DNA from: Jeotgalibacillus malaysiensis
GTDB taxonomy: Bacteria > Bacillota > Bacilli > Bacillales > Jeotgalibacillaceae
NCBI GenBank assembly: GCA_000818095.1
Contig: CP009416.1
Location: 2,774,501-2,838,500 of the forward strand
Direction of reading: 5' to 3'
DNA length: 64,000 nt
Both the position numbers and the translations under genes were made by a program. The notes under the pieces were generated by a model that did no database searches, was not told the DNA's origin, and was given only the letters and a program-made list of their open reading frames with translations. This document shows, one piece after another, positions 1-64,000 of this stretch; the first letter of the stretch is position 1; every line of letters begins with the position of its first letter.

Positions 1-2414
1 CTGTTAATTACATCAGTCGATCCCAGGAAGTGAAGGACTGGCTTTGTTGCTGACTTGTTATACGTATTCAGCCAGTTTGTAATCGTCTGGGGTGCTGAAT
101 CGCTTCTTGTCAGTACAAGTGGTGTTCCATATCTTCCGGCAAGTGCTGAACCTGCAAGTGCATCCACAATGACATCTCCACGTGCAACAAATACATCATT
201 GCGGTTCACGCTTTGCGGATAATACTTTTTCGCAATCGCTACACTTGTTTCGTAACGGTCTGCGCCGCTCACACGATCCACTGTTGATACATACTTTTTC
301 AGTTCATTTTCAACAGCCGTTGAGATCGCTGTCGGACCACCGATGATCGTTACCTTCGAAACGCGCTTATCTTTCAGGAAGTTGACAACTTCAGGTCTTA
401 ATTCTGATGTGCTTGTAATCAGAATTGGCATGCGCTTAGAGCCTGCATAGGCAGCGATTGGTAATGCATCCGGGGAACTCTCATCGCCCGTTGTCAGGAA
501 TACTTCACCTACAGTTGTCCCTGCATACTGGTTCGCTACGTCTACTGCTGTTGAGTAACGTGTGTCTCCCGCTACACGGAACACTTTTACGTCTGTTCCA
601 TTAAAGCGCATTGCATCAATCTGTGAAGCGACAGCGCTTGAAATCGCTGATTCTCCACCAAGGATATAGACATTCTTCGGCTTCACACGGTTCAGTTCAT
701 CAATCACTGACTGATGAAGCACATCTGTACGGTTAAGCAACAGTGGCGCATTCTTCGCAGCTGCTAAGACAGATCCAGTCAGGGAGTCAATCGGAAGATC
801 TCCACGGCCAATCACAACTGTATCTGTCGGCGTGTTCTGCCAGCCGTATGCTGAAATACTTGCTGCTGTTTCATAACGCGTCGTTCCTTCAAGCGAGACT
901 GAAAGCGGCGTCAGGTATTGTGTAGCTACATACCCTTCCTGACCACTGTCAGTTACAACCGGAAGAAAGTAATAATGCTGTCCCTTACTGTAGCTTAAAT
1001 AACCAAGAGGTTTATTTGTAACAGTCACTTTTTCATTAGGTGCCAGTGTACGGATCACCTGATTAATATCACCAATACTTCTGAAATTCACTGAGTCATT
1101 GATATAAGCACGATCACCAGCATTTAGGTGGCTTTTCGACTCTTTTAACGGTGCAGCAGTCGTAAAATGATATTTGTTAAAACGCATAAATGAACTGCCT
1201 GAGATCAGACTTGTTGAAAGCTGGTTCTTAGGAAAAGGTGAAATTCTTTCCTGGCTGAAGCTTTCAATGTGATTCATGATTCTTTCCTGGTAAGCGAGAT
1301 CCCCGTAAAGATTCGGGTCATTTCTCATTAATACTCCATTATATGCAAGAATCGCAAAATACCAGTTATCAATCATTCGTCTATCCTGATCATTTACTTT
1401 TGGAATCTGTGGCTGTCCATCAAGGTAAAGTGTACGGTACTGATTTCCCCATTTAGTCTCAAGAATTTTTAATCCTTCAGCAATGTTAAAGCGGATATCC
1501 TTTTTCAGACGGTCTACATAAGCCATTCTTTCCTGCTCATTCGAAATCCCGCGCCAGTCTGATACCTGCATAATACCGATACCAATACAGTCATAACCCA
1601 TCTTTACATTCGTGCCATCCCATGCTAGGATGTTCGGGTTTGCGGCCGCTTTTTCAGGCGTACAGTTTCTTGCATAAATATCCTGATATCCTGCTGGAAT
1701 CTGCCCATTTGGCCAGAAGTGATCCATGCTAGCCTCCTGATAGACAATTGCCTTAACAATTTCAGGAGGGATATTCTGCTTGATTGCTTCTTCAGTCAGT
1801 ATTCTGTTCAATTCACTAACACTTGGATTGTCGCCAACAATCTTAACAGGTGTTGTACTTTGGGTACTAAATGAACGCGACTGATCCTGATTCATCGCAG
1901 ATTTTTCTTCATTGCGCTGAACTTCCTGATCTTTAATCTCGTATGTAACTGTATACGTCAGGTCATTCAATGCACCTTCTTCAAGGAGCTGATTCACGAT
2001 AAAACCCGCTTCTGTAAAGTCATATGATGCATCTGTCCATTCACCGGTTGAGTGAATTTCAGTGATTGACTCATTGATTAAATATGTCGTTACTACAATT
2101 GCATTCGCTGATCCATTGTGTCTGACCACAATTGACGCATACTCTTCTCCGTCAATCACAAATACTTTTACTGCTTCAATCATGGCGTATTCATATGTAT
2201 GCTCCACCTGATCGTTCGCTGTAGAAATGACTAGCTTGCCTGCTTCTTCAGCATTTTCAAGCTCGATTGTTCCGTTTTCTGTCTGCAGTGCTGTTTTTTC
2301 ACCAGTTGAAAAGTACTTTGTGTCTGATGAAGCTGATGCCTGGTATGTGACGAAGGCAGACAAAAGCAGCACGAAAAAGCTTGATAAGCTAAGAATCTTT
2401 CTGTTTAACCCCAT
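1..2414 (-). CDS. Secreted lysozyme-like protein with three C-terminal CWB2 repeats (3' end cut by the window edge)
   Basis: The open frame runs from an ATG at 2414 off the left edge; 804 codons are visible and by comparison with its neighbour only about a dozen residues are missing. A signal peptide covers residues 1-28 (hydrophobic SFFVLLLSAFVT, then ASA). About residues 210-400 resemble a lytic-transglycosylase/lysozyme fold: IPPEIVKAIVYQEAS with a candidate catalytic Glu, then DCIGIGIMQVSDW and AYNGV. From about residue 505 three CWB2 (PF04122) repeats follow, with RYETAASIS, ILGGESAIS, RYSTAV, IIGGPTAIS and RYETSVAIA. CWB2 modules bind anionic wall polymers in Clostridioides and Bacillus, so a wall-bound hydrolase is inferred. 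It is a tandem paralogue of the next gene. The ribosome binding site AAGGAG lies 7 nt before the ATG. Confidence 0.85.
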   Translation of the reverse strand, partial: MGLNRKILSLSSFFVLLLSAFVTYQASASSDTKYFSTGEKTALQTENGTIELENAEEAGKLVISTANDQVEHTYEYAMIEAVKVFVIDGEEYASIVVRHNGSANAIVVTTYLINESITEIHSTGEWTDASYDFTEAGFIVNQLLEEGALNDLTYTVTYEIKDQEVQRNEEKSAMNQDQSRSFSTQSTTPVKIVGDNPSVSELNRILTEEAIKQNIPPEIVKAIVYQEASMDHFWPNGQIPAGYQDIYARNCTPEKAAANPNILAWDGTNVKMGYDCIGIGIMQVSDWRGISNEQERMAYVDRLKKDIRFNIAEGLKILETKWGNQYRTLYLDGQPQIPKVNDQDRRMIDNWYFAILAYNGVLMRNDPNLYGDLAYQERIMNHIESFSQERISPFPKNQLSTSLISGSSFMRFNKYHFTTAAPLKESKSHLNAGDRAYINDSVNFRSIGDINQVIRTLAPNEKVTVTNKPLGYLSYSKGQHYYFLPVVTDSGQEGYVATQYLTPLSVSLEGTTRYETAASISAYGWQNTPTDTVVIGRGDLPIDSLTGSVLAAAKNAPLLLNRTDVLHQSVIDELNRVKPKNVYILGGESAISSAVASQIDAMRFNGTDVKVFRVAGDTRYSTAVDVANQYAGTTVGEVFLTTGDESSPDALPIAAYAGSKRMPILITSTSELRPEVVNFLKDKRVSKVTIIGGPTAISTAVENELKKYVSTVDRVSGADRYETSVAIAKKYYPQSVNRNDVFVARGDVIVDALAGSALAGRYGTPLVLTRSDSAPQTITNWLNTYNKSATKPVLHFLGSTDVIN

Positions 2415-2530
2415 AAAAACACTCCTTATTCTCTAGATGCCCGTTGACTAGGTGTACACAAGTTAAGATAATTTTACAACTTTTGGACGATTTTGAATAG
2501 AGTAGTTATAAAATAAGGGGTTAAAATGGG
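2412..2530 (-). promoter_or_regulatory. Leader inverted repeat that can pair with the ribosome binding site of the first CWB2 gene
   Basis: In the minus-strand transcript, 2530-2495 contains CCCCTTATT and CCCAT. These are complementary to the ribosome binding site AATAAGG and to the ATGGG start at 2434-2410. The segment between the arms is A/T-rich, contains TGTAAAATTAT and is similar to the equivalent segment of the paralogue at 5235-5344. A read-through transcript could therefore hide its own ribosome binding site, while one started between the arms could not. The pairing is imperfect here; the paralogue shows it better. Confidence 0.4.
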
Positions 2531-2600
2531 TCTTTTTACTTAAATTAAAGTCAAAAAAGAAGCTAAGACATTTCGTCTTAACTTCTTTAATCGTTTCACT

Positions 2601-2708
2601 GCGCTTCAGGCGGACGCTTTCCTGACGGTTATTGCTGAGCCTCCTCGCCTTCGGCTGCGGGGTCTCAGCTTCCAACTAATCGTCCAGGAGTCGCCGCCTT
2701 ACGCTTCG
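2601..2708. repeat. Dispersed GC-rich intergenic repeat, copy 1
   Basis: Contains the family landmarks in order: GGCGGACGCTTTCC, GAGCCTCCTCG, CTGCGGGGTCTCA and GGAGTCGCCGCC. Five further copies lie at 29.55, 29.89, 34.52, 58.86 and 62.62 kb. It sits in the 363-bp gap between the two CWB2 paralogues, and its GC content is far above that of the flanks. There is no open reading frame common to the copies. Confidence 0.8.
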
Positions 2709-2747
2709 TTACACTAATGATATTTAAAGAACCAAATTCTATTTTTA

Positions 2748-2782
2748 AATAAAGTAGAATAATATTTCAATTCCACTTTATT
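2748..2782 (-). terminator. Hairpin at the stop codon of the second CWB2 gene
   Basis: The arms 2748-2760 and 2770-2782 (AATAAAGTAGAAT / ATTCCACTTTATT) pair with one mismatch or G-U pair. The hairpin overlaps the stop codon at 2778-2780. There is no clear U-tract on the minus strand, so termination is only probable. Confidence 0.4.
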
Positions 2783-5234
2783 TTAATGCTGCTTTTTCAA
2801 GTGTTGTTCTTGTTGATGCTGAGATGACGTCTGTTGTTCCAAGGAAATGCAGTACTGGCTTTGTTAGTTCTTTGTTGTAGCTGCTCAGCCATTTTTCAGT
2901 TACTGCAGGTGCTGAGGTGCTTCTTGTCAGGATCAGCGGTGTGCCGTAGCGTCCTGCAAGTGCTGAGCCTGAGAGTGCATCTACAATGATGTCTCCACGT
3001 GCAACAAACACATCGTTACGGTTTACAAGCTGCGGATAGTATTTGTCTGCTATCGCGATACTTGTCTCATAACGGTCATCCCCGCTTACTCGCTCTACCG
3101 TTGTTACAAGTTTTTTCAGATCATCTTCAACTTTTTTAGATACTGCTGTTGGTCCACCGATGATCGTTACCTTTGATACTTTTCTTTCTTTAATGTAATT
3201 AATGACTTCCTGACGAAGTTCTTCTGTTCTTGTGATCATAATCGGCTTGCCCTGCGATCCTGCATAGGCAGCGATTGAAAGTGCATCAGGTGATTTTTCG
3301 TTACCTGTTGTCAAGAATACTTCGTCTACTGTAGTACCCGCAAATTGTTCAGCAATGCTGACAGCTGTTGAGTATCTTGTCTCTCCAGCTACACGGAATA
3401 CTTTTACATCCTGTTCACCGAATTTCATGGCATCAATCTGACTTTCAACTTCTTTTGAAATCGCAGGTTCTCCTCCAAGGATGAAAACGTTCTGCGGCTT
3501 CAAACGCTTCAATTCATCAATCACGGGCTGCATCAATTGATCTGTACGTGTTAGTAACAGTGGTGCATTTTTGCTAGCTGCAAACACACTTCCTGTCAGT
3601 GCATCAATCGGCAGGTCTCCACGGCCAATGACGACAGTATCAGTTTCTGTGTTATCCCACCCGTAATCTGAAATGCTCGCTGCTGTTTCATAACGTGTTA
3701 ACCCTTCTAATGAAACAGATAATGGGGAAACATAGCTTGAAGCTACATAACCTTTTTGACCAGATTCAGTTTCTACCGGGACGTAGTGGAAATGATTCAG
3801 ACGATTGGCAGTTGGGTATGCAATCGGCTGGTCAAGAATTTTTACTTTTGTTAATTCCGGTAATCGGTCTAAAATACTGTCCGGGTTAGTGAGTGAACGC
3901 AATGGTGTATTGGTGCCACCATTTCCGAAAATTAATGCTGACTGACCAGGCATAAGCTTAATTTTAGACTGAGAGATAGGTGCCGGCGTGTTAACCTGAT
4001 ATTGATTAAATCTAATGTAACCACCTGGTGAGTATGAAGTTGTCAGCTGATCTACAGGGAAATCACTGATTTCAATCAACCCGTTACTTTCAATCAGATT
4101 AAAAACTTTATCCTGGTAAGTGGCACCCGGATTTTGAGTTGGATCATTTCGTTGTGACACTCCATTGTACGCCATTACAGCAAAGTACCAGTTATCGATC
4201 ATTCTTCTATCCTGGTCATTTACTTTTGGAAAGTGTGGTTCTCCATCATCAAAGTTTATGAATTGATTCTCCCACTTTTCATTTAGAATAATTAAACCTT
4301 CTTCGATATTAGTAACAATATCGCTTTTCAACTCAGCAACGTATTCCTCTCTAGCTGTTTCATTTTCAATATTTCTCCAATCAGAAACCTGCATAAAACC
4401 GATTCCGATACAATCAAACCCAAGCTTTACATTTGTACCATCCCAGGCAAGAATCAATTTATCTTTGTTCGCTTTTTCAACTGCTTCAGGTGTACAACTG
4501 CTTTGATACTGAGTCATGTATTGTTCGGGAATATTACCATCATCCCAGTATTGCCCCCAATTCGATTCGATATAAGCAATTGATTTAACAACTTCAGGTG
4601 GTACATCGTATGCTTTAGCGGCTTCAGTTAAAAGCTGATTAATTTCAGCTGCTGATGGATTTTCACCTACTACCTTTACATCAGTTTTACTCTGAAGAGA
4701 AAATGCTTCCTGTTTAACACGGGAATCATTAAAACCCTGATTTTGTGTTACTTTTTGGTTCTCGTAAGTGTAATACGCTTTGAAAACTAGTGGGTTTTCT
4801 TCTTCTTCTTCAATGAGCTGATTTACGCTGAATCCTCTATCAGTCAACTCATAAGTAGCATCACCCCACTCACCAGTATCATGGACTTCTTCTACTTTTC
4901 CGGCATCATTGATCAGGGTCTTTACTGAAAATGTGTTTCCATTCCCCGCGTAACGAATGACTGCAGTTATGTATTCGACGCCATCTTTTTCAATGACCTG
5001 TACGGCTTCAATATCTGCAAATGCAAAGGATTGATCGTACGAACCGATTGTCAGTGCAGCGGAATCTCCTTCGTTATTTGCAGTGACTGACCCGCTACTC
5101 AATGTAATTTCAGTTTGATCATCCAATGGAAGATAGTGATTGTTAGATGCAGCAGTGGTCTGCTCCGTGATAAAAACTGACAGCATCAGCAATAATGCAG
5201 CTGATAGTGAAACGTACATTCTTTTAACATTCAA
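2778..5234 (-). CDS. Secreted lysozyme-like protein with three C-terminal CWB2 repeats
   Basis: 818 residues. A signal peptide covers about residues 1-29 (LSAALLLMLSVFIT, then AAS). Residues 205-390 form a lysozyme-like domain, VPPEVVKSIAYIESNWGQ with the Glu-Ser pair typical of SLT enzymes, followed by DCIGIGFMQVSDW and AYNGV. Residues 505-818 hold three CWB2 repeats (RYETAASIS, ILGGEPAIS, IIGGPTAVS, RYETSIAIA). It is closely similar along its length to the protein at 1-2414, so this is a tandem duplication. The start is TTG, 10 nt after AAGGAG; the position equivalent to the paralogue's ATG is an ATT here. The domain calls are good, but enzymatic activity is inferred. Confidence 0.85.
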   Translation of the reverse strand: MNVKRMYVSLSAALLLMLSVFITEQTTAASNNHYLPLDDQTEITLSSGSVTANNEGDSAALTIGSYDQSFAFADIEAVQVIEKDGVEYITAVIRYAGNGNTFSVKTLINDAGKVEEVHDTGEWGDATYELTDRGFSVNQLIEEEEENPLVFKAYYTYENQKVTQNQGFNDSRVKQEAFSLQSKTDVKVVGENPSAAEINQLLTEAAKAYDVPPEVVKSIAYIESNWGQYWDDGNIPEQYMTQYQSSCTPEAVEKANKDKLILAWDGTNVKLGFDCIGIGFMQVSDWRNIENETAREEYVAELKSDIVTNIEEGLIILNEKWENQFINFDDGEPHFPKVNDQDRRMIDNWYFAVMAYNGVSQRNDPTQNPGATYQDKVFNLIESNGLIEISDFPVDQLTTSYSPGGYIRFNQYQVNTPAPISQSKIKLMPGQSALIFGNGGTNTPLRSLTNPDSILDRLPELTKVKILDQPIAYPTANRLNHFHYVPVETESGQKGYVASSYVSPLSVSLEGLTRYETAASISDYGWDNTETDTVVIGRGDLPIDALTGSVFAASKNAPLLLTRTDQLMQPVIDELKRLKPQNVFILGGEPAISKEVESQIDAMKFGEQDVKVFRVAGETRYSTAVSIAEQFAGTTVDEVFLTTGNEKSPDALSIAAYAGSQGKPIMITRTEELRQEVINYIKERKVSKVTIIGGPTAVSKKVEDDLKKLVTTVERVSGDDRYETSIAIADKYYPQLVNRNDVFVARGDIIVDALSGSALAGRYGTPLILTRSTSAPAVTEKWLSSYNKELTKPVLHFLGTTDVISASTRTTLEKAALK

Positions 5235-5344
5235 AATAAAAACACTCCTTATTTAGTATTCAACCCTATTATGGTCCAAGTAGGTATATTTTACATCTTT
5301 TACCGACTTTTTAATAGGGTAGATTGATAAATAAGGAGTGTTTT
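5235..5344 (-). promoter_or_regulatory. Long inverted repeat covering the ribosome binding site of the CWB2 gene, with promoter-like loop
   Basis: Arms 5239-5271 and 5312-5344 are inverted copies matching at 29 of 33 positions, separated by 40 nt. The proximal arm contains the ribosome binding site AAGGAG of the gene starting at 5234. A transcript reading through from the upstream polymerase gene would bury that site in a long stem. A transcript starting in the loop (A/T-rich, with TGTAAAATATAC) would leave it free. The loop sequence is conserved with the first paralogue. Alternatively it is a terminator or an operator; no U-tract is visible. Confidence 0.55.
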
Positions 5345-5358
5345 ATAGTTAAATCGTT

Positions 5359-6816
5359 TTATTTCTCAGGTATATCTAATTGCTTAACGGGCTGATGCAT
5401 GTTTAATGCAAGCCCCATCGAAGCAAAGAAAATCAGTGCAAAAATATCATTTTCCCACAGATTGTAGACTAGCCCCATGAAGAATGAACCGATTAAGACG
5501 CCGGCCATATAAATATAGAATCTTGATTCTTTTCTGCGCGAGTATAATTCTTTTAACATTCCAAGAAGGAAGAGTGCAAAGAGTGCTACACCAATGATCC
5601 CGGTCTGTACGATCACCTGAATATACTGGTTATCTGAGTAGAAGTTATGTGTGACTTCATATTCCTCATAGATGACAGATCCTCTGCTCAGTGAGGCTGA
5701 ATCTCCATATGTTGAAAATCCGGTACCGATCACAGGATGATCTAAGAAAACTTCAAAGCCTTTTTTGACGATATACATTCTCCCAGCTTCTTCACTGCTT
5801 CTGATTGTATCATCGCTGAATGTATTTCCAATACGGTCAGAGAAGTTCGACTGACCCCCTTCATCGTATTGCTGGATTGAGCCGACTTTTTGCTGTCCTG
5901 CTTCAGTTGATTCAATATAAGTTGTTAATAAGTTAAGGGGCAGGATGAACAGCAGTCCTGAAATTGCAAGGTATTTTGCTGTTTCAATTACGATTCGGTA
6001 TCTCTTAGTCAGGAAAATATAGAGTACTAGGCCAAGTCCAAATCCAATCCATGTTCCACGTGAATATGTCAGGACGATTGTTCCCATTGCCATAACGGCA
6101 AGAATTGCAAAGAGCCATGCTGTCTTTCCTGTAAATCTGTTTTTCAGATAGATAAACAGAATAAATGCAAATGACATATAGATTGAGAGTACATTCGGGT
6201 TCCCGAGCATGCCGTATATTCTGATCCGGTTCACAGCGGATAGCGGCCAGGCCTGCCATGTGTCAGGCAGGAATAATCCGCGGACTGACAGTTTTTCTAC
6301 AACCCCCTGAACGATCAGTAGCAGGAAGATTGAAACAGTTGACCAGATCACAAGACGCAGATCTTCTTTTGTAACTTTTAATCTTTTAACAAGATAAAAA
6401 ATCAGATAGAACAGAATAAATGCTCTGATTTGAAAGATGATTGATACAGGTGGTACGCCATTTAATAAGGCAGCGATGACACCCGCTGCAATGAAACCAA
6501 GGTATCCATATTCAAACCAGTGAAAGTGAAATAGCGATTTAATATCTTTGCGATTTTGCCAGAACACCTTCAGCAGGGCTGAGAAAATCACGGCATCCGC
6601 AAAAGCCATCATGCCGGAATTGTATTCACTGACAAAAGGTTCTACCGGCATATATAGAAATAACAAAATCAATCCTTTTTTAGGATTAAAAAACGTAAAC
6701 AGTGCAGCTGCGAGCGTGAAAATATAGCCCACTGCAGAGAAATTCATCACCGTACTGATTAAAATCATTAACAAACCTGCTGCGATGAACAGCACATCAT
6801 TCCTTCGAATAGACAA
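5359..6816 (-). CDS. O-antigen ligase / Wzy-type polymerase family membrane protein
   Basis: 485 residues with about ten to twelve hydrophobic segments throughout, for example LLMILISTVMNFSAVGYIF near the N-terminus. There is a large polar extracellular loop at about residues 305-425 containing the motif region HPVIGTGFSTYGD, and the pattern YSRGTWIGFG just before it. This fits the Wzy_C/RfaL (PF04932) superfamily, which polymerises or ligates lipid-linked saccharides outside the membrane; TuaE of teichuronic acid synthesis is a Bacillus example. The start is TTG after AGGAAGGTG. It lies 24 bp downstream of a MurJ-type flippase, so the two probably form one operon that exports and polymerises an envelope glycan. 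The substrate is unknown. Confidence 0.75.
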   Translation of the reverse strand: MSIRRNDVLFIAAGLLMILISTVMNFSAVGYIFTLAAALFTFFNPKKGLILLFLYMPVEPFVSEYNSGMMAFADAVIFSALLKVFWQNRKDIKSLFHFHWFEYGYLGFIAAGVIAALLNGVPPVSIIFQIRAFILFYLIFYLVKRLKVTKEDLRLVIWSTVSIFLLLIVQGVVEKLSVRGLFLPDTWQAWPLSAVNRIRIYGMLGNPNVLSIYMSFAFILFIYLKNRFTGKTAWLFAILAVMAMGTIVLTYSRGTWIGFGLGLVLYIFLTKRYRIVIETAKYLAISGLLFILPLNLLTTYIESTEAGQQKVGSIQQYDEGGQSNFSDRIGNTFSDDTIRSSEEAGRMYIVKKGFEVFLDHPVIGTGFSTYGDSASLSRGSVIYEEYEVTHNFYSDNQYIQVIVQTGIIGVALFALFLLGMLKELYSRRKESRFYIYMAGVLIGSFFMGLVYNLWENDIFALIFFASMGLALNMHQPVKQLDIPEK

Positions 6817-6840
6817 CTTATTTCACCTTCCTGTAACCCA

Positions 6841-8364
6841 TTAACTTTTTCTCGCTAATTTACTAGTAAATACTTTAATAGATGATACCTTCAGCACAAT
6901 CACTGCGATTCCATATACAATACTTCCTGCAAGCCCTGTTAAGATAATCGTCACAACCGGTCCCCATCCTGAAAGAACAGGATCGAGTAACAGCAGCGCA
7001 CCCATCATTAAGATGACTGAAATGATAATCTTTAATAGATCAGGAAGCATTTCTTTCATTAATGATTCATTGATCAGCTTACGGAATATATACAGACTCA
7101 CTGCAAAATATACAAATGCCATAACAGAAGATGCAAGCGGGATCCCATTGTAGCTTCCCATCAGCATCGTGAATATATAATTGAACAAAGCATTCAAGCC
7201 AATTGAAATCAGTCCGATTGTCAGGATCAGTCTCCCTTTGTTAAGCGCATAGAATCCTTTATTCAGCACCTGCTGCAGACTGAAGAAAATTACAGAGCCT
7301 ACATAAAAGTATGCAACAACTGTTGTTGCTTCTGATGCCTGACTGTCAAAAGCACCGCGCTGGAATAATAACTCAACGATCGATGGCATCAGCCACATCA
7401 TCCCTGCAATTGCCGGTAATAGAATGAGTGACATCACATTAATTCCCTGCTGGATGCCCTGCTTAAAAAGTTTATTATCCTGCTTTGCCTGAGCTTTTGA
7501 AATGATCGGAAAGATCACTGTACTGATTGTGACGCCGATTAGTGCCTGAGGAAAATGCACAAGGTTTTTTGCGTTATTCACATAAGTAATGACACTTTCA
7601 CTGAATCGCCCTGCAAATATATAATCCACCATCAGATTGATCTGACCTACCATAATCGTCAGGCCAACCGGAATAAATATGATAAAAAACGTCTTAATTT
7701 CATCGTAATCCAGCTTCTGTCTGATGCTGAACGTTCCTTTTTGAATGAAGAACAGTAACTTTAATACGAGTGAAATGACCACTCCTGCTGCGTATCCAAT
7801 TGCAAGCGAATACACACCCCATGAGTTTGCGAACAAAATCGCAAATAAAATAGATGAAAGCGTCACGATTGTTTGTGATGTTACTGAAATCGCAAACCGC
7901 TCGACTGCATCAAAATATCCCTCAAGCACTGCATTCATTCCAACGCCCACCATAGAAGAGAAGAATATGATTGTTACAATCGTCGCTATGTGAAGAGCCT
8001 CTCCTGAAAAGTCATACATGAGTGGTATGTAAAATGGCGCTAATGCAGCACCCGCAATCGAAATGATCAGACTGATCAGAATGGTCCCAAGCATGACCTG
8101 TGACAAGTGATGCTTTTCACCCTTTTTCTCCTGAGCTGCAATATACGTTGGTACAAGGGCATTTTTCATCCCATTATTTAAAAATAAAATAATGGTATTT
8201 GGAATGACAAAAGCAGCAAGATAAGCCCCTGCTTCAAGACTGTCTCCAAAAAAGTAAGCCAGTGTAATATCTCTGGCTAAACCGGAAACCTTTAGAAAAA
8301 TCGTTGCAAGAATTAATAATAAACTCGCAATGCCTAATTTATTCTTCAACACCATTAACTCCAT
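6841..8364 (-). CDS. MurJ/MviN-family lipid-linked oligosaccharide flippase
   Basis: 507 residues of a highly hydrophobic, about 14-helix protein of the MOP exporter superfamily. The N-terminus has GLARDITLAYFFG, and the middle has the MviN-type stretch NAKNLVHFPQALIGVTISTVIFPIISK. MurJ flips lipid II; Bacillus and relatives also have extra MviN paralogues beside polysaccharide genes. The adjacency to a Wzy-like polymerase and to wall-binding proteins favours a flippase for a secondary wall polymer, so I leave the symbol blank. The exact start is uncertain: ATG 8364, ATG 8355 and GTG 8352 are all possible, with GGAG located between them. Confidence 0.75.
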   Translation of the reverse strand: MELMVLKNKLGIASLLLILATIFLKVSGLARDITLAYFFGDSLEAGAYLAAFVIPNTIILFLNNGMKNALVPTYIAAQEKKGEKHHLSQVMLGTILISLIISIAGAALAPFYIPLMYDFSGEALHIATIVTIIFFSSMVGVGMNAVLEGYFDAVERFAISVTSQTIVTLSSILFAILFANSWGVYSLAIGYAAGVVISLVLKLLFFIQKGTFSIRQKLDYDEIKTFFIIFIPVGLTIMVGQINLMVDYIFAGRFSESVITYVNNAKNLVHFPQALIGVTISTVIFPIISKAQAKQDNKLFKQGIQQGINVMSLILLPAIAGMMWLMPSIVELLFQRGAFDSQASEATTVVAYFYVGSVIFFSLQQVLNKGFYALNKGRLILTIGLISIGLNALFNYIFTMLMGSYNGIPLASSVMAFVYFAVSLYIFRKLINESLMKEMLPDLLKIIISVILMMGALLLLDPVLSGWGPVVTIILTGLAGSIVYGIAVIVLKVSSIKVFTSKLARKS

Positions 8365-8579
8365 TTCTCACAATTTCCTGTCTTCCTTCATTATTTATAA
8401 CAAAGGTGACTGGAAATGCCAAAGTCGATTTCAATAAAATTTCATGATAATTGTGTTACCTGTATGACAAAACATTGATGATTGACATGTAGATAACTAG
8501 CTGAATGTATCACAAATTCTGACAGAGCGTCAATGGAATTTTGAATAGATTACGATAATTGTCGGATAATAGGCTGATT

Positions 8580-8616
8580 AAAAAAACCGGCATACACACT
8601 CAGGTGCATGCCGGTT
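8580..8616 (-). terminator. Intrinsic terminator after the acidic lipoprotein gene
   Basis: The stem AACCGGCAT / ATGCCGGTT is followed on the minus strand by six U residues (plus-strand A-run 8581-8586). It lies about 10 bp after the stop codon. Confidence 0.8.
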
Positions 8617-8626
8617 ATTTCTTAGG

Positions 8627-9409
8627 TTATTTTACTTCTGATAGCTCACTCACTGTAGAATATCCATTTTCACCAGTTACTTCGATCACTTCTTTTACGA
8701 GACCAAGCCCTTTAGCGTAGTAGTTAGTAAATACTGTTTCCTGATCAGTTGTTTCTGATACTAAAGTCTGTGTAAATACAACTACTTCTTCAAGCTCACC
8801 ATATGGCAGTGACAGTGTCTCAGATTCCGATGCTAATACCCATCCCGATTCTTCTGTGCCTGCAGATTGAATATCCTGTGGCGCATCTACAGCTTCAAAT
8901 TCATCAAGGATGCTGCCTTCATCAGCAGGATTTTCTTCTGAATAAAGTGTGCTGATTTCTTGTGCTGTCCATTTGTATACTTTCAAAGATTTAATATCTC
9001 CAAAAGTAATCTTTTCCTGAACTAAGTCACCTTTTACATCAACAGTCTCACGTTCAATTTCAAAGTCATCCTGAACAAATACACGGATTGAACCTTTCTC
9101 AGGCTGATATGCACTCAGGTCAAGACCTGTCTGCTCTTCTGATGGTTCTTCAGCAGCTTCTTCTTCAGCTGCCTCATCTTTTGCTTCTCCGGCCTCTTCT
9201 TCAGATCCCGTTTCTTCAGGTGCTTCAGTTTCTTCTGATGCTTCCTCTGTTGTTTCTTCAGTCGCTTCTTCTGTTGTTTCTTCAACCTGCTCTGTAGCAG
9301 AGTCCTCTACTGAAGAATCTGTCGTTCCTGTTGTTTCTGATGAATTATCTGTCGTTCCGCAGGCTGCGAGTAGTAATACGAGCGCCAGGCTCAGACTTGT
9401 TTTCTTCAT
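8627..9409 (-). CDS. Acidic secreted lipoprotein
   Basis: The start is ATG at 9409, 8 nt after AAAGGAG; an upstream in-frame TTG at 9418 overlaps that site and is less likely. About 260 residues. The N-terminus is a classic lipoprotein signal, LVLLLAACGTT, with the lipidated Cys near residue 19. Residues 25-95 are almost entirely Glu, Ala, Thr and Ser, a flexible acidic linker that would hold the rest away from the membrane. The C-terminal 160 residues form an unrecognised folded domain (GLDLSAYQPEKGSIRVF...). It lies 14 bp downstream of the amidase gene, so it is probably co-transcribed with it. In B. subtilis the LytC amidase is also partnered by a lipoprotein (LytA), but no sequence relation can be claimed. 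Confidence 0.8.
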   Translation of the reverse strand: MKKTSLSLALVLLLAACGTTDNSSETTGTTDSSVEDSATEQVEETTEEATEETTEEASEETEAPEETGSEEEAGEAKDEAAEEEAAEEPSEEQTGLDLSAYQPEKGSIRVFVQDDFEIERETVDVKGDLVQEKITFGDIKSLKVYKWTAQEISTLYSEENPADEGSILDEFEAVDAPQDIQSAGTEESGWVLASESETLSLPYGELEEVVVFTQTLVSETTDQETVFTNYYAKGLGLVKEVIEVTGENGYSTVSELSEVK

Positions 9410-9423
9410 TAGATTCAACTCCT

Positions 9424-11655
9424 TTATTTCATATTATTAACGATCTGATCAATAACCTGTGAATTAACAGACCCACCAATTACTTTTACTTTTTCTACTG
9501 CTGCATTCTGACCTAATGACTGTGTATATTCATGTAATCCGTCAGTCATTTTATCTCCAGTCAGCAGTAGAGGTGCATTGTTAGCTTTTGATAAAGATGA
9601 TGAAGCCAATGCATCCGGGAAATTACGACCTGTTGATACTAATACCTTTGGTGAAAGTACATCATTGTAATGATTTAATACAGCAATGTTAGTTTCGTAT
9701 CTCGTTTCTCCACCAAGTCTTGTTACTAGATCAGCACCAATAAATGTTTTAATCTGATTTTCCTGGGAAGTGGATACTACTTGATCTCCACCAATGACTG
9801 AAACTTTTTTAGCATTCAGATAGTCCAGGGTTGGCTGGTCTACTTTGTTATCACTTAACAATACGATAGAAGCGTTTCTATTCACTGCAACTGAAGCTGC
9901 ACTTAATGCATCGGGATAATTACGTCCCGAAACAACCATCGCTTCCTTCACGCCTGTTAGCCTCTGGTTTACTTTTTCGTTTGTTTCATAGCGTGTTGAT
10001 CCACTGATTCTATCAGTCTTAAGCCCTTGACCTTTTAACTGGTTTACAACGGATTCAGAGATTGCATCCGGCCCACCAATTACAACAACTTCCTGAGCGC
10101 CAAGACGCTTCATTTCAGCTATTACTTCAGGTCTGATCGTGTCAGCTCCTGATAATAGAATTGGTGCATTAGAGTATTGTGCAGCCAGTGGTCCTGCTGA
10201 TAGCGCATCTGCATATTCAAATGCTGTAGTCAGAATTACTTTCTTATGGGCTGATGATGAACTAAAACCATTTGGATACAACGTTTTTGATACTTCAATC
10301 GCTGTCAGTGTACGGTTCTCTGCAGAAATTTCTTCTTTATTGAACGTATACTTATGGTTCGGATCTGTATTATCAAACTCTACTTTGTTGTTTGTCTTAT
10401 TTACGACTTTCGTATTGGCAAACTTTTTAGCATAATCTACTGCTTCATTTTTAGAGAAGAATGCAACCAGATTCCCTTTTTGCGGGTGTGTTACCTGATA
10501 GTTCTTCTTCATATAATTTGACCAGAGAATATAACTGTTTGATTTATCGATTACACGGGTATTAGCATAACCAGCAGCATAATCCACTGCTGACTTTTCA
10601 TCGTACAGCTTCTTCAGCAGCCCTTGGGACGCATGATGAACCTCGTATTTAGGCGGCAGGTAGTTAGACCATAGCACCTTCCCGTTACGGTTATCTACAA
10701 CACGGGTGTTTCTCCATCCTTCAGCAAATTTAATTGCTTCCTGCTGAGAAACAAAGTAATGCTTAAATGACAGCATTGAAGAATGGTAAACTGCAAAATC
10801 TCTTTTAATATTATTATAAACTTCCGTATTAGTACGGTCGTATACAACTCGTACGTTTGTTTGTTTAGCGGCAAAGTCAAGCGCCTGCTGCTTATTATTG
10901 TAAGTTGCAATTAATACACCATTGTGATCATATACGCTGTATGTATTAAAGAAATTATCTACTCCATTTGATACGCCAACCGCTACTTTCGATTGGAAAG
11001 AAGATTGCTTAATCAGTGCTTCTTCAGTCGGGTTAGACATATAACCTACTTCTAGTAATACTGATGGCATTTGTGCATTTCTTGTTACATATAATGCCTC
11101 AGATAAAATACCGCGCCCTTCAGGAATTGGTGCATTTTGAAGCACGTTGCCGTGAATTGCGTGCGCCAGCCTTTTGCTGTCAGGTGAATACTTGACCTGA
11201 AGCGGATCTGGAGGATAATTAGGATCTATCCCATCGTTTTTATCCCAGTAATATGTCTCATAACCTCTGAATCCTGGAGAACTTGATGCATTATGATGGA
11301 CAGAAATAAAAATCGCACGATCATTTTTACCTTTTACATAATCATTCGATTTTTTTGTTCTCGCTTTGAGATCTTCACTGTTCGGTCTTGCGAAATATGT
11401 ATCGCTCGTTCTCGTCATGAAGACTTCATAACCTCTTCTTTCAAGTTCAGCTTTCAACTTCATTGATACTTCCAGGTTAGCATGTTTTTCATAATAGCCT
11501 GTACGTGAGCCGGAGTATCCAGCTGTACCTCCGTAAATTCCTCCATGACCAGGGTCAATGACAACAATGTTCTTAGCTGTTTCAGCCGAAGCTGATGTGA
11601 TAGGGACCAGGGTGAACAATAGCAAAAAAACAACTAATGACTTGAGATAACGCAT
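9424..11655 (-). CDS. N-acetylmuramoyl-L-alanine amidase (Amidase_3) with CWB2 repeats
   Basis: 743 residues. The signal peptide is residues 1-25. The Amidase_3 domain at about residues 28-240 has zinc ligands in VVIDPGHGG, HANLE and SVHHNAS, and the catalytic Glu in LLEVGYMSN. Residues 245-440 contain about four degenerate 45-residue repeats around RVVDNRNGKVLWSNYLP and RVIDKSNSYILWSNYMK, of unknown function. Residues 450-743 are three CWB2 repeats (VIGGPDAIS, VIGGDQVVS, VIGGSVNSQ). It cleaves the bond between muramic acid and the stem peptide. It resembles LytC of B. subtilis in parts, but the domain order is reversed: catalytic first, binding last. The ribosome binding site AAGGAGG precedes the ATG. 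Confidence 0.9.
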   Translation of the reverse strand: MRYLKSLVVFLLLFTLVPITSASAETAKNIVVIDPGHGGIYGGTAGYSGSRTGYYEKHANLEVSMKLKAELERRGYEVFMTRTSDTYFARPNSEDLKARTKKSNDYVKGKNDRAIFISVHHNASSSPGFRGYETYYWDKNDGIDPNYPPDPLQVKYSPDSKRLAHAIHGNVLQNAPIPEGRGILSEALYVTRNAQMPSVLLEVGYMSNPTEEALIKQSSFQSKVAVGVSNGVDNFFNTYSVYDHNGVLIATYNNKQQALDFAAKQTNVRVVYDRTNTEVYNNIKRDFAVYHSSMLSFKHYFVSQQEAIKFAEGWRNTRVVDNRNGKVLWSNYLPPKYEVHHASQGLLKKLYDEKSAVDYAAGYANTRVIDKSNSYILWSNYMKKNYQVTHPQKGNLVAFFSKNEAVDYAKKFANTKVVNKTNNKVEFDNTDPNHKYTFNKEEISAENRTLTAIEVSKTLYPNGFSSSSAHKKVILTTAFEYADALSAGPLAAQYSNAPILLSGADTIRPEVIAEMKRLGAQEVVVIGGPDAISESVVNQLKGQGLKTDRISGSTRYETNEKVNQRLTGVKEAMVVSGRNYPDALSAASVAVNRNASIVLLSDNKVDQPTLDYLNAKKVSVIGGDQVVSTSQENQIKTFIGADLVTRLGGETRYETNIAVLNHYNDVLSPKVLVSTGRNFPDALASSSLSKANNAPLLLTGDKMTDGLHEYTQSLGQNAAVEKVKVIGGSVNSQVIDQIVNNMK

Positions 11656-11982
11656 AATTTCCTCCTTAAATTTACTCCAAATGCGATAAAAGACCTGAGA
11701 AATAAAAAAATTGCTTCATAACCTTAATTTAAATAGCTCTTTAAGATTATATAATATGTATCGGCTGATTTTTAAATAAATCAAATAATTTTATATCAAA
11801 ATTGTAAATTCATTCAAACTGCCTACCCTCTAATGGTATTTTTTTAACTACAAACCTTTAGAAACTGTATAGTACGGATTAGTTTTCTCTTATATATTAA
11901 ATAAGCAAAATGAATCAAAAATAAAAAGCTGACCGGTCAATCATGAGATGAATGACCAATCAGCTTCTATTCATTTTCAGAT
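11656..11982. other. 327-bp spacer between the amidase and LTA synthase genes
   Basis: A/T-rich upstream region of the amidase gene with no open frame of note. Its right end holds the terminator of the LTA synthase gene (11920-11968). I could not settle on a single promoter for the amidase gene. Confidence 0.5.
11920..11968 (-). terminator. Intrinsic terminator after the LTA synthase gene
   Basis: The arms AAGCTGACCGGTCA (11926-11939) and TGACCAATCAGCTT (11953-11966) pair with two G-U pairs. They are followed on the minus strand by a U-rich run. Confidence 0.8.
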
Positions 11983-13863
11983 TTATTCTTCTTCCTTATT
12001 TTGAAGAAGATGATTCATATACTGATCTGATGCCTCCATCAATTGAAGTACCTTTTCCTGATGACCTTCAAAATCATTTTCCAGACTGTATTCAATTTCC
12101 TCAGCTGTGTATGCTTCTGAAGTATCAAGCCTCCACATTCTACGATCACGCTTCGCGGATTGTTCTGAGAACATGACGTCATCATTGATAAATGACCCAT
12201 TCGGAAGATAATATCTCATCCCTAACAGATTATTGTCGTATTCATAAAGGTTATGACCGAAGATCGTCATATTCATTGGTTCTACACCGAGCAGATTAAG
12301 CAGCGTTGGCATCATATCAATCTGACCACCGACAGTTGATACCGTTTCCCCTTCCACTGCACCGGGCACAGTTACAATAAAGGGAATGTTAAAGCGGTCA
12401 ACTAAAGAATAATTTCTTCCAAAATAACCTTTTAATGCTGCTACGTCTTCATCTTTAACAAGCTCTCCATGAACACCTGAATGGTCGCCAAAAATCGCAA
12501 TCACAGAGTTGTCCCAGATGCCTCGATCCTTTAATCCCTGAACGAACTTCTCTAATTCTGTATCAACGTATTTGACGGATTGAAGATAATTGCCGATCAG
12601 TGTACCCTCAAATTCTTCCGGCAAATCCAGATAAGAGCGATCCTCCGGCATTTCAAAAGGAGAGTGACTTGTAATTGTCATCACATTTGCATAAAGCTTT
12701 TCTTCTGTCTCAAGCAGATCATCAAAGACGTCCAGTGTCTTCTCAAAGAACAGCCCGTCAGATGGACCGAAGCCAATTACATCCTCTTCACCGTAATAAG
12801 CGGTATCATAATACTCATCATAGCCAATTGCAGGATACAGGTTGTTACGATTCCAATACGTCACTTCATCTGCATGATAGGTAGAAGAATGATAACCGTA
12901 GACATCTAATAACCTTGGAAGTGAAGGTACTTTGTCACTCTTATCAATTGAATTAACTGTTGGTTCAAGTCCAGAAGGGTATACGGACATATTCATCAGC
13001 ACTTCTGCATCAGAAGTATTACCTGACCCAATTTGCTGATATACTTCATCAAAATACAGACTGTCTTTCACCAGGTCATTCATAAATGGTGTAATCTCCT
13101 CACCATTTAACTCCATATCAATGACAAAATCCTGAAGCGACTCTACCTGTATCACAATTAAGTGACGGTCTTTCGCCACACCGAAAAGTTCATTCTCTTC
13201 GTATGGAACAAATTCATTTCCTTTCAAAGCCAAGATTTCTTCATAGCTTAATTGATTATTCAACGATTCAGCTGATGCCCGGTTATAGGCCTGAAGAAAC
13301 TGGGCATTTATTAAACCATTTTCTTTAGCATATAATCCGGACTCAAAAAACGGTTCATCGCGATTCACATAAAACAGGGTTCCTGATAGTACAAGCATTA
13401 CTGCGATCACACCAGCTGATAGTTTCCAGTTTAGTAACGTAATATTTTTTACTGATACTTTTTTCGAAACGATTAAATAGAGATAGACAATAAAATCTAC
13501 GAAAAATAAAAGGTCAAATGGTGAAAACAATAGGCCTGCTGTCTCTGAAACAGATCCTGCCTGACCTAATTGGTTCAGATCATAATAAGATGGAATAATA
13601 TCGAAGTATCTTTCGTATAAAATCATTCCTATAAATAATCCAGACAGCAATAGGTTCAATAAAACCAGACCATAGAATGTCCATTTTCTAAAGATAAAAG
13701 AAATCAGGACAAAAAGTATTGCTATAAAGGGTAATTCATATAGTAAAGTAGCAAATAGATTATAGTCGTCCAATAATATAGCACGTAAAATATATATTTT
13801 GATGACAATGGCCAGCGCGACATAGACATGTACTGAAGTAAACCAATTCTTGCATTTATTCAT
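11983..13863 (-). CDS. LTA synthase family protein (membrane-anchored sulfatase-fold phosphoglycerol transferase)
   Basis: 626 residues. Five hydrophobic segments occupy about residues 10-175, followed by an extracellular sulfatase-fold domain. The catalytic Thr region is GSGNTSDAEVLMN, with a metal-binding Glu in IVIQVESLQDFV. Further LtaS signature regions are STYHADEVTYWNRNNLYP and IFGDHSGVHG. These enzymes polymerise glycerol phosphate from phosphatidylglycerol into lipoteichoic acid on the outer face of the membrane. Bacillales usually have several paralogues (LtaS, YfnI, YqgS, YvgJ); which one this is cannot be told by eye. A GAGGTG ribosome binding site precedes the ATG, and it has its own terminator. 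Confidence 0.9.
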   Translation of the reverse strand: MNKCKNWFTSVHVYVALAIVIKIYILRAILLDDYNLFATLLYELPFIAILFVLISFIFRKWTFYGLVLLNLLLSGLFIGMILYERYFDIIPSYYDLNQLGQAGSVSETAGLLFSPFDLLFFVDFIVYLYLIVSKKVSVKNITLLNWKLSAGVIAVMLVLSGTLFYVNRDEPFFESGLYAKENGLINAQFLQAYNRASAESLNNQLSYEEILALKGNEFVPYEENELFGVAKDRHLIVIQVESLQDFVIDMELNGEEITPFMNDLVKDSLYFDEVYQQIGSGNTSDAEVLMNMSVYPSGLEPTVNSIDKSDKVPSLPRLLDVYGYHSSTYHADEVTYWNRNNLYPAIGYDEYYDTAYYGEEDVIGFGPSDGLFFEKTLDVFDDLLETEEKLYANVMTITSHSPFEMPEDRSYLDLPEEFEGTLIGNYLQSVKYVDTELEKFVQGLKDRGIWDNSVIAIFGDHSGVHGELVKDEDVAALKGYFGRNYSLVDRFNIPFIVTVPGAVEGETVSTVGGQIDMMPTLLNLLGVEPMNMTIFGHNLYEYDNNLLGMRYYLPNGSFINDDVMFSEQSAKRDRRMWRLDTSEAYTAEEIEYSLENDFEGHQEKVLQLMEASDQYMNHLLQNKEEE

Positions 13864-13946
13864 TATTCACACCTCAAGATGGATTTTCTCATAAAATTAC
13901 ACATCTGTCATTAGAATTTAACATTAGGTTTACAAATCGTCACATT

Positions 13947-14837
13947 CTAATGCGTGAGGATTTCTTTTAATGCTTCATCTAAAGAAGTATATTTAAATTC
14001 ATAGTTATTTTTTAATAACTTATCCGGAACAACCCAGCGACTTTTAAGAACAAGTTCAGGTTCTGTCCGGAGAAAGAATGCACCGAGTTCGATCATTTTC
14101 TTCGTTGCCGGGAGACCGATTCTTCTCCTGCAACGGGTTCTGATTTTTTTCATAAATACCCGGTTCGTCACTGCTTCAGGTGAAGAGCAGTTCACAGTTC
14201 CATCAATTTGTGGAGAGAGATAGGTGAATTCGATCATTTCATATAAATCTTCAATATGAATCCAGCTGATCATTTGATTGCCGTCTCCTTGCTTTCCACC
14301 TAAGCCGATTTTTGCAAGGTTGAGATATGGCTTAAGGACTCCACCGGTCTTTCCAAGAACGAATGAAATCCTCATTGCCACTTTTCTTGTCTGATCCATC
14401 TGGTCCATGAAAAATGCCCGCTCCCATTCTCTAACCACATCTACCGAAAAACCGCTTCCCGGCTGTCCATCTTTTTCAGTCATCGGTTCGTCTTCGCTAT
14501 GCTTATAGTAGGTAGCTGAACTTGCATTTATCCACAGTGCCGGCGGGTTCTCACAAGCTTTAACAGCATCACTCAAAATTCTTGTTGTCTTAATTCTTGA
14601 ATTCATAATCTCGCGTTTGTTTTTAGTTGTGTATCTGCAGTTAACAGATTTCCCAGCTAGATTAATTAATAGATCACTATCTTCAAGTATTTGTCTGATC
14701 TTATCTTTCTCATCCCATAGCACGTCACCGTTTCTTCTTGAAATGGTTAAGACATGATCTCCTTTTTCAAGAAATTGATTTTGCAGATATTCTCCAATAA
14801 ACCCGGAACCCCCTGCAATGACAATTTTTCTTCCCAT
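13947..14837 (-). CDS. TIGR01777-family NAD(P)-dependent epimerase/oxidoreductase
   Basis: The N-terminal Rossmann motif GGSGFIGEYL is followed by LINLAGKSVNCRYT, typical of the SDR39U1/YfcH/YfhF family. The C-terminal segment GAFFLRTEPELVLKSRWVVPDKL matches the DUF1731 tail of this family. The start is placed at ATG 14837 (MGRKIVIAGG), which begins directly at the first Rossmann strand. An upstream ATG at 14858 would add seven residues and has no ribosome binding site. Substrate unknown. It stands alone between the LTA synthase and the large protease. Confidence 0.85.
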   Translation of the reverse strand: MGRKIVIAGGSGFIGEYLQNQFLEKGDHVLTISRRNGDVLWDEKDKIRQILEDSDLLINLAGKSVNCRYTTKNKREIMNSRIKTTRILSDAVKACENPPALWINASSATYYKHSEDEPMTEKDGQPGSGFSVDVVREWERAFFMDQMDQTRKVAMRISFVLGKTGGVLKPYLNLAKIGLGGKQGDGNQMISWIHIEDLYEMIEFTYLSPQIDGTVNCSSPEAVTNRVFMKKIRTRCRRRIGLPATKKMIELGAFFLRTEPELVLKSRWVVPDKLLKNNYEFKYTSLDEALKEILTH

Positions 14838-14962
14838 TTTATATCCATCCAATCTCATATGTTTGTATTAATTTGAATACTGTTATTTTAATACATATGT
14901 AATAATCTTTACACCATCTTAACATAAGAGAGGGTTGGATCCACAGGTTCTGTCACGATAAT

Positions 14963-15003
14963 TAAAAAAGCAGGTGAGGATCTCAATCGATCCTCACCTG
15001 CTT
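14963..15003 (-). terminator. Intrinsic terminator after the CWB2 subtilase gene
   Basis: The stem AAGCAGGTGAGGAT / ATCCTCACCTGCTT is perfect for 14 bp, followed by U6 on the minus strand. Confidence 0.85.
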
Positions 15004-15015
15004 AAGGTTCAGCAA

Positions 15016-18000
15016 TTAGTTTTCAAGGTATTTGTTCAGTTCAACAAGTACTTCTTCAGAAACTGCATTTTCTCCACCAAGAACCTTAGCGAATCTTACA
15101 TTTTCCTTCTGAAGGAATTCACCAAGTTCTTTAGAGATGCTGCTTCCTACTAAGTGCATACCAGAATCTTTCTTCGCTGCAAGTGCTGCACCTGATAGCG
15201 CATCTGCATAATTACGTCCTGTTGCTACGTATACAGTATCAGAATTCTGTCCAAAGAATTTCGCTACTTCAAGTGAAGTACTGTAACGAGTGTCCCCAGC
15301 AATTCTGTAGCCGCCTGGAAGTGCTGCAAGAACGGAATTGTTGATTACCTGCTCTCCACCAATTGCATACGTAGTAGAAGCGCCCATCTTCACAAGTGCA
15401 TCCTTCGTAGCTTTTGGTGTTGAATCAGCTCTTGTCAATAGGATTGGCAGGTGCTGTTCAGCTGCATAGCTTGCTACTGCAAGTGCATCCGGGAAGTTAA
15501 GACCATTCACCACTACTGCTTTTGAGGAAGTTCCGAATTGCGCTGCGATCTTAGCTGCAGTGTCATAACGGTCTTCACCAGCAATACGGTTAACTGTGAT
15601 GCCTTCTTTCTTCAGCATATCTACAACATTTTTAGAAATTGCGTTCTCTCCGCCAACAACATGTACAGTTGATACGCCAAGACGCTTGATTTCTTCAAAG
15701 ACTACTGCAGGCATTTTAGCTGTTCTTGAAAGAAGTAACGGTGCATCGTGCATTTCGCTTAATGGAACAGCTGCCAGTGCATCGGCATAGTTATCGCCAC
15801 GTGCAAGGATCGCAGTATCTGCACTTTCCCATCCTTCTTTACTCGTCTCAACAGATGTTTCATATCTGTCTTCACCAGCTACACGCTCTACAAACAGTTC
15901 AGAATCATTACGCGTGATCTCAAGGTTCAGCATTTCAGTGTTTCCAGCTGAATCTGACACTTCAAGTTCAAACGTATTCACACCTTCTTCAAGTGACAAT
16001 GTTACTGGTACAGTTTCCTGAACAGGATCAAGGAAGTTCGCTGTTGCTCCTTTAGAGTTAAATAGCACATCTCCATCAAGCTTCAGTTCTACCTCGCTGA
16101 AGTTGTCACTCACAATTACATCTACATCTACTTCTTCAGTAGATTGCGATACAAGGTTATCAGTATTTACAACAACTTTCGGCTTTACAGTATCTACGTA
16201 GAACGTTCTGCCAATGCTTGTTGTATTACCATTAACATCTGTCGCTTCAAACTTGAAATCATGCTTTCCATTACCATCTACTGTAACTGAAGAATTAAAT
16301 ACATACTGACCAACTTCACTGTCGAAAGTAAACGGAACATCTTGCCCATTTACAGTGAATGATGCAAGTTCTCCTTCATCAGCAATCGTTCCTCTGACTG
16401 GAATTTCAGTTGTGTCATATACGCCCATTGGTGATGGTGCACTTGTATCAACAAAGATTACCGGTGCGTCGTTGTCTTCAGCAACGTTTTCTTCAACAGC
16501 AATGTTTCTTGCATTATCAACTACTGCAACAGCAACTGTTTGCACTTCATCTGCAGTAAAACCGTAATCGCTGAGGTCAATATTAGCAGATGCTTCAGTG
16601 AAGTACGCAGTCTCATCTAGATCTTGACCATTTACGTATACAGAGTAACCAAGCACTCCAGTACCTTCATCTGATACACCAAACTTCAGCGTATTTGTTT
16701 CACGGTCATACGAAAGATCAGAAACTTCTGCAGCAGTATTATCAACGTATACTGGTACAGTAGTTGACTGCCAGCGTGCATCTTCATAATCCACTTTTGC
16801 TTTGATCTCATAATGATAAAGGCCGTCTTCTACCTGCTTATCTTTTACCGTTCCATCCCATGCCCTTGCTGGATTAAAGCTATAGAATGAACCATTGCCG
16901 CCATCAAAGAAAGTTTTTCTTACATTATTCTCAAGGAGAACTGTTTTCAGCTTTGATTCATCTTCGCCTAGGATATTGTATTGAACTTCTTTCGCATTTC
17001 TTAAGAAAACTGGAAGAGGGTAAATGTCGTCATAGCGTCCATCTGCATTAGCAGGTGATACCGGATAAACGATTTCCCCATCAACTTCTACAGGATAAGT
17101 ATCGTATCCAGCGTCCCCATTAATTACTTTTGTTGTAAACCCATACATATCATAAAGATCCTGATAAAACCCTTTGTCACCTTCAAGTGAGTCAACAATT
17201 GCCGGCTCATCCCACTCGCCGTAGAATCCAAGGTAAGGAACAACGATACTTGGTGCAGCAGATGAATCATTTGTAAGTTTTAAGAAACCTTCAACAAATT
17301 GATTTTCAGGAAGGTCAATCTTAACAGCTTTTCCATCTTCATCCGTTCCATGAACTTTCGCATTTGTCAGGTCAACATTTACTGTAAGCTCAACTTCACC
17401 GCCTGCTGGAATTGTAACTGTCTCAGGTGCATCAACTGTTACACCATCAAGAGATTTTGCTGCAAGCGCATTAACCTTTTGTCCATCTACAGTTGTGAAG
17501 CTGTCAGCAAGCACTGATGCATCCACATCATAAGTGACATCTTCATCAACAAGTGATTTTGCTGTTACTGTCATTGAGAACTTCTTATCTGTGAAGTCCT
17601 TCAGGTTTACTTTCGCTTCTCCAGTCGTGCTGTCTGTCACAACGACTGGTGCATTAACCGCTGCGAAGGTCTGCATCATTCCTGCACCCTGACGACGAGG
17701 TGATACTTCACCGTCATTTAGATCTGTGATGATACTTGCCGTATTCATTAACAGATTCTTTGCTAGTCTCGTTCTTTCTTCAGCTGAATAATCTTTGAAT
17801 CTTTCATCTGTCTGAAGGTATTGCTGAATGAGCGCGCCACCACCGGCTACATGTGGTGCTGCCATTGATGTTCCACTCATTACACCATACTGATCATCAT
17901 TCAATGTAGAATAAATCCCGCCACCTGGTGCAGTAAGCTCAGGCTTGAATTCCAGATCCGGCGTTACACCCCATGAAGAAAACTCTGTGTTACGTCCAAC

Positions 18001-19665
18001 TTCAGGTCCTTCACTCTTCTCTTCAAGCTCTACAGATAATGGAAGTCCCCCATCTGCAAGTGCTTCCTCGAGATCAAGCCCTACAGCTCTTTCAGTTTTC
18101 ATGAATGGAATACCCCAACCACCCTGATCTTTATAGAAAACTGGACTATCACTGTTATAAACAATAATTCCTGCTGCACCTGCTGCACGTGCATTCATTG
18201 TCTTGTCATAGAAAGTGTAAGCACCGCGTTCTACAACAACAACTTTACCTTCAACATCGATACCTTCATAATCAGCTGGTCCACCAAGTGCTGTTTCATC
18301 GCCTGTTAATGCCTTTAGGCTGACTACTTCAGTGTTTGCCGGCAGATCTGACCAGTCATCAACGCCAAAGCCTTCAAATTCAGGTACGCCAGCTACTGTT
18401 CCAGTGTGAGTATAGAGATATAGATAATTTCCTGATGCCGCCACTTGAACTGTATCAGCATTTAATCCCGGCGCTCCAACAAGCCCAATATCCGGATTGT
18501 CATATAACGGGTTATCAAAACCATAACCGATATGTCCTGAGTTACCAGCTGAAACAGATGAAATGATTCCGTTATTTACTGCTCTTGTAATTGCAAGATC
18601 CTCAGGAGACTCTTCCTCATAGAATGAAGCTGTCGACCCAAGGCTCATGTTAAGTACATCTGCACCAAGTCTGATTGATTCGTCAATTGCTGCAAGGTAA
18701 ATATCTGAAAATGTAGATGGGAAGAGTGGATCATTTGAGAATACTTTCATACCCAGAAGCTGAGCTTCAGGAGCTACCCCTCTGATTCCACCATTTTCAG
18801 TATCTCCATTTGCTCCAACGGTACCTGCAACGTGCTGACCGTGCATAGATGCATCAGGACCAATGTCTTTGATTGTATCGTTTTTATCATAGTAGTTGTA
18901 CGCATAAGGGACTTTTTCGGTATAGAATTTACCCTTTACAGTTTGATCGCTATTTAGCGCATTGACCTCATCTGAAGTCAATTCTACTTCAGTTTCTTCA
19001 CTTAAGACGAAATCTTTATGAGTTGGATCAATTCCGCTGTCAATAACAGAAACAACCATTCCCTCACCCTGGAATTTCGCATCTGCCCACGTCTGTGCTG
19101 ATTGTACAAAATCATGGCTTGTTGTCATATCCTCCACAGGTGCGGGACGATTGTATTCATTTGATATGTATACTTTATCTACTCCCGGTAAAGATTCGAT
19201 CTTTTCTATGTCCTTAAATTTCACCTTACCACTGAAGCCATTAAATGCTGTTGAGTAAGAATTCATGTAAGCAACTTTAAGACCTTTTGATGAAATGTTT
19301 TTCTTTACTTTTTCCTGAGATTCAGCTGCTTCAGTTTCAAAGCGCTCTTTCTCACTTTTAGAAAGTTCCTTATAAAGTACTCCTTTTTCAGTTGCGTACT
19401 CAAGCGCGGTCTGACCGGAAACTTCTACAATAACCCTTACTTCATCTTCGGCTTTTAGTGCAGCTTTATCAGAAAGAAGTTTATCCTTTTTAGTCTGATC
19501 TGCAAGTTTCGCAATTTTAGCCTGCTCATTCGATAGAACATTAATCGGAATTTCTTTGTTTGTATCCGGAGACGTCTGGGCCTGTGCAGTTGCAAATGCC
19601 CCATTCCCCACTACCATCGTCAGTGCCAATGCAGCAGCAAGATTCTTTTTCCACCCTTTTTTCAA
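15016..19665 (-). CDS. Very large secreted subtilase (Vpr-like) with CWB2 repeats
   Basis: About 1,549 residues from TTG 19665, preceded at 8 nt by AGGGGG. A longer frame starts at TTG 19743, but a TATAAT box at 19745-19750 makes that start impossible. The signal peptide is KKNLAAALALTMVVGNGAF. An inhibitor-like propeptide region is followed by the S8 protease domain: Asp in VSVIDSGIDPTH, His in HGQHVAGTVG and Ser in SGTSMAAPHVAGG. A PA (protease-associated) domain is inserted between His and Ser. Then come Fn3-like and Ig-like repeats (FTVNGQDVPF, FEATDVNGN) and finally three CWB2 repeats (VVGGENAIS, AIGGEQVIN, VLGGENAVS). It probably degrades extracellular protein at the cell surface, and wall retention by CWB2 is inferred. 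Confidence 0.9.
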   Translation of the reverse strand: MKKGWKKNLAAALALTMVVGNGAFATAQAQTSPDTNKEIPINVLSNEQAKIAKLADQTKKDKLLSDKAALKAEDEVRVIVEVSGQTALEYATEKGVLYKELSKSEKERFETEAAESQEKVKKNISSKGLKVAYMNSYSTAFNGFSGKVKFKDIEKIESLPGVDKVYISNEYNRPAPVEDMTTSHDFVQSAQTWADAKFQGEGMVVSVIDSGIDPTHKDFVLSEETEVELTSDEVNALNSDQTVKGKFYTEKVPYAYNYYDKNDTIKDIGPDASMHGQHVAGTVGANGDTENGGIRGVAPEAQLLGMKVFSNDPLFPSTFSDIYLAAIDESIRLGADVLNMSLGSTASFYEEESPEDLAITRAVNNGIISSVSAGNSGHIGYGFDNPLYDNPDIGLVGAPGLNADTVQVAASGNYLYLYTHTGTVAGVPEFEGFGVDDWSDLPANTEVVSLKALTGDETALGGPADYEGIDVEGKVVVVERGAYTFYDKTMNARAAGAAGIIVYNSDSPVFYKDQGGWGIPFMKTERAVGLDLEEALADGGLPLSVELEEKSEGPEVGRNTEFSSWGVTPDLEFKPELTAPGGGIYSTLNDDQYGVMSGTSMAAPHVAGGGALIQQYLQTDERFKDYSAEERTRLAKNLLMNTASIITDLNDGEVSPRRQGAGMMQTFAAVNAPVVVTDSTTGEAKVNLKDFTDKKFSMTVTAKSLVDEDVTYDVDASVLADSFTTVDGQKVNALAAKSLDGVTVDAPETVTIPAGGEVELTVNVDLTNAKVHGTDEDGKAVKIDLPENQFVEGFLKLTNDSSAAPSIVVPYLGFYGEWDEPAIVDSLEGDKGFYQDLYDMYGFTTKVINGDAGYDTYPVEVDGEIVYPVSPANADGRYDDIYPLPVFLRNAKEVQYNILGEDESKLKTVLLENNVRKTFFDGGNGSFYSFNPARAWDGTVKDKQVEDGLYHYEIKAKVDYEDARWQSTTVPVYVDNTAAEVSDLSYDRETNTLKFGVSDEGTGVLGYSVYVNGQDLDETAYFTEASANIDLSDYGFTADEVQTVAVAVVDNARNIAVEENVAEDNDAPVIFVDTSAPSPMGVYDTTEIPVRGTIADEGELASFTVNGQDVPFTFDSEVGQYVFNSSVTVDGNGKHDFKFEATDVNGNTTSIGRTFYVDTVKPKVVVNTDNLVSQSTEEVDVDVIVSDNFSEVELKLDGDVLFNSKGATANFLDPVQETVPVTLSLEEGVNTFELEVSDSAGNTEMLNLEITRNDSELFVERVAGEDRYETSVETSKEGWESADTAILARGDNYADALAAVPLSEMHDAPLLLSRTAKMPAVVFEEIKRLGVSTVHVVGGENAISKNVVDMLKKEGITVNRIAGEDRYDTAAKIAAQFGTSSKAVVVNGLNFPDALAVASYAAEQHLPILLTRADSTPKATKDALVKMGASTTYAIGGEQVINNSVLAALPGGYRIAGDTRYSTSLEVAKFFGQNSDTVYVATGRNYADALSGAALAAKKDSGMHLVGSSISKELGEFLQKENVRFAKVLGGENAVSEEVLVELNKYLEN

Positions 19666-19744
19666 CTTTTTTCCCCCTGTTAAATTAGTAGTCGTTTGAC
19701 ATAATTTTATTAAAACAAGTCTTTTGGTTCCCTGCTTTACCAAA

Positions 19745-19753
19745 ATTATACCA
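19745..19753 (-). promoter_or_regulatory. Extended -10 promoter of the subtilase gene
   Basis: The minus strand reads TTGGTATAATTTTGG, that is TGG followed by a perfect TATAAT at 19750-19745. The -35 region is weak, which is usual for extended -10 promoters. Transcription would begin near 19738, giving a leader of about 70 nt before the TTG at 19665. Confidence 0.6.
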
Positions 19754-19864
19754 ACATCTATAAGTCTAATTTAACCTTTTTGAATAGTCAATATATTACG
19801 AAGATAAAAATAATATTCTGCTTAATTTCAGAGATTGACTTGAATATGTATGTTGAAAAGATAC

Positions 19865-19894
19865 AAAAAACCCTCTGCATCGAGGCAGAGGGTT
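19865..19894 (-). terminator. Intrinsic terminator after the CWB2-NlpC/P60 gene
   Basis: The stem AACCCTCTGC / GCAGAGGGTT is followed by six U on the minus strand. Confidence 0.85.
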
Positions 19895-19899
19895 AAACT

Positions 19900-21243
19900 T
19901 TATTTGATATATCTAACAGTACCGATATATGCTTTGCTCCAGTATGAGTTAGATAGGGATGTGATTTCCACTCCATTATTTCCTGAGTGGATAAATTGAT
20001 TATTGCCAATGTAAATACCTGCATGTGAAGCTCCTGCACGGTAAGTGCTGAACATGACAATATCTCCGACTTTCTTCGTGCTGACCTTTGTTCCCTGATT
20101 CCAAATGTCGATCGTTGTTCTTGGAAGGCTAAGGCCATTTTCTCTGAATACATAACCAAGGAATCCACTGCAGTCGAAGCCTGCTGGAGTAGTTCCTCCC
20201 CACTTATATGGTGTACCAATATATTTCTTAGCAGTTGTAACAATTTCAGACGCTACATCCGGTTTTGTCTGTACAACAGGTTTAGGTGCAGGTGGTGGCG
20301 GGTTAATAGAAGAAGTAGGGATAACTTGTTCTCCACCAATTACTGTAATATTATCAACTGATTTATCGTTTAATGTTTTCTTTACTGTTGAAGGCATTGA
20401 ATTCTGTCTTGTTAATACAACCGGCTGTGACTTATTTGCAGCATAGGTAGATCCAGTCAATGCATCTGCAAAAGCCTGACCAGTTGCAACAGTCGCTGTT
20501 TCCAGGCTGCTAGGGTAGAATGTTTCAATTACTTTTGTTGCTGTCTCATAACGATCTTTACCTGCAATCCTTTGAGGTGCCGGAAGCTGATTCACTACTG
20601 TGTCTGACACTGCTGCTGTTCCGCCTACTACATATGTAGATGACTTACCTTGCAATGCCGCCTTTACTGATGGATGAAGCTCATCAGGAGGCGTAAGTAA
20701 AATCGGGATCTGCTGCTCAGCTGCATATGATGCTATTGCTAGACTATCTGCAAAACTTGCACCACTTGCAACGACTGCTTTGCTCCCGCCGATTCGGTCT
20801 GCAATGTTAGCAGCTGTTTCATATCTATTATTTCCACTGATTCTCTCAACTTCAATTCCAAGTCCACCAAGCTGACGGTCAACAAAAGAGTTAATGACCG
20901 GATGTCCGCCAAGAACAATTGCTTTAGAAGGGTTTAGCCTTTTAATCTCGTAATACGCAGATGGTGATAATCGATCAGGAGTTGAAAGAATAATCGGTGC
21001 ATTCAGCTTATGAGCTAAAGGCGTTCCAGCAAGTGCATCTGGAAAATTCGTACCTACTGCGATGACTACTGCATCAGAACCCTTTGGAAAACTCTTTTTG
21101 GATACTTCAACAGCAGTTGCGTATCGATCTTCACCATATATTCTATTAATATCAAATGTTTCTGCCTGTGACTGGTTTACACTGAAAAAAGAACTGATGA
21201 CTAATACGAACAATGCTGCAAAAATAGTTTTTTTCATACCCAA
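19900..21243 (-). CDS. CWB2-repeat NlpC/P60 peptidoglycan endopeptidase
   Basis: 447 residues. The signal peptide is residues 1-27 (AALFVLVISSFFSV). Three CWB2 repeats occupy about residues 30-310 (RYATAVEVS, VLGGHPVIN, RYETAANIA, VVGGTAAVS, VIGGEQVIP). A proline linker PPPPAPKP leads to a C-terminal NlpC/P60 domain with catalytic Cys in GFDCSGFLGY and His in SHAGIYIGNNQFIHSG. The enzyme would cut stem peptides (gamma-D-Glu to diaminopimelate type). Binding module first and catalytic domain last is the reverse of the amidase at 9424-11655. The start is TTG 21243 after GGGAG; ATG 21237 is an alternative. Confidence 0.9.
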   Translation of the reverse strand: MGMKKTIFAALFVLVISSFFSVNQSQAETFDINRIYGEDRYATAVEVSKKSFPKGSDAVVIAVGTNFPDALAGTPLAHKLNAPIILSTPDRLSPSAYYEIKRLNPSKAIVLGGHPVINSFVDRQLGGLGIEVERISGNNRYETAANIADRIGGSKAVVASGASFADSLAIASYAAEQQIPILLTPPDELHPSVKAALQGKSSTYVVGGTAAVSDTVVNQLPAPQRIAGKDRYETATKVIETFYPSSLETATVATGQAFADALTGSTYAANKSQPVVLTRQNSMPSTVKKTLNDKSVDNITVIGGEQVIPTSSINPPPPAPKPVVQTKPDVASEIVTTAKKYIGTPYKWGGTTPAGFDCSGFLGYVFRENGLSLPRTTIDIWNQGTKVSTKKVGDIVMFSTYRAGASHAGIYIGNNQFIHSGNNGVEITSLSNSYWSKAYIGTVRYIK

Positions 21244-21412
21244 AAGTTGATCTCCCTTTCCAAATTCTTTCTCTCTATCTATGTATCTATAAATTAACTT
21301 TCATCATCGTAACATTTAAAATCCTACTTAATCATTACAGTTTAGTAACAAACCTTTATAATTTGATTACAGTATGAAATGGGGATAAATGACTAATTTC
21401 TAAAAAACATGA

Positions 21413-21446
21413 AAAACACCTGCTTTTAAAAAAGCAGGTGTTTTTT
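21413..21446 (-). terminator. Terminator after the 21474-22079 gene
   Basis: The stem AAAACACCTGCTT / AAGCAGGTGTTTT has U- or A-runs on both sides, so it could also stop plus-strand transcription. Confidence 0.8.
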
Positions 21447-21473
21447 GTTAAGTGGTTTTGTTAGTTAACTCAA

Positions 21474-22079
21474 TCACAGATAAATTGTTTCAGAGACCTT
21501 CTGAAAACATACTTCCTCGATTCTCCTCACACTCCATCTGACCGGCACTTTATCTGTCACCGGTAAAGGGTGGTCAACATAAAACTTATACATTTCTTTA
21601 AACCATTCGTATTTAAGCATTTGTTCTTTATATTCTCTCTCTAGCCCATGGATCCCCTCATCAATAGAGAGATATTTGGTAAAAAAATAATCATAATGTT
21701 TATCCAATAATTGATCCATTTGTTCAGTTACACTTTTTTTAGTAAGTCTTAAGATGAGATCCACGTCTTCCTCAGATTTTAAATCTCCCCTTAATACTTT
21801 TGCCAAAATCATACTTAAGCTTTTAATCATCTCTTTATAAAAAATTGTTTGTTTTAAAATCTCATACTTAAATGTATCTACATCTGGATATTTATATTTC
21901 TCAAGGTAAAGCTTTTCATCCAGTTTCGCTAAAAGCGTCTGCTTATTATAGCTCGAAGTTAATTCCTCAACCTGTTGTTCGATCTGATCAGAAAGTGCAA
22001 GCTTGATTGAGGAAATTTCATTTTGCAGGATGATGTCCGGTGAGTCTTCTTCAATATGCTTCTTTTTGAAAAATCTCAA
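21474..22079 (-). CDS. Uncharacterised charged protein
   Basis: About 201 residues from TTG 22079, 6-7 nt after a strong GGGAGG. A frame start at 22103 lies inside the terminator of the preceding gene and is rejected. There is no signal peptide. The sequence is Lys/Glu-rich with long helical stretches (SDQIEQQVEELTSSYNKQ, EYKEQMLKYEWFKEMYKF), suggesting a soluble alpha-helical or coiled-coil protein. I do not recognise the family. It lies directly behind the LysM-NlpC/P60 gene, separated from it by a terminator, so it may be expressed by read-through. Confidence 0.7.
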   Translation of the reverse strand: MRFFKKKHIEEDSPDIILQNEISSIKLALSDQIEQQVEELTSSYNKQTLLAKLDEKLYLEKYKYPDVDTFKYEILKQTIFYKEMIKSLSMILAKVLRGDLKSEEDVDLILRLTKKSVTEQMDQLLDKHYDYFFTKYLSIDEGIHGLEREYKEQMLKYEWFKEMYKFYVDHPLPVTDKVPVRWSVRRIEEVCFQKVSETIYL

Positions 22080-22101
22080 ACTGATACCTCCCGGTGGATA
22101 C

Positions 22102-22128
22102 AAAAAAAGCTGCCATAGCAGCTTTTTT
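22102..22128 (-). terminator. Terminator between the LysM hydrolase gene and the next gene
   Basis: The stem AAAAGCTGC / GCAGCTTTT is followed by U7 on the minus strand. It starts 5 bp after the hydrolase stop codon and ends just before the ribosome binding site of the next gene, so it could set their expression ratio. Confidence 0.75.
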
Positions 22129-22132
22129 GCTC

Positions 22133-23416
22133 TTACTTATAAAATCGTTTAAAGCTTTCAAACTTTGAATTCCAATACGAATTACTCAGACTTGTAATCT
22201 GTACCCCACCATCATTCGCATGAATGAACTGATTATTACCGAGGTAAATGCCAACGTGTGAAATACCCGCCTTATACGTATTTTCAAAGAATACAAGATC
22301 TCCCGGCACGGGATTACTCACATAATGAGATCTGGCGTGTTGTCCCTGGGCATTAGTGCGGGTAATATCATACCCCGCCTGCTTATAGACATAATAAATA
22401 TATCCGCTGCAGTCAAAACCGGATGGAGAAGCACCTCCCCATACATACGGAACCCCTAGAAAAGATTGCGCAATCGAAAGCAGCTGCCCTACATCTCCAC
22501 CTGAAGATGTATCATTACCTGGATTAGTCGTCTGAACAGGAGACGATGCTGATCCCCCATCACCTTTTACTTTAAGTGTCTGTCCGACGCGAATCAGATC
22601 AGATGACAAATTATTGATTTGTTTTAACTCACTGAGAGACATTTTATACGCAATTGCAATTTTGCCAAGTGTATCTCCGCTTTTAACAGTGTATGTACCA
22701 CTGGCAGTATTTACTGGTGGAGGACTTGCTTGCTGACCAGAGCCTGAAGAACCAGATGATCCAGCACTTGAAGTTCCATCCACTTTTAATTTCTGACCTG
22801 CATAAATTAAATGTCCGGAAAGATTATTCAGATCCATTAACTTTGTTACAGTAGTTTTATGATTATAAGCAATTTTTGAAAGGCTATCACCTGGTTTTAC
22901 TATGTAAGTCCCGATTGCAGTGTTTGTAGAGCCCGAATTAGAGCTTCCTGATCCACCCGATGTGCTTCCGCCATTATTGGCTGGAGAGCCGGAGCCTTTT
23001 GTCTTTAATGATTGTCCTGGAAAAATAATATGTCCCTGAATGTTATTTAGCGATCTAAGTTCCGATAAAGAAGTACCAGTTTTTTGTGCGATACCAGATA
23101 ACGTATCACCGGACTTCACCACATATACGGAAGTAGCAACAGTTGACTGTCCCTGATCCTGCGGTGGAGTAGACGTCTGTGGACTAGAAGACTCAGTTGA
23201 ACCACTTACTTTTAAAACCTGGTTCGGATGAATTAACTCTGAAGATAAATTATTCAGTTTCTTTAAGTGATCAACAGAAGTATTGAATTTATTCGCAATC
23301 TTCCATAGTGAATCACCACTGCTTACTTTGTGAGTACTCGCGTCAGCTTCAGACTGAAGACCAAAAAATGACGTTATAGCAGCAGATGCAGCAATAGTAT
23401 ACAATCGTTTCTTCAA
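22133..23416 (-). CDS. Four-LysM NlpC/P60 cell-wall endopeptidase
   Basis: 427 residues. The signal peptide is residues 1-26. Four LysM domains lie at about residues 27-70, 95-139, 168-212 and 238-282, each with the pattern GDTLxxIAxxxxxSxxxLxxLNN and separated by Ser/Gly-rich linkers. The C-terminal NlpC/P60 domain has Cys in GFDCSGYIYYV and His in SHVGIYLGNNQFIHA. It matches LytE/LytF/CwlS-type DL-endopeptidases, which bind glycan through LysM and act at septa or side walls. The start is TTG 23416 after AGGAGAG. It is divergent from the RNPP regulator gene at 23653. Confidence 0.92.
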   Translation of the reverse strand: MKKRLYTIAASAAITSFFGLQSEADASTHKVSSGDSLWKIANKFNTSVDHLKKLNNLSSELIHPNQVLKVSGSTESSSPQTSTPPQDQGQSTVATSVYVVKSGDTLSGIAQKTGTSLSELRSLNNIQGHIIFPGQSLKTKGSGSPANNGGSTSGGSGSSNSGSTNTAIGTYIVKPGDSLSKIAYNHKTTVTKLMDLNNLSGHLIYAGQKLKVDGTSSAGSSGSSGSGQQASPPPVNTASGTYTVKSGDTLGKIAIAYKMSLSELKQINNLSSDLIRVGQTLKVKGDGGSASSPVQTTNPGNDTSSGGDVGQLLSIAQSFLGVPYVWGGASPSGFDCSGYIYYVYKQAGYDITRTNAQGQHARSHYVSNPVPGDLVFFENTYKAGISHVGIYLGNNQFIHANDGGVQITSLSNSYWNSKFESFKRFYK

Positions 23417-23652
23417 AAGACCACTCTCCTACTCTCAATCTGATGATTTAGCTTCCAGTGAATGAAGTTAACTATACTTCTTATCTTTCTATCCCTACTT
23501 AAATGTTCTAAAATAGAATACACTAGGTTGTCTGAATTTTCTACTATAAAACGAATTTTTTCTTAATTTTTTAGTTCTTTCTGGCTTTTTTAAGTTAATG
23601 CATGACAAAATAACTATTAATCAGACTAATTTCTCAATTTGAGGTGTTGTAA

Positions 23653-24912
23653 ATGAATGTAGGTTCAATCATTAAATATTACCGCACGAAACGTGGATTA
23701 ACACAGGGGGAACTTGCTGAAGGGATTTGCTCAACCTCCCATTTGAGTAAAATCGAAACGAATATGTATACAGCTAATGAAGAGACTGTGAACTTGCTGC
23801 TTTCAAAACTTGGACTGCAGTTAAGAGATATAACTGGTGATCTAGAAGAAATAAAGGAACTGCTGGACTCATTTATTCATGCGATTTTTATGCAAGATAA
23901 AGAATCCGTAGAAGAATTATTTGAAGAGCTGCTTCAAAAAGAAGATTATATAGAAACCAGTGATTTTGTAAATCTTTATCATCTATATAAATTCAGATAT
24001 TATCTGTTAAAAGATGACTACAGACAAATTCAGGACTCATTAAATATTTTAAAAAGAATAAAGAATACATTTGACCCGGTAGAGCAGAATATATTCTTAT
24101 ACTTTAGAGCTGTACACTTTAATGTTACAGAAAAATTTGAAGAAGGTGTTAAGGCTATAAATGAATTTCTTGAAAATCCTCTCCCTGTCGGCAGGATGTG
24201 GGTAGGAGAAGCCTGCTATCTACTTTCTCATCTTCATACAACATTAAATCAGAATGAAGCTGCTTTAACTTTCAGCAAAAAAGCATATGATATCTTTCTA
24301 AGTGAATCCAACTTCACAAGGCAATTGCATTCTCAAATGATTATGGGCATTAGTTATATGAGATTATACCTTTACTCTGAAGCATTGAACGTTTATAAAA
24401 CTCTGCTCCGGAATACTCGAATATTCTTTTATAAAACGCTTTATCCCGGTGCATTAAATAACTACGCCCGATGCCAATACTTGTTGAAAGACTATGCAAA
24501 ATCATGTAAATCTGCAGAGAAAGCACTTGATCTTTTTGAGCCTTTTTCATACGAGTATGGAGCTGCTCTTCTAATTTGGCTTGAAAGTAAAGTGAAATTA
24601 AATCAAATTGATAAGCAATGGCACACTAGAATGTTGTTATTAAAAGAGGTTGATACAATAATTGGAAACAAATACTTTTTTCACCATGCTAATTTTCTTG
24701 AAAAGTACGAATTTTCCCAATACGAAGGGATTAAATATGCTGTAAAATGGTTGTATCCCCACCTTCTCAAGCTGAAAAGTTATGGAGATGCCCAGGAAGT
24801 ACTTGAATTGATCATTGACTATTATGATTCTGTCAATGATACAGAGAAGCTCAATTACTACTATGGTCAATGGAGAATACTAATCGCAAGGGAGAGAAAC
24901 TTCTATGTCTGA
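23653..24912 (+). CDS. RNPP-type quorum-sensing regulator (HTH plus TPR repeats), NprR/PlcR-like
   Basis: 419 residues. Residues 1-60 form an HTH_3 DNA-binding domain (IIKYYRTKRGLTQGELAE, STSHLSKIE). The remainder is a chain of TPR-like helix pairs, for example GEACYLLSHLHTTLNQNEAA and ALNNYARCQYLLKDYAKSC. Size and layout match RNPP regulators such as NprR (about 420 residues), which are switched by an imported oligopeptide bound in the TPR domain. The diagnostic feature is an overlapping small gene for an exported pro-peptide at its 3' end (24905-25066). GAGGTG precedes the ATG by 6 nt. The targets are unknown; the divergent LysM hydrolase gene is one candidate. Confidence 0.85.
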   Translation: MNVGSIIKYYRTKRGLTQGELAEGICSTSHLSKIETNMYTANEETVNLLLSKLGLQLRDITGDLEEIKELLDSFIHAIFMQDKESVEELFEELLQKEDYIETSDFVNLYHLYKFRYYLLKDDYRQIQDSLNILKRIKNTFDPVEQNIFLYFRAVHFNVTEKFEEGVKAINEFLENPLPVGRMWVGEACYLLSHLHTTLNQNEAALTFSKKAYDIFLSESNFTRQLHSQMIMGISYMRLYLYSEALNVYKTLLRNTRIFFYKTLYPGALNNYARCQYLLKDYAKSCKSAEKALDLFEPFSYEYGAALLIWLESKVKLNQIDKQWHTRMLLLKEVDTIIGNKYFFHHANFLEKYEFSQYEGIKYAVKWLYPHLLKLKSYGDAQEVLELIIDYYDSVNDTEKLNYYYGQWRILIARERNFYV

Positions 24913-25066
24913 ATTAAAAAAGTTTGCAGCCGCATTTTTGGTGACAATTTCAATAACAAGTCTTACTCAACCCTTTACTACAAACGTAGAACACACGTCT
25001 CAAATAGCTTTTGGAGATGAAGTAACCACAGATGGAAGAGATAGAGTAGTGATGCCCCCAGTGTGA
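24905..25066 (+). CDS. Probable signalling pro-peptide of the RNPP regulator (Phr/NprX/PapR-like)
   Basis: 53 codons. The ATG overlaps the last 8 bp of the regulator gene (TATGTCTGA), with GGGAGAG as ribosome binding site 9 nt upstream. The N-terminus is Lys-Lys followed by a hydrophobic segment (FAAAFLVTISITSL), an export signal. The rest is polar and ends in DRVVMPPV. This is the classical layout of RNPP cognate peptides: a short secreted precursor directly 3' of the receptor, with the active oligopeptide at or near the C-terminus. The mature sequence cannot be fixed by eye; the last 5-8 residues are my guess. Most automatic annotations would miss it. Confidence 0.8.
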   Translation: MSELKKFAAAFLVTISITSLTQPFTTNVEHTSQIAFGDEVTTDGRDRVVMPPV

Positions 25067-25160
25067 TCCCAAATAATGTAATTCGTTTTTTCCCAATAGA
25101 CTTTTATCTACATTTATACTAAAATAAGATTATGAAATGACCCAGCAATACCCTCTCATT

Positions 25161-25193
25161 TGGCCGTTCTGCTAAGCAGAACGGCACTTTTTT
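25161..25193 (+). terminator. Terminator after the quorum-sensing cassette
   Basis: The stem GCCGTTCTGC / GCAGAACGGC is followed by six T at 25188-25193. Together with the next terminator it fills the 341-bp gap up to 25407; nothing else was seen there. Confidence 0.85.
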
Positions 25194-25346
25194 ATTTTCA
25201 AGTCATATTTTGCATGATTATTTGCTTTGAAAATACTTTTTTAAAAAAACATTATCAAATTTTGTCGTTTTTCTGCGAATTTTCCCGAATTCATTTCTGA
25301 TCATAAAACTAAGCTATTTTATTTGAACTATGGTATCAAAAATCGC

Positions 25347-25383
25347 AAAAGACCCTTTCGTAATATGTACGAAAGGGTCTTTT
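25347..25383 (-). terminator. Terminator after the IDEAL-domain gene
   Basis: The stem AAAAGACCCTTTCGTA / TACGAAAGGGTCTTTT is perfect over 16 bp. Confidence 0.85.
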
Positions 25384-25407
25384 AATTCAAAATAGGATTC
25401 ATGGACA

Positions 25408-25866
25408 TTACTGAGTAGCCTCCTCAAGCTTCAATCTATCTGTTAACATCATGAACATATCGCGGTCTCCTTCAGTCAGCGCTTTATCAATTAAACGGTA
25501 TAGATTCTGCATCTCCAATTGAACAATTTCTTCATTCATCGTCTGCTCCTCCTCCTGCGCCTTTATCTGATCCACATAAAACTGGGAAACAGATTTCAGG
25601 TGATCTAACAAATCAGAAATCTGCATTAATTGAAATAAAGGTATTCTGAATATCCTGGTTCCCCGTTGAAATACAAATATATCCGTCAAATTTTCTACCT
25701 GTTTCGTTTTTAGATTTATTCTGATTTCATTCGATTCAACGGGAATGAATTGGTATACTTCCTGATCTTTCATGACTGAAAAATACTGATACGCGAAAAC
25801 CAATCTTAATTCATGGCCTTCTTGCAGTATATAAAAGGGTTTCATCATCTTCACAGTAAGCAGCAT
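25408..25866 (-). CDS. IDEAL-domain protein
   Basis: 152 residues. The C-terminal 40 residues (QNLYRLIDKALTEGDRDMFM) match the short IDEAL domain (PF08858) found in several small Bacillales proteins. The N-terminal about 100 residues (FYILQEGHELRLVFAYQYF...) form a beta-rich domain I cannot name. The start ATG 25866 follows AGGAGGGGAG. No export signal is seen, so it is probably a cytoplasmic adaptor or regulator, as inferred for other IDEAL proteins. Confidence 0.75.
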   Translation of the reverse strand: MLLTVKMMKPFYILQEGHELRLVFAYQYFSVMKDQEVYQFIPVESNEIRINLKTKQVENLTDIFVFQRGTRIFRIPLFQLMQISDLLDHLKSVSQFYVDQIKAQEEEQTMNEEIVQLEMQNLYRLIDKALTEGDRDMFMMLTDRLKLEEATQ

Positions 25867-26011
25867 ATCTCTCCCCTCCTATTCATTATTTTTGAATATT
25901 CAGTACTTTAACATTATTATCGTATATTTCGGCTGAAATATAAAGCATAAATGTTTTTAAAGTATTTAAATGTGAACGAAAAATGAAGTACCCCCCACTT
26001 TAAACTATAAC

Positions 26012-26053
26012 AAAAAACTGACATTACATTTAAATCACGTAATGTCAGCTTTT
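26012..26053 (-). terminator. Terminator overlapping the end of the 26045-26929 gene
   Basis: The stem AACTGACATTAC / GTAATGTCAGCTT is followed by a U-run on the minus strand; the right arm runs into the stop region. Confidence 0.75.
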
Positions 26054-26929
26054 AAAAGCATTTAACTGATCCTCAGCCCAGTCAATACCTTCTTTTTCTA
26101 TTTGATAATGAATTTTATTATACCACTTTATTTTTTTGGTAAGCGGCCTCGTTCTGCTTAATCCAAGATGTACGGAACGCGGGAGTCCATCATAACCATA
26201 AATTTTAACCATTAATAAATACATAAAGTTAGGACGTATGGCAGTCGCAACATTTTTGAGTTTCAACATAAACATCATAATCAAAATTCGTTCTTCCATT
26301 ACTTCAAATTGTTTCAAAAACAAATGATCCTTATTTGAAAGTTGATTATAAAAATTTTCAAGTTGTTCTTTTTGTTCAGGGTCTTCAAATCCATTGTCAT
26401 CTACTGCTTTATGGTCGATCTTCACCTGGCGATCAATAAAATCCATCCCATCGTTAGTGACAATATATGCTTTTAACCCTTTAACTTTGCCAATTTCTTT
26501 CATAAAACCTTTTCTCACACATTGATTAATAGATAAATGAATATTTTGCGGCTGCTTAATTCCTGCCTTGATATAGGTTTCCCTCAGTTTTTTTGCAGTC
26601 AAAAAATTTTCTTCCTGATTTACAATATAACAGGCTATACCCAGACAGTAGATCCATTCAATTCTGGTACCTAACGTTTCCACATATGTTCTTAATTCAG
26701 TATCAATCTCAATCTTTTCAAATTTATTAGAAAAAATCTCCTGAATGCCTTCAGAGGCCTTTCTATTTACTTTGAAATCAAGATTAATTGATCGATTTTC
26801 CTGATCCTTTGCTTCTTTTAGTTGATCCATTACTAAATAGAGGTGTTCTATGATTTTCTTTTCATTTCCTTTTATTTCATATTTTAAATCGCTGTAGTAC
26901 ATTGAAAGAAACCAGTCATTTTTTTCCAC
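26045..26929 (-). CDS. Uncharacterised protein, paralogue of 34826-35704
   Basis: 294 residues starting at GTG after GAGGTG. It shares two blocks with the gene at 34826. One is the helix-turn-helix-like stretch TAKKLRETYIKAG...NIHLSINQCVRKGFM. The other is the C-terminal LSRTRPLTKKIKWYNKIHYQI. The N-terminal 40 residues (YYSDLKYEIKGNEKKIIEHL) are also alike in both. The two blocks look like winged-helix or Swi-type folds (alternating helices, charged, ending in a beta hairpin), suggesting a nucleic-acid or protein-binding protein. No known family was recognised. Confidence 0.7.
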   Translation of the reverse strand: MEKNDWFLSMYYSDLKYEIKGNEKKIIEHLYLVMDQLKEAKDQENRSINLDFKVNRKASEGIQEIFSNKFEKIEIDTELRTYVETLGTRIEWIYCLGIACYIVNQEENFLTAKKLRETYIKAGIKQPQNIHLSINQCVRKGFMKEIGKVKGLKAYIVTNDGMDFIDRQVKIDHKAVDDNGFEDPEQKEQLENFYNQLSNKDHLFLKQFEVMEERILIMMFMLKLKNVATAIRPNFMYLLMVKIYGYDGLPRSVHLGLSRTRPLTKKIKWYNKIHYQIEKEGIDWAEDQLNAFKS

Positions 26930-27155
26930 CCTGACACCTCCACTAATCCTAAAGTAGTTAAATAGTCGTATCTTATCTTATTATAATAGTATATTTTTTC
27001 CTTACTATCAACTAAAAAGCTACTAATAATGCATAATTTCTGAATATCTTATATATTTTAGTGATTATTTCTTTTTTTAGAATTTTTTCTATTGTTTGAG
27101 TATATGTACCTAAAATGTGGTAAGATAATTAAAATTTATTACTAAAGGGGCAGAG

Positions 27156-28253
27156 ATGATGATCAGCAGTTTTTTTGTAAATATCTCAATTATGATCTCC
27201 TTTACATTTCTATGGCACCAACTCTTTAAGAAGAATCAACTCACATTAAAATCTGGGTACAAACTTAAAATGATTGATGGAATAATAGCAGGTATCTTTG
27301 GCATTTTACTTATGCATTATAGTTTAACTATTAATACGATTACAATTCTGGATTTGAGACACATTGCTATTGCGATGGTAGCCTTTTATGGCGGCATCAT
27401 TCCAGCAGTAATTGCATCAGTAATAATCATCATGGGACGGTATGTGATTGATATCAATTTCTCATCACATGTTGCTTTGGTGATGATCCTGCTCATTGGT
27501 ACAGGAACAGGGCTCATCAGTCAGTATTTGAGACTTAGCACATGGAAAAAATGGACAGTGCTACTGCTATATTCACAGGTAATTTTCACTTCAGCATTCG
27601 TGTTTGTTTCTCCTGACAAATCAGAAATTGTAATTCCCGCTATTCTGCATGCTTTCAGTTCAATTGCGGGCGGCTATTTAGTAATCTATTTCGCACTTTA
27701 TATCAGAAATTCAACTGAAGCATTCTATCAGCTTCAGCAAACTTCTTATAAAGATCATCTTACCGGTCTATACAACGTCCGGGCTTACGATCATTTCTTT
27801 AATGAGTTCAGTGAGAATAACAAGCAACTGAGGCAACACTTTTCTCTATTGATTATTGATGTAGATTTCTTTAAGAAAATTAATGATGCATACGGTCATC
27901 AGGCCGGAGACGAAATATTAATCAAGCTCGCACAATTGATTAATAAAGAGGCAGGACAGCGAGGAAAAGTTTTTCGTAAAGGTGGAGAAGAATTTACTGT
28001 ATTGCTGAATCAATGCTCCTACTCAGAATCCGTTGAAATTGCACACAGGCTGCAGAAAACAATTTCAAAACATAAGTTTTACATTAATAACGCCGAAAAA
28101 ATTTCTATCACCATTTCAATCGGTATTTCCTCAACTGAGCGTGAAAAGACAGAACATTTATTTGAAAGTGCAGACCATGCACTTTATATAGCTAAAAAAT
28201 CCGGCAGGAATCAGGTCTGTGAATACGACACACTTACCGATAAACATTATTAG
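27156..28253 (+). CDS. Membrane diguanylate cyclase (5TM sensor plus GGDEF)
   Basis: 365 residues. Residues 1-195 contain about six transmembrane segments resembling the 5TMR_LYT sensor domain, for example GIIPAVIASVIIIMGRYV and LVMILLIGTGTGLIS. Residues 205-360 are a GGDEF domain with active-site motif GGEEF (RKGGEEFTVLL) and the start signature DHLTGLYNVRAYDHF. It makes cyclic di-GMP from two GTP. No RxxD inhibitory site is visible five residues before GGEEF (the sequence there is QRGKVF), so product inhibition at that site is unlikely. The ribosome binding site GGGGCAG precedes ATG ATG. Confidence 0.88.
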   Translation: MMISSFFVNISIMISFTFLWHQLFKKNQLTLKSGYKLKMIDGIIAGIFGILLMHYSLTINTITILDLRHIAIAMVAFYGGIIPAVIASVIIIMGRYVIDINFSSHVALVMILLIGTGTGLISQYLRLSTWKKWTVLLLYSQVIFTSAFVFVSPDKSEIVIPAILHAFSSIAGGYLVIYFALYIRNSTEAFYQLQQTSYKDHLTGLYNVRAYDHFFNEFSENNKQLRQHFSLLIIDVDFFKKINDAYGHQAGDEILIKLAQLINKEAGQRGKVFRKGGEEFTVLLNQCSYSESVEIAHRLQKTISKHKFYINNAEKISITISIGISSTEREKTEHLFESADHALYIAKKSGRNQVCEYDTLTDKHY

Positions 28254-28273
28254 CGGTACTGATTTCTCAATTA

Positions 28274-28320
28274 AAAAGGAAGAAACGCATGTACTTAATT
28301 CATGCGTCTCTTCCTTTTCA
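28274..28320. terminator. Bidirectional terminator between the diguanylate cyclase gene and serA
   Basis: The inverted repeat AAAAGGAAGAAACGCATG / CATGCGTCTCTTCCTTTT lies between two convergent genes, with A- and T-runs at both ends. Confidence 0.8.
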
Positions 28321-28325
28321 TTTTA

Positions 28326-29510
28326 TCAATGCCAGCCATTCGCAATATGTCTTGCGCGGATGACACCTTCTATTTTTTGAAGCCGTTCCATAATGTCTGC
28401 AGCTTCTTCGTCGTTCAGTTTGTTGTCGATATCGATCAGCGTGTAGGCGAATTCGCCGCGGCTGCGGTTTAGCATGTCGGCAATGTTGAAATTGCGTTCT
28501 GCGAGCAGCTGTGAGAATTGGCCGAGCATGTTCGGGATGTTTCTGTGCATGATCGTCAGGCGGCCCGGTGATGTGAGTGGCAGGCTGACGTTTGGCAGGT
28601 TGACTGCGTTTTTGATATTCCCTGTTTCAAGGTAATTTTTCAGCTGTCTTGCTGCCATGATTGCACAGTTTTCTTCAGATTCTGTTGTTGATGCACCGAG
28701 GTGCGGTGTTGCTACCACATTTTCCATGCCAAAAATGTCATCGCTCGGGAAATCGGTGATGTATTTACCGACTGTGCCGTCCTGAAGTGCTTCCTTCAGC
28801 GCTGCATGATCGACGAGTTCACCGCGTGCAAAGTTGATGAAATGGATTCCTTTTTTCATCGCTTTGAATGCTTTTGCGTCGATAATGCCGGTTGTTTTCG
28901 GGCTGAGCGGCACGTGGATTGTGATAAAGTCGCACTGTGACAGCAGCTCTTCAAGCTGGTGCACACGCTTGACGCTTCGTGAAATGGTCCAGGCAACATC
29001 TACTGATACAAATGGATCGTAGGCCATGACTTCCATATCGAGTGCGAGTGCATCGTTGGCTACGACTGACCCGATATTTCCAAGTCCAATCACGCCAAGC
29101 TTTTTACCGGCTACTTCATGACCGATAAATGCTTTTTTGTTCGCTTCCACTTTCTCAGAGATGTCCGTTTCCCCTTTTAGCGAGTGAGTCCACTGAACGG
29201 CACGGAACAGGTTACGCGAGCTTGCGATCAGGCATGAGATGACGAGTTCTTTTACCGCGTTAGCGTTCGCACCCGGCGTGTTAAAGACGACGACGCCCTT
29301 TTCTGAGCACTGATCGATCGGGATATTGTTCGTGCCGGCACCTGCTCTGGCGATCGCCTGGACTGAGTTTGGGATCGGCTGGTCGTGAAGCTTGTGGCTT
29401 CTGAGTAAAATCGCATCCGGTTCGTTGCTTTCGTTGATTTTGTACTGTTCGTCTAACAATTGTAATCCTGCATCGGCAATTTTGTTATAGGTCTGAATCT
29501 GGTATGTCAA
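28326..29510 (-). CDS. serA: D-3-phosphoglycerate dehydrogenase
   Basis: 394 residues, shorter than the 525-residue B. subtilis enzyme; it lacks the intervening ASB domain and keeps a C-terminal ACT domain (MLGQFSQLLAERNFNIADML). The NAD-binding motif is GLGNIGSVVA. The catalytic Arg is in FINFARGELVD and the His in TPHLGASTTESEENCA. It catalyses the first step of serine synthesis, 3-phosphoglycerate to phosphohydroxypyruvate. The start is TTG after AGGAGG. serC lies upstream on the same strand, so the pair forms the serine pathway, but 606 bp of repeat-containing spacer separate them. Confidence 0.93.
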   Translation of the reverse strand: MTYQIQTYNKIADAGLQLLDEQYKINESNEPDAILLRSHKLHDQPIPNSVQAIARAGAGTNNIPIDQCSEKGVVVFNTPGANANAVKELVISCLIASSRNLFRAVQWTHSLKGETDISEKVEANKKAFIGHEVAGKKLGVIGLGNIGSVVANDALALDMEVMAYDPFVSVDVAWTISRSVKRVHQLEELLSQCDFITIHVPLSPKTTGIIDAKAFKAMKKGIHFINFARGELVDHAALKEALQDGTVGKYITDFPSDDIFGMENVVATPHLGASTTESEENCAIMAARQLKNYLETGNIKNAVNLPNVSLPLTSPGRLTIMHRNIPNMLGQFSQLLAERNFNIADMLNRSRGEFAYTLIDIDNKLNDEEAADIMERLQKIEGVIRARHIANGWH

Positions 29511-29550
29511 CGTAGAGAACCTCCTGGGAAAATAAAAGATTGTGATTGTA

Positions 29551-29680
29551 ACCTGGCGCCCTGCGCTTCAGGCGGACGCTTTCCACGGGGACGGCGGTGA
29601 GCCTACTCGGCTTTGCCTGCGGGGTTTCACCTGTCCGTTATATCTCGTTGGAGTCGCCGCCTGAAGCGAAGGTTGCCAGG
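29551..29680. repeat. Dispersed GC-rich intergenic repeat, copy 2
   Basis: The landmarks GGCGGACGCTTTCC, GAGCCTACTCGG, CTGCGGGGTTTCACCTGTCCG and GGAGTCGCCGCC are in order. Its ends AACCTGGC and its downstream GGTTGCCAGG form an imperfect terminal inverted repeat. It occupies the serC-serA spacer, facing copy 3. Confidence 0.85.
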
Positions 29681-29884
29681 GATGGACTTTAAATATCCTG
29701 TAGCTTCTTACTATTAATATAGAAGAAAGACAACTTCAATTTCTGCAGACAATCTATCACCTAAAGATTAATTGAGTACTTTTGCAATATGCTTCAGAAC
29801 ATTAAACCTTGTATTTGCAGTTACTTATTATTATTTTACTTAATTAAACAAAAAAGACAGTGAATGTAGAGATTACCACCTATG

Positions 29885-30013
29885 GTTGAACGCAGTGGAA
29901 GGCGGCGACTCCGGGACGATTAGAGGGAAGCTGAGCCCCCGCAGAGCGGAGCTCGAGGAGGCTCAAACTTCACTCCGTCCGGAAAGCGTCCGCCTGAAAT
30001 GGAGTTCAACGGT
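29885..30013. repeat. Dispersed GC-rich intergenic repeat, copy 3 (inverted)
   Basis: Same family in opposite orientation: GGCGGCGACTCC, GAGCCCCCGCAG, GAGGAGGCTC and GGAAAGCGTCCGCC. The terminal sequences are GTTGAACGCAGTGG and GGAGTTCAAC. A 21-bp remnant at 30078-30098 looks like the two outer ends of a copy joined without the middle. Together with copy 2 this explains most of the 606-bp spacer. Confidence 0.85.
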
Positions 30014-30116
30014 TACCTTTACATAATTAATTTTTTCAAACAACAAAGAAAGTAAAGTTGAAGGTTACCACACTCAGTTGATTGCAGCGGAAATCAACGG
30101 TTACTTCTGCCCGTCC

Positions 30117-31196
30117 CTACTTCACCTTCTCCTCAAACTCCCTTATCGCACTGCACAAACGCTCCACATGCTCTATCGGCATTGCATTATACATACTTGC
30201 CCGCATGCCACCTACTGAACGGTGCCCTTTCAATTCAACCAGCTGTTTAGACGCTGCAAATTCAATAAACGCTTTGTCCGTTTCTTCACTGTCCGTTTTA
30301 AAAGGAATATTCATCAGTGAACGATCTTCCTTATTAACCGGCGAATAAAACAAGCTTGATTGATCAATTGCTTCATATAGTAGTGACGCTTTTTCACGGT
30401 TACGTTTTTCAATTTCTTTTAAACCCCCGAGTGAATCGATCCATTCAAGCATCAGACCGATCATGTAGATGCCGAATGTCGGTGGTGTGTTGTAAAGCGA
30501 ATCTGATTTTTCATGCGTTTTGTAATCGAGCATGGTTGGCAAATTGTCGGGTGCGTGCCCGATCAGATCGTCGCGGATAATGACGACAGTGACGCCGGAT
30601 GGCCCGAGGTTTTTCTGAGCCCCTGCATAAATGACGCCATAATCACTAACATTGATTTCTTCTGAAAGAATGCCTGAAGACCAGTCGTTGATGATTGGCG
30701 CATCTGTTTTTGGCAGCGTCGTAAAACGAGTTCCTTCTATTGTATTGTTTCCTGTGATGTGTACGTAAGATAAGTTTTCTTTGTGTGTAATCTGAGAGAA
30801 ATCCGGAATATTTCTGAACTGGGTCTCTTCGGATGTTGCTATGACAGTCGTTTGTCCGACCTTTTTAGCCTCTTTTAGTGCTTTTTGGGACCATGAGCCT
30901 GTAATAATGTAGGCCGCTTCGTGATCTTTTTGTAACAAATTTAACGGGATCATGCTGAATTGTAACGAAGCACCCCCCTGTAAAAATAAAATTTTATAGT
31001 TTTCAGGGATGCTCATGACTTTTTTCAAAAGGTGTTTTGTGTTCTCCAGAATGTCTTCAAAGGCCTTCGATCGGTGACTCATTTCCATCACCGACATGCC
31101 CGCGTGATTTGTGTCGACGAGTTCAGATTGCGCTCGCATCAGTACTTCGAGCGGCATTGCTGAGGGCCCCGCCGAAAAGTTAACGACTCGATCCAT
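30117..31196 (-). CDS. serC: Phosphoserine aminotransferase
   Basis: About 359 residues; ATG 31196 (MDRVVNFSAGPSAMP) or the adjacent TTG 31199, both within reach of GAGAGGAG. The pyridoxal-phosphate Lys is in YAGAQKNLGPSG. The N-terminal FSAGP and the C-terminal GGMRASMYNAMP are typical class V SerC signatures. It converts phosphohydroxypyruvate to phosphoserine with glutamate as amino donor. It is preceded by a strong housekeeping promoter and followed by the serA gene. Confidence 0.95.
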   Translation of the reverse strand: MDRVVNFSAGPSAMPLEVLMRAQSELVDTNHAGMSVMEMSHRSKAFEDILENTKHLLKKVMSIPENYKILFLQGGASLQFSMIPLNLLQKDHEAAYIITGSWSQKALKEAKKVGQTTVIATSEETQFRNIPDFSQITHKENLSYVHITGNNTIEGTRFTTLPKTDAPIINDWSSGILSEEINVSDYGVIYAGAQKNLGPSGVTVVIIRDDLIGHAPDNLPTMLDYKTHEKSDSLYNTPPTFGIYMIGLMLEWIDSLGGLKEIEKRNREKASLLYEAIDQSSLFYSPVNKEDRSLMNIPFKTDSEETDKAFIEFAASKQLVELKGHRSVGGMRASMYNAMPIEHVERLCSAIREFEEKVK

Positions 31197-31258
31197 CAAG
31201 TTTCTACTCCTCTCTTACACTTTAAATCATTAAACTATCCTTTCCAATAATGTAGTAT

Positions 31259-31287
31259 AGTATAGTCCTCACGCGTACACATGTCAA
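31259..31287 (-). promoter_or_regulatory. Housekeeping promoter of serC
   Basis: The minus strand has TTGACA (31287-31282), a spacer of exactly 17 bp and TATACT (31264-31259). It is the best sigma-A match seen in the window. Transcription would start about 55 bp before serC. Confidence 0.8.
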
Positions 31288-31346
31288 CGCTGTATAGACA
31301 AATTAGCACGTAATGTAATTGTTATCTCTCTCTAACCGTTTTGTTA

Positions 31347-31374
31347 TTGCTGTGAAATGTATGCGTGTTATGCT
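31347..31374 (+). promoter_or_regulatory. Promoter of the LysM-3D gene
   Basis: TTGCTG, 16 bp, TATGCT, with TGT directly before the -10 box (extended -10). It lies 34 bp before the ATG at 31408. Confidence 0.55.
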
Positions 31375-31407
31375 AGGTCCTGTTAGTGAAAAGGAGGTAA
31401 TTCAATC

Positions 31408-32205
31408 ATGAAAAAACAAATCGTTGCACTAACTGCAATCGCAGCATTATCAACAGGCGCAGCAGCGTCAGCATCAGCAGCAGATTACTCAGTCAAAAAA
31501 GGTGACACTCTTTGGAGCATCTCTCAAAATAATAATGTAACAGTAGAACAAATTCAGAAGTGGAATAATCTTTCTTCTACTTTAATTTTCCCGGAACAGA
31601 CTCTTAAGGTATCTGGTGAAGCAGAAGCAACTTCAAATGACACTTATACAGTAGTGAAAGGCGACACACTTTATAAGATCGCGACACAACACGGTATTAC
31701 TGTAGGTGAACTTATGAGCTGGAATGGCCTTTCAAGTGACCTAATCTTCCCTGGACAGGAATTCTCAGTTGTTGGACAGGCAGCGGCTCCTGCACAAGCA
31801 GCAGCGCCAGCACAACAATCAGCTCCTGCAGAAGAATCAGCTCAGGACTCAGGTCAAACTCAGTCAACTGAAGGTGTAGAAGGAACTGGTGGCGAAGCGC
31901 CATCATCTGAAGCAGCTCAGGAAATGACAGTAACAGCTACAGCATACACAGCATACTGTGCAGGTTGCTCAGGTATCACAGCTACAGGAATTGATCTGCG
32001 TTCAAACCCTAATCAGAAAGTAATCGCAGTAGACCCTAACGTTATCCCACTCGGTTCACGTGTATGGGTTGAAGGCTACGGCGAAGCGATCGCTGGAGAC
32101 ACTGGCGGCGCAATCAAAGGAAACAAAATTGACGTATTTATCCCATCACAAGGCGAAGCACTTAACTGGGGCGTACAAACAGTAGATATTAAAATCCTAG
32201 ACTAA
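31408..32205 (+). CDS. Secreted LysM and 3D-domain wall protein (YocH-like)
   Basis: 265 residues. The signal peptide ends at about residue 25 (ASASAADYS). Two LysM domains lie at about residues 25-70 and 77-121 (GDTLWSISQNNNVTVEQIQ; GDTLYKIATQHGITVGEL). An Ala/Gln/Glu linker is followed by the 3D domain at about residues 172-265 (IAVDPNVIPLGSRVWVEGYG, AGDTGGAIKGNKIDVF), named for its three Asp. 3D domains occur in lytic transglycosylases and in YocH of B. subtilis, a wall-turnover enzyme. A strong AAAAGGAGG ribosome binding site is present. Confidence 0.92.
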   Translation: MKKQIVALTAIAALSTGAAASASAADYSVKKGDTLWSISQNNNVTVEQIQKWNNLSSTLIFPEQTLKVSGEAEATSNDTYTVVKGDTLYKIATQHGITVGELMSWNGLSSDLIFPGQEFSVVGQAAAPAQAAAPAQQSAPAEESAQDSGQTQSTEGVEGTGGEAPSSEAAQEMTVTATAYTAYCAGCSGITATGIDLRSNPNQKVIAVDPNVIPLGSRVWVEGYGEAIAGDTGGAIKGNKIDVFIPSQGEALNWGVQTVDIKILD

Positions 32206-32225
32206 TATAGGTTAATCATATATCC

Positions 32226-32257
32226 ACCCGTTGTTCTGCTGAACAGCGGGTTTTTTT
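32226..32257 (+). terminator. Terminator after the LysM-3D gene
   Basis: The stem ACCCGTTGTTC / GAACAGCGGGT is followed by seven T. Confidence 0.85.
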
Positions 32258-32308
32258 GCGAAACCTAGACTTTGGGGTCTGTCCCTGGTCTACATTTCGC
32301 ATAAAACC

Positions 32309-32346
32309 AAAAACGCCCATCGCCATAGCTGGCAATGGGTGTTTTT
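32309..32346 (-). terminator. Terminator after the RsbR-like gene
   Basis: The stem AAAAACGCCCATCGCC / GGCAATGGGTGTTTTT pairs with two imperfections, with U-runs at both sides. Confidence 0.75.
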
Positions 32347-33200
32347 CAAATAAACGCATTCAATTTCTTCTCAAAACCAATTTCCTTCAGCGCAGATTTT
32401 AACGTTGCATATGATGGCACATCAGAAAAATTAAGCCCAAGCTGAACGATCGTCTGGGCCATTTCAGGAGAAATACCTGAAATTTTTGGCTTTACACCTA
32501 TCAATTTTAATGAATCAATCACCTGAAATAGTTTGTGAGCAACAAACGTATCAACCATTGCTACACCTGATAGATCAATGACAAATTCGTCTACATTCAG
32601 TTCCAGACACTTGGTCAGGGATTCTTCCATAATCAGCTTGGCTCTGTGCGTATCAATTGTCCCTACAAGTGGCAATACAGCGACTCCAGCATCAATCGGT
32701 ACGACCGGCACAGACATTTCAAGCATTTGCTCCTGAGAGGCCTGCAGGGACTTCGTTTGAACTTCTACGAAAGGCAGACAGAAGTAATAAACAACATCGT
32801 CCACTGTCCGGTCAAGCACTGTCAGAACGTCATACAATTTTGATATTGAATAATCATATGTAATAGCGGTTTCCTTAATAATTTCTCCAATTGCAGATCT
32901 GTATTCAGGCACCTCTCTCAGCATTGAGTCAAGAGAAATACCCATCTCTGCACATGCTTTACCAGTTACAGTGCCCCAATTCTCAATTTTCTGTTCACGT
33001 TCTTTCTGAGTCATTGATAATGCTTGTCCATATAATGAAACAAGTTCAATGCGAAATTCAAGTAAGTCATCAGCAAATGTCTCAAGCCGCTCATATCGCT
33101 TATTTTGTTTTTCCGTAATCCTTTTGGCAAGATCAATTCTCTGGTCTAAAATTGCTTCAGTTAAGTTATTTAAGGTTGGTTCGAGGTGTGTTTCAGCCAT
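32346..33200 (-). CDS. RsbR-family stressosome protein (STAS domain)
   Basis: 284 residues. The N-terminal 150 residues are helical, as in the globin-like sensor domain of RsbR paralogues. The C-terminal STAS domain (about residues 160-280) has VLPLVGTIDTHRA and VIDLSGVAMVDTFVAHKL. The two Thr positions correspond to those phosphorylated by RsbT in RsbRA. Such proteins build the stressosome that controls the general stress sigma factor. No rsbS, rsbT or sigB is in the window, so this is a stand-alone paralogue (like RsbRB-RD). GGGG precedes the ATG. Confidence 0.85.
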   Translation of the reverse strand: MAETHLEPTLNNLTEAILDQRIDLAKRITEKQNKRYERLETFADDLLEFRIELVSLYGQALSMTQKEREQKIENWGTVTGKACAEMGISLDSMLREVPEYRSAIGEIIKETAITYDYSISKLYDVLTVLDRTVDDVVYYFCLPFVEVQTKSLQASQEQMLEMSVPVVPIDAGVAVLPLVGTIDTHRAKLIMEESLTKCLELNVDEFVIDLSGVAMVDTFVAHKLFQVIDSLKLIGVKPKISGISPEMAQTIVQLGLNFSDVPSYATLKSALKEIGFEKKLNAFI

Positions 33201-33459
33201 TGCGGACCCCTTTCTGACTTATAACATCTTTTTAATCTACTACATAACCTGATTCGATGATGTTAGCTTAATTTTTATACCCTGATTTTTAAGACATAAA
33301 CATTTTTCAGAATATTTTTGTCTATGACAAATCTGAGTTGGAATTTGTCGTTTTTTGTCTTTATATATTATTTCTGTAACAAGGTGATTAAGAAACGATG
33401 ATTTTGTTGAATGAAGGTTTTTGAGGGCGTAAGATGATGTCAAAGGGAGGCGAAATCTG

Positions 33460-33615
33460 ATGCAAAAAGAAATTCTTTTCGAGTCTGATGAACAGCATTT
33501 CTACATACAGTCCATGCAGCCCTCAAACGTACGAAATGTGACCCTCACCGGTACGATATCCGGATCGAGAAACGGATCAACAATCGACGATAAAAAATGT
33601 AAACCGCTTCAATAG
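33460..33615 (+). CDS. Small uncharacterised protein
   Basis: 51 codons with an excellent ribosome binding site (GGGAGG, 8 nt before ATG). The product begins MQKEILFESDEQHFYIQ, then a Ser/Thr/Gly-rich middle, and ends KKCKPLQ. It has no signal or membrane segment and no recognised family. It is followed by another small gene, 39 bp downstream in the same direction. Confidence 0.5.
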   Translation: MQKEILFESDEQHFYIQSMQPSNVRNVTLTGTISGSRNGSTIDDKKCKPLQ

Positions 33616-33654
33616 TTTAGGGACATCTTAGAGATTTACAGGAGGTGTGATTCG

Positions 33655-33846
33655 ATGAAACTTCATCATGTAGCCACTGGTCTTATTGCCATTTTACTTA
33701 TTTCTTATATTGGGCTGAAGGTATTTACTGACATGTTCCAGACATCTTTCAACGAATCATTTTTAATTGAACTGATCATGATTTTCGGTATGATCGGCTT
33801 TGCTACCTTCCTCAGCTGGAAAGCGCAGGAGAAAGAGCATTATTAA
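33655..33846 (+). CDS. Small two-helix membrane protein
   Basis: 63 residues. Two hydrophobic segments (VATGLIAILLISYIGLKVF and LIELIMIFGMIGFATFLSW) are joined by a short polar loop, with a charged C-terminal tail. ACAGGAGG precedes the ATG by about 8 nt, and a terminator follows at once. Function unknown. Confidence 0.7.
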   Translation: MKLHHVATGLIAILLISYIGLKVFTDMFQTSFNESFLIELIMIFGMIGFATFLSWKAQEKEHY

Positions 33847-33856
33847 ATAGAAGAAA

Positions 33857-33891
33857 CAGGCTGCAGTTCAAGTTGAACTGCAGCTTTTTTT
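33857..33891. terminator. Terminator between convergent small genes
   Basis: The stem GGCTGCAGTTCAA / TTGAACTGCAGCT is followed by T7 on the plus strand. Confidence 0.8.
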
Positions 33892-34399
33892 ATGTTGTAT
33901 GAAGCGGCAGGTCATGCAGCTTTTTCGGCAAAAGAACGATTGGAATCTCTTTGATCTCATCTCCGTAAATCCCCGTCATCTGCTCATCCAGCTCGCTGAA
34001 CAGCTTGTCAAACCACTCCTGCACCTGTTCATCGGCAAATACCTGATCGATAAAGAATTCGATTGTTGTTGCGTTACTTTTACGCTGAAACAGCTTAACT
34101 TCTGAGATTGATTCATACAGTCCAAGTGATTTCAGACGCTTTGTGTAAAATTTCAGTACGACACCATCAATCTGGTTTTCCTTCATCTTCTGCGGATCGC
34201 CTTCATATTTTACAACAGCTATATCCTTTTCATACTCAGGATTATCCTCTCTTTCCACTAAATAATCCGGCAGCGCAAATACCGCCTCTGTTACATCTTT
34301 ATCCTGATAAAACTGGTGGTCGTCCACCGTCCATTTATTGTCACGAAGTCTTTTGCAGATTTCCATAAATAGGACTTTTCCCATTGGGTCGAGCAACAT
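33890..34399 (-). CDS. Uncharacterised cytoplasmic protein
   Basis: 169 residues from ATG 34399 (MLLDPMGKVLF), which has AGGGGAGAGG 6 nt upstream. An in-frame start at 34453 has no ribosome binding site. The sequence is acidic, with a C-terminal segment LFSELDEQMTGIYGDEIKEI and no export signal or membrane helix. I do not recognise a family. The upstream region up to 34825 holds a GC-rich repeat and nothing else visible. Confidence 0.65.
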   Translation of the reverse strand: MLLDPMGKVLFMEICKRLRDNKWTVDDHQFYQDKDVTEAVFALPDYLVEREDNPEYEKDIAVVKYEGDPQKMKENQIDGVVLKFYTKRLKSLGLYESISEVKLFQRKSNATTIEFFIDQVFADEQVQEWFDKLFSELDEQMTGIYGDEIKEIPIVLLPKKLHDLPLHTT

Positions 34400-34518
34400 C
34401 GCAACCTCTCCCCTTTCATTAAATGTTTCTTGTACTATGACCGCTTTGACCATTTTTTAAACACTGTATAGAGAAATGGGATTTTGAGCATGCTTTTGTT
34501 GAGAGCTCTGTTGCAGAC

Positions 34519-34671
34519 GGCTGTTGATTTCCGCTCCAGGGAGAGCGCTTTCCGCAGGTGCGCCGTTTCGTGGCGCCATCCCTGCCTCCTCGACGCTTTG
34601 CGTCTGCGGGGTCTCACCTGTCACGCTTCTCCTGCTGGAGTCGTCCCCCTTACGCTCCAATCACCAGCTGT
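34519..34671. repeat. Dispersed GC-rich intergenic repeat, copy 4
   Basis: A longer family member: GGCTGTTGATTTCCGCTCC at the left end, GCGCTTTCCGC, CTCCTCGACGC, CTGCGGGGTCTCACCTGTC, CTGGAGTCG, and TCACCAGCTG at the right end. The outer ends are imperfect inverted repeats. Confidence 0.85.
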
Positions 34672-34825
34672 GCTAAAACAACATTAGTCTTTAACATAAC
34701 CTTGTTGAGAGCTTTTCTATATATCAAAAATAAATTCTCAATAAAGAACAAAAAGTATTGTTTTCATCCGATAAAAGAACTATAATTGGTTTAAACAGAG
34801 AGATAAAACTTCAGGAGGCGGTAAA

Positions 34826-35704
34826 ATGGGTCAGGAAACATATCAGTTGAGTGTTCGTTATAAAGATTTCGAATATGCGGTCTCAGGTGACCGTGCATTC
34901 GTGGATGAGCATGATAAGGTAGTGCAGTCTTACCTGTCGAAAATGATGAAAGAAGATCTCAAAACCACTCCAGGTCGCCGTGGTAAAATTTCAAATACTT
35001 TCGAAATTGATAAAAGCACACCGGAGGCTCCTAAACCGCTTCCTCAGTCCAATACTGGTGAAAAACCCGATATTCAAAAATTTCTTGAGAAACTGCCGCT
35101 GAATTCAGAATGGCAATTCACACTCGCCATGGCCTACTACCTGTCACACTTCAAACAACAGTCCTCATTCACTGCCAAAATGGTCCGTAAACAATTCAGA
35201 GAAGCTCGTCACACTGTACCTAACAACATTCACCTTAGTGTGCACACATGTGTAAAAAAGGGTTATTTGCAGGAATCAGGACAGCAGGACCTTCAGAAAA
35301 TTTATGAGATGACTGAATCCGGCTATGCTTATATTGACACCTTACTCTCAAGTACATCCTACGAAAAAAGTAACGTTGAAGGTGAAGCAGATAAACTGGA
35401 TTTTGAAGCATTCAATTTTGAAAACAACCCGGATCCACGCATACTAGAAAGGATTGAAGACCAGGCATTAAGTATTTTGTATATTTATATGAAGGAATTC
35501 GATCGCGCCCATATGTCTGCAAAAGAGGTATATGACGTACTTAAAAACTATTTTTCAACAGATTATTCTTCAAAAGCCATTCAAATTGCGTTAAGCCGTT
35601 CGAGGCCTCTTGTGGAAAAAATTAAATTTGAAGGCCAAATGCATTATCAACTCACAGCTAAAGGGATTGATCATATGGAAACACTGCTTGGAAATCAGGT
35701 TTGA
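34826..35704 (+). CDS. Uncharacterised protein, paralogue of 26045-26929
   Basis: 292 residues. Like its paralogue it has an N-terminal beta/helix segment (YQLSVRYKDFEYAVSGDRAFV). A first helix-rich block reads TAKMVRKQFREARHTVPNNIHL. The second block ends LSRSRPLVEKIKFEGQMHYQL. The middle linker (residues 50-80) is polar and disordered in appearance. The repeated layout suggests two winged-helix-like modules. CAGGAGG precedes the ATG, and its own terminator follows. Function unknown. Confidence 0.7.
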   Translation: MGQETYQLSVRYKDFEYAVSGDRAFVDEHDKVVQSYLSKMMKEDLKTTPGRRGKISNTFEIDKSTPEAPKPLPQSNTGEKPDIQKFLEKLPLNSEWQFTLAMAYYLSHFKQQSSFTAKMVRKQFREARHTVPNNIHLSVHTCVKKGYLQESGQQDLQKIYEMTESGYAYIDTLLSSTSYEKSNVEGEADKLDFEAFNFENNPDPRILERIEDQALSILYIYMKEFDRAHMSAKEVYDVLKNYFSTDYSSKAIQIALSRSRPLVEKIKFEGQMHYQLTAKGIDHMETLLGNQV

Positions 35705-35784
35705 AGCAGTATGAGGTCTGCGCTTCCGATTGACAATTGAAGGCGGAACATACCGGTAATATAGCTGTTGTCACATAGAATAGA

Positions 35785-35817
35785 AAAAGCAGCCGGAACG
35801 TTCCGGCTGCTTTTTAT
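35785..35817. terminator. Terminator between convergent genes
   Basis: AAAAAGCAGCCGGAACGTTC and its perfect complement CCGGCTGCTTTTT form a near-perfect palindrome with U-runs in both directions. Confidence 0.85.
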
Positions 35818-35954
35818 TTGTCATTAACTGTACTAATCTTTGAAGCTAACCACTGAACCATTTGCTCTGCAGTCAACTCTTCTTTTTCACCTTTTTTGTG
35901 TGCTTCTTTTAAAATTGATGATAAATGATTGCTTGATAATTGCTCCATTGCCAT
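35814..35954 (-). CDS. Small helical protein
   Basis: 46 codons, with TGGAGCG upstream of the ATG. The product reads MAMEQLSSNHLSSILKEAHKK, then GEKEELTAEQMVQWLASKI: charged and probably two helices. The stop codon overlaps the shared terminator. It is too small for a family call, but the codon pattern and ribosome binding site support a gene. Confidence 0.5.
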   Translation of the reverse strand: MAMEQLSSNHLSSILKEAHKKGEKEELTAEQMVQWLASKISTVNDK

Positions 35955-35991
35955 GAAAATCGCTCCATTTAAGTTTTACAGTATATTACCT

Positions 35992-36435
35992 TTATTTTCT
36001 CCATACTAAACCTGACCAGATTATTCTCTTTTCATAAGGCAGGAAAAGCTGATCTTTTGAAACTGCAGGTCGGGAATAGTTAAATGCGTAGCTCAGTGTA
36101 TTGATTAAAGAGCGCTGGCAATAAGCTTCATCATGTGGCAGCATAAAATGAATGGTCCGGGTTTGTGTATTGCAACAGATCTCGATGGTAAAGGACGATT
36201 TTCCGCGAAGTGTGATCGTGAAGTTAGTTAGATGTGGCGCTAATTGGTGCTCGTAAATGGCGCATGACTCGATAAAGATTTTTCTTTCATTGTAAAAGAG
36301 ATGGTGGAGCTGTCTGAAAAAGTTGTAATGCGGGAGCCGCTCAAAGTCCTGAACTGTTTCATATTCATAAAAATCATTTAACACTTTGTTCAGGTTGGTC
36401 GGCAGCTTGTCAAAACGAAATGTGTATTGATTCAT
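35992..36435 (-). CDS. Uncharacterised protein
   Basis: 147 residues from ATG 36435 (MNQYTFRFDKLPTNL). An apparent TTG start at 36447 is the ribosome binding site itself (TTGGAGGATTTT). The sequence is rich in aromatic residues and His, with two Cys in EICCNTQTRTI and one in EAYCQRS. There is no signal or membrane segment. It does not match a family I know. Confidence 0.65.
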   Translation of the reverse strand: MNQYTFRFDKLPTNLNKVLNDFYEYETVQDFERLPHYNFFRQLHHLFYNERKIFIESCAIYEHQLAPHLTNFTITLRGKSSFTIEICCNTQTRTIHFMLPHDEAYCQRSLINTLSYAFNYSRPAVSKDQLFLPYEKRIIWSGLVWRK

Positions 36436-36524
36436 AAAATCCTCCAAAATTCATGATAGCAGCTTCTACAAAGGCACTCCAGCAAGATGCTGGCGCTGAA
36501 ATTTTATAAAATGACCTTTTCTTT

Positions 36525-36662
36525 CTATACTTGCGCTTCTGTATTTAAAAGTTGTTCTTTTACCCATTCTAAAAAAATAATTTCCTCCGGTTTCAATGCT
36601 CTGGACAATTTTTCTTCAAATTCAACACTAGTTTCACGTACCCAATTTTGAAAAGAATCCAT
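36525..36662 (-). CDS. Small acidic protein divergent from an XRE regulator
   Basis: 45 codons from ATG 36662, 8 nt after GGAGG; an upstream ATG at 36668 is too close to the site. The product reads MDSFQNWVRETSVEFEEKL, then SRALKPEEIIFLEWVKEQL: an amphipathic helical peptide. It is divergently arranged with the HTH gene at 36840. Small partners beside XRE repressors are often anti-repressors (SinI with SinR is one example), but no similarity to SinI is evident, so this is only a suggestion. Confidence 0.55.
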   Translation of the reverse strand: MDSFQNWVRETSVEFEEKLSRALKPEEIIFLEWVKEQLLNTEAQV

Positions 36663-36839
36663 TCCCATTTCCTCCATTTATCTGAAAATTACTAATTAAT
36701 TGTATTTTATAATTTCTTATTTTATAAAATAATACACGATATGTTAATATTAAAAAGTTTTCAAATCGTGTAATTTTACTTTCAAACCATCTCAGACCGA
36801 TATTGTAAGAGTATTCGGAACTGAAGAAGGTGAAATTTA

Positions 36840-37259
36840 ATGTCTGTTGCACATATCCTTAAATATTATCGGGAAGAAATTGTAGAGATCAGCCAAAAGG
36901 ATGCTGCGTATCAACTGAATATTCTCCCCTCTACACTTTCTAATTATGAAAATGGTAGACGACAACTTCCAATAGATATACTGCGTAAAATGAAAGACAT
37001 ATATAAAATTGATCATGATACATTTATGGCAATTGTTCTATATGAAACGACCAATAAAGAAGTCATCAAAGAAGCTAAGTACGAAATCGTTCAAAAAGTC
37101 ATGAAAGCCGAAGATCAGGAGATCATTGATTTTTTAAGAGAAAACCCTTTATTACTTAACGAAATCCGTTCGATGTCTCAATTACCAGCAAACAAGTTAA
37201 ACAACAGTATTGATATGTTCATTGGTCTGATGAGAGTTGCAAAAATCCATGCTAAGTAA
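36840..37259 (+). CDS. XRE-family transcriptional regulator
   Basis: 139 residues. Residues 5-60 form a helix-turn-helix of the Cro/C1 type (ISQKDAAYQLNILPSTLSNYENGRRQLPID). The C-terminal half is helical (IDFLRENPLLLNEIRSM) and may mediate oligomerisation. A terminator follows directly. Likely targets are the divergent 45-codon gene and itself. The ribosome binding site is GAAGGTG. Confidence 0.85.
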   Translation: MSVAHILKYYREEIVEISQKDAAYQLNILPSTLSNYENGRRQLPIDILRKMKDIYKIDHDTFMAIVLYETTNKEVIKEAKYEIVQKVMKAEDQEIIDFLRENPLLLNEIRSMSQLPANKLNNSIDMFIGLMRVAKIHAK

Positions 37260-37293
37260 ACTGCTGTCAATTTATTGTCAGCAGTTTTTGTTA
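37258..37293 (+). terminator. Terminator after the XRE gene
   Basis: The stem AACTGCTGTCAA / TTGTCAGCAGTT is followed by T5. Confidence 0.75.
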
Positions 37294-37405
37294 TTGTTGT
37301 GACATTTTTAACAAGTGACAATTAATTTCAAATAACTTCAAGCAGTGACAAGATCAGTGTTTTTCTTTACAATAGAGAAAGCGATGAATTTTGGGAGGTT
37401 AAAGG

Positions 37406-38071
37406 ATGCGTTTTGGTTTACGCGAGGGATTGAAATCCCCCGTCAGAATGATAGATTTTGTGTCAGAAAGTACGACTAATATACATATAAAGCGCTATAT
37501 TACTGCTGCTTTCATAGCAGGGTTACTTATTTTCGGCTTCGGCTCCATCATCGGTATGGGTACTCAGGAATGGGCCGGCAATTTTGTTTTATTTTATGGT
37601 CTTGAATACGACCTGCAAAGATTTTATTTCCTGCTCGGCAGCCTTGCTCAGGGATTTTTATATGTAAGCCTTGTATTATTTTTACCAGCAATCTTTAATT
37701 GGCTGATTGCAAAAGAGATTACACTTAATCAAACGCTCTCATTATCCTTCTTTCCATTGGCTATTCTCTTACTTGAACGTTTGAGCTTTATCGTTTTAAT
37801 TGTATGGCAGGGTGTCGACTGGTACTCATCACCATTTTCCTGGGGTGTGATTGGCCAGCTTTTTATTGACCACGCCTGGATCATCTATTTCCTTGGAACC
37901 ATTTCACTTTTTAAATTCTGGGTGATTTACTGGCAGTTTATGACGCTGCGTAAGATCACACATTTAAAAAGATGGGCTGCATTTCTTATTATTTTGACTT
38001 TCAACATCCTATTCTGGAGCGCAACCGCTACACTCGAGTGGCTTCCGTTCTATCAGTATTTATTTTTATAA
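37406..38071 (+). CDS. Multi-pass membrane protein paired with a membrane-fusion-like protein
   Basis: 221 residues with five hydrophobic segments, for example ITAAFIAGLLIFGFGSIIG, GFLYVSLVLFLPAIF and WAAFLIILTFNILFWSA. It shows some likeness to Yip1-type membrane proteins, not firm. It lies 15 bp upstream of the HlyD-like gene and is probably its operon partner. GGGAGG precedes the ATG. Function unknown. Confidence 0.7.
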   Translation: MRFGLREGLKSPVRMIDFVSESTTNIHIKRYITAAFIAGLLIFGFGSIIGMGTQEWAGNFVLFYGLEYDLQRFYFLLGSLAQGFLYVSLVLFLPAIFNWLIAKEITLNQTLSLSFFPLAILLLERLSFIVLIVWQGVDWYSSPFSWGVIGQLFIDHAWIIYFLGTISLFKFWVIYWQFMTLRKITHLKRWAAFLIILTFNILFWSATATLEWLPFYQYLFL

Positions 38072-38086
38072 GGGAGGCTGGCAATT

Positions 38087-39364
38087 GTGAGTAATCGGAG
38101 TAAATGGCTGATCAGCGTTCTCGCAGCAATATTTGTCGGCGCGAACCTTTTCTTAATTAAACATGATTTGCTGCTCGTGGACAGAACCTCCATTGTGCAC
38201 GATCAAAAAACATCTAAAAATGAAGTTGTTGAAGAAGTAATGGTTAAAAACGGTGTTGTCCAGACTGCTGTTGAGGAAAAAGTGTATTTCTCAGAGCAGC
38301 TTGGCATGTTCACACAATTTCTCGTTGAAGAGGGAGATGAAGTTTCTCCCGGCACCCCTCTATACGAATATACGGTAACAGACCTTGAAGAACAGCGTCT
38401 CGTATTTGAATCGGAAATAGAACAGCTTGATAGTGAGATCGCTGCTATAGAATCTTACATAACAGAACTTGAATCTATCGAACGGCAGATTGCGTCATCA
38501 ACTTCGTCTTCTCAAGCAAGCGCAAGTCCATCAAGCTCTATTAATGATGAACAGCTGCTGATAACAGTCGAACTTGAAGTAGGCATCGATGTCTCAGATG
38601 CGACCGCCGCACAAACTCGCTCACTCATTAACCAACAGATTGGTGAGCAGGAATCAGAAATAGAAAGACTTGAAGCCGAGCGTGAAAAGTATGTAAATCT
38701 GGCTGATGGATTATTGAATAGTCCGGTTGTGACAGTAGCAAGCGAGTATGAAGGACAGATCGCAAGTCTTGCTGAAGACATCAGTCACCCGCTCATCACG
38801 ATCTATACTGACACACTGGCTTCCCATTCCAAGCTTACTGACGAAGAAGCAAAATTGGTACTTGAAGGCATGCAGTCACGTGTAACCTCACCAGTTGCAG
38901 CATCCATTGGTGATGGGACTGTCTCATCGAATCCACTTGTCCCTGCACAGAAGCCTGAACTAAATGATAAAAGTCAGTATCCTGTCGATATCGACTTAAT
39001 GACAACTGATGGTGACTGGTTCGTTGGTCAGCATGTTGTAAATGAAATCATATTGGATACAGCTCCAAATGCTGTTACTATGCCTGTCATCGGTTTGGAC
39101 AACTCGACCGTTTATGTACTGAATGAGCTTGGCATTGTTGAACCCCGAATTGTTGAACTTGGTCTGCTGGATGGCGACCGTCAGCAGATTATCAGTGGGC
39201 TTTCAGCTGGTGAATGGGTTGTTGTAGATCCTGAACAAGTGGAGCGGAATAATATGCCTTACATTACTCCAATGAAGTTTAACCGCCTGACATTTGATAA
39301 CCTTGGTTATACAGATGAGCGGATGAATTGGAAGTATGTGCTGCTTGGTGTATTGCCTAATTAG
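38087..39364 (+). CDS. HlyD/membrane-fusion-like protein
   Basis: 425 residues starting at GTG after GGGAGG. There is one N-terminal membrane anchor (WLISVLAAIFVGANLFLI). A lipoyl/biotinyl-type half motif follows at about residues 80-105 (TQFLVEEGDEVSPGTPLYEY), then a coiled coil at about 107-215 (LEEQRLVFESEIEQLDSEI; IGEQESEIERLEAEREKY). The C-terminus has barrel-type strands ending GLLDGDRQQIISGLSAGEW. This is the layout of periplasmic-adaptor/HlyD proteins, which in Gram-positives work with ABC exporters. No ABC ATPase is adjacent, so the partner may be the membrane protein just upstream. Confidence 0.8.
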   Translation: MSNRSKWLISVLAAIFVGANLFLIKHDLLLVDRTSIVHDQKTSKNEVVEEVMVKNGVVQTAVEEKVYFSEQLGMFTQFLVEEGDEVSPGTPLYEYTVTDLEEQRLVFESEIEQLDSEIAAIESYITELESIERQIASSTSSSQASASPSSSINDEQLLITVELEVGIDVSDATAAQTRSLINQQIGEQESEIERLEAEREKYVNLADGLLNSPVVTVASEYEGQIASLAEDISHPLITIYTDTLASHSKLTDEEAKLVLEGMQSRVTSPVAASIGDGTVSSNPLVPAQKPELNDKSQYPVDIDLMTTDGDWFVGQHVVNEIILDTAPNAVTMPVIGLDNSTVYVLNELGIVEPRIVELGLLDGDRQQIISGLSAGEWVVVDPEQVERNNMPYITPMKFNRLTFDNLGYTDERMNWKYVLLGVLPN

Positions 39365-39371
39365 TTTTGGA

Positions 39372-39400
39372 AAGCCTCGCTGGTGCGGGGCTTTTTTTGG
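39372..39400 (+). terminator. Terminator after the HlyD-like gene
   Basis: AAGCCTCGC and its near complement GCGGGGCTT are followed by seven T. A short very GC-rich tract (39400-39470) and repeat array 1 then fill the rest of the 405-bp spacer to 39769. Confidence 0.75.
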
Positions 39401-39471
39401 TGGGGTTTGGGGGCGGGCGCTGGGGCGCGGGAGACGCAGTGCAGGCGGTGGGGCGCGGCGCCGGCGACTCG

Positions 39472-39633
39472 GGTCACACCGCCGGAATTTGCGGTCACCT
39501 TCTGAAAATTTCGGGTCACCTTCAAAATTTTTCAGGTCACATTTTCTCAAAACCTGAATTTTCGGGTCAGGTTCACGAAATTTCCGGTCACCTCGACAGT
39601 TTCTCGGGTCACACCCGCTCAATCTGCGGTCAC
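39472..39633 (+). repeat. 21-bp octad direct-repeat element, array 1
   Basis: GGTCAC (GGTCAG once) begins at 39472, 39493, 39514, 39535, 39565, 39586, 39607 and 39628. The steps are 21, 21, 21, 30, 21, 21 and 21 bp. The consensus unit is GGTCACCTTC, about four variable bases, then AAATTTCG. It lies in the convergent spacer between the HlyD-like and NERD genes. Open frames through it (recurring SGH peptides) arise from the 3-divisible period and are not taken as genes. Confidence 0.9.
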
Positions 39634-39769
39634 CTCCCCCGGCCACCCCACCCAGCCCCTTTTCCCGTCCCCATGATCAGCTGAGGGGGTTTTTAGCCTG
39701 CACTTGGGAAACTCAAAGGGTTTGCTTTGTACTTTCGCTACCTGCGTCAGCACGAACTAACTCAAAAAA

Positions 39770-40726
39770 TTAATCCCTCCTGCGATAATACTTTGTCGCA
39801 CTTCCTGATCCTATGCGCTGCAGGTCCATTTTTCTGAGCAGTCGCTTGACAGATTGAGGAGACGTTGAGATAAAAAGCAGTCTGAATTGCCGATTGGTTA
39901 GTCCCTCTCCCAGGAGAAGAAATACTTCTTCTACAGCGTATTTGTAAATTTTCTGCCCCTGTAATCCACACTCATCACACCACCACTTTACTGATTTACG
40001 CAAAATGTTAAATGATGTACAGTTCGGACAGGTAAATCCCTTTTTCAAGTCGTTGAAAGAGATGCCGAACTTCTTGTACCAGTTGATCATATTTTCTTCG
40101 TGTGCTGACACTAGTTTCTCACCAATTTCTAATGCTTTTTTAACAGATAATTTTTTATTCTGGTATCTGCTCAATAATTGGTGGGCCGTTTTTGGAATGG
40201 CCTGCATCGGGATCGTGTGGAGCAGATCTTCTTTGTTTTCTGCTTTTACGATTGTTTTCAGGTTGCCCATTACTACGTAAGAGACGATTGGTATTTTTAG
40301 GTTGCAATTGTGTTTGAGCCATTTAGACAGTAGTTCCCCCTGCCGCTCTGCCTGGAGCCTGAAGCTTGGGAACCCCTCCTCTAATCCGTTTAAAGTTCTT
40401 AACGTCTGATCATAGTGAGATTTAATTTCGATTGTGCCTTTAATGTATTTCACTTCAAAAGTAATGATCACCTGCGGAAAGATCAGCATTGTGTCTATTT
40501 GAAAATACATGCCTCTATACTTTAGACGCAGGTCGCATATGATCAGTGGTTCCGGTTCGATCAGCGATAAGTAATAATCAGCGCTTTTTTCACCATGGAA
40601 GCCCGCAAGACATTGTCCAAGTTCTTTTTCAACTTCTTGTTTCGAGGGGTGAAAATCAGGTAGGCGGTTTTTGATGGATTGAAGTGTCTGGATGGTTTTT
40701 GGTAGTTTACGTGATTTGAGTATCAT
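39770..40726 (-). CDS. NERD-domain protein with C-terminal zinc-finger
   Basis: About 318 residues from ATG 40726 (MILKSRKLPKTIQ), with AAGGAGAC upstream. A longer frame to 40828 merely translates repeat array 2. Residues 40-150 form a NERD (nuclease-related, PF08378) domain: IICDLRLKYRGMYFQIDTM, then ITFEVKYIKG with the D...ExK pattern of the restriction-endonuclease-like fold. A later CPNC ... CDEC pair (about residues 230-260) is a probable zinc ribbon. The C-terminus resembles a small DNA-binding HTH (SPQSVKRLLRKMDLQRIG). A DNA-processing role is inferred. The gene is bracketed by arrays 1 and 2. Confidence 0.82.
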   Translation of the reverse strand: MILKSRKLPKTIQTLQSIKNRLPDFHPSKQEVEKELGQCLAGFHGEKSADYYLSLIEPEPLIICDLRLKYRGMYFQIDTMLIFPQVIITFEVKYIKGTIEIKSHYDQTLRTLNGLEEGFPSFRLQAERQGELLSKWLKHNCNLKIPIVSYVVMGNLKTIVKAENKEDLLHTIPMQAIPKTAHQLLSRYQNKKLSVKKALEIGEKLVSAHEENMINWYKKFGISFNDLKKGFTCPNCTSFNILRKSVKWWCDECGLQGQKIYKYAVEEVFLLLGEGLTNRQFRLLFISTSPQSVKRLLRKMDLQRIGSGSATKYYRRRD

Positions 40727-40759
40727 GATTAGTCTCCTTTTTATTTGGTGTGTAACTGA

Positions 40760-40921
40760 GGTCACCTTTTGTGAATTTGCGATCACCTCCTTAAGATTTG
40801 CGGTCACCTTTGAAAATTTTAAGGTCACATTTTATAGGATGGGGGATTTTCGGGTCACATCCGGTAATTTTGCGGTCACCTTCACGAAATCACGGGTCAC
40901 CTCCACCAAATTTCCGGTCAC
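40760..40921 (+). repeat. 21-bp octad direct-repeat element, array 2
   Basis: The repeat cores start at 40760, 40781 (GATCAC), 40802, 40823, 40853, 40874, 40895 and 40916. The steps are again 21, 21, 21, 30, 21, 21 and 21 bp. It lies between the divergent NERD and SWIM genes, upstream of both. Unit 4 begins GGTCACATTTT exactly as in array 1. Confidence 0.9.
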
Positions 40922-41022
40922 ATCGCAGCAACAGCAGCTGCAGCAGCACGGCTGCGAAGCCATTTCTATCCCGCGAGAACCCTTCCCAACCCTCCCCCTT
41001 CGTTTTTCACCAAAAGTACGGT

Positions 41023-41028
41023 ATAATT
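41023..41028 (+). promoter_or_regulatory. -10 box upstream of the SWIM/SNF2 operon
   Basis: A perfect TATAAT, 37 bp before the ATG at 41066. The -35 region is weak (TTCGTT at the right distance). It lies about 100 bp downstream of repeat array 2. Confidence 0.45.
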
Positions 41029-41065
41029 AAAGATACGTTTTTTTTCGAAAAGGTGGAGATGGTGA

Positions 41066-42601
41066 ATGCAGACGCAATTGCTGGCAGATGGAATGGAGCG
41101 GCTTGAGCAGCGGATGTTCAGGCAGTTTTCGCCTGCTGATCAGGCTGATGAACGTCTTGTGCAGAAGGGATTGTTTTTATATAGGCAGGGCACGGTGTAT
41201 GAGATGGGGTTTGATGCGAATAATCAGATGCTGAAGGCGAAGGTGCGCGATGTGCATGGTGTGAGCGTGCGTATTTCACTGAATCCGGATAAGGGAAGCA
41301 GCTGCAGCTGTCCTGAGGAGCCGTGGTGCCGCCACCGGATGGCTGTGTTTTTTAAGTTTTATCAGCAGAATGCGAGTGTAAGTCAGTGGATTCAGACGTG
41401 GCGGAGTCAGAAGCAGGATGCCGCAGTGCGTGCGCAAAAATCGCCTGATGCGTGGCGCAGGCTGGCTGAGACGACAGCTGCTTTGATGCCGCTTGAGAAG
41501 CTGCAGGAGGATCCTTACTTGATGGAGCATTACATTTTGGCTGGTTACCGCAAGTTTCAGGAGCAGGCACCGGTTGAGAAGGAATGGACTCCTTTATATA
41601 TGCTGTATGTGTCGTTTTACTATTACAATTACTTGGGTGAAAAGGTGGATCAGGACGCTCCGGATATTATGCGCGGGCTTGAGACGATTATGGAGGCGAT
41701 GCAAAAGGGTGTGTATGACCTGACGGTGTACGCGCATCCGTTTTCGTTTGATCCGTTTTTCAAGGAGCTGAAGGCTGATACGGCAAAGCTGCTTGAGAGA
41801 AAAGATCCGCTCAGCTTTTCAATATACGGCATGATGTGGTTTCAGCTGTTTACAAAACGGCGTGACCGCGAGCTTGAGGCTGAACGCTTGGCTGAGATTG
41901 AGCAATCGGATGAGACGCAGCTGGCACAGACGATTTTTGCGCTGCTTCGAAATGATGATGATTTTGAGGAGCAGTTTGCCAAGTCTTCTGAGCTTGCAGT
42001 GCCTCATGCGGTGCAGTGGCTTGAGTGGCTGCTGAGTGAGGATGAGATTGACCGCTCAGTCAGGGTGCTGAAGGCGATGCAGAAAAAGCTGGACCTTTAT
42101 TTGGCGCGCATGGAAAATCATTCTGACAGACGATCGTTTGCGCTGTGGCTCATTCATAAAATTGAAGGCGAGCAGCTGAGACTGCATGTGCCTGATGTGA
42201 CGATTAAGTTATATGAAAAACTGCTGCCTTACAGTGCGCGTCATTTAGGCGCTGTGATGTTGGATGCGGGGAAGTATAAGGATTGGGTGGAGCTTGTTCA
42301 CTGGATTGACTTCACGCCTGAGGAGCTGGAGGCTGCAGGGTTGAAAAAGCTGATGGAGCGTAAGCCTGAGTTCGCTGCCCCCCTATTGCATCAGTGGGTG
42401 GAGAGTCTGATTCAGAAAAAGCAGCGAGATACGTATAAGAAGGCTGTGCGTTATTTGAAAAAGCTGAAGAAGATCTATCAGGGGTTAAATGAGGAACCCC
42501 GATTTGAATTATATTTAGAGCAGCTGATTGACCGTTACAGAAGGCTGCGTGCGTTCAGAGAAGAGTGTGAGAGGGGGAAATTGATTCATGGAAAAGATTG
42601 A
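41066..42601 (+). CDS. ywqB: SWIM zinc-finger protein (YwqB-like)
   Basis: 511 residues. A SWIM motif lies at about residues 77-93 (CSCPEEPWCRHRMAVFFKFY, the CxCx(n)CxH pattern). The rest is a long helical region (YLARMENHSDRRSFALWLI and similar) ending in basic repeats. SWIM domains bind DNA or protein. The stop overlaps the start of the SNF2 gene by 14 bp, so translation is coupled. In B. subtilis the equivalent pair is ywqB-ywqA; a partnership in chromatin or repair remodelling is inferred. Confidence 0.85.
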   Translation: MQTQLLADGMERLEQRMFRQFSPADQADERLVQKGLFLYRQGTVYEMGFDANNQMLKAKVRDVHGVSVRISLNPDKGSSCSCPEEPWCRHRMAVFFKFYQQNASVSQWIQTWRSQKQDAAVRAQKSPDAWRRLAETTAALMPLEKLQEDPYLMEHYILAGYRKFQEQAPVEKEWTPLYMLYVSFYYYNYLGEKVDQDAPDIMRGLETIMEAMQKGVYDLTVYAHPFSFDPFFKELKADTAKLLERKDPLSFSIYGMMWFQLFTKRRDRELEAERLAEIEQSDETQLAQTIFALLRNDDDFEEQFAKSSELAVPHAVQWLEWLLSEDEIDRSVRVLKAMQKKLDLYLARMENHSDRRSFALWLIHKIEGEQLRLHVPDVTIKLYEKLLPYSARHLGAVMLDAGKYKDWVELVHWIDFTPEELEAAGLKKLMERKPEFAAPLLHQWVESLIQKKQRDTYKKAVRYLKKLKKIYQGLNEEPRFELYLEQLIDRYRRLRAFREECERGKLIHGKD

Positions 42602-45383
42602 TGTGCTGCCGCTTTCTGATGGGTATTTTTCGCTCAGGGTTGTAAATGAAGATGGTGAAATGATTGATCCTGCGCTTTGGCAGTACACGCTGCTTTTATG
42701 GCATAAGGAATCGTTCCATGGTACTTCCCTGCCGAATTTCAGCGGATTACCGTCTGACAGTATCGCGCTTGATAGCTGGTCGGTGCTGACACTGTTTGCG
42801 CAGCCTGAATTCCATGGCCGTGTGAGCTATGAGTTGTCTGAGCAGGCTGACTTTATGTATGATGCCGCTCCCCTTTTATATGAGTGGATCACTGAGGGTA
42901 AGTGGCTTGCTGAGTGGAATCACCAGGCGGATGGTGAGACATTTGAGATGAAGCTTGGGGATGAGTTCTGGAGTGAGTGGGCAGATATGTCTTACAGCGG
43001 TGAGAGGGCGGATGCGGATCAGAAAAAGTTCATGAATGACTGGTATGAGCATGCGATTACGTCGTTTTTCGATCATCATCCGAGGAGTTCGAACCTTGCA
43101 GAGCGTTTATTCAATAAAGGACACGTGCTGACGGCTGAGGATCTGGCTGCTTATTTTGATGAAAAGAAGTGGAAAATGTGGGTTGAGCATAAGGATCTTG
43201 CGCTGCCCTACCGCTTTGGACTTCGTCTTGAGGAGCCTGAATCGGAGGAGCAGCCGTGGCGGATGCAGCCGTTTCTGCGTGACAGCAGGCGCGCTGACTG
43301 GACGTACGACCTGGATTTATCGAAGCCGTTATCCACTTCCCTTCCTAAAAGATGGCTGGATGAAGAGGCTGCCGTTTCCCAGGAGCTTGATCGCTGGGTG
43401 AAGCTGATTCCTTATTTAAAAGAGGACGGCGAGTGGCAGCTTGAAATGGCTGAAGAGCGTGCGTGGCTCTTTTTAACGGAGGGTAGTGAAAAGCTCCTGG
43501 CGCTTGACGTTGAAATTCTGCTTCCTGCCTGGTGGCGTTCAATTCAGAAGTCAAATGTAGCGCTGAAGGCCTCTGTTAAAGGAGATCATAACTACCGCCC
43601 GTCATTTGTCGGGCTTGATTCGCTCGTTGATTACGACTGGAAGATTTCCGTGAACGGCCAGGATTTGTCGGATGACGAATTTCAGTCGTTAGTAGAAGAA
43701 AAGCGCCGCTTCATTCAGTTAAACGGAGAATGGGTGGCGCTTGATCCTGCGATGATTGCGCGTATCCAGCAGGCGATGCAGGCTGCGAAAAAGAATGGGA
43801 TCAGTATGCAGGATCTGCTTGAGGATCATCTAAATGATGAAGAGGATGACAGCGCGGACGACCTGCGGATTCAGTTCGAGCTGAACCGTTCAATGAAATC
43901 AATGATGGAAAAGCTGAATGACACAGGAAAAATCCCGCTTCTTCCCGCTCCTGATACGCTTCAGGGTGAACTGAGACCGTATCAGCAGCAGGGATTCAGC
44001 TGGATGAGTTTTCTGCGTAACAACCGCTTTGGCGCTTGTCTTGCAGATGATATGGGGCTTGGTAAAACGATTCAGCTGATCAGCTACATGCAGCACGTAA
44101 AGCAGACTGAAGCACCTGAGCAACCGTTTTTAATCATCAGTCCAACCTCGGTACTCGGGAACTGGCAGCGTGAGATCGAACGCTTCGCACCAGAGCTAAA
44201 CGTGCAGCTTCATTACGGACCTGTGCGTGCGAAGGGTGAAGATTTTACTGCTTCGATTGCAAATGCAGATGTCGTGCTGACTTCATACGGGCTGTGTCAT
44301 GCGGATCAGGAAGAGCTGTCAGCTGTGCAGTGGGCAGCCGTTGCGCTTGATGAGGCGCAGAATATTAAAAACCCGTTTACCAAACAGTCAAAAGCGATCC
44401 GCAGCCTGAACGGGCAGCATCACCTTGCTCTGACCGGTACACCGATGGAAAACAGACTGTCCGAGCTTTGGGCAATCTTTGATTTTATTAATCACGGCTA
44501 CCTTGGTTCACTTGGTGCATTCAGAAAAGATTTCATCGCCCCGATTGAGCGTGATGGATCTGAAGAGCTTACGTTGAAGTTGCAAAAAAGGATTCGTCCA
44601 TTCTTACTTCGCCGTACAAAAGTAGATCCGGCAGTCGGACTGAACCTGCCATCTAAAATTGAACAGAAAGAATTCTGTCCATTAACGTCTGAACAGGCCT
44701 CCCTTTATGAGCAGCTTGTACAGGATACGCTTGAAAAGATTCCGCAGCTCTCAGGCATTGAGCGAAAAGGAATGGTCCTGCAGATGCTAAACAGGCTGAA
44801 GCAGCTGTGTGACCACCCTGCCCTTTATCTGCAGGAAGAGTCCCCTGCTGACATTGTCGCGCGCTCAGAAAAAATGGATAAGCTGATGGACCTTGTCGAG
44901 CAGATCTTAGAAGCGCGTGAAGGTACGATTATCTTCACGCAGTATATTTCAATGGGCCGCATGATTCAGGACGTGCTTCAGAAGGAATACGGCTTTAAAG
45001 TACCTTTCCTGAACGGTTCTACGCCAAAAGCAACGCGCGATCAGCTGGTTGAACAGTTCCAGGCTGGGGAGTTCCCTGTATTTATTTTAAGTCTGAAAGC
45101 CGGTGGTACAGGACTGACGCTCACTGCAGCGAACCACGTAATTCACTATGACCGCTGGTGGAATCCTGCCGTTGAAAATCAGGCGACGGACCGTGCTTAC
45201 CGGATCGGCCAGACCAGATTTGTGCACGTGCATAAGTTTATTTCTTCGGGAACGATTGAGGAGAAAATTGATAAGATGCTTGAGAAAAAGCAGTCGCTGA
45301 ATGAGGATATTATCCGCGGTGACCAGTGGATTACAGAGCTTTCAAATGAAGAGCTTGAGGATCTGCTTGTATTAAATGCGTGA
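42588..45383 (+). CDS. ywqA: SNF2-family DNA-dependent ATPase/helicase (YwqA-like)
   Basis: 931 residues. The N-terminal 450 residues include a bacterial SNF2_N-associated region. The ATPase core begins at about residue 463: LADDMGLGKTIQ (Walker A), DEAQNIKN (Walker B) and LTGTPMENRLSELW. The C-terminal helicase part has SLKAGGTGLTLTAANHVIHYD and NQATDRAYRIGQ, hallmarks of Swi2/Snf2 enzymes. It translocates on double-stranded DNA and displaces proteins. It overlaps the SWIM gene and is followed by a terminator. Confidence 0.92.
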   Translation: MEKIDVLPLSDGYFSLRVVNEDGEMIDPALWQYTLLLWHKESFHGTSLPNFSGLPSDSIALDSWSVLTLFAQPEFHGRVSYELSEQADFMYDAAPLLYEWITEGKWLAEWNHQADGETFEMKLGDEFWSEWADMSYSGERADADQKKFMNDWYEHAITSFFDHHPRSSNLAERLFNKGHVLTAEDLAAYFDEKKWKMWVEHKDLALPYRFGLRLEEPESEEQPWRMQPFLRDSRRADWTYDLDLSKPLSTSLPKRWLDEEAAVSQELDRWVKLIPYLKEDGEWQLEMAEERAWLFLTEGSEKLLALDVEILLPAWWRSIQKSNVALKASVKGDHNYRPSFVGLDSLVDYDWKISVNGQDLSDDEFQSLVEEKRRFIQLNGEWVALDPAMIARIQQAMQAAKKNGISMQDLLEDHLNDEEDDSADDLRIQFELNRSMKSMMEKLNDTGKIPLLPAPDTLQGELRPYQQQGFSWMSFLRNNRFGACLADDMGLGKTIQLISYMQHVKQTEAPEQPFLIISPTSVLGNWQREIERFAPELNVQLHYGPVRAKGEDFTASIANADVVLTSYGLCHADQEELSAVQWAAVALDEAQNIKNPFTKQSKAIRSLNGQHHLALTGTPMENRLSELWAIFDFINHGYLGSLGAFRKDFIAPIERDGSEELTLKLQKRIRPFLLRRTKVDPAVGLNLPSKIEQKEFCPLTSEQASLYEQLVQDTLEKIPQLSGIERKGMVLQMLNRLKQLCDHPALYLQEESPADIVARSEKMDKLMDLVEQILEAREGTIIFTQYISMGRMIQDVLQKEYGFKVPFLNGSTPKATRDQLVEQFQAGEFPVFILSLKAGGTGLTLTAANHVIHYDRWWNPAVENQATDRAYRIGQTRFVHVHKFISSGTIEEKIDKMLEKKQSLNEDIIRGDQWITELSNEELEDLLVLNA

Positions 45384-45387
45384 AGAA

Positions 45388-45422
45388 AACCGTCTGACGT
45401 TTACGAGTCAGGCGGTTTTTTA
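45388..45422 (+). terminator. Terminator after the SNF2 gene
   Basis: The stem AACCGTCTGAC / GTCAGGCGGTT is followed by T6. Confidence 0.85.
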
Positions 45423-45570
45423 GCGGGGCGAAATGCTTGTATGTATGTGCATTTCATTCAAGAAGGTTCATGCAGAAGCGTTTGAATCCTGCAGCCCCGG
45501 CAATGGGGAAGGTTTGACGGGTGCTGCAGAAATCAGCTGCCTTTTGAAGCGGAGCCACGGCTGGTGTGTT

Positions 45571-45978
45571 CTACTTAATGGTTTCTAAATGAATGTCCGG
45601 GGGTGGAGCGGTGTTTTGCGGAATGGGTTGTTCGAATGGGCCGGGGTCATCTGATCTCCTTTTGCGGTCCATAAATCTGACAGTTTCTACGTACACTTCT
45701 GTCGTGTATTGCCTGATGCCGTCTTCTCTTTCATAAGACCGTGATTGAATGCTGCCGACAATGCCAACGAGTGAGCCTTTTTCGCAGTAGGCTGAGGTAT
45801 TTTGTGCGTTGCGGTTCCAGATCGTACACCTGATAAAATCCGCTTCAAATTCTCCTGCCTGATTTTTAAAGGGCCTGTTTACTGCAAGCGTAATATTCAG
45901 GACCTGTCTGTTACCTGCGATTTCCTTCAGCTCAGGATCCTTCGTTAACCTGCCTACCAATGTGACCTGATTGATCAT
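45571..45978 (-). CDS. ssbB: Single-stranded DNA-binding protein (SsbB/YwpH type)
   Basis: 135 residues from ATG 45978 (MINQVTLVGRLTKDPELK), 6 nt after AGGAGG; the longer frame to 46041 lacks a start signal. The OB-fold core occupies residues 1-105 (LAVNRPFKNQAGEFEADFI, SLVGIVGSIQSRSY). The C-terminal tail is short and lacks the acidic DDDxPF peptide of the replicative SSB. That fits the competence-associated SsbB of B. subtilis, whose gene lies in the same neighbourhood. Confidence 0.85.
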   Translation of the reverse strand: MINQVTLVGRLTKDPELKEIAGNRQVLNITLAVNRPFKNQAGEFEADFIRCTIWNRNAQNTSAYCEKGSLVGIVGSIQSRSYEREDGIRQYTTEVYVETVRFMDRKRRSDDPGPFEQPIPQNTAPPPDIHLETIK

Positions 45979-46180
45979 GTTTAGCCTCCTTTCTTGTGGG
46001 ATGAGTCCATCATAACTGGCGTTTAAATTGTTGTAAAACATAGAAATATTTATTTTAGGGTCGATTTTGAGGATGAAAAGTTCATTTTCTTCTAAGGGGA
46101 AAATAAACTTTTTGCCGACATTATTCCCCGGGAAATGAACTAATGTATTATTTTCAGATTTTTTGTAAAATTTTCTGATG

Positions 46181-46189
46181 TGCTATAAT
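46181..46189 (+). promoter_or_regulatory. Extended -10 promoter of the ywpF-like gene
   Basis: TGC directly followed by TATAAT (46184-46189), about 33 bp before the start codon. The -35 region is a T-rich TTTTGT at 17 bp. Confidence 0.55.
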
Positions 46190-46221
46190 GGGTTTGAAAA
46201 AAGATGAGGAGGATGAGTTGT

Positions 46222-46647
46222 ATGAAGACATTCAAGTTAATGAAGATTCAAATCGCTGAAGAAGAGGCCATACGCAACTTTAACCTTCATGACGGACTGA
46301 TTATTAATAAAGAAGATGAGCACCAGACGTGGATTTTAGAAGCGTTTTTAGATGGGAATGAAACGGAATATTTCCAGCAGTTGCAGCAAAGCGATCAGGA
46401 TATCGAAGTGCTGGCGGTTATCTCAAATGAAAAAAATGATCCGGCAGGACTTTATGCGACTGTGCATGAAGTGAAGCCGATTGGTGATAAGGTGAGCGTA
46501 CTGTTTTCAGCGCATATGAGAAATCAGCGCAATGAGTATGCTGAGGATTTGCTTGCTTACATATTGGATAAGAAAGATATCTCAGGTGATGAGCTGCTGA
46601 CTGAGTTTAGGCAGCAGATGCGGGAGAAGCCGCGGATTAAGAAGTGA
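46222..46647 (+). CDS. ywpF: YwpF-family protein
   Basis: 141 residues from ATG 46222 (MKTFKLMKIQIAEEE); the frame start at 46204 is the ribosome binding site region AGGAGGATG itself. An acidic alpha/beta protein with YFQQLQQSDQDIEVLAVISN and VHEVKPIGDKVSVLFSAHM. It matches what I know of YwpF, a conserved Bacillales protein of unknown function found next to ssb and fabZ. It has no export signal. Confidence 0.75.
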   Translation: MKTFKLMKIQIAEEEAIRNFNLHDGLIINKEDEHQTWILEAFLDGNETEYFQQLQQSDQDIEVLAVISNEKNDPAGLYATVHEVKPIGDKVSVLFSAHMRNQRNEYAEDLLAYILDKKDISGDELLTEFRQQMREKPRIKK

Positions 46648-46676
46648 TGGTTGGGTTTTAGGGGATGGGCGGCTTG

Positions 46677-46838
46677 GGTCAGGTCGGGTGGTTTTCGGGT
46701 CACCTTGGCAAAATTTCGGGTCACGTTCATGTGATTTCGGGTCACCTTTTGATTAATAGTGATTTCTCGGGTCAGGTTCGCGATTTTTCAGGTCACCTTG
46801 ACGAAATCTCGGGTCACGCCCTTCAGGTTTCCGGTCAC
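46677..46838 (+). repeat. 21-bp octad direct-repeat element, array 3
   Basis: The repeat cores start at 46677 (GGTCAG), 46698, 46719, 46740, 46770 (GGTCAG), 46791, 46812 and 46833. The steps are 21, 21, 21, 30, 21, 21 and 21 bp. It lies in the convergent spacer between the ywpF-like gene and a lipoprotein gene. Unit 5 is GGTCAGGTTC, as in array 1, and unit 6 nearly matches unit 6 of array 2. Confidence 0.9.
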
Positions 46839-46867
46839 ATCCCAGTCGTTACGCTCCACGCTCCTCA

Positions 46868-46898
46868 AACCAAAAACCGCCGGATCACTCCGGCAGTC
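46868..46898 (-). terminator. Terminator after the Asn/Asp-rich lipoprotein gene
   Basis: CTGCCGGAGTGATCCGGCGG followed by U5 on the minus strand: a compact GC stem. Confidence 0.75.
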
Positions 46899-46902
46899 TC
46901 TC

Positions 46903-47193
46903 TTACTCGTCGCGCTTATCGCGGTCTTCGCGGTCAACTTCATCTTCAATGATATCTTCGCGGTTGTTGTCACCGTTCATCGTACCATTGTTGTTGCCGT
47001 TACGGTCGTTGTTGCGGTCGCCGTCCATGCCCCAGTCGTCGTCAACGCGATTGTTGTTGTCGCGGTTGTCGTTCATTGGGTTTTCGAGCGCGCCATTGTT
47101 GTTATCGCCGGTCATTCCGTCATCTACGTTACAGCCGACCATAAGTGCTGCTGCAAGTAGTGAGCCTGCAGCCATTTTGATGTATTTGTTCAT
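46903..47193 (-). CDS. Small Asn/Asp-rich lipoprotein
   Basis: 96 residues from ATG 47193 (MNKYIKMAAGSLLAAALMVGC), with AAAGGAGAGG upstream; the longer frame to 47325 is rejected. The lipobox LMVGC gives a lipid-anchored Cys at residue 21. The mature part is almost all Asn, Asp, Arg and Gly (DDWGMDGDRNNDRNGNNN) and must be disordered. Function unknown. Similar low-complexity lipoproteins are common in Bacillales. Confidence 0.75.
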   Translation of the reverse strand: MNKYIKMAAGSLLAAALMVGCNVDDGMTGDNNNGALENPMNDNRDNNNRVDDDWGMDGDRNNDRNGNNNGTMNGDNNREDIIEDEVDREDRDKRDE

Positions 47194-47414
47194 ATGGATT
47201 CCTCTCCTTTTTTGGGATGACCAATCACGGTCTGTCGATAGTTTCCCCGGAGAAGCGTGAAATATGTACGGGTATAAAAATGATGCTGGTAAAATGGCTG
47301 ACAGTTTGATTTGGAAGGCGTTCATTTATTCAGATGCATTGAATTTAGGGTTAGAGAGGGTCTTTATTTTCATGATAACGATCATGGTGTTATAGAGGGA
47401 TTGGTGGTTATTTG

Positions 47415-47577
47415 AATCATGGGTGGCGGTATTAGTATCATCGCAGCAAATAATTGCGTCACCTCTTTTAATAATTGGATCAGGCTCAACGTCAGGGCGT
47501 CAAAATTGAATCATGGATGGGAATAATTGAATCACCACTCGAACTTCTTGAATCATCTCTCCAACTAATTGAACGCG
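47415..47577 (+). repeat. Octad direct-repeat element, array 5 (variant core)
   Basis: Same plan as arrays 1-4, but the core is TTGAATCAT/C. Positions aligned to GGTCAC are 47415, 47436, 47457, 47478, 47509, 47530, 47551 and 47572. The steps are 21, 21, 21, 31, 21, 21 and 21 bp. The recurrent context is AATAATTGAATCA. Units 2, 3 and 8 are degenerate (TATCAT, CGTCAC, AACGCG). It lies in the spacer upstream of the lipoprotein gene. Confidence 0.75.
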
Positions 47578-47630
47578 ACAATCTCAGACAAAACGGCGAC
47601 TTCCCCTTGTCGAAAACTTTTATAACCTAA

Positions 47631-47666
47631 AACGAGACTGAGCAATGGCTCAGTCTCGTTTTTCTA
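47631..47666. terminator. Terminator after fabZ
   Basis: The stem AAACGAGACTGAGC / GCTCAGTCTCGTTT is perfect and reaches the stop codon of fabZ. Confidence 0.8.
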
Positions 47667-48086
47667 TTTAATCGCAAACATAATCTCCGTCTCACAAGCA
47701 ACTTCGCCATCTACAGTAGCTGTCGCCTTTCCTTTGCCGATTGGTCCTTTGATGCGGACGATTTCGACTTCCAGGCGGAGCTGGTCTCCCGGCTTAACCT
47801 GGCGCTTGAAACGACAGTTATCGATGCCAGTGAAGAAAGCAAGCTTTCCTTTGTAGTCTTCCTGCTTCAGCATCGCGACTGCGCCGGCTTGGGCGAGTGC
47901 TTCTACGATCAGGACGCCTGGCATAATCGGGTAGTCCGGGAAATGTCCATTGAAAAATTCTTCATTGGCTGTGACGTTTTTCAGTGCCACCGCACGTTTG
48001 CCTTCTTCGATTTCCACTACTTTATCGATTAATAAGAATGGATAGCGGTGGGGAATGATTTCTTTAATCTGCTGAATGTCTAACAT
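47664..48086 (-). CDS. fabZ: (3R)-hydroxyacyl-[acyl-carrier-protein] dehydratase
   Basis: 140 residues, the usual FabZ length. It is a hot-dog fold with the active-site His in [16 protein letters not shown] and Glu in [11 protein letters not shown]. The N-terminal [17 protein letters not shown] is the classical FabZ signature. It removes water from beta-hydroxyacyl-ACP in fatty-acid elongation. It is last in a minus-strand run that includes the flagellar and mbl genes. A good GGAGG-type site precedes the ATG. Confidence 0.95.
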
Positions 48087-48101
48087 CTAAAAAACCTCCT
48101 G

Positions 48102-48356
48102 CTATTCTGTATCCTGTGTGACCAGGTCTAGTATGTGTGTCCATGTTTCAGGTTTTAGTGCATCTGCCGGTGAGCCGTCACCGATGACCCCGTAGCCGAC
48201 CATGAGTCCGACGACCAGGCTGAGACCTGCAAGGAGGATGACTAATAAAACTCTGATCAGAATGGGAAACAGGCGTACCTGTACCCATTTTGGGGATTTG
48301 GATTCTTTTTTTTCAGATGCTGATTTTTGTTTTTGTTCTGCTCGTGTTTCAGACAT
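48102..48356 (-). CDS. EpuA-family small membrane protein (often mislabelled RNA polymerase subunit beta)
   Basis: 84 residues. A basic cytoplasmic tail (EQKQKSASEKKESKSPKW) precedes a single transmembrane segment (VLLVILLAGLSLVVGLMVGYGVIG) and a short outer tail. It matches the DNA-directed RNA polymerase subunit beta/EpuA family (PF11772), a name inherited from an old annotation that says nothing about function. It sits 15 bp from flhP and fabZ, as in other Bacillales. Confidence 0.75.
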   Translation of the reverse strand: MSETRAEQKQKSASEKKESKSPKWVQVRLFPILIRVLLVILLAGLSLVVGLMVGYGVIGDGSPADALKPETWTHILDLVTQDTE

Positions 48357-48371
48357 TTTATGATAACTCCT

Positions 48372-49208
48372 TTAACGCAATCCGTTTACAAGACCGGACA
48401 TCTGGTCAGAGATTGAAACGGCTCTTGAGTGAAATTGGTAATTTCTCTGAACTTCGATCAGTTCTGTGAATGCTTTTGACAAATCGACATTTGACTGCTC
48501 AATGGCGCCCTGTTCGAGACCGATCGTCTGTCTGAGTCCGCCTTCCATTTGAACCAGCAGCTCATCTGCTTCAACGCCAAGTGCTGCGAGGTTGTCAGGA
48601 ATGCCGAGATAGACGCTTGAGACGCGGTCCATCAGCTGTGGACGCTGGATGTCAACGATGCCAAGCTCGACTGTTTGCTGGGCTCCATTTGATTGAACAA
48701 GCAGCGTGCCGTTGTTCTGAAGCTGGATGCTGTCTATTGGTCCATCAAGCATGATCAGTTCATCGTTTTGATTTAAAATGCCGTTCCCCTGGCCGTCTAC
48801 GAGCATGACTTCATCGTCGTTGACAGGTGTGAGATAAAATTCGCCTGCGCGTGTAAAGTTTTGCTCGGAGGTGCCATCGGGTGATTGGACGAGCACTTTA
48901 AAGTATTGATTCTCGGTGTTAAATGCAAAGTCGAGATCACGGTCTGTCCGCTGCAGAGAGCCTTGTGTACCAACCATTTGTGACTGTGAGATTTTAGCAC
49001 CGTTACCGAGTCTCAGACCGTCTGGCGTCATGCGCGGCGCCTGATCTCCACGCTGGTTTTGGACCTGCTGATGAAGCAGTGAATTGAAGTTAGCGGTTGT
49101 CTGCTTGTAGCCGGTTGTTGCTGAGTTGGCGATGTTATTTGAGATCAGATCAAGCTGCTGCTGCAGCTGATTCATTGTATTTGTTGCAGTTACCATATTG
49201 CGGATCAT
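48372..49208 (-). CDS. flhP: Flagellar basal-body rod protein FlhP
   Basis: 278 residues. The N-terminal Flg_bb_rod motif is LDLISNNIANSATTGYKQ, and the C-terminal motif is SNVDLSKAFTELIEVQRNYQFHSRA, both typical of FlgG/FlgF-like axial proteins. It lies 12 bp downstream of flhO. Both are distal rod components exported by the flagellar type III system. Confidence 0.92.
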   Translation of the reverse strand: MIRNMVTATNTMNQLQQQLDLISNNIANSATTGYKQTTANFNSLLHQQVQNQRGDQAPRMTPDGLRLGNGAKISQSQMVGTQGSLQRTDRDLDFAFNTENQYFKVLVQSPDGTSEQNFTRAGEFYLTPVNDDEVMLVDGQGNGILNQNDELIMLDGPIDSIQLQNNGTLLVQSNGAQQTVELGIVDIQRPQLMDRVSSVYLGIPDNLAALGVEADELLVQMEGGLRQTIGLEQGAIEQSNVDLSKAFTELIEVQRNYQFHSRAVSISDQMSGLVNGLR

Positions 49209-49220
49209 ATTTTAGCCCCC

Positions 49221-50060
49221 TTAGTTCAGCCTGCCGACTTCGTTCACTGCTTTTTCCATGCTGCGGTCATATGCCTGAAGTACTTTCTGGTTTGCTTCAA
49301 ATGAGCGATATGATGTCATGAGGTCCGTCATCGTTCTCGCGCTGTCAACATTTGAACGTTCAAGTGAGCCCTGGTTGATTGAAAAGCCTGCTTCAGCAAC
49401 GTTATAGGCATTTCCAAATACGGTGCCTTCAGGTGCTCTGTAAAGTCCGTCGCCTTCTTTGACAAGTGCGCGCGGATCATCTGAATAGGCGATTCCGACT
49501 CTGGCAATGTTTGCGCCGTTCTGGATGACCTGACCGCCATCGGTTACTTCAAACCGGTCGTTTTCAAGCTCGATTCTCGCGCCATTTTCATCGAGTACGT
49601 AATGGCCGGCCGGTGTTGTTAAAAAGCCGTCAGCGTCCAGCGCGAAGTTGCCGTTTCGCGTGTAGCGGTCCGTGCCGTCTTCGTTTTCAAGGGTAAAAAA
49701 GAGTGCGCCTAGAATTCCTGTTTCCTCGTTGGCAGGGAGGTCTCCCTGGAGGATGGCAAGGTCTGTTGTAAGTCCTGTTTCACGCAGGTCTCCCTGTGTA
49801 AATAACGGGACTGCTTCCTGCATGTATACACCTGTGTTCAAGCCGCCGACTGGTGTCATTCTAGTGGATGACATGCCGTTTTGTGTCGGAACTTTAGAGC
49901 CTCCAAGACTTGAAAGCAGCATCTCAGGAAATGCTCTCATTGAAGCCTGATCCGCCTTGAAGCCAGGTGTATTGACGTTGGACATATTATTTGTCAGCAT
50001 TTCGGTTTTTCTCTGCTGCGCAAGCATTCCGGTTGCAACTGTGTAAAAGCCTCTGAACAT
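49221..50060 (-). CDS. flhO: Flagellar basal-body rod protein FlhO
   Basis: 279 residues from ATG 50060 (MFRGFYTVATGML), 7 nt after GAGGTG; the GTG at 50069 belongs to the ribosome binding site. The N-terminus has TNNMSNVNTPGFKADQ and the C-terminus SNVDSARTMTDLMTSYRSFEANQ, the rod-protein signatures. It forms an operon with flhP directly behind mbl, as in B. subtilis. Confidence 0.92.
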   Translation of the reverse strand: MFRGFYTVATGMLAQQRKTEMLTNNMSNVNTPGFKADQASMRAFPEMLLSSLGGSKVPTQNGMSSTRMTPVGGLNTGVYMQEAVPLFTQGDLRETGLTTDLAILQGDLPANEETGILGALFFTLENEDGTDRYTRNGNFALDADGFLTTPAGHYVLDENGARIELENDRFEVTDGGQVIQNGANIARVGIAYSDDPRALVKEGDGLYRAPEGTVFGNAYNVAEAGFSINQGSLERSNVDSARTMTDLMTSYRSFEANQKVLQAYDRSMEKAVNEVGRLN

Positions 50061-50093
50061 TGTTTTCACCTCATCATTTTTTACCCGTGACTT

Positions 50094-50102
50094 ATTATAA
50101 CA
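50094..50102 (-). promoter_or_regulatory. Extended -10 box before flhO
   Basis: TGTTATAAT on the minus strand, 34 bp before the ATG. No good -35 box and no sigma-D motif were found. Confidence 0.4.
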
Positions 50103-50131
50103 AGTTTCTGCATTTGACGGAGGAATTTTCA

Positions 50132-50172
50132 GGAGATTCCTTCTTTCGGCATTGTCAGAAGGAATCTCCTAA
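50132..50172 (-). terminator. Hairpin after mbl
   Basis: The perfect 14-bp stem AGGAGATTCCTTCT / AGAAGGAATCTCCT begins 7 bp after the mbl stop. It has only a weak U-run, so it may be a partial terminator or an mRNA end-protecting hairpin. Confidence 0.55.
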
Positions 50173-50178
50173 AGTCCA

Positions 50179-51180
50179 TTATCCCAGTTTTCGCTGAGGA
50201 ATTTTATCAATATTTTCAAGCATGACGCCTGTTCCGACTGCGACACAGTCCATCGGGTTTTCAGCGACGAATACAGGTACTTTCAGCTCTTCAGCAAGCA
50301 GCTGGTCGATACCATGAAGCAGCGCGCCGCCACCTGTTAAGATTACGCCGCGGTCAATGATGTCCGCTGACAGCTCAGGCGGTGTCTTTTCAAGGACGTT
50401 TTTCGCAGCCTGAACAATGACTGCCACTGATTCACGAAGTGCTTTTTCCACTTCTGCAGATTTAATCGTAATAGTACGTGGCAGACCGCTGACCATATCA
50501 CGGCCGCGAATTTCCATTTCCTCATCACGTGAATCCGGGAATACAGTCGCAATGCTGAGCTTAATCGCTTCTGCTGTACGCTCACCGATCAGCAGCTTGT
50601 ATTCTTTTTTCACGTAGTTTAAAATGTCTGCGTCAAACTGGTCACCGGCCATTTTGATCGACTGGGATGTCACGATATCTCCCATTGAAAGGACGGCTAC
50701 ATCTGTTGTACCGCCGCCGATATCCACAACCATGTTACCGCTCGGCTGGAAAATATCCATACCTGCGCCGATTGCTGCAACTTTTGGCTCCTCTTCAAGG
50801 AAAATGCGCTTGCCGCCGCTCTTTTCAGCTGCTTCACGGATCGCCTTTTGCTCAACGCTTGTGATATTCGTCGGGCAGCAGATCAGAATGCGCGGCTTAG
50901 ACATTAATCCTTTTAGGCTAAGCTTGTTGATAAAGTGCTTCAGCATCGCTTCTGTTACGTCAAAATCAGCGATGACACCGTCTTTTAACGGACGGATCGC
51001 TACAATATTACCCGGCGTTCTGCCGACCATGTTGCGCGCTTCTTCACCCACTGCAAGTACGCGGTTTGTATTTTTATCTATGGCAACGACAGACGGCTCA
51101 TTCAGGACAATTCCTTTACCTTTTACATGGATCAGCAGATTTGCTGTTCCGAGGTCAATTCCAATATCTTTTGAAAACAT
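50179..51180 (-). CDS. mbl: MreB-like rod-shape protein Mbl
   Basis: 333 residues, the usual Mbl length. Actin-fold motifs include DLGTANLLIHVKGKGIV (phosphate 1), VDIGGGTTDVAVLS (phosphate 2) and GGGALLHGIDQLL (adenosine). It is an actin-like ATPase that forms membrane-bound filaments guiding the cell-wall elongation machinery. The position behind spoIIID and before flhO matches B. subtilis and separates it from MreB and MreBH. Confidence 0.95.
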   Translation of the reverse strand: MFSKDIGIDLGTANLLIHVKGKGIVLNEPSVVAIDKNTNRVLAVGEEARNMVGRTPGNIVAIRPLKDGVIADFDVTEAMLKHFINKLSLKGLMSKPRILICCPTNITSVEQKAIREAAEKSGGKRIFLEEEPKVAAIGAGMDIFQPSGNMVVDIGGGTTDVAVLSMGDIVTSQSIKMAGDQFDADILNYVKKEYKLLIGERTAEAIKLSIATVFPDSRDEEMEIRGRDMVSGLPRTITIKSAEVEKALRESVAVIVQAAKNVLEKTPPELSADIIDRGVILTGGGALLHGIDQLLAEELKVPVFVAENPMDCVAVGTGVMLENIDKIPQRKLG

Positions 51181-51232
51181 GATTCTGTAAGACTCCCTTC
51201 AGTCACTGGTTATTGTAGTAGGACGGTTTGTG

Positions 51233-51294
51233 AGCGAAGGCCGGGGTCAGACCCTTGCCTTCGTGAAGGGCAGGGTCTGACCCCGGCCTTCGCT
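51233..51294. repeat. Perfect 23-bp inverted repeat with GGGGTCAGACCCT core
   Basis: Arms 51233-51255 and 51272-51294 are exact inverted copies, and the 16-nt centre extends the pairing further. It lies in the 333-bp gap between mbl and spoIIID. It would form a very stable hairpin in both strands. There is no U-tract, so it is not an ordinary terminator. Confidence 0.8.
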
Positions 51295-51394
51295 GTCCTT
51301 CATCATTATGTATGGAATCTGCCTTGTTATACGCATATTATATCGGTTATATTTTATGATTTTATAGATAGTCTATGGTATTGGTTGGTGGTAC

Positions 51395-51423
51395 TGAAGG
51401 CAGGGGTCTGACCCCCTGCTTCA
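51395..51423. repeat. Second GGGGTCTGACCCC palindrome in the same spacer
   Basis: TGAAGGCAGGGGTC / GACCCCCTGCTTCA is nearly palindromic around TCTGA and shares its core with the repeat at 51233. A similar fragment (TTTGGGGTCTGTCCC) occurs near 32270. Confidence 0.65.
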
Positions 51424-51464
51424 AAGAAAGCATAGTCCAATAAGTATATATTACCACAACTAAA

Positions 51465-51516
51465 AGAGGAGGTCATGAACCAAACAAACGTTTGATTCAC
51501 GGCCTCCTCTTTTTCA
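51465..51516 (-). terminator. Terminator after spoIIID
   Basis: A long stem GAGGAGGCCGTGAATCAAAC / GTTTGGTTCATGACCTCCTC (two mismatches) with U-runs. Confidence 0.8.
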
Positions 51517-51777
51517 GTTGGATAAGGGCTGCTGCTTTTCGTATTTGGCTTTGGTGGCTTCTCCGCCCCTTAAGTGTCTGATGGCTTTATGATAATGAAG
51601 GATTGTTGTTACTTCGTCTGCGAGCGCAGGATCCAGTTTGGGCAGGCGCTCGGTTAAGCTTTTGTGCACTGTGCTTTTAGATACGCCAAAAATTTTTACG
51701 CTTGAGCGGACCGTTTCTTCTGTCTCAACGATATGCCTGCCAGCCGAGATTGTTCTCTCTCTGATATACTCATGCAC
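51514..51777 (-). CDS. spoIIID: Sporulation transcription factor SpoIIID
   Basis: 87 residues. Helix-turn-helix VRSSVKIFGVSKSTVHKSL, followed by the conserved tail HYHKAIRHLRGGEATKAKYEK, gives a sure identification. The GTG start (MHEYIRERT) follows AGGAGG. It is a mother-cell regulator acting with sigma-E, switching genes toward the sigma-K stage. A sigma-E-like promoter lies upstream. Confidence 0.95.
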   Translation of the reverse strand: MHEYIRERTISAGRHIVETEETVRSSVKIFGVSKSTVHKSLTERLPKLDPALADEVTTILHYHKAIRHLRGGEATKAKYEKQQPLSN

Positions 51778-51807
51778 GGTGCCGGCCTCCTGTGGGTCCG
51801 TTTGTGC

Positions 51808-51836
51808 AGTATATGCTGACAGGCGGTTAAGATATA
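51808..51836 (-). promoter_or_regulatory. Sigma-E-type promoter of spoIIID
   Basis: The minus strand reads ATATC, 15 bp, CATATACT (51815-51808), matching seven of eight positions of the sigma-E -10 consensus CATACAMT. spoIIID is known to be sigma-E dependent in B. subtilis. The same octamer occurs before spoIID. Confidence 0.6.
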
Positions 51837-51840
51837 CCTA

Positions 51841-52521
51841 TTATTGCGTAATTGACATCGGGTCGATTGCCTGACCGTCTTTTAACACTTCAAAGTGGAC
51901 GTGAAGTCCTGCTTCGGGGTTCAATTCACTGACACCGGACTGCGCAATGACCTGTCCCTGTCTGACTTCCTCACCTTCAGAAACCGTGATATCCTCGATT
52001 GCCTGATAGCGTGTGACATAGCCGTCATGCTCGATTTCCACTGCATTTCCGATAAAAGGATCCTCTTCAACCAGTGTCACCGTACCGCTCATGGCAGCTG
52101 TGACTTCAAACGGCTCACCATCCTGCACCAGGTCAACACCAAGGTTCGGATAGTACGTTTGATTAACAACAATTAGTGCTTCCTGCTGTTCACTGGCGTC
52201 TGCTGTCTGGTCGTAAAAGGCTTTGTGAACAGATACTGCATTCGGATCTGTCACCGGCAGGCTCATTGCTTCAGCCGGCTGATTGACTTCTGCTGTTTCC
52301 GATGGACCGTAAGTATAGTCGTTGGCTTCTTCCTGATAAACGTACTGACTTTCTGTTGACTCCTGTGCGACTTCTGAATCGTTTTGTCCCTGTACGAAAA
52401 ATACAGTTCCAACCGCGAGCGCTGCACACCCAAGGTAAATTGCAGGTACCGCCCAGCGTTTTTTGAAAAACTTTTTAAAGCTGTCTGACAGGGTAGATTG
52501 ATTTTTGTCTCCCTTAATCAT
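51841..52521 (-). CDS. spoIIQ: Stage II sporulation protein Q, LytM-like
   Basis: About 226 residues from ATG 52521 (MIKGDKNQSTLSDSF); GAGGTG lies 7 nt upstream, and the frame start at 52542 overlaps the predicted promoter. One transmembrane segment (AVPAIYLGCAALAVGTVFF) precedes a LytM/M23 domain at about residues 120-225. The first zinc-ligand His of active LytM enzymes (HxGxD) is replaced here (PNLGVDL has Asn), while HVHFEV is kept. Loss of that His is also known in B. subtilis SpoIIQ, so the protein is probably structural: the forespore half of the SpoIIQ-SpoIIIAH channel. Confidence 0.9.
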   Translation of the reverse strand: MIKGDKNQSTLSDSFKKFFKKRWAVPAIYLGCAALAVGTVFFVQGQNDSEVAQESTESQYVYQEEANDYTYGPSETAEVNQPAEAMSLPVTDPNAVSVHKAFYDQTADASEQQEALIVVNQTYYPNLGVDLVQDGEPFEVTAAMSGTVTLVEEDPFIGNAVEIEHDGYVTRYQAIEDITVSEGEEVRQGQVIAQSGVSELNPEAGLHVHFEVLKDGQAIDPMSITQ

Positions 52522-52539
52522 TTTCATCACCTCAGCACT

Positions 52540-52569
52540 CATTTTGAACGCTTAGAGGAAATTCTATAC
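52540..52569 (-). promoter_or_regulatory. Sigma-F-type promoter of spoIIQ
   Basis: The minus strand has GTATA (52569-52565), 15 bp, then GTTCAAAATG (52549-52540), close to the sigma-F consensus GYATA-N15-GGnnAnAnTW with one mismatch. spoIIQ is sigma-F controlled in B. subtilis. Confidence 0.65.
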
Positions 52570-52647
52570 ATTGTCACAATTTTTTTCTTTAGAGCCGCAT
52601 GTAGCATGATACAATCCCAAATAGTACGAGTGAAAGGATTCTGATAC

Positions 52648-53082
52648 ATGATCAAATGGCTTAAACTGTTTATCACCGCACTGCCTTTTCTATACATGAT
52701 CCTGATCTGGGTGCTATCAAGTTTACCTCACGATGCAGTCATTGAGCTGCCATCCGGGTCATTTGACCGTTTTCTAAAAGAGTCTCTCCATTTAATCGAA
52801 TTTGGCATCCTTCATTTCTTATTTATCGCGGCGCTGCTTGTCCACGGAAAGCTGAACGTCGCTACACATACCCTTGCCGCTGTGTTTGCGTCGTTTTACG
52901 GCTTTGTAGATGAAATACACCAGGCATTCGTGCCGTACCGCTCAGCGACGATTATAGACGCTGTAAAAGATATCATCGGCGTAGTCGTCGTCTATCTCCT
53001 CATCCAACGCTTCTATTTTGTTAAAAAGGACAGCTTTTTAAGAAATTGGTTTGTGCGTGTTGAAGGATATTTTCAGAGGTGA
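52648..53082 (+). CDS. VanZ-like family membrane protein
   Basis: 144 residues with four transmembrane segments (ITALPFLYMILIWVLSSL, GILHFLFIAALLV, LAAVFASFYGFVDEIHQAF, IIGVVVVYLLIQRF). The motif DEIHQAFVPYRSATIIDAVKD is the conserved core of VanZ-like proteins. Its role is unknown; VanZ itself gives low teicoplanin resistance. AAAGGA precedes the ATG. It is convergent with spoIID. Confidence 0.85.
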   Translation: MIKWLKLFITALPFLYMILIWVLSSLPHDAVIELPSGSFDRFLKESLHLIEFGILHFLFIAALLVHGKLNVATHTLAAVFASFYGFVDEIHQAFVPYRSATIIDAVKDIIGVVVVYLLIQRFYFVKKDSFLRNWFVRVEGYFQR

Positions 53083-53101
53083 GGTTGACGCCAATGGGCA
53101 G

Positions 53102-53213
53102 CTGAGCGTCGTATGTTCCTCGCTGACGTAGGTGTTGCGGCTGGTGAGTGCGCGATACACCCGGGTTGAGTGCTGTATATGCACGATCGACAGCTGTATA
53201 TGCACAACTGAAC
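53102..53213 (+). repeat. Weak 21-bp-periodic tract
   Basis: TGA-containing cores recur at 53103, 53124, 53145, 53167, 53188 (CGA) and 53209, that is steps of 21, 21, 22, 21 and 21 bp. The last units share GCTGTATATGCAC at exactly 21 bp. This may be a degenerate third variant of the octad element. Confidence 0.5.
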
Positions 53214-53215
53214 GC

Positions 53216-53259
53216 TTAAAAAGCAGCATTCCGCCGCGTCCGGAATGCTGCTTTTTCAT
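53216..53259 (-). terminator. Terminator after spoIID
   Basis: The stem AAAAAGCAGCATTCCG / CGGAATGCTGCTTTTT is perfect and overlaps the stop codon; U-runs on both sides. Confidence 0.85.
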
Positions 53260-54197
53260 CTTTTTGCGAGCAGCGCTGGGACTGCGTCACCAATTGACGT
53301 AATCTCAACCCCGCTGAAATAATAATGCACAATGTCTTCATAGCTGCTGCCGGAAAGTGCCATCCCGTTTGCCCCGTACTGACTCATCCCGACCCCGTGC
53401 CCAAACCCCTTGGTCTTAATCACAACCTCATCCCCCTCCAGCACCCACTCAAAATCAGTCGAACGCAGATCAAGCGTCTCACGGATCTCTCTCCCGCTGA
53501 ACGTTTTTCCTGCAATTTCAACCGTTTTAATCCGGTTCCCGGGCGTCCGCTCCAGAATACTCCCCTGCTCATCGGCTGTCAGACTGATCCCAAGCTTCAT
53601 CTCAAACTCAGCGACCGGCATTCTTTTTTCATGGTAAAAGCCGGGGGCTGCCTGTTCATCCCATTTACTCTCTACGGACGCTAAATAGGGAACGTCCTCT
53701 TCCCAGTAATCCTTTGCATTTTCCGTCCAGCCGTTACTCGTTGAAAAGAACGCTGCTGTGATCGGCTGTCCTTCATATGTCAAAATCTCTCCTTTAGTCT
53801 CCTGCACCGCTTCATCAATCGCAGCTTTCTTCCATGTATAATCATCTTTCCATATCTCTTTTAACTCAGCTTCATTTTTAAATACCTGATGGGTCGTTGT
53901 ATCCGTGATCGGCTCCCCTTTGCTGTGCGTGAGAAATTTCGTCACATACGTTCTTGCCGCAAGCGCCTGCGCTTTCAACGCCTCCTTCTCAAAAGAAGCC
54001 GGCATCTCACTCGCAACCACCCCCGCCACATACGACTCCAGGTCCACCGTCTCAACCTCACCACGCGCCTGCCTCATCACCGGCACCGCAAGCCCCGTAT
54101 CCGTCTCCTCCACCTGCTCAGCAGGCACTTCCTCCTCAGGCAAAGGTGTCCTCTGCTCCTCATTCGGACTCACAATCAACGCCGGAATCGCAAGCAA
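53256..54197 (-). CDS. spoIID: Stage II sporulation protein D, with apparent frameshift in its N-terminal anchor
   Basis: The open frame has 313 codons. Its SpoIID domain includes VAGVVASEMPASFEKEALKAQALAARTYV and the C-terminal GHGVGMSQYGANGMALSGSSYEDI. SpoIID is a mother-cell lytic transglycosylase of the SpoIIDMP engulfment complex. The frame begins at a TTG inside the expected membrane anchor. The true start appears to be ATG 54234, in a different frame. Removing one base from the seven-T run (plus-strand A7, 54216-54222) joins them to give MKLLFFIGYFVLLLAIPALI, a normal signal anchor. Either a sequencing indel or a real disruption/slippage site. Confidence 0.88.
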   Translation of the reverse strand: MLAIPALIVSPNEEQRTPLPEEEVPAEQVEETDTGLAVPVMRQARGEVETVDLESYVAGVVASEMPASFEKEALKAQALAARTYVTKFLTHSKGEPITDTTTHQVFKNEAELKEIWKDDYTWKKAAIDEAVQETKGEILTYEGQPITAAFFSTSNGWTENAKDYWEEDVPYLASVESKWDEQAAPGFYHEKRMPVAEFEMKLGISLTADEQGSILERTPGNRIKTVEIAGKTFSGREIRETLDLRSTDFEWVLEGDEVVIKTKGFGHGVGMSQYGANGMALSGSSYEDIVHYYFSGVEITSIGDAVPALLAKR

Positions 54198-54276
54198 AAG
54201 TACAAAATATCCTATAAAAAAATAACAACTTCATCCGCTGCTGTATCCTCACCCCTCCAAACATCGGTTATGGGGA

Positions 54277-54305
54277 AGTATATGCTTAGCGCGACGGAGA
54301 TAGAC
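54277..54305 (-). promoter_or_regulatory. Sigma-E-type promoter of spoIID
   Basis: The minus strand has GTCTATC, 14 bp, CATATACT (54284-54277), the same -10 octamer as spoIIID. Transcription would begin near 54270, about 36 bp before ATG 54234. spoIID is sigma-E dependent in B. subtilis. Confidence 0.6.
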
Positions 54306-54367
54306 TTGTTTCTGAAGAGATGGGGTTTCTTAAGGGCATGAAGAGGGTTTGGGGGTTGGACTTTTGA

Positions 54368-54529
54368 GGTCAGGTCAGAAGAATTTCAGGTCACACTCCT
54401 GATTTCTTAGGTCACATTAAGTAATTTTCAGGTCATGTTTTCTTGCAAACTGGATTTTCGAGTCACCGCACTCATTTTTGGGGTCACATTATAAATTTTT
54501 CGGATCACATTCCACAAATCTTCGATCAC
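54368..54529 (+). repeat. 21-bp octad direct-repeat element, array 4
   Basis: The cores start at 54368 (GGTCAG), 54389, 54410, 54431 (GGTCAT), 54461 (AGTCAC), 54482, 54503 (GATCAC) and 54524 (GATCAC). The steps are 21, 21, 21, 30, 21, 21 and 21 bp. This is the most diverged of the GGTCAC arrays, yet the spacing is unchanged. It fills the middle of the 447-bp gap between spoIID and murA. Confidence 0.85.
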
Positions 54530-54574
54530 GCTCACGAAGCAAGCCGCAGCTTCCTAAACCGCCAACACAAAACA

Positions 54575-54620
54575 CAAAAAAAGCAGTATACCCACGGCTT
54601 AGCGTGTGTATACTGCTTAT
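54575..54620 (-). terminator. Terminator after murA
   Basis: AAGCAGTATACCCACGGCTT and AGCGTGTGTATACTGCTT form a stem, followed by U7 on the minus strand. Confidence 0.8.
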
Positions 54621-54681
54621 ATACGTATAATTAGTTAGAAGTTCGTGATGTATAAGAATAAGAAGTATGAGTTCAGTAAAA

Positions 54682-55992
54682 TTATACGCGAACTGCTGTT
54701 GCAGCAGCTTCTGCTCTTGCTTCTGTCTCTTCACTAACACGTTCTACGTTACCACCAAGTGCGACTAGCTTTTCGTGGAAGTTTACATATCCACGGTCAA
54801 GGTGTTTTAGTTCAGTTACTTGTGTGTAGCCTTCTGCTACGAGTCCTGCTAGGATCAGTGCTGCACCTGCTCTTAAGTCAGTTGCTGCAACTTCTGCGCC
54901 TTGCAGGTTACTTGGTCCGTTCATGATTGTTGAACGTCCTTCGATTTTAACGTTTGCATTCATGCGGCGGAATTCTTCAACGTGCATGAAGCGGTTTTCG
55001 AATACTGTTTCAGTGATTACGCCTGTGCCATTTGCTGTCAGCATTAGCGCCATCATTTGTGATTGCATATCAGTTGGGAAGCCCGGATGCGGCATTGTCT
55101 TGATGTCTACTGACTTCAGGTTGCCGTTACCGATAACGCGTACACCTTCGTTTTCCTCGATCACTGTTACGCCCATTTCTTTTAGCTTGGCGATAACTGA
55201 TGCTGAGTGCTCTGGTACTGCGTTTTCGATTAACACGTTACCTTCAGTAATTGCTGCAGCGATCATGAATGTGCCGGCTTCAATGCGGTCAGGAATGATT
55301 GTGTGCTCTGCACCGTGCAGTTCTTCCACACCTTCGATACGAATTGTATCTGTTCCTGCGCCCTTGATTTTAGCGCCCATTTTGTTCATGTAGTTCGCCA
55401 TGTCGACAATTTCAGGCTCTTTCGCACAGTTTTCAATGACTGTTGTGCCTTCAGCAAGTGTTGCAGCTGCCATAATGTTTTCAGTGGCACCTACACTTGG
55501 GAAGTCCAGATAGATTTTAGCGCCTTTTAAGCGGCCATTTGTTTTCGCTTCGATAAAGCCATTTCCAACTGTTACATCAGCGCCCATTGCTTCAAAGCCT
55601 TTTAAGTGAAGATCGATTGGTCGTGAACCGATTGCACAGCCCCCAGGAAGTGCCACTCGTGCGTGACCGTTTCTTGCTAAAAGTGGTCCCATGACCTGTA
55701 CGGATGCACGCATCTTGCGTACATATTCAAAAGGTGCTTCCGGTGCAAGATCTCTGCTTGCATCTACAATGACTTTGTTTTCTTCTACTGTGTAGCTCAC
55801 ATCTGCATTTAGATGTATCAGTACCTGATTAATCGTTTTTACATCTGATAGTGCAGGTACTTCTAATAATGTACTTTTTCCTTTTCCAGCTAAAAGTGCT
55901 GCTGCTAAAATTGGAAGAACTGCATTTTTAGCACCTTCTACTTTGACTGAACCTTGCAGCTTATTACCGCCGCGTACGATGATTTTTTCCAA
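54682..55992 (-). CDS. murA: UDP-N-acetylglucosamine 1-carboxyvinyltransferase
   Basis: 436 residues from TTG 55992 ([24 protein letters not shown]), 8 nt after GGAGGGG; the longer frame to 56079 has no start signal. The active-site Cys is in [12 protein letters not shown], the target of fosfomycin. The enzyme transfers enolpyruvate to UDP-GlcNAc, the first committed step of peptidoglycan synthesis. The position beside spoIID and the atp operon matches murAA of B. subtilis. Confidence 0.95.
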
Positions 55993-56444
55993 GTGAGTTC
56001 CCCTCCGCGTCTTCATACTCATAATACTATTCATATTCAATGTAAGTGACTGAAGTGATATCGTCTGCTTCAATCGCACAATAGGCTATTCCAATAATCG
56101 TCTCATTTACAAGTAAACTTTTAAAAAACTAAAACATTACAAATCTTATCACTCTAGAACTCTTTTATACAAGAGAAGAAAGTCATGATTCATGGCAGTT
56201 TGACAAATTTCTCACGTGCCATACTTCTATTATCGACAGTTCTTGCTGTCTTTTATATACTCCGTTCTCTCATATATGAAGAGTTCAAGATAGCCCCCGC
56301 CGGTTTAGCAGCGCATGCTAGACTATTCCACATCATACTAAAGTTAAACCATTTCTTCCTGATTTGGTAGTTATAAAAATCACATTTTTTGAAAAATCAA
56401 TGAAAATTCGATATGAAAACCTTTACATTGTGACAATTCTGTGC
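55993..56444. other. Gene-free 450-bp spacer between murA and the ywzB-like gene
   Basis: No convincing gene, repeat or RNA structure is seen. B. subtilis has ywmB at this place. A 25-30 codon minus-strand open segment ending at a stop near 56027 ([19 protein letters not shown]) has no start codon. It could be a remnant or chance. Confidence 0.5.
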
Positions 56445-56675
56445 CTACCAAAGATAGGGTAGCTGCTGAGACCAGGTCGTATATGATAAGAAAAAGTTTG
56501 CAACAGTCGAGCCAATTGCAATGCTGACCAGTATAAATAATACTCTTGCCTGAAAAACTCTATTGGGCCGGATCGCTTTGTCGAATCTGAGCGCCTGCAT
56601 CGACCAGAATGTTAATGCGATAAATGTTAAATGAATCAGCATGCTGAAAAGCGCCTGCTGTCCGAACTCTGCCAT
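56445..56675 (-). CDS. ywzB: DUF1146 family membrane protein (YwzB-like)
   Basis: 76 residues from ATG 56675 (MAEFGQQALFSML), 8 nt after AAAGGAG. Two transmembrane segments (FSMLIHLTFIALTFWSMQAL and VLFILVSIAIGSTVANFFL) flank a basic loop. The size and the position between atpC and murA match B. subtilis YwzB. Function unknown. Confidence 0.8.
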   Translation of the reverse strand: MAEFGQQALFSMLIHLTFIALTFWSMQALRFDKAIRPNRVFQARVLFILVSIAIGSTVANFFLSYTTWSQQLPYLW

Positions 56676-56874
56676 ATCATGACTCCTTTCTGCCAACTTT
56701 GTCATTCTATCAAAGTATTCTTAGAATTCCATGAGAATGTGTGGGTAGTTTGTGAAAATGCTCATAAAGTATGATGTCAGTCCTCTTAAAAGAGTGTTGA
56801 TTATATCCGTGGAACTAAGCCTGAAATTATAACGGTTATGGGCTGTTTGTTGCATATTTCACATAACCTTTTTA

Positions 56875-56934
56875 AATAAAAAACCGGCCCCCTTACCGGC
56901 CTGGCTAAAAGCCATTCCGGGGAGGGTGCCGGTT
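56875..56934 (-). terminator. Terminator of the ATP synthase operon
   Basis: A GC-rich compound hairpin (AACCGGC ... GCCGGTT with internal CCC/GGG pairing) is followed on the minus strand by six U. It lies just after atpC. Confidence 0.8.
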
Positions 56935-56941
56935 GAATCAG

Positions 56942-57364
<423 letters not shown>

Positions 57365-57368
57365 CTAA

Positions 57369-58985
<1,617 letters not shown>

Positions 58986-59060
58986 CTGGGTCTGTCTTAG
59001 TACGTTTCAGTCACAGCTGGCTCAAACTGATAAGAATGAAAGAAGCTGTTCTGAACTTTA

Positions 59061-59930
<870 letters not shown>

Positions 59931-59963
59931 TCACCACCCTTTAAAGTTGAAATGCTGTGTTAA

Positions 59964-61484
<1,521 letters not shown>

Positions 61485-61498
61485 TCATTTCGTGGATC

Positions 61499-62577
<1,079 letters not shown>

Positions 62578-62615
62578 TCAAATACGGAAAGTTGTATTAT
62601 ATTTCATAAGGCACC

Positions 62616-62740
62616 GGCTGATTTCCGCTCCGGACAGGCGCTTTCCGCGGCCGCGCGGTGAGCCTCCTCGGCTGTGCCTGCGGGGTCTCACCTGTCGCTT
62701 CTATGCCGCAGGAGTCGCCCGTCCTCCGCTACAATCAGCC
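62616..62740. repeat. Dispersed GC-rich intergenic repeat, copy 6 (inside the atp operon)
   Basis: GGCTGATTTCCGCTCCGGAC at the left end, CGCTTTCCGCGG, GGTGAGCCTCCTCGG, CTGCGGGGTCTCACCTGTC, AGGAGTCGCCC, and ACAATCAGCC at the right end. The terminal GGCTGAT / ATCAGCC is a perfect inverted repeat. It lies between atpE and atpF. Confidence 0.88.
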
Positions 62741-62781
62741 TATATAATAGATAAGAATACTTTTAAAATCAGATGTTCTGT

Positions 62782-62824
62782 AAAAAATGGCGAAGCATGT
62801 CACGATGTGATCTTCGCCATTTTA
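62782..62824 (-). terminator. Terminator-like hairpin directly after atpE, inside the operon
   Basis: The stem AATGGCGAAG / CTTCGCCATT is followed by six U on the minus strand (plus-strand A-run at 62782-62787). It begins 10 nt after the atpE stop. It has all marks of an intrinsic terminator and would reduce transcription of atpF onward relative to atpB-atpE. Confidence 0.75.
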
Positions 62825-62833
62825 TGTTGAATA

Positions 62834-63073
<240 letters not shown>

Positions 63074-63134
63074 TTAGTGTGGGTAAATAATTTTTGTTTA
63101 ACATGTTTGTTCAGTGACTGAACAGGTAAATATA

Positions 63135-63845
<711 letters not shown>

Positions 63846-63850
63846 TTATT

Positions 63851-64000
63851 TCACCTCTCTTCCCGCTTCTTGTGTAGGACTTGCTGCAATAAATAATCTA
63901 TCATAATGACGAAATAAACCATCATTAATCCAAATACAGTGGAAATCAAATGAATGAAATCCGGAAATTCCAGTGCAATGAGCACCGCTACTCCTGCTGA
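63851..64000 (-). CDS. atpI: ATP synthase I protein, C-terminal part (5' end beyond the window)
   Basis: 49 codons are visible up to a TGA at 63851-63853, 5 bp before atpB. The segment ends FPDFIHLISTVFGLMMVYFV, then IMIDYLLQQVLHKKREER. It matches the C-terminus of Bacillus AtpI, a membrane protein that helps assemble the c-ring. It is the first gene of the operon. Confidence 0.85.
   Translation of the reverse strand, partial: SAGVAVLIALEFPDFIHLISTVFGLMMVYFVIMIDYLLQQVLHKKREER

Follow-up and report, generated by a model that had tools for sequence, protein, structure and literature searches.

Phased arrays of short direct repeats in Jeotgalibacillus malaysiensis and their association with genes for predicted NERD nucleases

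What purpose is served by eight short, evenly spaced direct repeats that recur between genes is the question raised by the 64-kb stretch of the Jeotgalibacillus malaysiensis chromosome analysed here (the window). An earlier note on this DNA had described four intergenic arrays of 162 bp with eight GGTCAC-like cores each, and all four are found where it placed them, starting at 39472, 40760, 46677 and 54368 on the + strand. Its picture of intergenic elements passed over the gene that two of them flank, which encodes a member of the NERD domain family. The features of the locus are the following.

39397..39471, + strand: left flank of array 1, rich in G and T; GC skew is positive here and before each of the remaining window arrays
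39472..39633, + strand: array 1, 4+4 GGTCAC cores, between 38087-39364 and the NERD gene; 1/48 core mismatches
39634..39708, + strand: right flank of array 1, rich in C; GC skew is negative here and after each of the remaining window arrays
39770..40726, - strand: NERD nuclease gene, 318 aa (PF08378, 4.8e-13), flanked by the arrays at 39472 and 40760
Residues about 1-152 of the NERD protein: PD-(D/E)XK-type nuclease part
Residues about 230-255: zinc ribbon, CxxC...CxxC
Residues about 257-317: C-terminal winged-helix-like part
40760..40921, + strand: array 2, 4+4 GGTCAC cores, directly upstream of the NERD gene start and before the gene at 41066; 1/48 core mismatches
46677..46838, + strand: array 3, 4+4 GGTCAC cores; 2/48 core mismatches
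54368..54529, + strand: array 4, 4+4 GGTCAC cores, between spoIID-like and murA-like genes (named by eye); 5/48 core mismatches

The cores of the window arrays stand at offsets 0, 21, 42, 63, 93, 114, 135 and 156 (steps of 21, 21, 21, 30, 21, 21 and 21 bp), and all units of an array run in the same direction. Their mismatches to GGTCAC over 48 core positions number 1, 1, 2 and 5; in a set of five Markov-simulated 64-kb sequences, the best site per sequence has 22-24. Compared pairwise, the arrays are 88-98% identical in their cores and 46-60% elsewhere, in agreement with the earlier reading that cores and spacing are kept while the spacers have diverged. All four lie outside likely genes, array 2 because the ATG at 40726, preceded by a ribosome-binding-like stretch, is taken as the NERD start; the longest ORF of this gene begins at a GTG (40828) and would extend into the array. 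The AAATTT tracts that the note had seen between the cores do form part of the unit in J. malaysiensis (consensus ..aAaTTTCg before the core), but they are no general rule, since the units of the related genomes G005 and G004/G009 differ.

Along the chromosome, one array used as a blast query finds 26 places, all on contig C1, and the pattern GGTCAC-N15-GGTCAC with at most one mismatch gives 157 matches genome-wide, versus 17 for the reversed control. Together, blast and pattern place about 29 arrays on the chromosome among the matches listed. Of the 29 places, 24 fit the exact 4+4 layout with at most 9 mismatches (the definition of the exact-fit set; looser rows were left out of the array counts), and 124 of the 192 cores of these places are exact. 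Identical spacing, as claimed before, holds for the four window arrays and these 24 places, but not for several others: the gap is 31 bp at two places, one extra base occurs at two, and arrays are broken or shifted at two or three. Spacing is therefore strongly kept, yet not absolute. The GC skew of the flanks is positive in the 60 bp upstream of 23/24 and negative in the 60 bp downstream of 24/24 own arrays. Contig C1 begins with a dnaA-like gene; its part from 1.243 to 2.268 Mb, around the presumed terminus, contains none of the about 29 copies, a gap noticed after the fact. No arrays were seen on contig C2.

The protein encoded between arrays 1 and 2 belongs to the NERD domain family PF08378, with 50 bits against a curated cut-off of 22.1. 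Residues E46, D78, E91-x-K93 and Q125, together with the four cysteines, are invariant or conserved at a level of at least 90% in 57 proteins. In the structure model (pLDDT 94.3), the nearest folds by Foldseek are PD-(D/E)XK nucleases (best probability 0.99, for Can2, E 1.3e-3), with no match at or below 1e-3, and a winged-helix repressor is a near fold over 61 columns. Active-site pattern and modelled fold are thus those of a PD-(D/E)XK enzyme, and nuclease activity is predicted. This nuclease type is common, with matches in 44/61 genomes searched and up to 10 per genome.

Gene and array are associated well beyond J. malaysiensis. In a survey of 70 NERD locus entries from Bacillales (65 distinct), where an array was called from five units at a 20/21-bp period with a score of at least 15 in 500-bp windows, arrays were present in 52/140 adjacent windows versus 7/310 windows situated 1.5-4 kb away (40 longer loci). 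At least one side of the gene carries an array within 500 bp in 37/65 distinct loci and both sides do in 11/65, while 28/65 show none at this threshold on either side; among 20 further loci (19 distinct), 11/20 have an array within about 600 bp. NERD genes are flanked by arrays of their own core in J. malaysiensis, G007, G004 and G005. The cores vary with gene lineage (GGTCAC, TTCTACA, GTGGTCAAATAAC and others), as does the layout, which is either 4+4 with a 30-bp gap or five or six gapless units, so that the GGTCAC 4+4 form described in the note is one version among several. The 20/21-bp period is constant.

The core also changes together with its gene. The loci L342 and L349 are syntenic orthologues (flanks 96% and 88%) with nuclease parts 93% identical and C-termini only 63% identical, and their arrays read GTTGT[TC]AAATAAC versus GTGGT[TC]RAATMAC; in the pair L343/L351, core and C-terminus (83%) are both kept. 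At the window locus, the own allele and that of G007 are 68% identical and both have GGTCAC, whereas the alleles of J. alimentarius (G011) and G006, 41% identical to the own one, are accompanied by arrays of TATCACC and nTCACC type that keep the 21/30 layout. In two cases, therefore, a changed orthologous gene has a changed flanking core at constant register. Over all 561 pairs, there is only a weak link between C-terminal identity and core similarity (rank correlation 0.01; Mantel r of 0.16, compared with 0.22 when the nuclease part is used), and it is close orthologues that carry it. A prediction made beforehand failed in genome G048, since its GGGCAC/GGTCAC arrays have no NERD gene beside them and its NERD gene on contig C9 is flanked by TTTCGCGCAC instead.

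Positions are inherited vertically in close relatives, where 14/22 fetched array sites share a gene interval with an own array, bearing out the proposal that the eight-unit element is passed on as a whole. A GGTCAC 4+4 array occupies the interval of array 3 in J. alimentarius, and the corresponding region of G005 holds a pair of TGTAGAA arrays adjoining one extra gene. A general sharing of positions between species with different cores was rejected, as only 1/48 sites fetched from G004, G005 and G009 has both orthologues of an own site bracketing it. All 8/8 array-bearing Jeotgalibacillus species have 2-6 NERD matches each; G001, G003 and G010 have no NERD match, and no array was found in the places searched. 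In whole genomes scanned with two core patterns, array presence follows NERD presence in the genus except in G002, whose sole NERD match has no array within 4 kb, and G009, where GGWCAC arrays are present and 0/4 NERD genes are flanked by that core.

Taken together, the arrays probably make up the dispersed cis component of a system of gene plus repeat, with the NERD nuclease as its trans component. On the best reading, they are multi-protomer binding sites of their cognate nuclease, for which we infer binding, cleavage and mobility; the multi-protein DNA scaffold guessed at in the note is their likely use. Each core would bind one NERD protein by the C-terminal half of the latter, and the register of two helical turns would set six to eight copies on one face of the DNA. 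The nuclease parts of this assembly may then nick or cut the DNA that it holds, and repair would copy the array into further intergenic positions or from one of them to another, keeping the arrays alike; no array insertion with clean ends or target duplication was seen. Arrays beside the gene possibly regulate it too. Once spread, arrays would pass on vertically, and a change in the DNA-reading half of the gene would let a new core spread, leaving the old arrays as orphans.

Plasmid iterons and par-type centromeres consist of direct repeats spaced by roughly two turns of the helix, with one protein per unit. The arrays resemble them in repeat direction and spacing, and presumably in protein stoichiometry, but differ in their tens of chromosomal copies and in the linked gene, a nuclease; no rep or par gene was recognised by eye among the neighbouring ORFs. 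A closer likeness is to the REP/RAYT system, in which a gene is reported to be flanked by its own repeat with dispersed intergenic copies, to evolve faster than its neighbours and to change together with the repeat, whose abundance follows gene presence (PMC2817692). The NERD/array system shares the dispersed intergenic copies, the fast evolution of the gene and the joint change of gene and repeat; flanking arrays accompany 37/65 distinct NERD loci, and array presence follows the gene in the genus with the exceptions of G002 and G009. However, the REP/RAYT protein is a HUH/Y1 tyrosine transposase, whereas the NERD protein joins a PD-(D/E)XK-type nuclease to a zinc ribbon and a winged-helix-like region, and REP repeats are hairpin-forming palindromes, as opposed to helically phased direct cores whose flanks lack specific pairing. 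The TAACTGA repeats of Beggiatoaceae are likewise short direct repeats that occur in scattered sets between genes, but there the same heptamer recurs in distant phyla, for the most part close to start codons, and has been proposed to act in translation, while the abstract names no cognate gene (PMC4679880).

Like the earlier note, which knew of no described family, we found no description of a NERD gene/repeat pairing in the literature searched, mostly outside subscription journals, and the passages covered of papers naming the NERD domain mention no repeat association. The chances are slightly better than even that Bacillales nucleases with NERD, zinc-ribbon and winged-helix parts, together with their 20/21-bp phased arrays, form an undescribed class of self-spreading system made of gene and repeat, in which protein assembly along one face of the DNA would set the register, the C-terminal half would re-specify the core, and several independent families could coexist in one genome. 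A common, little-studied nuclease type would thereby gain a candidate DNA target, and a route of repeat spreading in bacteria without a transposase is pointed to. The natural series of cores at one register offers a ready set for studying how the C-terminal half reads DNA.

Among other explanations, host sites that organise the chromosome in the manner of nucleoid occlusion or macrodomains, with the NERD locus as one carrier among many, would account for the roughly 29 copies situated outside likely genes, their absence from 1.243-2.268 Mb of C1 and from C2, the kept cores and the positions inherited in close relatives. This is unlikely, however, given that each genome has several paralogous NERD genes adjoined by different cores, and given congeners (G001, G003 and G010) in which no array was found, the single bracketed site among the 48 of G004, G005 and G009, and a terminus gap spotted post hoc. 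Somewhat more doubtful is a role in defence or self-marking, where the nuclease would attack array-less DNA or be kept inactive on the arrays until infection: neither of the two proteins tested matches a PADLOC model and no defence genes were recognised by eye among the ORFs at 36-58 kb of the window, even if the conserved active-site pattern, the many paralogues, the fast evolution and the allele turnover at a fixed locus would suit it.

The ends of IS21- and Tn7-like elements carry multiple phased binding sites. Dispersed arrays could accordingly be taken for classical transposon ends or miniature copies, yet this is very improbable and IS21-like ends were rejected: every unit of an array points one way, the own genome lacks the IS21-type (IstA) C-terminal domain PF22483 and has only two IS21 hits far below the NF033546 cut-off, and the IS21 copies of the array-free G003 and the one in G011 have no five-unit array (score 10) adjoining. 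A transcribed RNA element or short coding repeat, to which steps of 21 and 30 bp (multiples of three), several ORFs crossing arrays and three or four own elements folding with z below -3 might point, is hardly credible with the best frame open in 11/24 own and 11/18 G005 arrays, mean folding z near -1.4 and -1.5 with similar values for the two strands, and no Rfam match in the window. No frame is open in all copies, so coding heptads are not the cause and, as the note had required of its element, the arrays are not part of conserved coding sequence; structured RNA was rejected as well, since true flanks pair no better than swapped ones (mean ranks of 0.46 and 0.49).

Further candidates were set aside. 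The Noc palindrome TTTCCCGGGAAA occurs exactly 11 times in the own genome, once inside an array, at ftsH-coaX, which is a coincidence. A plasmid or phage origin was rejected: a search with array 1 matched no plasmid, and its only hits, short and weak ones (E 0.04), were to eight Sulfolobus virus records. A low-threshold period scan was too noisy at four units to use. Among 48 stretches from a scan of IMG/VR, L223 was taken as a non-coding array whose spacers have diverged, and the others were put aside as tandem or coding-like repeats, as judged from spacer identity and stops. A second IMG/VR scan returned 33 stretches, and a pattern scan of genome contigs six, one of them in J. alimentarius.

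Each of the four arrays that the earlier note had placed in the window was verified exactly at its position, as a 162-bp run of eight GGTCAC-like cores (4+4) at offsets 0, 21, 42, 63, 93, 114, 135, and 156.

39472: array, on one side of the NERD gene
39770–40726, minus strand: gene for a 318-aa NERD protein
40760: array, on the other side of the NERD gene
46677: array
54368: array

These arrays hold 1, 1, 2, and 5 mismatches to GGTCAC per 48 core positions. In five simulated sequences of 64 kb, the best-fitting place of each carried 22–24. Conservation of the cores together with divergence of the spacers was confirmed, since between-copy identity is 88–98% in the cores versus 46–60% elsewhere. 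Across the genome, at least 29 array places were counted, all of them on contig C1. Blast with one array as query returned 26 places, none on contig C2, and a GGTCAC pair-pattern search gave 157 matches, with none on C2 among the 100 listed. The claim of fixed spacing holds for the 24 places that fit the exact 4+4 offsets with up to nine mismatches (the set used in all later counts, looser places being left out), but the genome also contains exceptions: two 31-bp gaps, two single added bases, and some arrays that are broken or shifted. As a consensus, the unit reads GGTCACcTtC...aAaTTTCg. Two post hoc observations concern distribution: C1:1243300-2267600, approximately 1 Mb around the presumed terminus, holds 0 of the 29 places, and none of them is on C2 (603 kb), although this contig bears four flagellin-like genes as well as a valS-like one.

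The gene enclosed by arrays 39472 and 40760 encodes a NERD domain (PF08378, 4.8e-13) followed by a zinc ribbon and a C-terminal part. Homologues in three other genomes of the genus (G004, G005, and G007) are likewise enclosed by arrays with the local core. A NERD profile search (E ≤1e-12) matched 44 of 61 genomes, with a maximum of 10 per genome; it gave two to six matches in each of the eight array-bearing genus members, one in G002, and none in G001, G003, and G010. The second NERD paralogue of J. malaysiensis (locus L340) is surrounded by a second array family:

L340:3826, 5079, and 7437 (C1 ~505–509 kb): TTCTTAGAA-like arrays, one of them ~2.4 kb off

The generality of this association was evaluated by scanning 30 NERD loci with 1.5-kb flanks and 40 with 4-kb flanks (70 entries, 65 distinct) for any 20- or 21-bp array, regardless of its core, at a threshold score of 15. 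This score was reached by 52 of the 140 500-bp windows adjoining the gene, by 7 of 310 windows 1.5–4 kb away (some being additional real arrays or acidic coding repeats), and by none of 180 shuffled 1.5-kb flanks. An array was found on at least one side in 40/70 entries (37/65 distinct) and on both sides in 12/70 (11/65), and within ~600 bp in 11 of 20 additional loci, one of them a repeat. These counts err low, because the five-unit score overlooks some 4+4 arrays; many NERD loci nevertheless have no array at this threshold. The neighboring cores vary widely (TTCTTAGAA-like at L340, and ACTTGGGCGG, GTTCGGTAATAAA, and TTTGGACTGTAA elsewhere), and two flanking arrays may be in direct or inverted orientation.

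Within the genus, a three-unit GGTCAC pattern revealed arrays in J. malaysiensis, G004, G006, G007, G008, G009, and G011 (Jeotgalibacillus alimentarius, a relative turned up by the genome scan), and none in G001, G002, G003, G005, and G010. Outside the genus, 9/49 genomes matched, mostly with one to three matches (11 in G048 and 8 in G015). The 4+4 pattern occurs in 7/397 genomes of the order, five of them from this genus; the other two matches appear to be simple or coding repeats, judging by their printed letters. G004 and G009 hold mainly five or six GG[TA]CAC units at a 21-bp step with no gap. In G005 the core is TGTAGAA (reverse TTCTACA), with 93 three-unit matches versus 5 in the control, and 16 loci yielded 24 arrays, of which 18 are made of six units at a 21-bp step and the other 6 have five units. 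The arrays at the NERD locus of G004 (L133; G004:C22:57437-57869, 64158-66445) are tandemly repeated around the gene and nearby with ~150–230 bp periods, similar to doublets of arrays in G005. An IMG/VR contig (L223:1061-2230) carries a non-coding 21-bp GGACAC array, possibly an iteron array, that begins where a 338-aa ORF ends; this ORF had no significant match in a family search.

Arrays sharing the core of J. malaysiensis are largely inherited in place, since 14 of 22 fetched sites in G006, G007, G008, and G011 share the gene interval of a J. malaysiensis array (15/22 have a flanking orthologue no more than 1.5 kb away), while arrays with other cores seem to have spread independently, as only 1 of 48 fetched sites in G004, G005, and G009 is bracketed by such orthologues (10/48 lie near one). 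Many sites are common to G004 and G009. Judged by eye, the cores tend to be kept in orthologous pairs, and the spacers may diverge beyond the flanking DNA (e.g., L139/L100).

At some loci, gene and core also change together. In the syntenic loci L342 (G004) and L349 (G009), with flanks 96% and 88% identical, the proteins share 93% identity in the nuclease parts and 63% in the C-terminal parts, and the cores are GTTGT[TC]AAATAAC versus GTGGT[TC]RAATMAC; in L343/L351, both C-terminus (83%) and core are kept. At the window locus, the G008 neighbors are 85–96% identical to those of J. malaysiensis and the NERD protein 41%. Next to the G011 and G006 alleles stand arrays of TATCACC and nTCACC type, respectively, with an unchanged 21/30 layout (both sides in G006 and one in G011 by computation; the second G011 side and G008 by eye), and their remaining arrays are GGTCAC. 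At the NERD locus of G004, both flanks are retained in G009 (82% and 85.5%), and ~0.33 kb with two arrays of a different, TTCTGCACAC-like core (by eye) replaces the arrays-NERD-arrays segment. Across all pairs, core similarity is weakly linked to protein identity: for 34 arrays (561 pairs), the rank correlation with C-terminal identity was 0.01, and Mantel tests gave r 0.16 for the C-terminal part (equalled in 7/2000 permutations) and 0.22 for the nuclease part (1/2000).

In a 57-member alignment, E46, D78, K93, Q125, and four cysteines are invariant, and E91 is conserved in at least 90%. The AlphaFold2 model (pLDDT 94.3, pTM 0.87) had no Foldseek match at E ≤1e-3; its neighbors were Can2 (1.3e-3, prob 0.99), R2 retrotransposon proteins, Bax1, and McrBC, as well as the winged-helix repressor PagR (61 columns, prob 0.92, E 0.25), which would correspond to the C-terminal part. 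PADLOC (two proteins) gave no match, and NCBIfam (four proteins) nothing above cut-off.

The simplest account that covers the gene–array association, the differences in core between lineages, the unchanging register, and the switches is that the NERD protein binds the arrays, with its C-terminal half predicted to contact the core. Their dispersal, the lineage-specific copy sets, a pair of similar J. malaysiensis copies (639473 and 726517, alike in their upstream flanks too), and the likeness to REP repeats and their RAYT transposases (PMC2817692) suggest that it may also spread them. Against binding and spreading count the array-free NERD loci, the genomes G002 and G009, and our own prediction for G048, which failed. 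This genome, from another family of the order, holds GGGCAC/GGTCAC 21-bp arrays (L107; L359:5512-5840) with no adjoining NERD gene found. No recognizable description of NERD-linked repeats was found in the open-access literature searched, a scope outside which most subscription papers lie, and the excerpted passages naming NERD do not mention repeats; their novelty rests on this limited negative.

Base composition shifts from G/T-rich to C-rich across nearly all J. malaysiensis arrays, irrespective of strand. Over 60 bp, GC skew is positive upstream in 23/24 and negative downstream in 24/24; it fades beyond ~75 bp and continues within the array, where from first to last spacer G falls from 0.24 to 0.09 and C rises from 0.21 to 0.34, not strictly monotonically. 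The sign is the same in G005, G007, and G011, and partially so in G004, G009, G006, and G008. Specific pairing between the two flanks of an array was tested and not found. Speculatively, a cut in the array that repeatedly exposes 3'-ending strands would yield this sign.

A REP-like dispersed element shares intergenic regions with arrays:

L070 ~9180–9366 (C1 ~88.2–88.4 kb), also in the downstream flanks of 9/24 arrays: REP-like element containing CGGAGCTG

A perfect Noc-type palindrome, TTTCCCGGGAAA (C1:88024-88035), lies within a unit of array 87998 (ftsH-coaX); it recurs at the corresponding position in G004 and G009, both without an array there, and the degenerate array of G008 still contains it. 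Flank-to-flank matches join downstream with downstream flanks in 52/53 cases in J. malaysiensis, and upstream with upstream flanks in 51/69 in G009.
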